A DNA stretch of 43,912 bases, taken from the NCBI GenBank assembly GCA_902783125.1, contig CACZPS010000180.1:1-43912 (forward strand). The letters run 5' to 3'. Of this stretch, positions 1 through 43,912 are shown in pieces. The notes under the pieces were generated by a model. It ran no database searches. It saw only the letters and a list, made by a program, of their open reading frames with translations, and was not told the origin of the DNA. Positions within the stretch are counted from its first letter, which is position 1. Each line of letters starts with the position of its first letter. The position numbers were made by a program, and so were the translations under genes. This DNA comes from an uncultured bacterium (GTDB lineage Bacteria; Cyanobacteriota; Vampirovibrionia; Gastranaerophilales; Gastranaerophilaceae).

Positions 1-1491
1 ATCGCTCAGACTACAGCGTGGAATAAGACCTACTGGCAGCATCAGCGTACAACAACACCTACAACCACATATTCGCTCTATACCTCGGGGGTTAACCTTG
101 TGCGCTCAATATCGACCTCTTACCCGTATGTCGATACTAACTATGCCACACTCGGGGATACACTTAATCTCGTCAACACAAGCTCTAATTATTCCACCAA
201 GTATTTCGGCAGGGCTGCTTACAGCGATACTTATACCGCCTCGGCTTCCCCCGGAACTACCTACGGAACAGTATATCTGCAAGGGAATATGTCGAGCACG
301 TCGTCATACACCGCAACACGCTCTACAATTAACCTCAACGGTAAATCAGGGTTCACAATCAACAGTAACGCAACCCTTGTCTTAGACAAAGTAAGGCTCT
401 ATAACGCCAGTGGTGCAGGGGTCACACTCTCTAACTCGAACGCTAAACTGAATGTCGAGAACTCTTATCTGTCATCTTATATCACGGGTTCAGCGGGGAC
501 TGTCACCTTCACAGGTTTGAACAGAATCGTCGCTAACCTCAGCAATACAAGCTCGAACCTTAAATATATTATCTCGGGCGGCTCTACCTACGTTTCACCG
601 AGTTATATAAAATCATCAATTACAAATAACTCTTATCTATACCTCAACGGCGCAACCGCATTGGGAGGAGCTATATCAGGTTCGGGGACAACCTATGTCA
701 CCGCTAACGGCGCAACCTCAGCTAAGTCTATCAGCCAGGGCGCCTTGAGGGTCAACTCCGGCGGAAAATTGACCACATCCTCAGGCGGGACAATATCCGC
801 TACTATATACAACTACGGGACTATGCAAACAGGCGCATCTGTTTCAGGAAATGTCTACAACTACTCAGGCGGTACATTTACATCAGGTGCAAGTATCTCA
901 GGAGCTTTGACCAACAACTCCGGCGCTACTTTTACCAATAATTCAACTATCACAGGCAGTGTGTCGAACGCAGGGACCTTGTATTCTTCTGCAGGGTATC
1001 TCGCAACCGGTTCATCATCTACTATATCCAACACAGGGAATCTCTATCTGTCGGGAACGCTCGCCAAAGCGATTTCAGGCGCCGGAACTACTTATGTCAA
1101 CAGCAGTTTAGCTATAAACTCGGGCGGGTCAATAGCAGGGACATTGAACCTCTATAACTCGACTCTGACGCTCTCGAGCGGTTCCATAACCTCGTTTGCA
1201 CCTGCGTATCTCACAGGGAGCGGGAACCTCGCAATAGATGTTCAAGGCTCTAATAAAACTGCCGACAGCCTTAACGCTACTTACACAAAATCTGACGGAA
1301 CTATTACCATTAGTTCGATTAACTACCTCTCAGGTATCACTTCCTCAGGCTCGGTCACGGTCTTAGGCGCTAACGTCAGAGCGCGCGGAGCACTCGCGGA
1401 TTCTATAAAGGATAACCCTTATACCTACGGAAACTACGCATTTAATGTAGATTACAGCACATCAACAGGTGCTCTCGTCTACACTCCGGGG
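1..1491 (+). repeat. Unit 0 (head region): Tyr/Thr/Ser-rich start and plain beta-strand repeats
   Basis: The first ~100 residues are unusually rich in Tyr, Thr and Ser. A segment SLYTSGVN at about 73 may be a degenerate linker, but this is weak. From about 310 normal repeats begin (SGFTINSNATLVLDKV), followed by short G/S/T strands such as SGGTISATIYNYGTM. The unit closes with NLAIDV....TAD from 1228, the same closing motif as later units. Codons here favour AAC, CTC, TCG and GGG, unlike the rest of the gene. No signal peptide is visible, so the true N-terminus is upstream. Confidence 0.7.
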
Positions 1492-4400
1492 AGCCTTTAC
1501 ACAGCTATCCATGACACAACCTCAACAAAAACTTATACAATGAAAAGCGACGAAACCGCTCCGACTAACCTCGGCTCGCTCGAGGGTACCTCGCTCACCG
1601 TATATGGCGAAGGGTATGATTATGACGGAAACGGTTATGGCGGGTTAACCGTGCCGTCAGGTAAAACTCTGTCGTTGGATAATATTACTTTCTCAGGGTT
1701 TAAGTCGACTTCGCATGTTACTGCAGCTGTTTTGACTTTATTAGGCGGAACCTCGATTTCTAATTCAACCTTCTCGGGTAATTATACTTATATGACAGCG
1801 TCAGGGGTCGCTAACGGTGCTGTTAGAGTCGCCACGGATTTGTCCGGATATAATATTACAAATTCTTTATTTAGCGGTAACTATGCAAGTTCTGCTACGA
1901 CTTCCGCCAGTACGGAAGGCGGCGCAATTACCTTAGATTCTGCTGCTATCGGGAATATCTCCGCAGATTTTTCTAATAACTATGTTTATACCTCGGCTAA
2001 TCAATCTGCTCTCGGCGGTGCGATTAGAACATATAGTTCTACTGTCGGGAATATCTCAGGCAATTTCTCAGGTAACTTTGCTAAGACGGATTCTACCTCT
2101 CATTCAGCATCCGGCGGGGCGCTTACGTTCAGTTATACAGGTGTCGGAACTATCAGCGGAAGTTTTACGGGGAACTATGCTCAAGGCTATAACGGCGAAG
2201 GCGGTGCGATTTTGTTCTATGCAAATTCGTCATCCCCTAAATCAAGCGGGAATGTTACCGCATCGTTTACCAATAACTATATTATAGGTAACTCTAATGT
2301 GAATTCGTCCTCTTGGGCTACGGGCGGGGCTGTTGTCGTCGGCGGAAAGAACAGTAACTATTATTATACAGTTCCTTTATTCAGCGGTACCTTCTCGGGG
2401 AACTATATTAATATATCTAACGGTACAGCATACGGCGGTGCTTTATACAACCACGGTACCGTTACTAACATAACATCATCATTCACTGGGAACTATGCTA
2501 ATTCTACAAGCGGAACAGGTTACGGTGGTGCTATCTATAACGAAGGAACCATGACTATTACAGATGGGTCGTTCTCTAATAACTGGGCGAAAACAGACGG
2601 CGGCGCTATATATAACACAGGAACGTTAAACATCAAATCCTCCGGCGCTAATGTGTCGTTCTCCGGTAACAGAATCGGAAGCGCCTCAGGGAGCCTCAAC
2701 GATATCTATAACTCCGGAACCTTGAATCTGAGCGCAGCAAGCGGGAAAAGTATAACTTTTAGCGGAAGAGTTAATGATGCGTCCACAAGAACAGGGACTA
2801 CTACATTTACAGGTCCGGGGACTTTGAATCTCTCGTCGAATTATTATTTCTATCAGAAACAACTCAACATAGCTAGCGGTACTGTTAACGCTTACGCAAC
2901 TTATTTGTCTCCGACTAACACGATTGCTAACGCAGGTACATTACAATTGTCCGGCGGAACACTGTCCAAAAATATCGGGGCTTACAATTCTACCTACGGT
3001 ACAACAATCCTTACAGGAAATATCGGAATCTCATCAGGGGTTAGTATTGATAATACTTTTAATTTTAATAACAAAACCCTCACTCTCTCATCCGGCGGAA
3101 CAATTTCTTCGCATACCTTTAGAACAATAACGGGAAGCGGGAATATCGCGATTGATGTCTATACCTCATCTTCTCAGTCGACAACAGCCGATTTCTTCAA
3201 CGCTAACAGCGTTTCAAGCGTCGGTACGATTACCATAAGTTCTATCAATTGGACAGGCTCGGCTATAAATAACTCAAACAGAACAGTTCAAGTGCTCGGA
3301 AATAACCTCAAAAATTATGGCGCTCTTTCCTCAAGCGCTTCATCTTATACAAGCGGATATTATAAGTACAAAGTTTCTCTCCAAGACGGGTATTTGAAAT
3401 TCCAAAACGCAGATTTGTACACAGCTATCGTCGATAACGCAGCTTCAAGAACTTATAATATCACTTCTGCAGAGGCTCTGCCTGCCGCTCCTACTATGGG
3501 TGGAACAACGCTTACCGTAAACGGCGGGAATTATACCGTCGCAGGAAATTATACAACCTCAATCTCAAGCGGGCAAACAATGAACCTTAACAGTGTCGCA
3601 TCGTGGGCAGGCGGGTTCGCTAACAAAGGAACTTTGAATCTTACTCCGGGAACTTCTAATACAGTCATCTCCGGAAATATATCTGATTATTCGGGAAGTA
3701 CCGTAGTTAACCCTAACGGAGTTTATTATGTGTATTTCGCAGGTAGCGTCGAAAATGATTTGACTATCAACGATAACGCTATTGCCGAAATCGCTCCGGC
3801 TAACCTCAAAAACCTTAATACTAACAGCGGTACCTTGATGTTAGTCCAAAGTTCGGCACTCGCCTCAGATATCTCAGGCTCAGGTACCACTATCTTCTCC
3901 GTCTCAGGAATTTCCTCCGATAAAAATATTGACCAAAATGTTATTCAGGTCAATAACGGCGCTAATGTTACCAATACCGGTACAATTACCGTTAATTCCA
4001 CTCTTGATAACAGCGGAACTATCAATAACCAAGGAACTTTGACCGTCAATGGCGCTAATAATTTAGGCTTGATAACCGATGCGGATTCGCCTAAAGGGAA
4101 ATTGGTTACGAATGCCGGCTCCGGCGCTACTATCGTCGTCAACAAGACTGTTACCCAAAAAGATGTCGTTCATCAATCAGGAACACTCGATATTAACGCT
4201 AAATTGACCGCATCTGGAACTATCTCTAACAGCGCCATTATTCAAGGTGATGCGTCTAATATCGCAGGCGCTGTTTCTAACAGCGGGTCGTTGTATCTCG
4301 AAGGCGGTTCAGTCCAAAATAATATCACAGGCGCTTCCGGTACTACTTATATCGGCACTGCATCATCTAAAGCAGAAGTTACTAATAGTAGTACTATTTC

Positions 4401-7400
4401 TCAAAAACAATTGAATATCTTAAAATCAGACAGCAAATTGACTAACACAGGTAATGTCGTCGTCAATGGATTGAATAACTCCGGCTCTATCGCTAATAAC
4501 GGTAATTTTGTCGTCTTAAGCGGAAATACCCAAATTAATTCCGGAGCTATCTCGGGTAACGGTTCTCTACACGTCGGCTATCATGATACTACCTATGGTT
4601 CGACTACTTCTGCTGTTTTAAACATTAATAAAAATGTCACCCAAAATAATATTTATGTCGAAAATTCGGGAAGTAATTTGACCTTCGATGCTGATAACGT
4701 TGCGTTGACTAACGGTATTCAGAATGCCGGTTCTGTCTATGTCACCGGCGGAACACTCGGGTTTGATATCGGTAATTACGGCTCTGCTGTCGGAAATACT
4801 TATTTTAACGGTAATACTATCGTTAACGGTAATGTTTCAGGTAATAATGTGTATCTTATGAGTGGAACTACTACTCTGAATAATGGTACGTTCTATGAAA
4901 TCAACGGATTGGTAGCAAATGGTGGCGCTCTGTCTACCGTTAATAATGTTGTAGCTGATATTTCGTTAGGTAATACAACATTGACTCAATCGTTAAATTG
5001 GGGATTGGATATCAGCGGGTCGCTCTACGATGCAGATACGTTAAGTTCTTCTAATAATTTATCCGGCAGTAACTCTATTAATATCAATGCTCTTAATTTT
5101 GTCGACCCGATTACTAAAAAAGGAAGTATTCAAATCCTTAATGATAATCTTAAATCGGTTGGTAAATTAGCCGATACAGTCAGCGGTTTGACTAAAGACG
5201 GTTCAACTTATTATTATTCAAGAGGTGAATATATCAGATATATTGTTGAATACGATAGTTCAACCGGTAGTCTTGTGTTCGATTGGGATCCGTCATTAAA
5301 CGGACTTTATTCTGCTATTAAAGATACTTTGACTGCTAAAACTTATGATATGTCAAGGGATGAGTATATGCCTACTGATGTCGGTGGTATGGGCGGTACT
5401 ACAATGGTTATCAACGGTAACGGTTATCTTATCGGTGGAAATAATAATAACGGGATTACGTTAAATAGCGGTTCATCAGGTTCTTTGACTATTAATGATG
5501 CTACTATAAGCGGGTTTAACGGAGGAGATGGGTTCTTATATGTGGCAGCAGGAACTGCATATATTAATAATTCTACTATTGAAAATAACACAGAAACCCA
5601 ATATGGCGGTGGTGCTATGCAAGTTGATGGTACTGCTTATATTACTGATACAAGTTTTAAAAATAATACGACTACTGCTGAGCGTGGCGGGGCATTGATA
5701 TTGGCAGGTTCCACTCCAATTGTAAATATTACCGCTGACAGTAAAAATGTCGAATTTACTGGTAACAAAGCTAATGGTGTTGCTGATGATATTTATATTA
5801 AAAATGAATTAGGTAAACTTAACCTCACTGTTAATGATAACAGAAGTATTACATTCGACGGCAGAATCGGCGATAGAGGTGTCGTGACTTCAACCGGCGC
5901 AGGGGAGATTATCTTTAATGATGTTTTACAAGTCACAAGTTTGACTAACAGTTCGAATATCTATATTTCTCCAGTAAATTTACAAGTCGCTAACGCTGTC
6001 ACTAACTCGGGGAATATCTATTTTAATGATTCAACGGTGCTTGGTTCTGATATCTCAGGAACAGGTAAGGTTTGGTTCGATAATGGAGGCTCATCTTCAA
6101 AAACAATTTCTCAAAATGAAGTAGATATCGCATCAGGTATGACAGTTACTAACACCGGTACAATTACTGCTAAGTTGACAAACACCGGAACAATTGCGAA
6201 CTCCGGTATGGTTAATATCACAGGCGGAACTAATAACGTTACTATTACAAAAGTTTCAGGTTCTTCAACAGGGACTGTAAAGGTTGAAAGCGGTAAGACA
6301 GTTGATAATAAAGCTGAAATTACAACCTTTAATTTCAATAACGCAGGAACTGTTACAAATAACGCTGTAATCACTGCAACTACAGGTATTACAAACTCAG
6401 GTACTTTGACAACGTCCGCTAACCTTGCAGGACCTATTACAAACTCAGGTACTTTGTCCGTTGATTCCGCAGGTTATATCCAAGGTAATGTTACAAATAC
6501 AAATGGTATCGTAAATATCGCTAACGGCGGGAACCTTGATTACGGTATTACAAGCGGTACGGTTAACCTCAATAGCGGTGAAGTGTTTATGTCTGCAAGC
6601 AGATTCTCTGATGTCACGCTTAATGCAAACGGCGGTAGTTTGAATACTCAAGATAATATCGCGCTTAATTCATACTCTTTGGGCGCTTTGAATTTGGTTA
6701 ACAACTTGTCATTGAAAATTGATGTCGATGCTTTAAACTTGAATGCTGATAAGTTCGTCGGTACTTCTTCCGCATCAGGCTCAGGTGTCATTCAGTTGGC
6801 TATCAATCTTTATACAACAGGCTCATCCGGTAAAATCGCTAATGTGTTCGATTCTAATCTGAAAAATAAAGTTTCTTTTGAGTCTTATGAAGCTGCTATT
6901 GATAATTTCAGATATAGCGTTTCTTATGATTCAGCTGACGGTTCTATTAATATTGATAATGCAAATCTATATTCTGCAGTCCATGACAATCGAGCAGATG
7001 ACAGAAGTTATACAATTAGAAATGATAACCTAGGCGAAGGTGTTTATGGCGAAGCTGTTAATGTTGATCTCGGCTCTCAAGAAGGCGGAAATCTGACAAT
7101 TGAAGGTGAAGGCAGAACTATTGACGGGAACAGTTATAATGGTATTACTATCTCAGGAAAAACATTAACCTTGAATAACGCAATTATAACAGGATTTGTC
7201 GGGGGACAAGGCGCGTTAAAAAACAATGCAGGAACCTTGAATATTAACAATGTTAACTTTGTTTCTAATACAGAAAATTCTGACGTCGGGGGTGGTGCAT
7301 TTACATCAACAGGCGGTACAGCAAATGTTGTTGATTCAAACTTTGCTAATAACTCAACACTTGCGTCAAATGGCGGAGCTATTTATGTGGGTGCTGACGG

Positions 7401-10400
7401 TATTGTTAACATAACTGCTCAGAACAGCAATGTTACATTCTCCGGTAACATAGCCAATAATGTTTCAGATGATGTTTATCTTGCAGTTTCTTCTTCAAGC
7501 CTCAACCTTGATTCGCAAACAGATAGAACAATTACATTTGGCGGTCGTGTGACGGGTGACGGTTCTGTAACTTCTCAAGGTGCAGGTGCTATATACTTTA
7601 ACGATGATTTGCAAGTCGCAAACCTTACCAACAGCGGTAATATCTACATTTCTCCTGTTGATTTGATGGTTGCAAATGATGTATCAAATAGCGGAAGTAT
7701 TTATTTGACAGATTCATCTGTCCTTGGGTCAGATATTTCAGGCTCAGGTAATATTTATTTCCAAGACAGTGCTTCAACAAGTAAGACAATCACTCAAAAT
7801 GAGGTTGATATTGCATCAGGTAAAACTGTAATAAACACAGGTACAATAACCGCAAAATTAACAAACTCAGGTATTATTGAAAATACGGGAACTTTGAATA
7901 TCAATGGCGGCACTAATAACGTTACGGTTTCCGGTTCAACTTCTGCAGGTGTTGCTAATTTCTCTAATACTGTTATAAATAATGCTTCGATTACACAGCA
8001 ACGAATTACAAATACAGGTGCTCTTACAAATTCCGCTAATATGACATCGCCGGTGATATATAATACAGGTGTTTTTACAAATAATTCAGGTGTTTTAACA
8101 GGTACTATATATTCATCAGGGACTTTATCATCTCATCTCCAATATTTAAAAGGTGATATACATAACTCGGGTACATTGAATGTGTTGGGTGGTACAACGC
8201 AAGGCACAATAGGTAATTACTCAGGTGCTGCGGGTAATCTAAATATTATGGGTGATGTTACGCTTGCACATTCAATTAACAATCAAAATGTAGCATTATC
8301 GTCTGGTAAAACGCTTACATTTAATAAAGAGAGTATGCTGGATTTAGTAAGTTTTACCGCAGGTAGTGATAGTGCGTTTAATACCCAAAACGGTCAGATT
8401 GATAATAAAGCTCAGGGCAGTGCAGGATATATTTCACTCGGTTCGGTTACGATGACTGGTGATATGGCTTGGAATACCGATGTTCAATTATCAACCCATT
8501 CTGCTGATTTCATTAGTGGTTCATTGTCAGGCGGAAATGGTAAAATTGTTATAGAGAATATTCTTCTTTGGGATGATTCAGGTTCTGACGCGACAGATGC
8601 ACTGCCATTTACGGGTGATAAAAGAATTCAAATCGCTTTAGGCACTATTAGCAGTGCTATTAAGTTATTCGATGAAAGATATAAGGTTTCGAGTGTTGAT
8701 CATCCTGAATTAGAATATATTGCTGAATATGTATATGAAGGTACCGGTGCTGAGCAAAAAGGATATTTGGATTTCCACTATGGGAATTTATATACGGCAA
8801 TCCATAATAGTGCAGTTTCTCGTGCTTACAACATGAATTATGTCGGTGATGAAGTCGTAAATCGTGACCTTGGATCTATGGAAGGCACAAACGCAACCCT
8901 GACTGTTAACGGTTATAACTATAATGTCAACGGTAATGGTCATTCAGGTGTAACTATCGGTTCAGGTAACACTATGATTGTCAACAATGTTGGTGATGTG
9001 AATAAATCAGGTTCAACCGATGAGGAAAAATATTCAAACAACGGCTGGTACGGATTTGTTGGACAAAGTGTGATAAATCAAGGCGCATTTACCTTGTCTA
9101 ATTCTGTTGTTAGTAATAATTCTCAGTCTGATGCGGGTACCTTTGTTAACTATGGAACAATGACTATAAATGATTCAGTGTTCTATTCTAATAAGTCAAC
9201 TAATACTGCGGCAGGCGGTTATGGTTATGCAGGTGCAATATTTAATGAAAGTGGCGGAAATTTAGCAGTTATTAATACTAAGTTTATTAGTAATGAAGCT
9301 AAGTATGGCGGAGGCTTGTTAATTGTTAGTGATACTAATACGATTGTTTCTATTTCAGATTCTGAATTTAGTAATAATAAGGCTACCGGTTCTGATATGG
9401 GATTTGGTGGGGCTATTGAAATAGAAGGAACTCCAAGTACAACACCAATTACTATTACAAATACTAAATTTACATCAAACTCTGCAGTAACCTATGGTGG
9501 TGCTATTAAGAATTCAGGGAATTTGAGTGTTTCAGATTCTACATTTACTTCTAACATAGCAGGAACTGTTGGCGGTGCAATCCATAATTCAGGCACTTTG
9601 ACAGTTACTGATTCAAACTTTACAAATAACACTGCGGGAACAGCAGACGGTGGCGCCGCTATATATAATACCGGTACAACAACCGTTATTGCAAATAATG
9701 AAGATGTGTTATTCTCTGGGAACAAGGCTAATAATGTTGCAAATGATATTTATAACTCTGCAACTTTGAACTTAAATGCAAAATCAGGTAAATCCATTAC
9801 CTTCAACGGTTCTGTTACTGATTCGGAAAATAGTGCAGGTGTTATAAATGTTAACGTTGGAGATTACACAGGTGTTGTAAACTTTAATAACAAGGTTTCT
9901 CAAAGCCAAATGAATATTAATGCAGGGACAGTAAGCATTCAAGCCGGTAATCTTGATATCACAAACGGGATTGTGAATAAAGGGATTTTACGTCTTGATA
10001 CAGGTACATTAGTTTCTAAAAATACTATTTCATCAATAGGTGTAATAAATATTGTCAATAATGCAACTGTTGATTCTTATGCTAATATTTCTCAAAGTGA
10101 GTTGAATATTAATACCGGTGCAACATTTATTTCCAATGCTTATATAAATGCTCCTGTTATAAATGCGGGTTCATTTGATAATAATGCAATGCTAAACGGT
10201 ACGTTAACGAACTTGAATATCGCTGCATCATCTGCGAATAATCTGGTCGGTAATGTGGGAAATACAGGAGTATTAACTATTGAAGGCGGCGAGTTGTCTT
10301 ATATTATTGCGAAAGAAACAACAGGTAATGCTTTTGATTTGGGTACGACTGTAGTTTCTGCCGATACAGTTGTTAAAAATAATGGTTCCATTTATCAAAA

Positions 10401-13400
10401 GAATTTAACTATTAATGATGGTGTAACACTGTCTAATGATAGTATCATTTCGGTTGGTTCGGTTTTATCTAATGACGGTACGTCACTCGTAAATAACGGA
10501 ACATTGAACTTGTATGGAACAACTAACACAGGCAAAATTACGGGAACAGGAACAACAAATATTCAATCCGGTGCTGTTGTAACTAATAGTTCGACAATCA
10601 ATCAATCTAATTTGAATAACGCAGGAACATTTAATACTAATATTTCTGATATTACAGCAACAAGCGGAATCCATAATAGTGGTGTATTAAATATTACAGG
10701 TGGTACTACTCAAAATGCGATTACCGATTTTAACAATGTTGCGGGTACTATGAATGTTAATTCTGATGTAAATATAAATCATTCTGTGTCTAACCAAAAT
10801 GTTGTGTTGGCAAACGGTACTGTTACTCAATTGATGAATGGTGGGGTTTTAGATTTGTCAAGTGTGACTTCAAACGGTGCAATATTAAATACTCAAAATT
10901 CACAAATTGATAATACAAACATAAAATTAGGGGATGTGAATCTTACAGAAGATTTAACTTGGAAGATTGATGTTGATTTGGCTTATTCAGAGCCTCGACA
11001 TGCGTCTGATTTGATTCAAGGTTCGTTATCAGACGGTTCTGCAAAAATTACAATTGACAGTATAATTCTTTTACATGATTTGGGGAACTCTGAGGCGGAT
11101 GTATTACCGTTTACAGGTGATAACAGAATTCAAATTGCTTCAGGTTCAATTAGCAGTGCAATTCAGCTAAGTACTGCAAAATTTTTGCTTGCAAGCACTT
11201 CAAGAAGTGATTTGAATTATTTTGTTGAATATAATTTTGAAGGTTTGGGTTCAGAACAGAATGGGTATTTAGATTTCCATTACGGTGATTTATACACGGC
11301 TGTTCACAACTCTGCTCAAGTAAGAGATTATGATTTCGCATATAGCGGTAATGAAATTTTAACAAGAAATTTAAATACTTCATCAGGCGTCGGAATGGAA
11401 GGAACGGATGCAACCTTGACAATAAAGGGTGCAAATAAATCATTGGTTGGTAATGGTTATTCAGGATTCTATATTACAGGCAGTAATACATTGATTGTTG
11501 AAAATATCGGTAAATATAACACTACTACCAGTGTGGTTGAAGAATCTTGGTCCGGTACGCCTTGGGCGTTCAGGTTTAGGACTGATTCTCAAAATAATAA
11601 AATTTCAAATTCCGTATTCGCCAATAATATGATGGATAAAAATGGTGATAATAATATCAGAGGCTTTATTTCTTTATTAACTAGTGGGAATACTGCATCA
11701 AAATTATCTATTGAAAATTCATATTTTATTGATAATACATCAGATAATTTAGTATTATTATATACCGAAGGTAATTATTCCTTGTTGTCACTAAATAATG
11801 TGGTATTTAAAAATAATAATATGGGATCTGCACTGATAATTCACAGTGAAGGAGTTCTTAACATTATTAACTCAATCTTTGATGATAATTTGAGCACTAC
11901 TAATTTAATAAAAGTTAGAGGTTCAAGTAGTGAAAATATTATATCAAATTCTCATATTATTAATAATGATAATGCGTCAGTTAGCGGTAATTCATTAATT
12001 GAAGTTGATGGATCTTCAAAACTGACACTAAATAATGTCGAAATTAAAAATAATACATCAAAAGGTGCTGGTATAGTCAGACTGAATGGTGGTGCGGGTT
12101 CAGAATTAGCAATAGTAAATTCAATATTTGAAGGAAATATCTCTAATGGTGCTGGCGGCGCTATTGAGTATGATAATCAAAACCACATAGTTCATATTTC
12201 AGGTTCAACCTTTAAAAATAATGAATCTAGAGGTTCTTATGATGGTGCAATACATATGAACGGTTCAGCATCTGAATTGTATGTTTCAGATTCAAATTTT
12301 GAGGGTAACAAAATATTAAATGGTAATGGTGGCGCTGTTTCAACGCTTGGGACATCAGTTTTTGACGGTACAAATTTTACCTCAAATTCTTCAAAGCAGG
12401 GTGGGTCATTATATATTGAAGGGACTTCAACAGTTTCAGATTCCATATTTACATCGAATACTGCAACCGGTGGCGGTGGTGCTGTTTTTGTAGCTAATGG
12501 TTCAGTATCATTTGTTGAGTCTGATTTTGTATCAAATCAGGGTTCATTAGGTGGCGCAATATATAACAAGGCTAATGTTACTGTTACAGATACTGATTTT
12601 ACAGATAATATTGCATCTTCAAGAGGCGGTGCTATATATAATACTTCAATTTTTACTGTTATTGCGAATGCGGATAATGTATCATTCTCAGGGAACAAGG
12701 CTGGTAATTTATTAAATGATATTTATAATGAAAACACATTATATTTAAAATCCGGCGGTGATTATTCATCTGATAATTATAAATCTATAACATTTGGTGG
12801 AACAATTACTGATAGTGCAACGCCTAAAGGAACATTGATAATTGGGAATGTTGACGAGGAAGTTGGCTATAATGGTATTATAAACTTTAATAATACTCTG
12901 ACTCAATCAAGAATGAATATTAATTCCGGTAAGGTCAATATAGCAGCTTCTGATTTAAAGATTACAAATGATATTGAGAATGTATCATTGTTACGATTGA
13001 CATCAGGTTCAAGCAATATTTCAGTGTTGACATCCTCAGTTTCAGGTCAAGGCGGAACGGTTCAGTTTGATGCAGGTGCTGATAAAACTATTGAGGTTAA
13101 TAGTATAATCTCAGGGAACTCGGTTAATATCCACTCAGGTACATTGCATTTGAATAATGGTTCATTCTTGTCTATTGCGGGAACAACTGTTGATAATAAC
13201 AGCAGGTTAGATGTTCAAAACGGTAGGGTTACTGAAATAAATCTCGGCAGTGTTGTTCTTAATTCAGATTTAAAACTTTCAATAGATGCCGATTTAACCC
13301 AAACTTCAGGGGTAACGCCTATTACTGAAGACGGAACTGTTCATTATATACTTGATAAAGGTGTGGATAGTTTTGCAGCATCTGATTTAGTTAATAGTGA

Positions 13401-16400
13401 TAATTATCATATTGTTATTGACTCAATTAATATATTAAACGATGTGTCTGGTAATACAGGGACATTCATTCCGGTTGAGGCTATAGTTGCAAATTCTGTT
13501 TTAAAAGATGTGTTTATGCTTAATCCGTCAGAGTTTCATGTTAACGGGATTGAGGATTATGTAAATTATCTTGTAACTTATTCTACATTAACCGGAAGAT
13601 TAACATTTAACGCAGGTGATTTATATACGGCTGTTCATTCCAGAGCAAATCAACGTTTGTATAAACGTGTTTCCGATGAAACACTTGTTCGTAATTTGAC
13701 AATAATGCAAGGTCAAAATGCCGAGTTAACGGTTGATGCTAATAATTATGCAATAAATGGCGAGAATTTTGGCGGAATTACAACTCAATCAGGTCAAACT
13801 TTGAATATAAATAATGTTGGTTCATTAAATCAAGACGGTTCAATTGCTAAGTCTTGGAACTCAATGTTGTCAACTCAAGGCGGAGTAGTTTATAACGTAG
13901 CAGGTGCTAATCTAAATATTAATGACTCTGTATTTAATAACAATAAATCTCAAAGAGGCGGGGTATTCTATAACTCAGGCACGATGTCCGTAAAAACTTC
14001 TTATTTTGATTCAAACGAAGCAGTATCACCGGTTGATGCTGCAGGCGGTGTGATTGTAAATTATAATGATGCGATTATTTCTGAAATAACTGATTCGACT
14101 TTTTCTCATAATATAGCGGAAAAAGATGGAGAATCGTCTTTAGGTGGTGCAATATATAACGAAGGAATTGTTTCAAGTATAGCAGGGTCAACTTTCTCAG
14201 ACAATGAAGCAAAAGTTGGCGGTGCAATTTATAATGCAGGAACCGGTGAATTTACTTCAATTTCTTCATCTGCCTTTCGTGGTAATAAATCATCGGATTA
14301 TGGCGGAGCTGTTGTCAACAATGGTTCTATGACTTTCTCTGGTTCAATATTTGAAAATAATATTGCAACAGGTAATGGCGGTGCTGTTTATAATACAGGA
14401 ACTCTTACCGTAAAAGAAACATCGAGCTTTACTTCTAACAGTGGTGCAAGTGGTGGAGCTATTTATAATACGGGTAATGCAACCGTTTCGAATTTAACCT
14501 TTGATGGTAATGTAGCAAGCGCAAACGGTGGTGCAATCTATAATACTTATACATTAACAGTTTCTAATGCTAATTTCGCAAATAACTCAGCAGTTCTCGG
14601 TGGCGCAGTTTATAATACGGCAACGGCAACCTTTACAGATTCAATATTTACCGGTAATACCGCGTCTGATGGCTACGGTTCTGCAATATATGCTGAAAGT
14701 TCTGCTACAACAAATATTGTTGCTAATAATATTGATGTGATTATTGACAGTTCTATTTATAATACCGGGGTTTTGAATCTTAATTCCGAATCTGCAAGAA
14801 TTATTGACTTGGAAAGTATTAATAGACTTACATCTGATACATCAGGTATTACAAACTTTAATGGCTCAGGTTCTTATAGCATCAGCGGTAATATTAATCA
14901 GAAAGAGTTTAATGTTAACGTCGGAACTGTAAATATTGCAGATACTACTAATTTCAAAATTACTGATGGTGCTGTTAATAAAGGTACAATTAACTTTGCA
15001 TCAGGGGATTTGACATCTGATATCTCAGGTGTTGGCGGGACTGTTCAACTTAAAAATATTGGCGCAACAGAATCAAATACCGGCGTAACAATCAATTCAG
15101 TGATTTCTCAAAATAATCTTGTATTTGTGTCAGGTTCTCAAAAATTAGGCGCAAACGGTCATTTGAATAACTTGGCATCATTCATTTTTAAGGATGGCCC
15201 TAATTCGACATTAAAATCTGATAATCCGTCCTTTTCATCATTAAACGGTAAACTTGATGAAATGACTCTTGGTAATGTTTTGATAGAAAAAGATATGACT
15301 TGGAAACTTGATACTAATCTTGCGACACAAGTTGCTGATACAATTACGGGTTCTATTACGTCCGGTTCAAAGAATATTGTTATTACTGATATCACAATTC
15401 TTGCTGATGCTATTCAGGAACCAAGTGCTTCAACTATTACTACATTAGAAAATATGCCGTTTGTAGTTGATGTTGCTTATGGGACAGTTGGCGCTGTTAT
15501 TAAACTTGCTGACAGAACAGAATTTTTAGTCGATGGCAAAGATCCTGTTAAGAGTTATATTGTTGCATATACTTATGATGACTCAACAGCAGGTTCTGAA
15601 GTCGGGAAACTTCATTTCGGCTATGGAGATTTATATTCAGTAATTCACTTAACCGCTCCTCAAAGAACTTATGATCTGAGAAAAGATGAAAATTTGTGGC
15701 GAAATCTTAATACCGATGAAGGCGTTGGTATGGAAGGTAATAATGCGACCTTAACAATTAACGGTCATAACTTTAATGTCAATGGCAACAACAAATCAGG
15801 GTTTATTGTATATTCTGGTCAAACTCTTAATATTAACAACGTAGGGTTATTAAACACTGACGGCTCTGTTAATAGTTCTTGGAACGGTATGAGCGGGGAT
15901 TATGTTGTTAATAGTGAAGGGACTTTGAATATCAGCGATTCTGTATTTGTAAATAATAATTCTGCTTTTGTTATTGAAGCATCAGGTAATACTGATATTA
16001 AAAATACTGTATTATCCGGTAATAATGGTGCAATTAAAAATAGCGGAATCTTGGCGATTTCGGATTCTAAGATAAGTAATGGTAGTGGTTCGGGCATTGT
16101 TAACTCAAACAATGCTGAATTAGATAATGTTGTTATTTCCGGAAATATTGCAGATGCTAATGCTGTTATATTTAATACAAAAGATTTGACAATTAATAAA
16201 TCATTAGTATCAGACAATATAGGCTCTATTGGTGGGATACAATCCAGTGATACTTTGATTATTACTGACACTGATTTCTCTGGAAATACGGGGTCATTAG
16301 CAGGTGCTATTTATAACACAGGAACTACAACTGTTATTGCCTCAACTCAAAATGTTGAATTTACCGGTAATTATGTTGGGGCTGAAACAAACTTGAATGA

Positions 16401-19400
16401 TATTTATAACAGTTCTGTATTGAATTTGAATGCAATGGCATTTGATACCGGTAATTATTCAATAACCTTCTCCGGAACAATTATTGATAACTCGACTCCG
16501 TCAGGTGTATTGAATATTAACAAGACTGTCGATTATGAAGGGGTTGTTAACTTTAACAATACTGTCACCCAAAGATTAATATCTATTGATAATGGTGTTG
16601 TGAACTTCGCAGATCCTGATTTCATAAAAGCCGCAAGCAGATTATCAAATAATGCGGAATTGAATATCTATGGTTCCGGTGATATGACATCTGTGATTGA
16701 TGGTTATGGTACAACATATATTCGAAATGCCTCAAGTAGTTTGGTAGATGCTGATGTAAATACGACGGCAGCAATCGAGCAATATAGAGTTGTTGTTGAA
16801 GATAACGCAAAACTTCAATCCAATGCAACAATTGCCGCAAAAATGGAAAATGCCGGTGTTTTAGACAACAATGCTGATTTAGTAGGAACATTAATCAATA
16901 CCGGATCTGCATATTCAAATGCAACAAATCTAAAAGGCAGAGTTGCTAACACCGGTGATTTAGAACTTGAAGGCGGCGAATTGTCGCAGATTATTTCAAC
17001 ATCATTGACTTCACTTGGTTATGATAATGGTAATATTGTTGTATCAGGAGATTTATCGGTTGTTACTGATGGTTCAATCTATCAAAATAATGTTAAAGTT
17101 ACCAGTGGTGTAACGCTTACAAATGGACAAACTATATATGTTAATAACACACTTGATAATCAAGGTACAATTACTAATAATAATGAACTCAGATTGTTTG
17201 GTATAACAAATTTGGGTGATATAAATGGAAATGGTACATTGTATGGTGAAGATTCTGCTAAGTTAATTTTACAAGAGGGCAAAACTCTTACTCAAAAATC
17301 GGTTTATAACAAAGGTGAAATTAACTTCCTTGCTACAAACTTTACTACAACAGAAAGTATTTATAACCAAGGTACTTTAAATATCTCAGGCGGAATTTCT
17401 GCATCTAATATTGGAAACTATGGTGCAAATAGTGGTGTTACTAATTTGTTAGAAAATTATAATTTACAACATAATATTTCAGGCCAAACTGTTAACTTAA
17501 CAAATGCTAAGACATTGACTGTTCTTTCTGATGAAAGTGGTGCATCTCTTGGTCATATACACACAGATGCGTTTACGACGACAACTGGTTCTGATTCAAG
17601 AGATACAAGACTTGATACTTTGAATAATGTTGTTGGTCAAACATTAGATTCTGTATATCTTGGAAATGTTACTCTGAATTCTAACCTGTATTGGTCAACT
17701 GATGTTAACTTAGAAACTCTGTTAGGAGATACGATTGAAGGAACTTGGGTTAATACGGATTCGGCTAACCGTATAATTATTGATACTATTCACGTTATTG
17801 CAGATCCTACGGCGGATACTCCGTTTACTGTTCTGGTCGCAAAAGGTTCGATAAAAGAGGCTGTTACATTAGATAATACTTGGGTTGATCCGGTAACTGG
17901 CGAAATTGTAGCAGGCAGATTGAATGTTATCGGTGCTGATAACAGAGCGGATAGAAATTTTTACGTTACATATTCCACAACTACAGGTAGATTAGAATTT
18001 AATTATGGTCATTTGTATACTGCGGTTCACTTGACATCTGAACAAAGACATTATAATCTTGGAAACCATGAAATTGTTGATTCATCTACAATTTCACACT
18101 TAACCGATAAAACACAGCTCGGTATTATGGAAGGTACAAATTCTTCCTTAACAATCAACGGTGGTAATTTGGGAATTATAAGTGATTCCAAAAAGGGTAT
18201 TACAATTAGCCCTAACGCTCCAGAATCCGGTAAAACATCAGGTAAAACACTTATATCAAATGAAGTTGGTAATGCAACGGTTAATAAAGATTCTGACGGT
18301 TTTGTAGCTACAGAAAACGGTGTTGTTGTTGAACAGATTGATGTAAAAGTCGCAGGGGTATTAAAAACTGTTGATAATGCTTGGACAGGATTTAAAAACG
18401 GGGTGTTGCTCGGCAAAGAGGACTCTACTATCGAAATCAACAAGTCAGTTGTTTCTAATAACATAACATCAACATCTGAAAGTAATATTGATAGTGTAAA
18501 CGGTATATTGAAGGTAACGGATTCAATATTTGCATATAATACTAATACTAATATTGAAAATGGCGGTGGTGCAATCTATACATCTTCAAATACCGCTGTT
18601 TCAGGTTCAACCTTCTATAATAACTCTGCAAGTTATAATGGTGGTGCAATAGTTAATGAAACAACAACCGGAATTTTAACATTGACCGATTCTGCATTTA
18701 CTTTAAATACGTCGGGTAATTTAGGTGGTGCAATTTACAACTCTGGGATAATAGAAAAAATTGAAAATGGCAGGTTCTTAAGTAACTCTGCTAAACAGGG
18801 CGGTGCGTTGTATAGTATTGGAACAGTAAATGAACTTGCAAGTCTAAAGTTTAAAAATAACCGCTCAACTGAAGCTGCCGGAGGGGCATTGTATCTTGCT
18901 AATAGTTCTAATTCTATAAGTGCATCTGATTTATCATTTATTTCAAATGTAGCGAGTGGCGCAGGCGGGGCTATTTACACTGAGAGTGGTTTATCTGTTT
19001 TAAATTCTATTTTCTCTGCAAATAAAGCGGGAACGGACGGCGGGGCAATTTCTACTGTCGGGGTATTAACAGTTAGCGGTTCAGAGTTTAATGGAAATGA
19101 ATCAACACAAAATGGGGGAGCTGTTTCTTCATCAGCTAATGCTTTAACGATTATTGATACTGATTTTATATCAAATATTTCGGGTAAATCTGGTGGTGCA
19201 ATTTATTCTACCAGCGCAAATATCAATATTTACGGAACAACAAATAAAATTAATTTTAAAGGTAATTCTGCATCAGAAAATGGCGGAGCATTAGCACTTT
19301 CAGGTGCTGCGATTGCTAATCAAATTAATAATGCCGTATTTGAATCTAATTCTGCATTATCTGGCGGAGCATTATATATTGATGAAAATGCTCAAGCTGT

Positions 19401-22400
19401 CATTTCTGATTCCGAATTCAAATCAAATTCAGTAACAACTAATGGTGGTGCGATTTATAATTTGGGTACGGTTAGTTTAACGGATACTAATTTTATTTCC
19501 AATGAAGCAGGAATAGAGGGTGGAGCATTATGGAACTCAGGGACAGCTAATATTGTTGCTCAAAATGAAAATATAGTATTTTCTGAAAACAAAGCAAATA
19601 ATCTTCTTCATGACATTCATAATATAGGCATTGTAAATATGACTGTTGCGTCTGATAAAAAAATATCATTTACAGGGATAATCGATGATGTTGCTGATTA
19701 TTCTATTCCTGATACAACAGAGGCAATGTCAACGGCTTGGAATGAGAATGCAGGAGTAATGAATGTTAGCGGATTAGGTGTGGTTGATTTTGGAAATATT
19801 CTTTCTCAAAAATCTTTAACAATATCTGATTCAACCGTAAATATAAGTGCAGATAATTTAAGAATTACACGTGTTGTTGATATCGCTGATGTTAATAATC
19901 CGATTAAGGATGGGTATAATGTATTGAATGACGGGCTTCTTAATCTTTCAAGCGGAACATTAAATTCAAATATAAAAACAACTTCATTGAGAGGTATTGA
20001 TGCAACAGTAGGTGTTGTTAAATTTAACGGTGATGTTGTTGTAAATTCGTTCATTTATAATAATAAGTTAATTTTAAATGATGGTGTGACTGCCTCGCTT
20101 TTAGCGTATGATGAGAATTTAAGTGTTGGTGCAAATCTAAAACTCGGCTCTTTTGAATCAGGTGTTGATAGTGCATTAATATCTCAGAATGATGCTATTG
20201 ATAATATTATCCTTGGTGATGTTAGTCTAAAAGGAAATCTTGTTTGGAATATCGATGTTGATATGCAATCTAAAATTGCTGATAGTATTTCAAGTACAAA
20301 TAATGTTTCTGTGATTGATGAAGATAATACGAAAATAGTTATTAATAGTATTATAATAACTGCGGATGCGGTTGATAATTTGCCAATTATGATTGCAATT
20401 GCAACCGGAAAAGTAAAAGATTATATTTCTCTTAATTTATCAAGAGTTATTGGTAAGAATTTGATAAATAATTATATTGTTTCATATTTAAATAGCGATA
20501 AAGGTTATTTAAATTTTGCATACGGTGATTTATATACTGTTGTACATATGGCTATCACCCCACGTTCATATAATATGGTTGGTGATGAGAATGTTGCAAG
20601 GAATCTTGAAACAATGGAATTAGACGGTTCTGAAATGACGATTAATGGTAACAATTATGATATCATCGGGAACAGACACTCAGGAATAACTATAAAAGAC
20701 GGTCAAATCTTGAATGTAAATGATGTGGATTCTTACAGAGATTTTACTTCTGCTTTGGTAAATAATGGAACGTTAAATATTAAAGATTCAAATTTCGAGC
20801 AGAATTCATCATCTGATATAGAAAATTCAAATGAATTGAATTTATACGGTTCTGTTTCGATTGAAAAACTATCCGGTACAAATGGTACAACTAATATTAA
20901 ATCATACATTGATAGTGATAACGTTGAACGTTTTGCAAATGTTGTATTTAAAGAGGGTGGTTCTGTTGTTCAAAACATTATTAATGTAAACTCAGGTAAT
21001 GAAGTGACAAACAGTGGCACATTATTTGTTTCAAATGTGAACAATTTAGGGACTATTTCTAATTTTGAATCATTTACCTCTGTTTTAGATAATGACAATA
21101 TATTTAACAACGCAGGTGAATTGATTCTTAATGCAGGTTCAGAAAATAGCGGAGAAATTAATGGCATCGGAACAATGACAATTAATGGGGCTGTTTCTAA
21201 TAGCGGAGCAATATCTCAATCTTCAATTGAAGTATTGGCTGATAATACATTGATAAATACAGGATTAATTGTATCGGATTTAAATGTTAATACAAATGCT
21301 ATTGTGACTAATAATGCCAATGATACCAATAAATATTTAGAAATTATAAATGGTGAGAACCTTGGTACAATCGACGGTTCAGGTTTGACAAAGATTAGCG
21401 GTGAATTTGTTAATGAAAATGTTATCGGTGTTGCTGATTTGGATTCTACAGGAACGGGAACCGTTCAGGTAACTTCAACGGGCAACTTCACTAATGATAA
21501 TACAGTAAATGTTGATACATTCACTAATGAAGGTACGTTATTAAATAATGATACCATCAAAGCTGTAACCTTTAATAATGCAAACGGTACGACTTTAGAA
21601 GCTGTAAACAAAGGTGTAATAACAGCAGATAGTTTCAATAACAGTGGAAACTTCATTAATGAAAAATCTGTTAATGCAACAACATTTAATAACAGCGGAA
21701 TTTTTGATAATGATTATTCAGAGTCTGTCATAACAGCGACAAATATCTATAACTTGTCCAATGGTAGTTTAACATCTGATGCATCAAAATTACGGGCTAC
21801 TAATGCTAATAATGAGATATTAAATGCAGGTATAATAAATTTAACCGGCGGTAATATGTATAGTGCTATTAATAACTATAATAATATCGATGGTACAGTT
21901 AATATTAATGGTAATGTTAATATTACAAAAGTTATTAAAAATAATACTGTTAATGTAAATGACGGGGTTTCTTATTTGGCAGGTGCCGGTAATATATCAA
22001 GCGCTCAAAAACTTGTTGCAGGTGGTGGGGTGTTGTCATTTATTGATAATGATTTCAAATCTTATGCCCTGGGTGATGTTGATTTATCTAATGCAGACTT
22101 GGGAATTGAAATTGATACAAACCTTCATGGGGTTGATGGTAAATACTTAGATCAAATATCTGCGACATCTGTTTCCGGTGATAATAATATTGTATTTAAT
22201 AAGATAATTATTCGTGATAATCCAGAGAATATAATACCGCTTTATTTAACATTTACTATTGGTGATTTGATTAATAAAGTTGCTATGGGTGATAATGTCC
22301 AAATTGTTACAACTGAAAATGTTACTGAAAATTATTATGTTCAGTATATAAGAAGTGAAGATGCCGTAAAAGTAAACGATGAAATCGATCATAGAGGAAG

Positions 22401-25400
22401 AGAAGGTACATTGTATTTTAGAATAATGAAATTACAAGATGTTATTCCTCTTGAAACAAGAAGAAAAGCGTATGTCATTCAAGCATACGATTCTGAATCC
22501 GATAGTTACAAAGATGAAATTGTCAACACAACAGATTATGCTGCATCAGATAATGTGCTTGTGCTAGATGGTGATACATTAGCTGTTACCTCAGTTCATA
22601 ATACATCTATAATTTCAAAAATAGGTGACGATGACGGCAGACATACTATGAAGGTAGGCAGAAATGATCAAGTTTTGAGTTTCACTAATGTTAAAAATAT
22701 AACTGGTTTTAAAAATGCAATTGATAATACAGTCGGAGGAACTGTTAATGTAACCGGTGGTGTCGATGATTCTCATGCAACCGTATTTGTGAATAACAGT
22801 AATAAAGATATTATAAATGATAACAATGGTATATTGAATTTATACAGATATGTTACATTAAATACTTTAGAAGGCTCCGGTACTACCAATATCAAAAAGA
22901 CGGTTGATATGGTTGGAGCAAATGTAACGTTTGCATTGGGCGGTTCAATAGCTCAACAAGATTTATCGATAGATAAAGACAGTAAGTTAACAAACCTTGC
23001 AACTGCTGTTATTTCTGACACGTTTGATAATAAAGGCGTTTTTGATAATCAAGGTAATATGACTGCTGTTAAATTTGATAACAAAGGAATTGTCACTAAT
23101 TCAGGGGTATTAGAAGTTGATAATTTAATTAACTATAAAGATTCTATGTTGACAAACAATGCTGACGCAGAACTTGTCGGAACCGGAAGTGAGTCTATAT
23201 TTACTAACCGTTCTGTAATAGGCAATTATGGAAATATTTCAATAAATATTATTAATGAGAATGTCGATAATATCGTATATAACTACGAAAATGGTGAAAT
23301 TTCAGGAACGATTAATAATACAGGTATTATTAATAATGAAGGATATATTACGGGTGATGTAACAAATAAACCTACAGGTGTGGTTACAACTTCTGCAAGT
23401 AATATTGCTAATGTTGCAAATGCGGGTGTCGTAAACTTTGGCACAGGAGAGTATAAGAATACGTTGTCAGGCGCCGGCACTTTAAATATTAGAGGAATAG
23501 TGTCAAATATCGGTGAAATCACTCAAGGTATTACTGACATTGACGAATCGTCACAATTTACAACCGTCGGAACTAATATTAAGTCTGATATTGTGAATGA
23601 AGGGATATTGAATTTCATTGGCGGTGCGTATGGTGCATATAATGTAACAGGTAACGGGGTTTTGAATGTTACTGATGATAATGGTTCTAATGCTGGTAAT
23701 ATTACACAAAATAAATTTGTGTTGGGTGATGGTTATACATTTACTTCAACAGGTACAATTACATTAAATGATATCGTCGAAAATCAAGTAATAGATGACT
23801 CCGGTGAGATAAGAATTATTACAACGGTTATTTCTAAAGCAGTTTTGTCTAATGGCGGAGAAATTGTTAATAATGGTACTATTACTCTTAATGGTTCTGA
23901 TATGACAATAGAAAATGTTATATCGGGTAGTGGAAATTTTGTTAATAACGGCAAATTGGTTAATAACGGTAAAATTACTCAAAGCTCAATAAGTAATACA
24001 GGAACATTAACGTCTGATGTAAGTAATTTGGATTCGCCTGTTCTAAATACAGGAACTTTGAACATATCAGGTGTAAATACTGTTAATTCAATTTCAGGCG
24101 TTGGCGGATTGTTGAATATAACAAATGTTTCAGGTTCAGTGCTTAATGTAAATAATTTGATTCGTGAAAATAGAGTTGTATTAGATAGTGATATTAAGTT
24201 AGCAAGAACAGGAAGTTTATCTTTATCCGGTTTGACAGTTAATTCAACAGGTGGGGCTGAAGATATTAAATTAGATACACAAAATGAAATTGTCGATTCA
24301 ATGGTGTTTGGGAATACTGTAATTGACAGAGATATTATATGGTCTATTGATGCTGATCTTGCAACAAAGACAGCAGATAATATAAGCGGGACTTTGGTAT
24401 ATTCTCAGGATAATGAGGGTAATCCGATTGAACCTCACAGTATTATTATTGATAAGATAAATGTTTTAACTGATTCAATTGATGATATGCCGTTTGAAGT
24501 TTCAGTAGCAACAGGCACAATTATGTCAGTAGTAAAATTAGACCATGATAATTTTAAAGCTGAAGGTAAAGACCCTCTGAGGAGTTATATTGTTACTTAT
24601 GCTAATACAACAGGTAATTTAACCTTCTTCTATGGTGATTTATATACTTCGGTACATCTAACAGCAAGTGACAGACACTACGATATGGCAAAAAATGAAA
24701 TAGTCAGACGAGATTTGACTGATATGCAAGGTGATAATGCGACATTAGCTGTTAACGGCGGCGGATATAAAGTTGAAGGTAATGGTTTTGGCGGTATTTC
24801 AGTTCAGTCAGGTCAAACTTTAAAGATGTCTAATATATCTTCTTACGAAGGATTTTCATCTGAGGAGTATCCATACGCATTATTAAATGCGGGTACGCTT
24901 GATATAACAGATGTTGCGTTTGTTGATAATACTACAGATATTGTTAATAATAATATATTAAATTTTTATGGTACAAATTCCTTCAACAAAGTTGTAACAG
25001 ATCCTGATGAAAACAGTGTTATGAACATTGGCTCAGGTGAAGCATCTGCAGATGTGACTTTAAATGCGGACGGTAGTTTAATTCAAAGAGATATTAATAT
25101 TGCTAATGGAAGTGCTTTGAAAATTAGTGATAGCGCAAATCTTAAAGCTATTACTTTAAATAATGCCGGCGATATTATATCAAGTGGTAAAATGATCGGT
25201 GAATTGATTAACACAGGTGTTGTAACACTAAATAATAATTCCGATACATCAGGTTTAATAAATAATAATATCGTTTATGCTAAAGGTTCTATTGACATAG
25301 ATATGACAAATAATGATAATCTTATTATTAACGGAGATGTTATTATCGGTAAATCTGATAATATAAGTAAAATATTCGGTAACGGAGTAATTTCAATAAG

Positions 25401-28400
25401 TTCCGATGTTGATTTAGTTGATTTTACTTATGCGGAATTGGGTGAAAATACATATAATCACACAAATGGAGAATTAGTTTTTGGAGAAAATACCTTCTCT
25501 CAAATTTCTAATTTGAATTTAACCGGCGGAAATATAAACCTTGCTGATGATAATCCGGGAAAAGAATATTTGATTAATAAATTGACATTGTCTAATAATA
25601 CAGATGTCGCAATAGATGTTGATTTAGAGTCGCAAAAAGCCGATAAATTTATTGTTGATAATGAATCTGTCGGGGTAATGTATTTGACACAATTAAGAGG
25701 TTTGAGTAAGGAATCGATAACAAAAGATACTGATGGAATTCATTTAAATATTGTTGAAAATCGTGGAAATTCAGAAGTATATATTGATATTGATAGAGAT
25801 ATTTTAGATAATTTAAATACGGACATAACTCTTGAATCTTATCAAAACGCGCAAGGGATTTATGAAGTCAAAGACACTGACTTTATCGGAACACTTGGCG
25901 TTGCTCTTGATGCGGAAGAAAATGCAACAGGCATTATTATCGGTCGCACAAAAACTCTAAAAACTTTGTATGAAATAAATATTTCCGATTTAAGCCCAAG
26001 AAAGTACGTATTCTCGTCAGCTAATGAAACAATTATTCAGGATGATGTGGATTATAATGAAACAGGTTTAGGTAAATTTTCTGTCGTTGGACAATCAGAA
26101 ACAAGCAGTATTATTGAATTACTGGATTCAATAAATGATTCTGTGAAACATAAAGGTTTTGAATTATCTAAGTTTGGTTCCGAATTAAACCTTAGTGATA
26201 TTACTATTAGAAACGGCTCAACGGCATTAGCTTTAAGTGCTGATAATAGTGTTGTTAGTTTGTCGGGCATTAAATTTGATAATAATATGGTTGCAATTTT
26301 CCTTGATAACAATGGTGCAAATGCAAGTTTGAATAATGTTATAATTTCAAATGGCGGAACAGGTATTAATGTTAATAAATCAGAAGCCGTTGCTAATATT
26401 GTTGGCGGATCATTCATTGATAATGATAGAGCAATAATAAATAGCGGTTCTATTCAATTAAGTGGGGTCGAAATTGTTGAAGGTAATAATACGCATGCAA
26501 ATAGTGTTATCAATAGCGGTTCTTTAAATATTATAAATTCAACAATTAAATCATTGATAACTAATAATTCAATTGCACAAATTTCATCAAGCGGGATTAA
26601 CGACATATCAGAAATCTCAAATTTCGGTGATATAGTATTAAGTGGCTCTAATTCGGTTGATAAGTTAACTAATGAATCTGCAACATCTTCTGTTAAAGGT
26701 AGGAATAGTACTTCAATTAATGATTTTGTCAATTATGGTGAAGCAGAATTTGCTAATACTACTTCAATAAGTGTTTTAGGTAATTATTCTGTGATTTCTG
26801 CTGACGGAGATACTGAAATTGGCAATTTAAATAATTATTTAGGTACATTTACGGCTGCAGGAAATACAACTGTAACAACTGTTTATAATACAGGTATTAT
26901 AAACTTAAACGGGGTAGATACAATGAATGGAGCTATTAGCGGCTCCGGAACTTTGAATTTGTCACAATCTAATACCTTGGCAGGTAGTATCGTTAATGAA
27001 CAGGCAATATATCTTCAAGATAATTCTGTCCTGAATGTAAATGGGACAGATGCTGTGCTTAATCTTAATGATAACGATATGTGGAAAGGGGATATCTCGC
27101 TTGCTTCAGGTACTATTAATTATTCCGCATTAAAAGATGAGTCACGGAATGGCAAATTAACAGCTGTTGGTGGAAATCTGAATATTAACAACGGAATTTT
27201 AACTATTGCAGACAATAGTATTATCAATTCAGATGTTGTGACAAATATTTCAGGTGAATCATTAGTTTCGATTCTGGGCGGTACAGCTGATATCAATTCT
27301 GGCGATACTTGGACAGGCAAAATAATAATGTCGAATGGTACATTAACATATAATGATTTAGATATTAATGGAATACTTCAAGCTGCAAATGGTAACTTAA
27401 ATATTCAATCAGGTATTTTAAGTTTAGATGTTGAGTCAAATATTGATGATGATGTTGTGATAAGTCTTAATTCCGCTGCTGAATTGAATCTGAAAGGCGG
27501 CAGATTAAACATTAATGGAAATGATACTTTACTATCAACAATAGTTGCGCAAGAAGGGATATTGAATGTGTCTGACACTACGGTTAAACCTGATACATTT
27601 AATGTTCAAGATAATTCTAAAGTTAATCTAAATTTTGCAAATGTTGTTGTTAATTTAATAGATTCAAACTATCAGGATATGAACTTTGGAAAACTTAATG
27701 TTACGGAAAATTCAGAATTTAGACTGGATTTAAAACAAGGAAATTCTCCAAATGTTGATAAATTGAATGTTTATAACAGTAATGGGGTTATCCGTATAAC
27801 TGAACTTAATCTGACAGCAAATGATGGAAAACCTTTATATAACTACTCATCAACACCGGAAGAATATAAAGTTCTTTATAAGTCGGGAGATGATAATAAT
27901 ATCGTTTTATTGCTGGATTTGGCTGATAATAATCAAGGTTTTGATAAAGATTGGAATGTTGATGATTATATCAAGACTGATGCTGATGGTGTCCAAAAAT
28001 ACATTATTTACTCAGCAAACTATGGTGAATCGGAAAAATATACCTTCTTAGGTAAAACATCAATGTGGCTTAATGATGCAAAAGATACTATAATGGTAGG
28101 TGTTTTAAATAATTCTGACAGAAGAATGAACTTGCATGAAACAAATATATTTGTTTCTCCAAGTATTGCGCGTGTATACGAGTTTAGTAATGAAGGTGTT
28201 GTTCAGGAAAAGATTGATTTAGGTGAAACAGGAGCCGGCGATTTTACTGTACGCGGGGCATCTGATTCAGCATCAAGGAATGTAATAGATTTATCAAATG
28301 GTGGTTCTGGGGATGAAGTCGTTAGATATTCCGGCTTTGACTTGGAAAATCAAACATCTTTAGCCTTGAATAATATAACTATACAGAATGGTTCAATTGC

Positions 28401-31400
28401 TTTAAAACTGAATAATAATTCTGCATCTGCAATATTAAATAATGTAGCATTTGCTAATAATACAACAGCAATCGAGAATGTTTCCGGTATAGTAACATTA
28501 AATAATGTCGCAGTTGGTAGTGCTAACGATGGAAATAATGTTATTGTAAATAGAGACGGAATGATTGTAAAAGGGGTAGAAATCAATACTTCTGTTACAA
28601 ATTTGGGCTTAACAAGTACGTTTGTTTCCTCAAGCGGTTTTGTTAACTACATTAATTCAATTTCTAATTCCGGTAATGTTGAGTTGAATGGTGAGGATAC
28701 TATAAAAACATTTACTAATAATTTAAATGGTAATTTAAATACAACTGGAAAAACAACAATTACAACATTAGATAACAATTCGGTTGTTAATTTATATGAT
28801 GAAACTCGTATAACTGAGTTGAATAATAATACAAATGCTCAATTATCGTCTAATGGTAATTTAATAGCAGAAACTATTATTAACAAGTCAAATGCTATTT
28901 TGAATTTAAATGGTTCTGTTGATAAAGTATCTATATTAAATAATTCGGGTTCTGTTTATACAACCGAGGAAACTGAGTTATCATCAGTCAATAATACCGG
29001 CTTAATTACAACATCAGGACATACCACATTCGGAACAGTAGCAAATGCTGCAGAAATGAATTTGAACGGCACTGATTATCTTACCGATGTAGTATCAGGT
29101 GAGGGTACCTTAAATATAAATGGAGAAGCTCAGCTTTCGGGTAGGATTACTGATTCTCAAATAATTAAATTAAATAACAGTGGAGTTATTGATGTATTAG
29201 CTCAGGGCGAATTGAATATAACCTCTAATGACTCTTGGTTCGGTAAGGTTATTATGAATAATGAAAACGGTACAATTAATTATTCAGGTTTGACGACAAA
29301 TGGCAGATTAAATGCGACGGCAGGTAGTTTGAATATATTAAACGGGACATTAAATATCGCTGAAAATAGTGTTGTTGGTGCAGATGTTGTCGTTAATCTG
29401 GCAGAAACATCAGCACTTACTGTTTCAGGCGGAGTGGTTGATATTAATTCAGGTGACACTTGGGCTGGTTCTATTAGTTTAACTAATGGTACATTAAACT
29501 TTAACGATTTAGACTCAACTAACGGGAATATAAATGCTATTCGCGGTAATCTTAATATTCAATCAGGTGTTTTAAGTGTTAATGAAAATAGTATTATAGA
29601 TAGAGATACATTGTTAAATCTTTCTGCGGGCGCAAAATTATCTCTTGGTGGTGGTACAATTTATCTGAATGAAGGCGATATTATTACTTCGGCTGATTCT
29701 GTTCATGCTTCTGCTGTTATTGATGCATCATCAGGTAATATTTTTATCGAACACAGAACTATTCAGCCTTACATGTTAAATGTTACCAATAATAATGCTG
29801 TCGTAACAACATTGGTTGATACTTTTGTTAATATGGTTAATAATAACAGCAATGATAATATGAATTTGGGCAGGCTCTCAGTTAACAATGATAGCCGATT
29901 TGTGATTGAAGCAGATATTGAAAATGATAAAGTAGACAGTCTAACGGTTGGAACAGGAGCAGAAGGAACAATTTATTTAAAAGATATTTCAATTTATGGC
30001 AGTTTGTCCAGTGATAAGAGAAGTGTCTTAAAAGTTTTAAACAGAACTGATGCAGCTAAAGAAGATGGTACGTATGATATTAATTTGGTTATTGATGAAG
30101 AATTTGAACGAAATCATTACCATAATTATACAGTTGATGATGCTGCATATATTCATGATGGTAAAATTGTTATTAGTAGTGATACATTTATCGGGGAAAC
30201 AGGTGTTACCCTGAATGAAACTAAAGATTCGTTGATTATTGGTGCTATTACTACGGCTAAGACATTACATAGAACTAATATATTTGAAAGCCCTGAAAGA
30301 GAGCGTGTATATAACTTCGCATCTGAAACAACCGTAAAAGAGGGAGTAGATTTAGGTAAAACAGGCGCCGGTATATTTACTGTTAATGGTGCAACAAACT
30401 TAGCTTCAAATAACATTATTGACTTAGCAGGTGTTGATGACAATAGTGTGGAAGTTAGATATTCAGGATTTGATATAGATAAATCGGGTATTGAATTGAC
30501 TATCAATGATGTAACTATTCAAGGCGGAACTTTTGCTGTTAAATCAAATAACTCAAATTCTGCATTTACTCTAAATAATGTGGTCTTTGATAATAATGAA
30601 ATTGCAATCCAAAATACATCTGGTGTTTCTGTATTAGATAAGGTTGTTGTAAAACTTGGGAATGATGTAGCTCAGAATAGTGTATCCAATTTCGGAGAAA
30701 TGGATATTAAAGATTCAATTATAAATTCAACATTTACGAATAGCGGTATTGTTGAAACTTCCGGTTTGAATGCGTTTGTAACTGTAAATAATAACGCAGG
30801 AAGTATTACATTTGGCGGAAATGATGAGATTTCGACTTTAAAAAATGAATTAAATGCTAATGTTATTTCAACTTCTACAACTACGATAACAAACTTTGTA
30901 AATAATGGCACTGCCAATATGTCAGGTGATACATCAGTATCAGAAATGTTAACAAATAATGGTAATGCTACGTTATCAGGTGTAAATAATTTAGCTAAAA
31001 TTATTAATGCTGCTGATGGTTCTAATGTTGTTACTGAGCTCAATTTATCCGGTCAAACAAATGTTTCAGACGTTGTTGATAACTACTCTGCCGGTATAAT
31101 CTCTATGGTGGGAGAAAATACCTTTGAGGCTAAGATTACCAATGCAGGTCAAATAACGACTTTTGTGTCAGACACAGATAATATAAATAGCTTTGCACAA
31201 ATTACTAACAGCGGAGTGTTCAGATTTAATTCATCTAAAGATGTGATAACCGGTAAACTTGATAATACCGGAGTAGTATCGGCTTTGAATAATACAACAT
31301 TTAATGATGTGGTATCAAGCGGAGTTGATTCAACGCATAGAGCATCTATTACCGCTGACGGAATAACAATATTTAACGGAACTGTTAATAATAATGATTA

Positions 31401-34400
31401 TTCAGATATCGTTGTCAGCGGGAGTACAGAATTTAACAGTGATGTTATCAATAATGCAAATGCGACATTAACTACGCAAAGTAGTGTTAATGCATTGAAT
31501 TCAGCAAACTTTAATTCAAAGTTGATAAATAGCGGTACAGTTTCTTTGAATAATTTATCAGATACAGTTTCAAATCTTGAAAATAGTGGAGTTGTTACTA
31601 CAACAAAAGAAACGATATTTAATATCGTTTCGAACAATGCCGGTTCAATTACTTCTAATGGTACAACAAAATACGGAACAGTTGCGAATGCCGGCACTAT
31701 AAACTTAAATGGTATTGATTGCTTAACTGGTACAGTGTCAGGTAATGGTATATTGAATATCAATGGTAATACAATCCTTTCAAATATAATCATTACAGAT
31801 GACTACAATAATCAAATTATTAATATCAATACAGAGGGTATTGCAGATGTTATTGAATCGGGTGTTCTAACTTTAAATATGAATGATACTTGGATTGGAG
31901 ATGTAGTTCTTGAGTCAGGTACTATTAATTATTATGGGTTAAAAGATAATGCAGAAAATGGTAAATTAACAACTACTATCGGGAATTTGAACATTAATGC
32001 AGGAGTATTGACTGTCGCTAGTGGTAGTAATGTTCATTCTGATGTCGTTATAAAGATTGAAGGAGGTTCAACCTTGGCTATAACGGGTGGTTCTGTTGAT
32101 ATTAATTCTGTTGATTCGTGGAATGGGAAGATAACAATGTCTAATGGACGGTTAACTTATAATGATTTAGTTAATAATGGTGTTTTACAGGCGTCAGGCG
32201 GTGTGTTGAATGTCCAATCCGGTAAATTGAACATTATTGATAACAGTAATATCGATAAATCTGTTAGTATGACTATCTTAAATGGGGCAAATGTTGATAT
32301 TTCAGGTGGCAGAGTATCATTAGATAAAAATGATGTGTTAAATGGAAATATTATAGCAACCGCAGGTATTTTGGATATTGAAAACAGAAATTCAACTGAT
32401 TCTGTGGTTATTGATACAAATAAGCTTAATATTTCAGATGCAGTAAATGTAAATATTGAAAATACGTCATTTAGTATGTTGGATAATGAAATAAAAGTTT
32501 TCAATGTCGGAATCGCTAATGTTAAGGATAATTTATCAACAGTTGCATTAGAAATAAATTCCGAATATACAAATATTGATTCTGTTAAATCTGCATCAGG
32601 TGCCGTTGGTATATTGACAATAACTGAATTAAGTGGATATGACGGGTTTAATAATGTAATTGATATATCAGCTCTCGAAGCTAATACTCATGAATTAACA
32701 GTTCTTGAAAGAGCTGATAATACAGCCGATTTTAGTTTGGTGCTTGGTGATACTTTTGTAAACGGTGTGCAAACTGTTGAAAACTACCGTGATGACAGTA
32801 TGTTGCAGTATATTCTTACAGATAAAAATTATATCGGAACTTATGGTGTCAGACTTATCAATTCTGATGAAAATAAGTATCAAAAATTACAAATAGGTAT
32901 TTTAGATAAAGAAGATACTTTACGTGCGGTAAATATGTTTGATTCTTATAATGTACCATCTGAATATGCAGGTTATACAAGAGTCTTTAATGTTACAGTT
33001 CCAGAATTAGAAGAAAATGTTGATTTGGGTATAACAGGATCCGGCAGTTTTACTGTTAAAGGTCAAACATCTATTGCATCTGAGAGTGTAATTGATATGA
33101 ATTTGCATTCGGGTTTTGATGTTGAAAATGACAATACTGTGTTGCTTTTGAATAATCTGACAGTTAAAAATGCTTCAACTGCTATTACTGTTAATAATGA
33201 CAATAATTCAAGTGTTACATTAAGTAATGTTGTTTTGGATAATAATGATATTGCTGTTAAAAATATAAACGGAACTCTAAACTTATCAAACGGTACTGTG
33301 ATAATGTCTGGTGAGGCAATAACTAACAAAGTCGTTAATAGTAGCGACATTAATATTACTAACTCAAGAGTTAAATCATTAATTGAAAATGACGGAAATA
33401 TATATTTATATGGAGTATCAAGTATTGCGAATACTCAAAATACAGGCAATCTTCAGTTGAACGGGAACTCAGAAATTATTGGAGATATATCAGGTAATGG
33501 TGAATTAATTAGTAATGGGACTACAACAATAAGTGGTGCAGTTCTTGGAGAGCAGATTGTAAAAATATCAGATGGTTCAAGAGTAATTTTAAATGGTGAA
33601 TTATCATTAGATAATGATGATAGTTGGCGTGGTACAATTGCTATGTACAGCGGGTCTAAATTAAATGTGAGTGCGTTGAGCTCAAATGGTATTATCCTTG
33701 GTGGGCGTGGTTACTTAAATATTGAATCAGGTAAATTTGATATTATAAATGGAAGTTATATCAATGGAGATTTATCTGTTAATCTTAGCGACAGTGCAGT
33801 AATTAATATTGAATCAAGTAACGAAGATATTAATAATGTATTTAATTATAATGATGTTTTAAATGGCAAAATAAATGTTTTAGGTGGAGCTGTTAATTTT
33901 GACAGAGTTGCATTTGATGGTGAAAGACCATACATTATAAATGCTGTTAGCGGAAATATTAATGTTAAAAATACAGAATTTATTCCTACTTCAACAAGTG
34001 TGTTGACTTTAACAGAAGGTAGTCTGATTTCTGCTAATACAAGAGTTACTATTGATAATAAATCTGAAATTTTGGTTAAAGGCGGAGATTTATATATTAA
34101 TTCTGATGATGTGATTAGTGGATTTATTAAAGCAACAAAAGGTGAGCATAATAATAGTAATATAGTATTTGATAACTTTATTGTAAATAGAAATAATTAT
34201 ATTATTGATGCTGCAGATTTAAATAATGTAAATACAAAGCTGATTTCATCAACAATTGATTTAATGGAATCAGGTTCAAGTATTGATTATACAAATAAGT
34301 ATATGGGTAATGTCACAATTAGTGATGATAGTGTCGTGTTAATGACAGCGAATCTTAATTTATTTAATGTTGATTCAGAATCATTCGGACAAGGTGATAT

Positions 34401-37400
34401 GATTACAGTGGGGACTTCCTCTGGGAAAGTTATTCTTTCAGATGTAAGTGGAGTTGATAAGGATAATATGATTAATCAAGATATGGTTAAATTCATAATT
34501 ATTAACAATACAGATTCTGATAATAAACTTTCTTTAGAGCTTTCTGACAATGTTAAAGCATATAAAGTGACTTGGACTGTTTCGGATTATTATAAGAACG
34601 GTATGTATGTGTTGGATGAAACATCATATATAGGTGATGCGGGTATTGATGTTCTTGCTGATGATGAAGGAATTAATGTCGGGATAAAAGTTGGAAAATT
34701 AAGACCGGAAGATACACTTAAAGCAGTTAATGTATCGGATTTAACTCCACGATTATTTACTTTTAAATCAATTGATTTAATTACGGAAAGTGCTGATTTA
34801 GGAGAAACAGGCCGAGGAATATTTACAGTTAACGGTAAAACCGATTATGACGATACATCCGTAGTAAGCACTATTGATATGACAGGATATAATGGATTTG
34901 ATGTCGAAAATGCAACAACGTTCACTGCTAATGATATAAGAATAATTAATGCAGATAATGCTGTCACCGTTAATAATCAACATTCATCTGTTGAGTTGAA
35001 TAGAGTAACATTTGAATCTAATAATGTTGGTGTTGATGTTAAATCCGGTAAGGTTATTATTAATGATGTTGATTTTGTTTCAAATAATGATGTGGGTGTT
35101 AAAAGTAACGGCAATACTAATATAGAAATCATTGATTCAATATTTAAATCTAATTCAACGGCTATATTGAATAATGCAGGTGTTATTACGTTAAATAATG
35201 TTGAAATTCTCTATGGAGCTAACAATAATAATCTGGTTAATAACGGAACGATGACTGTTTCTTCATCTGAGATTTATTCAAAGGTTGAAAATAGCGGTAT
35301 TTTGACGACATTAGGTAATGATAATAACATATTCTCGAATATTGATAATAGTGTATCGGGTTCTATGATATTAGGTGCACTTATTGATAGAATTACAACG
35401 CTTACAAATAGTGGAAATATAACTACTGTTAATAATACATATATTGATAATCTTTCTAACATTAATGAAAATGCTTATGTTGTCACAAGAGGAACGACTA
35501 ATGTTGGGGATACTGTAAGTAACGTTCTTGGCGCAACAATTGAAACTCACGGAAATACAAGTTTTTATAATGTAGGGAATTATGGATTGATATCTTTAAA
35601 TGATGTTAATTCAATTGAAGAAATCCATAACTATGGAAATATTGTCGGTAATGGTGAAATTTCAATAGCATATCTATATAATAATGCAGGTATAACATTA
35701 AATGGTACAAGGATTAGTTCGTATCCGGCAGACGTATTGGCGACACCGGTAATTGCAATTGATGAGATAACTAATGAAGGTTCAGAAGCGGAATTGGTTC
35801 TTGATAGTGAAGCAACTATTGTAAGTGGGGATGTTACTAATCTCTTAGGAGCGATTATTCTAAAAGGTACTAATGTGCTTAGTGGTGTTGTAAATAACAG
35901 TGGTACATTTAGTACAACAGATAGTTTATTATTTGCTGTAAATAATAATAAATTTTATGAGATTAGAAACTCTGGAATTATAAGATTAAATGCTGCCAAT
36001 GATGAAGTTGTTTCTTTGACTAATAATAATAAAATATTTACTTCAAATAATACAAAATTCGGTACAGTTACTAACACCGGTATGATTTCAGTTTCAGGTA
36101 ATACCCAATTTAACGGTGATGTAAATAATGATGGAAGTACAAAAGGTATCTTAAGAATTGAAGGAATAGCCGATGTAAATAATGTTAAAGTGTTGAATCA
36201 AAAAATTAATTTATTAGAGGATTCTCTTTTAAATGTATTAGGTAATAATGCAGAATTGTCCTTTACTAAAGATAATGATATTATTTCTGCTTCTGCAAAA
36301 ATTTATGTATCCGGTGGAAATTTAACATTTAATGAATTTGACTTAAAACAGGATAATTTGATTATTGATAGTATATTGCCTCATTATAATGAGGAGGGTG
36401 AATATGCATATGTAAGTAATGTAAACTTAAATTTATTTGGGGCTGTAGTTGATTTGACTAATGGCGTCGGTGTTAATGACAGAATTCAAAGTATGAACCT
36501 TGGTAAACTAAAATCGGTGGATACTAAATATAAATTAAATATTAGTTTAGATGATAAACAAATTGATACTATTTATCTTGCCGAAGGTTCTGAGGGTATA
36601 ATTACACTTTCCGAATTAATAGGTTTGCCTGATAGTGCAGACGATGAAAAGATTAGCAAATCTGAAGCAAAAGAGTATAAAGTATTATATAAGAATTCCG
36701 GTGATGACGTTTCTTTAGAACTTTCTAATGCGTTGGAAGGGTATCAGAGTGTAGTTTCCATTGATTCATTTGAAAATCGTACGGTGAAGGACACTGATTT
36801 TATCGGGATTAAAGGTGTTAAATTAAATGATAATAAAGACGGAATTTTGGTAGGGTTAATATCAAAAGATATCGATACCTTGAGGGCGGTCAATATTTCA
36901 GATGTTAATGAAAGAATATTTTTACATACAGGTAATAACGGAGAAAATCAGGTTTACCAAGTAAAAGTTTCACTTGGTGAAACTGGTATTAACAAATTTA
37001 CGGTAAAAGGTAATTCAAGCAATCCTTCTGATAGAATTATTGATTTTGGAGGTAATTATTCCGGTTTTGTTCTAGATAAGGCGTCAGAGCTTGTTTTACA
37101 AGATATTCAATTTAAAAATGGTAATGGTAGTGTCATAACAATAAATGAAGCTGCATCTAAATTGAATATTAATAATGTGATATTTGATGGTAATAAATCA
37201 GAAAATGGTGGGGTTATAGCAGTTTCAAATGATACTGCAAATATTGATAGTATAAATAATACAATCTTTAAAAATAACCAAGTAACCTTAAATGGTGGTG
37301 CAATATATACCGATGGTAAAATTTCTGAAATTAATAATTCTACATTTGAAAGCAATTCCGCTGACAGAGGTGGTGCTATTTATATATCCGGTTCTGCCGT

Positions 37401-40400
37401 TATTCAAAATATAGGTTACTTAAATAATAACGTTATATTTAGCTTTAATACTGCAAATTCTTCTGGTGGTGCAATTTCAAATGAGTCATCAATTATTAAT
37501 TTAAATGCATCATTTGCTAATAATAGCGCAAGTGGTTCAGATAATGTATACGGCGGCGCTATATATAATAAGGGTACAATTGCTAATTTAAATGGTGAGT
37601 TTGTTAAAAATAGTTTATCTGCTTCTGATGAAGGTTTTGGTGGTGGTATTTATAACTCCGGCGCAATTGGTGAATTGAAGTCTGACTTTAGCGGAAATTA
37701 TATTGTAGCGAATGATGCCCGTGGTGGCGCTATCTATAATGTTGGAGATATAGCAACAATTAGTGGTTCATTTTTAGATAATTACGTTAAAGGCGCTAAT
37801 ATTAAAGGTGGCGCAATTTATACAACTAAATCACTCAATTTAGTTGCTGATGGGATGGAATATGATATCAAAGGTAATTATATTGCAGGATATGATGGTG
37901 CAGCTACTTCTAAGCAGGCAATTTATCTAGATGGTTCTGATTTAACATTAAATATTTCAGGTGTAAATGGTGGTGTATATAATGTTTATGATGATATTTC
38001 AGGAACAAATCCTTATATATTGAATGTCAGCGGCAATGTTAATTTGTATGGCAGACTTGATAATGCAGAAGTTGTATTTAATAATGCAAATGTATCTTTT
38101 GATAAGGATTCGTTTGTTAATAGTATCTCGTTAGAAATTCAGAATGGTATCATTGATTTGAGAGATAATATTGCTGCTCAATATAATCTTAACAAATTTA
38201 AATCTTTTGCAAATGTTAAATACTATATTGATATGAAATTGGATGTAGATGCTGATGGAAATATAATTGCAAAATCAGATTCATTCAATTTAAATTCTTA
38301 TTCCGAAGGTGATGTTACGATATATGGTATCGGCTTAGATATTATGCCTGAGGCAGTTATTAATTTATTAAAAACAGGAAGCTATACTGTTAAAGTTCCT
38401 GTTCTTACTGCTACTCCAGAAAGTACTATTAAACTTGCTGTTTCTGATGATGTAAAAGAAGATTATATTGATTATAATGTTGAAAGTTATGATTATAATG
38501 TTGTTGACTCAAACTTTATAGGTCAAATAGGTGTTAAGGCTTATGATGATGAAAGTATAAATGTTCAAGGGGTTGAGATTGGTGTTATAAATGTTCGTGA
38601 TACATTAGCGGCTTTAAATCAAACTGATTACGAAGATAATGAAAGAACATTTACATATACTTCTGATGATTCATCTTATACTGTATCAGAAGATTTGGGT
38701 GTGACAGGAAAAGGGATTGCTAATATTAACTTAAATTCAAAGATTGTTGATTTCAATGGGTTTGGAGGTTTTGAATTAACAGATAATGCCTCACGAGTAA
38801 ATATAAATTCCGGTATATTACAAAACAGTAAAGCTGTTATTACAGTTAATAATTCCGATGCGGAAGTTAATGTTAAGGACTCTGTATTTGAGAATAATGT
38901 AGTTGCTATTAAAAATGATAACGGCACTGTTAATTTAACAAATGTAAGTATTAAAGCAAGTACAGGTATAAATACTATATCAAATGCAGGTGAAATGAAT
39001 TTTAATACTTCTGATGGTAGTACAAATATAATTAGCTCACATTTCTTGAATAAGGGTACTGTTAATTTATACGGTAATAATGAATTTAAAGCAGGTATTA
39101 CAGGAAGCAGTGATTCCGGTGAAAGTGGTCAAATTAATATCCTTGGTGGTTTAACATCATTTACATCATCTATTGCTAATAATGCGGTTGTTGTTAATGG
39201 CGGCGATATTCAATTTGTGCCGGCAACTTTTGTTGATTCAACACTTAATGCTCAAAATGGCAGAATATCTTTATCGGAAATGGATAAAGGTCAAGATGTA
39301 CAATATAATAACTATGTTTTCAATAAATTAGTGTCTAATGATAATTTTGAATGGGTAATTGATGCAGATATACGGAATGGTTCTGCGGATGTATTTACAC
39401 TTGGCGATGGGTCTTCAGGCACAATTTTTATATCAGATATCAATGGATTTAATAAAGATGATTTAAGATATATGAAAGAAATTAAGATACTTAACAAAGC
39501 GTCTGATAATATAGTTCTTAAATTACCTACAGATGAGGAATGGGTTAATGCGCATACACTGGTGTTAACACTTGGTGAGATTATTGATGGGGTATTAACA
39601 GTAAAAGATACTGATACATTGGGCACAATTACTCTTGGGTTGAGTAGTTCTGCTGATTCATTGGTAGCAAAAAGGATTGTGGATGATAGCAGTCCATTGA
39701 TGAATTTAAATAAAGAGTCATACGAAAACAGACTATTTATCATGGAAAATAAATATGTAGAAACTGATGATTTAGGTGAAACTGCTGCAGGTACGGTTAA
39801 AGTTAATGGTAATAATTTATTACTTGATTTTAATGGACATTCCGGTTTTAACCTTAAAAATAATGGTGAAGATACAAAATTAATTATTAGTAATGCTGAT
39901 ATTGAAAATGCAAAACTTTCTTCTACGGATTCAATGGAGGGAGCTGTAATAAATTCAACAGCGGGCAAATATGGATTTATAGAACTAACGGATACAAATT
40001 TAGTAAATAACACATCAGTTGGGAAAGCCGGTGCAATTTTCACAAATTCTGATTTGACAATTTCAGCCCAAAACAGAGATGTTAAAATTACAGGTAATAC
40101 ATCAGGAAATGGCCATGGTAAAACGGCTATATACATTGATAACTCTGATAGAGAAGTCAGTTTGAATTTATATGGCTTAAATGGTCATACATTAGAAATA
40201 TTTGATGATATTGAATACGAAAAAACCGGTCTAAATGTTACTATCGGTTCTAAAAATGGTGGTACTGTATTGTTAGCAAATACTCTTGGTTCGGCTATAA
40301 ATAAGCAATTAGGTACATTAACCTTGGGTGGCGGTACCTTACGTGTAGCGGATGGTAGTATTAAAAATATTTATACTAACGCTTTATCAATTGTTAATAA

Positions 40401-43400
40401 TACAAATTACGTGTTTGACGTTGATGTGCAAAATTCAACTTCTGATATGTTATTTATAAATCCGTCGTTAAAAAATACTATAAGAGTTGAAGGTTCCGCG
40501 CGATTAGTGCTTGATAAATCCAGCTTTAATATGCTCTCATATTTTACAGGCGATGAATCTGTAAATGGTGATATTCAGGCATCTGTTATCAGACTTGTTA
40601 CTACAAATCGACATTCTACCGAATATTTTGTATTTGATAATAATAATGATAAAGCCGAATATGTGATTATGGATGGTACTACCGAGTTAGGAAGAACATA
40701 TTACTTTACTCTTGGTATAAACGGAACTGTTATAATATCAACACAAAAGCCTGATGATTCACTTCATCCTTTAGTAAAGGCCATTGTTAATCCAAAGAAT
40801 AATACTTATACAATGAATATAAATAATATTTTGTATAATTATGGTAATCTTACTGTTAATAGCAAGCAAAATGAGGTTCAAGCCAAGAAGTTTACTATAA
40901 AAGGTAACAATTATGTGATTGAGTCAAGAGAACAATTAGAAGGCTTGAAGGTGATTTCAGGGAAAACACTTGCTATTTCGAAGGCTACAATGAAAGGATT
41001 TAATTCTGCTATTGTAAATGATGGTGGAACAACAACACTGACAAATGTAAACTTTAATAATAATGAAACAGGTACTAATGTTTATGAACCTGTTGAAGAA
41101 TCTAAAAATGGTGGTGCAATTAATAATATTGCCGGCAATGTTTCTGTAAAAGGCTCTAAGACAAAACCATCGGTATTCAATAATAACAGATCTAACGGAT
41201 TAGGTGGGGCTATATATAATAACGGCACATTATCCTTATCTTATGTGAATCTGGGTATTTCTTCAAATGATATGTTGAATGCTAACATAGCGACTAATGG
41301 TGGAGCTTTAGCTAATACAAATAAAGCAACGATTGCTAATTCAAAATTTATAGAAAATATAGCTGATGATAAAGGCGGTGCTATTTATAATACCTCAGTA
41401 TTAACTTTAAAAACATCGGTAGTACAAGGTAATTTAGCAACATTAGGCGGCGGTATTTATAATGCTTCTGTTGAGCCAAAGAAAACCTTGTCTATAACAA
41501 GTTCTACTTTTAATGCAAATAAAGCAAGAGAAAGTGGTGGAGCAATATATTCAGTATTTAACTTTACGGATAATAATTCTACATACACTGAGAATATTGC
41601 TAACCGTGGTGGGGCTGTTTATATAACTAAATCGATAAATGAATCAGATATTACACCTGTTGTTACAATAACAAAATCAAAATTATATGATAATGAAGCA
41701 TTGTATGATGGTGGTGCAATATATCTAGAGTCAGGGAAATTAACCTTATCAAGTGCAGTTATTGGCGGAAATACACCGTCAGCGTTTGGGAATTATGCAT
41801 TTAATGGTGCCGGCGTTTATAATCTTGATGAGTTGATTTCTAACTCAACTTCATATTCATCTAATGTCGCAGAGAACTTTGGTGGAGCAATATTTAATAG
41901 CGGGAGCTTGTCGTTAAACAAATCAAAAGTAGGAATAACTAATGGTTATGGAAACAAAGCAACTTATGGTGCAGGTCTGTATAATACTGCAAGCGCTGCT
42001 ATATCAGGTTCATCGTTTGCTTATAACATAGCAAGTTTAAGTAATAATGTTGGCGGATTAGGTGGTGCTATTTATAACGCATCTGATGCAATATTGTTGG
42101 ATATTAAATCTAAGTCAACATTCACATCCAATGCTGCGATAAATGGTGGTGCCATTTATAATAATGGCGTAATGTCAACAAATACGGTTACGTTCACTTC
42201 AAACAAAGCAACTGCAGATGGTGGGGCAATTTATAACGCTGCAGAAGCTGATAAAGAAGTATCTGTGATTTCAACAACATTTACATCAAATACTGCTTCG
42301 AATGGCGGCGCTGTTTACAATATTGGTAAGATAACTTCTTCAAAATCAATATTTAACGGTAATTATGCGGAAACAGCAAATGGCGGTGCTATTTATAATG
42401 CCGGTGGTTTTATAACATCAACGGGAGATAAATATACTCGTAATGAATCTAACAGTAAAGGCGGAGCTTTGTATAATGCAAAGGATGCCACTGTTAATTT
42501 AACGTCTGCTACATTTACTTTAAATAAATCAGCATCAAACGGTGGCGCTATATATAATGATGGAGTTATGACAATTAGTAATTCTACATTTGGTAATGCA
42601 AAGAAAACCGGTTTCGCAAATAGTGCATCATCCGGTAATGGTGGCGCAATTTATAATGCAGGGACTGTTCTTGATGTATCAAATTCGACAATTGGATATA
42701 ATAATGCCTATGTTGGTGGTGCGTTGTTCAATAACAATAGTATCAGTAACAACGATAGTGCAACTATTAAGTTGTCCACAATTATTGGAAATTATGCAAC
42801 ATCGATGGGTGGAGCAATTTATAATAATTCTAATTCTGTAATAGATTTAAGTGGAGTAACTGTTACATCTAACACATCTTCAAACAACGGCGGAGCCGTA
42901 TTTAATTCAGGGAAATTAGTGATAAATGCTGATGCTTCAGGTAAAAATATTGTAAAAACAATCTTTAAATCTAATAAAGCAAAAATCGGTGGTGCTATAT
43001 TTACAATTGGTGAAATGAATATATCTGATGCGGAATTCGTTTCAAATATTGCTGAGGGCTCAACCGATTTAAGTTTAGCAGGCGGCGGTGCAATTTCACT
43101 TGGCGGTGAAGTGAATACGATTAATAATACAAAATTCGTATCAAATACATCTCCACATGCCGGTGCATTGTTTGTATATGGTAATGTAAATATAACAAAT
43201 TCAGAATTCGTGTCTAATTCGGCAAAAGGAAGTGCTTATTCAACAGGTAATGGTGGTGCTGTGTTTGCTGACAAATCCGCAAATATTACGATTTCCGATT
43301 CTTCATTTAGCAAGAATTCTGCAACAGGTAATGGTGGTGCTATTTATGCCGCTCAGGGTTCGCACATAAAAATAACAGATACCAGCTTTATGAATAACAC

Positions 43401-43912: not shown

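What the first reader, a model, noticed from the sequence alone, without database searches (positions are those of the whole stretch)
1..43912. A single open frame of more than 14,600 codons fills the window
Frame 1 has no stop from base 1 to the end. Both ends are open, so the gene is longer still, placing it among the largest bacterial genes. If it folds as a continuous beta-helix (about 22 residues and 0.48 nm per turn), this part alone would be roughly 0.3 micrometre long. That is an inferred figure resting on the assumed fold.
Basis: partly seen in the sequence, partly recalled or inferred. Interest (0 to 1): 0.9.

Follow-up and report, generated by a model that had tools for sequence, protein, structure and literature searches.

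The report
Giant modular autotransporter gene, Gastranaerophilales
The whole contig is one stretch of a single, real, enormous gene from an uncultured gut or rumen bacterium; it encodes a 1.5-megadalton surface protein built as a chain of at least 22 copies of a secreted-adhesin unit that its relatives carry only once to a few times.

Summary
In detail: frame +1 has no stop in 14,637 codons, and the window is the entire contig, so both gene ends are missing. It is not an assembly accident: no exact internal repeat reaches 25 bp, and same-genus genomes carry orthologous pieces. A second giant in the same genome (12,289 aa) aligns end to end (42-45% identity) with frames of 12,538 and 12,799 aa in two other species.

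It is not one continuous beta-helix. It is a string of 22 modules, each with an N-cap, a beta-helical stretch and a C-cap. The caps match no Pfam family and recur once to five times in small paralogues that end in a recognised autotransporter barrel. Two modules modelled well (pLDDT 90 and 83) and resemble autotransporter passengers (Ag43, TibA, pertactin, UpaB).

The contig stops in an 87-bp sequence identical to the end of the other giant: an assembler-k break where the paralogues' C-terminal translocator becomes a shared repeat.

Best explanation: the passenger of a giant type V (autotransporter-like) adhesin, about 15,000 aa in full, lengthened by duplication of whole passenger modules. 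The barrel and signal peptide of this gene itself are inferred. New variant of a known kind.

The parts
1..43911 (+). Continuous open frame, 14,637 aa, 1.534 MDa, pI 4.4, one Cys; passenger part of the giant gene; 5' and 3' ends lie outside the contig
1..1461 (+). Module W01 (N-cap aa 47-137, C-cap aa 359-487)
   Evidence: cap HMMs
1462..3399 (+). Module W02 (N-cap 492-568, C-cap 1002-1133)
3400..5232 (+). Module W03
5233..6939 (+). Module W04
6940..8727 (+). Module W05 (N-cap 2316-2400, C-cap 2770-2909); modelled together with the preceding C-cap (aa 2184-2909)
8728..11244 (+). Module W06
11245..13584 (+). Module W07 (a second, weak N-cap hit at aa 3954-4019 is probably spurious)
13585..15603 (+). 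Module W08
15604..17952 (+). Module W09
17953..20523 (+). Module W10
20524..22383 (+). Module W11
22384..24612 (+). Module W12 (C-cap found, N-cap not recognised by the HMM)
24613..25860 (+). Module W13
25861..27990 (+). Module W14
27991..30153 (+). Module W15 (N-cap 9370-9465, C-cap 9919-10051); modelled together with the preceding C-cap (aa 9200-10051)
30154..32808 (+). Module W16
32809..34602 (+). Module W17 (orthologous module in two other species)
34603..36789 (+). Module W18
36790..38526 (+). Module W19 (orthologous module in two other species)
38527..39594 (+). Module W20 (orthologous module in two other species)
39595..40704 (+). Module W21 (orthologous module in two other species, support 0.999)
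40705..43911 (+). Module W22, the last: 1,069 aa, rich in GGA[ILV]/FxxN polymorphic-outer-membrane-protein repeats, running into the cut C-cap (aa 14564-14637) that leads to the translocator
   Evidence: TIGR01376 E 1.4e-17 over aa 12,001-14,637
43826..43912 (+). 87-bp terminus identical to the end of contig C131 (the second giant gene): assembly break at the shared 3' repeat
1..6939 (+). 5' region with raised GC3 (0.50 falling smoothly to 0.30 over W01-W04; ~0.20 afterwards)

Best explanation
The window is the passenger of a giant type V (autotransporter-like) surface protein of a Gastranaerophilales bacterium. The chain is at least 22 tandem passenger modules, each ~350-1,070 aa: N-cap, right-handed beta-helix, C-cap. 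Inferred steps: a signal peptide sends it through Sec; a single C-terminal beta-barrel, just beyond the contig's 3' end, is inserted by the Bam machinery; the passenger is threaded out and folds on the surface as a long chain of beta-helical rods joined at caps, where it acts as an adhesive or self-associating fibre. The C-cap sits where passenger meets barrel in every small paralogue and resembles the autochaperone region in fold. I propose that each internal C-cap nucleates folding of its own module, so a chain this long can be secreted and folded stepwise. Shown: the frame, modules, orthologues, module fold (predicted) and BamA. Inferred: signal peptide and barrel of this gene, surface location, adhesion, stepwise folding.
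For: Real gene: no stop in 14,637 codons. Same-genus relatives carry collinear pieces: G007_C176 39.6% identity over 2,601 columns, G002_C96 40.7% over 1,716, G002_C128 37.6% over 1,109. Substitutions are concentrated at third positions (0.54-0.63 against 0.34-0.35 at second). The second giant aligns end to end with two other species. Modules: N-cap and C-cap HMMs give 22 C-caps and N-caps in 21 of 22 modules, with none in reversed or shuffled sequence. An HMM from small paralogues only, not iterated, still hits 4-5 of the mapped C-caps and nothing else in the window. Length scales at 729 aa per module, r = 0.974. Fold: pLDDT 89.8 and 83.2; best PDB matches include autotransporter passengers: Ag43 Foldseek E 2.8e-5, TibA Z 19.7, pertactin Z 17.6 and Pet including its C-terminal end Z 13.5. 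Translocator: the C-cap is followed by a barrel in the own-genome paralogue C1 (TIGR01414, E 3.6e-10) and in L195 (3.9e-7). Export: BamA present, an OmpH/Skp-like gene immediately upstream of the second giant. One Cys in 14,637 residues, as expected of passengers.
Against: Neither end of this gene is in hand. The only relative of a giant whose contig runs past the junction (G005_C9) shows the barrel in other reading frames, i.e. two apparent frameshifts within ~560 bp of the contig end. That may be consensus error in a collapsed repeat, or a broken gene. PF03797 does not match in this genome; only TIGR01414 does. The caps match no Pfam family, autochaperone families included. The Foldseek match of model W05 is weak (best E 0.015). 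No transcript, peptide or read data.
Confidence: 0.83

Rival explanations
1. Assembly artefact: separate shorter autotransporter genes, or different strains, fused into one frame by misassembly.
For: It is a fragmented MAG, the gene fills a contig with both ends open, and GC drifts from 0.47 to 0.30 along it.
Against: No internal exact repeat of 25 bp or more through which an 87-mer graph could misjoin. Caps alternate in frame throughout. Collinear orthologues in other assemblies, and full-length collinearity of the second giant in three assemblies. The GC3 change is smooth, not a step.
Confidence: 0.04
2. A real giant surface protein, but not a self-contained autotransporter: exported by another route (two-partner secretion, type I) or now missing a functional barrel.
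For: Barrel not seen for this gene; frameshifted barrel next to the orthologue of the second giant in G005. The genome also holds other large secreted-type frames without these caps (C179, C181).
Against: The last C-cap runs into sequence identical to the other giant's terminus, at the point where all paralogues change from passenger to barrel. Pfam found no TPS, haemagglutinin-repeat or RTX domain in any part of the window.
Confidence: 0.12
3. A decaying or non-expressed gene kept open by chance or low mutational input.
For: No expression data; a large cost for a 1.9-Mb genome.
Against: Third-position excess and conserved frame at about 40% protein identity, where unconstrained sequence would have accumulated stops.
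Confidence: 0.02

Closest known systems
Classical (type Va) autotransporter adhesins, e.g. Ag43, TibA, pertactin, UpaB
   Same: Predicted right-handed beta-helical passenger; C-cap at the passenger-barrel junction; barrel in paralogues; models match these structures among the best
   Different: At least 22 passenger modules with internal repeats of both caps, against one passenger; several times longer (Fap2, a large one, is predicted in fragments up to residue 3,786, PMC12397386); caps not recognisable by sequence
Chlamydial polymorphic membrane proteins (Pmp)
   Same: GGA[ILV] and FxxN repeats (PF02415, TIGR01376) in front of an autotransporter barrel in paralogues
   Different: No Pmp middle domain matched; repeats only in part of the modules; different phylum; far longer
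Fap2/RadD-type large adhesins of Fusobacterium
   Same: Large beta-helical rods for adhesion; several large autotransporters per genome
   Different: Fap2 is described as one 47-nm kinked helix of 2,905 residues (PMC12397386), not a chain of capped modules
Giant genes of Omnitrophota, Planctomycetota and Chlorobium
   Same: Very large surface-type frames in small-genome, partly host-associated bacteria
   Different: Those described carry transmembrane helices or adhesion domains and are poorly conserved (PMC10066038); these giants keep length and module order between species

Membership tests
Type Va (classical) autotransporter | N-terminal Sec signal peptide | not testable with these tools
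   5' end outside the contig; hydrophobic N-terminal stretches seen by eye in C131, C127, C128 and in orthologue G002_C128
Type Va (classical) autotransporter | Beta-helical passenger | tested here: met
   Two modules modelled at pLDDT 89.8 and 83.2, matching autotransporter passengers; rests on predicted models
Type Va (classical) autotransporter | Autochaperone region before the barrel | tested here: inconclusive
   C-cap occupies that place and the model end aligns with the C-terminal part of Pet (Z 13.5); no Pfam autochaperone match
Type Va (classical) autotransporter | C-terminal beta-barrel in the same polypeptide | tested here: inconclusive
   Outside the contig; present in own paralogue C1 (TIGR01414 3.6e-10); frameshifted behind the second giant's orthologue in G005
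Type Va (classical) autotransporter | Bam machinery in the genome | tested here: met
   PF01103 E 5.1e-43 at C1:3788-4777
Chlamydial Pmp | GGA[ILV]/FxxN repeats | tested here: met
   PF02415 and TIGR01376 above cut-off; 71 GGA[ILV] and 139 FxxN; not in the first 3,000 aa by profile
Chlamydial Pmp | Pmp middle domain | tested here: not met
   No such match in Pfam scans of the whole window or of paralogue C1
Two-partner secretion exoprotein (type Vb) | TPS domain / haemagglutinin repeats | tested here: inconclusive
   No Pfam match in the window, but the true N-terminus is missing

The most novel reading that the evidence does not exclude
A secreted protein class in which whole autotransporter passengers, each with its own N-cap and autochaperone-like C-cap, are concatenated more than 20-fold in front of one barrel, so that repeated internal folding nuclei ratchet a 1.5-MDa chain across the outer membrane. 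The barrels are kept near-identical among paralogues while the passengers diverge.
Probability: 0.4. Interest if true: 0.82.

Novelty: new variant of a known kind. Interest (0 to 1): 0.66.

Why it matters
A 44-kb stretch of coding sequence in one gene, 2.3% of a 1.9-Mb genome, with a second giant gene in the same genome, is a large investment for a small gut bacterium and suggests a major role in attachment. If the modules really are repeated passengers with repeated folding caps, they give a natural series of 1, 2, 5, 15 and at least 22 units for testing how passenger length and autochaperone number limit type V secretion. The shared 3' repeat also explains why such genes are systematically cut in short-read genomes of this order, so giant frames there are probably under-reported.

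Tried and rejected
The first alignment for the genome-collection scan was too diverse; a four-row alignment worked. A 24-base pattern for the 5' end was mistyped and is void; the repeat with real sequence found no other contig sharing the first 300 bases, so the 5' break is not a shared repeat. Self-BLAST of the whole protein returned nothing usable and was replaced by cap HMMs. Tandem Repeats Finder gave only 37-49 bp arrays: the repeats are visible only at protein level. No solved structure matches by sequence the last 2,637 residues, the only part tried. A simple turn length was not clear from autocorrelation (peaks at 12, 17-18, 25-27), so '22 residues per turn' is not confirmed. PF03797 in the own genome: none. 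Papers on autotransporters in Gastranaerophilales or polymorphic membrane proteins in Melainabacteria: none in the held library.

Full report
OBSERVATION. Frame +1 of the window is open over all 14,637 codons; the other five frames have 504 to 2,295 stops. Base composition alone would give about 1,149 stops. The window is the complete contig C180 of a 1.90-Mb, 181-contig, 87.6%-complete genome, so the gene's start and stop are not in it. The translation has a mass of 1.534 MDa, pI 4.4 and one cysteine.

ARTEFACT? The longest exact direct repeat inside the window is under 25 bp, too short to misjoin or collapse a graph whose contig ends overlap by 87 bp. The frame is supported by other assemblies of the same genus. 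The 3' part aligns with G007_C176 (39.6% over 2,601 columns), G002_C96 (40.7% over 1,716) and G002_C128 (37.6% over 1,109); the G002_C128 match ends at window residue 12,984 and the G002_C96 match begins at 12,993, so the two contigs follow each other. A second giant in the same genome, contig C131, 12,289 aa to the contig end with a hydrophobic N-terminus, aligns over its length with G005_C9 (12,799 aa, 45%) and with G002_C23 (12,538 aa, 42%). Between orthologues, differences at codon positions 1, 2 and 3 are 0.38-0.42, 0.31-0.35 and 0.54-0.63, as expected for a constrained protein.

WHY THE CONTIG STOPS WHERE IT DOES. The last 87 bases of C180 and C131 are identical, and those of C127 and C128 are identical to each other over exactly 87 bases. 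The same holds in five other genomes of the genus, with 55, 87 or 99 bases, always at or just after the point where the passenger of these paralogues changes to the translocator. I read these numbers as assembler k-mer lengths (a related record is named k87_...). The 3' ends of the paralogous genes are therefore near-identical repeats that break short-read assemblies. Beyond the window's last residue, complete relatives continue for roughly 400 aa through a barrel: own-genome paralogue C1 (TIGR01414, E 3.6e-10) and L195, whose junction and barrel share 34% identity with C1 over 461 columns. The full gene should thus be at least about 15,050 aa. In G005_C9 the second giant's orthologue is followed by barrel sequence in other frames near the contig end; I cannot tell consensus error from real damage. 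The 5' end is not a shared repeat.

WHAT IT IS MADE OF. A profile started from the passenger-barrel junction of small paralogues finds that same C-cap 22 times along the window, and a second profile finds an N-cap in all but one module. Neither profile hits reversed or shuffled sequence. A non-iterated profile built without any giant sequence still finds 4-5 of the C-caps and nothing else in the window. The caps match no Pfam family. Protein length rises by 729 aa per module across 22 related proteins, some of them cut by contig ends (r = 0.974). Elsewhere in the order the minimal form is one N-cap, one C-cap and a barrel (~860 aa, L192, L195), with multi-cap forms up to about 3,780 aa.

HISTORY. 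In a tree of caps, every module of the second giant pairs one-to-one and in order with modules of its orthologues in two species (support 0.98-1.0 for nearly all), so this array is old and stable. In the window gene, W17, W19, W20, W21 and W22 have counterparts elsewhere, while W03-W12 group together, which suggests a lineage-specific expansion (a FastTree tree on 219 columns, so details are tentative). The second giant was found at length only within the genus: a family-wide search with its central 3,000 aa gave a long match only in G005 (G002 was not among the genomes listed there).

FOLD. AlphaFold2 models of two cap-to-cap segments, using only window and fetched-locus sequences, reach pLDDT 89.8 (W05) and 83.2 (W15) and are almost all beta. 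W15 matches Ag43 (Foldseek E 2.8e-5) and TibA (Z 19.7, rmsd 3.3 over 255). W05 matches pertactin (Z 17.6, rmsd 3.5 over 339), UpaB (Z 16.3) and the C-terminal part of the Pet passenger (Z 13.5, rmsd 3.9 over 257, model 414-726), which includes the C-cap; its Foldseek E-values are weak (0.015 at best) and other beta-helix proteins score similarly, so the fold class is firm and the family assignment less so. In UpaB the corresponding end is described as resembling the autochaperone region (PMC6488583). The C-cap as an autochaperone is an inference from position and fold.

MECHANISM. Type V export needs Bam; BamA is present, and an OmpH/Skp-like gene lies directly upstream of the second giant and, by sequence, of its G005 orthologue. 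Melainabacteria have a diderm envelope (PMC4040986). The most economical account is an autotransporter whose passenger grew by duplicating whole modules with their caps. Repeated C-caps would let each module nucleate its own folding outside the cell. Adhesion or self-association is inferred from the nearest structures and from the repeats.

COMPARISON. Size alone is not a record: Omnitrophota reach 39,678 aa (PMC10066038). What differs from known autotransporters is the tandem of whole capped passengers; that no such tandem has been described rests on my knowledge and on a small literature search. Contour length: Fap2's 2,905-residue helix is 47 nm (PMC12397386), so the window gives at most about 0.24 micrometre, or about 0.14 counting only the 8,622 inter-cap residues.

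Noticed in passing
window 1-12000: GC3 falls smoothly from 0.54 to about 0.20 over the first ~12 kb of the same gene, with GC skew rising along the window; the orthologue G002_C128 is also more GC-rich in its first half. Cause unknown.
   Followed up: partly
L042-L044 (G000:C131:11706-48573): A second giant frame (12,289 aa, open at its 3' end), 15 modules, with lipoyl synthase, dihydrolipoamide dehydrogenase-like, aconitase-domain and OmpH-like genes upstream.
   Followed up: yes
contig ends of C127/C128, G002_C96/C23, G003_C128/C199, G004_C87/C86, G005_C34/C30, G006_C61/C99: Paralogous autotransporter genes in each genome end at identical termini of 55, 87 or 99 bp: near-identical translocator repeats, suggesting gene conversion or module swapping between divergent passengers.
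   Followed up: partly
L120 (G005:C9), about 560 bp before the contig end: Barrel sequence follows the 12,799-aa frame but in two other frames: assembly error in a repeat, or a broken translocator.
   Followed up: partly
L003 and L004 (G000:C179, C181): Two further large, open-ended secreted-type frames (1,112 and 2,279 aa) without these caps, possibly parts of a different large adhesin.
   Followed up: no
L124:9101-12103 (-) (G005:C7:29101-32103): A 1,000-aa protein starting MAKKVFAFDLGKASIGYCVREG, looking like a type II CRISPR Cas9, with a probable Cas1 next to it; identified by eye only.
   Followed up: no
G068:C7: Another genome of the family has a 6,075-aa open frame matching the second giant weakly: large frames may be more widespread in the family.
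   Followed up: no
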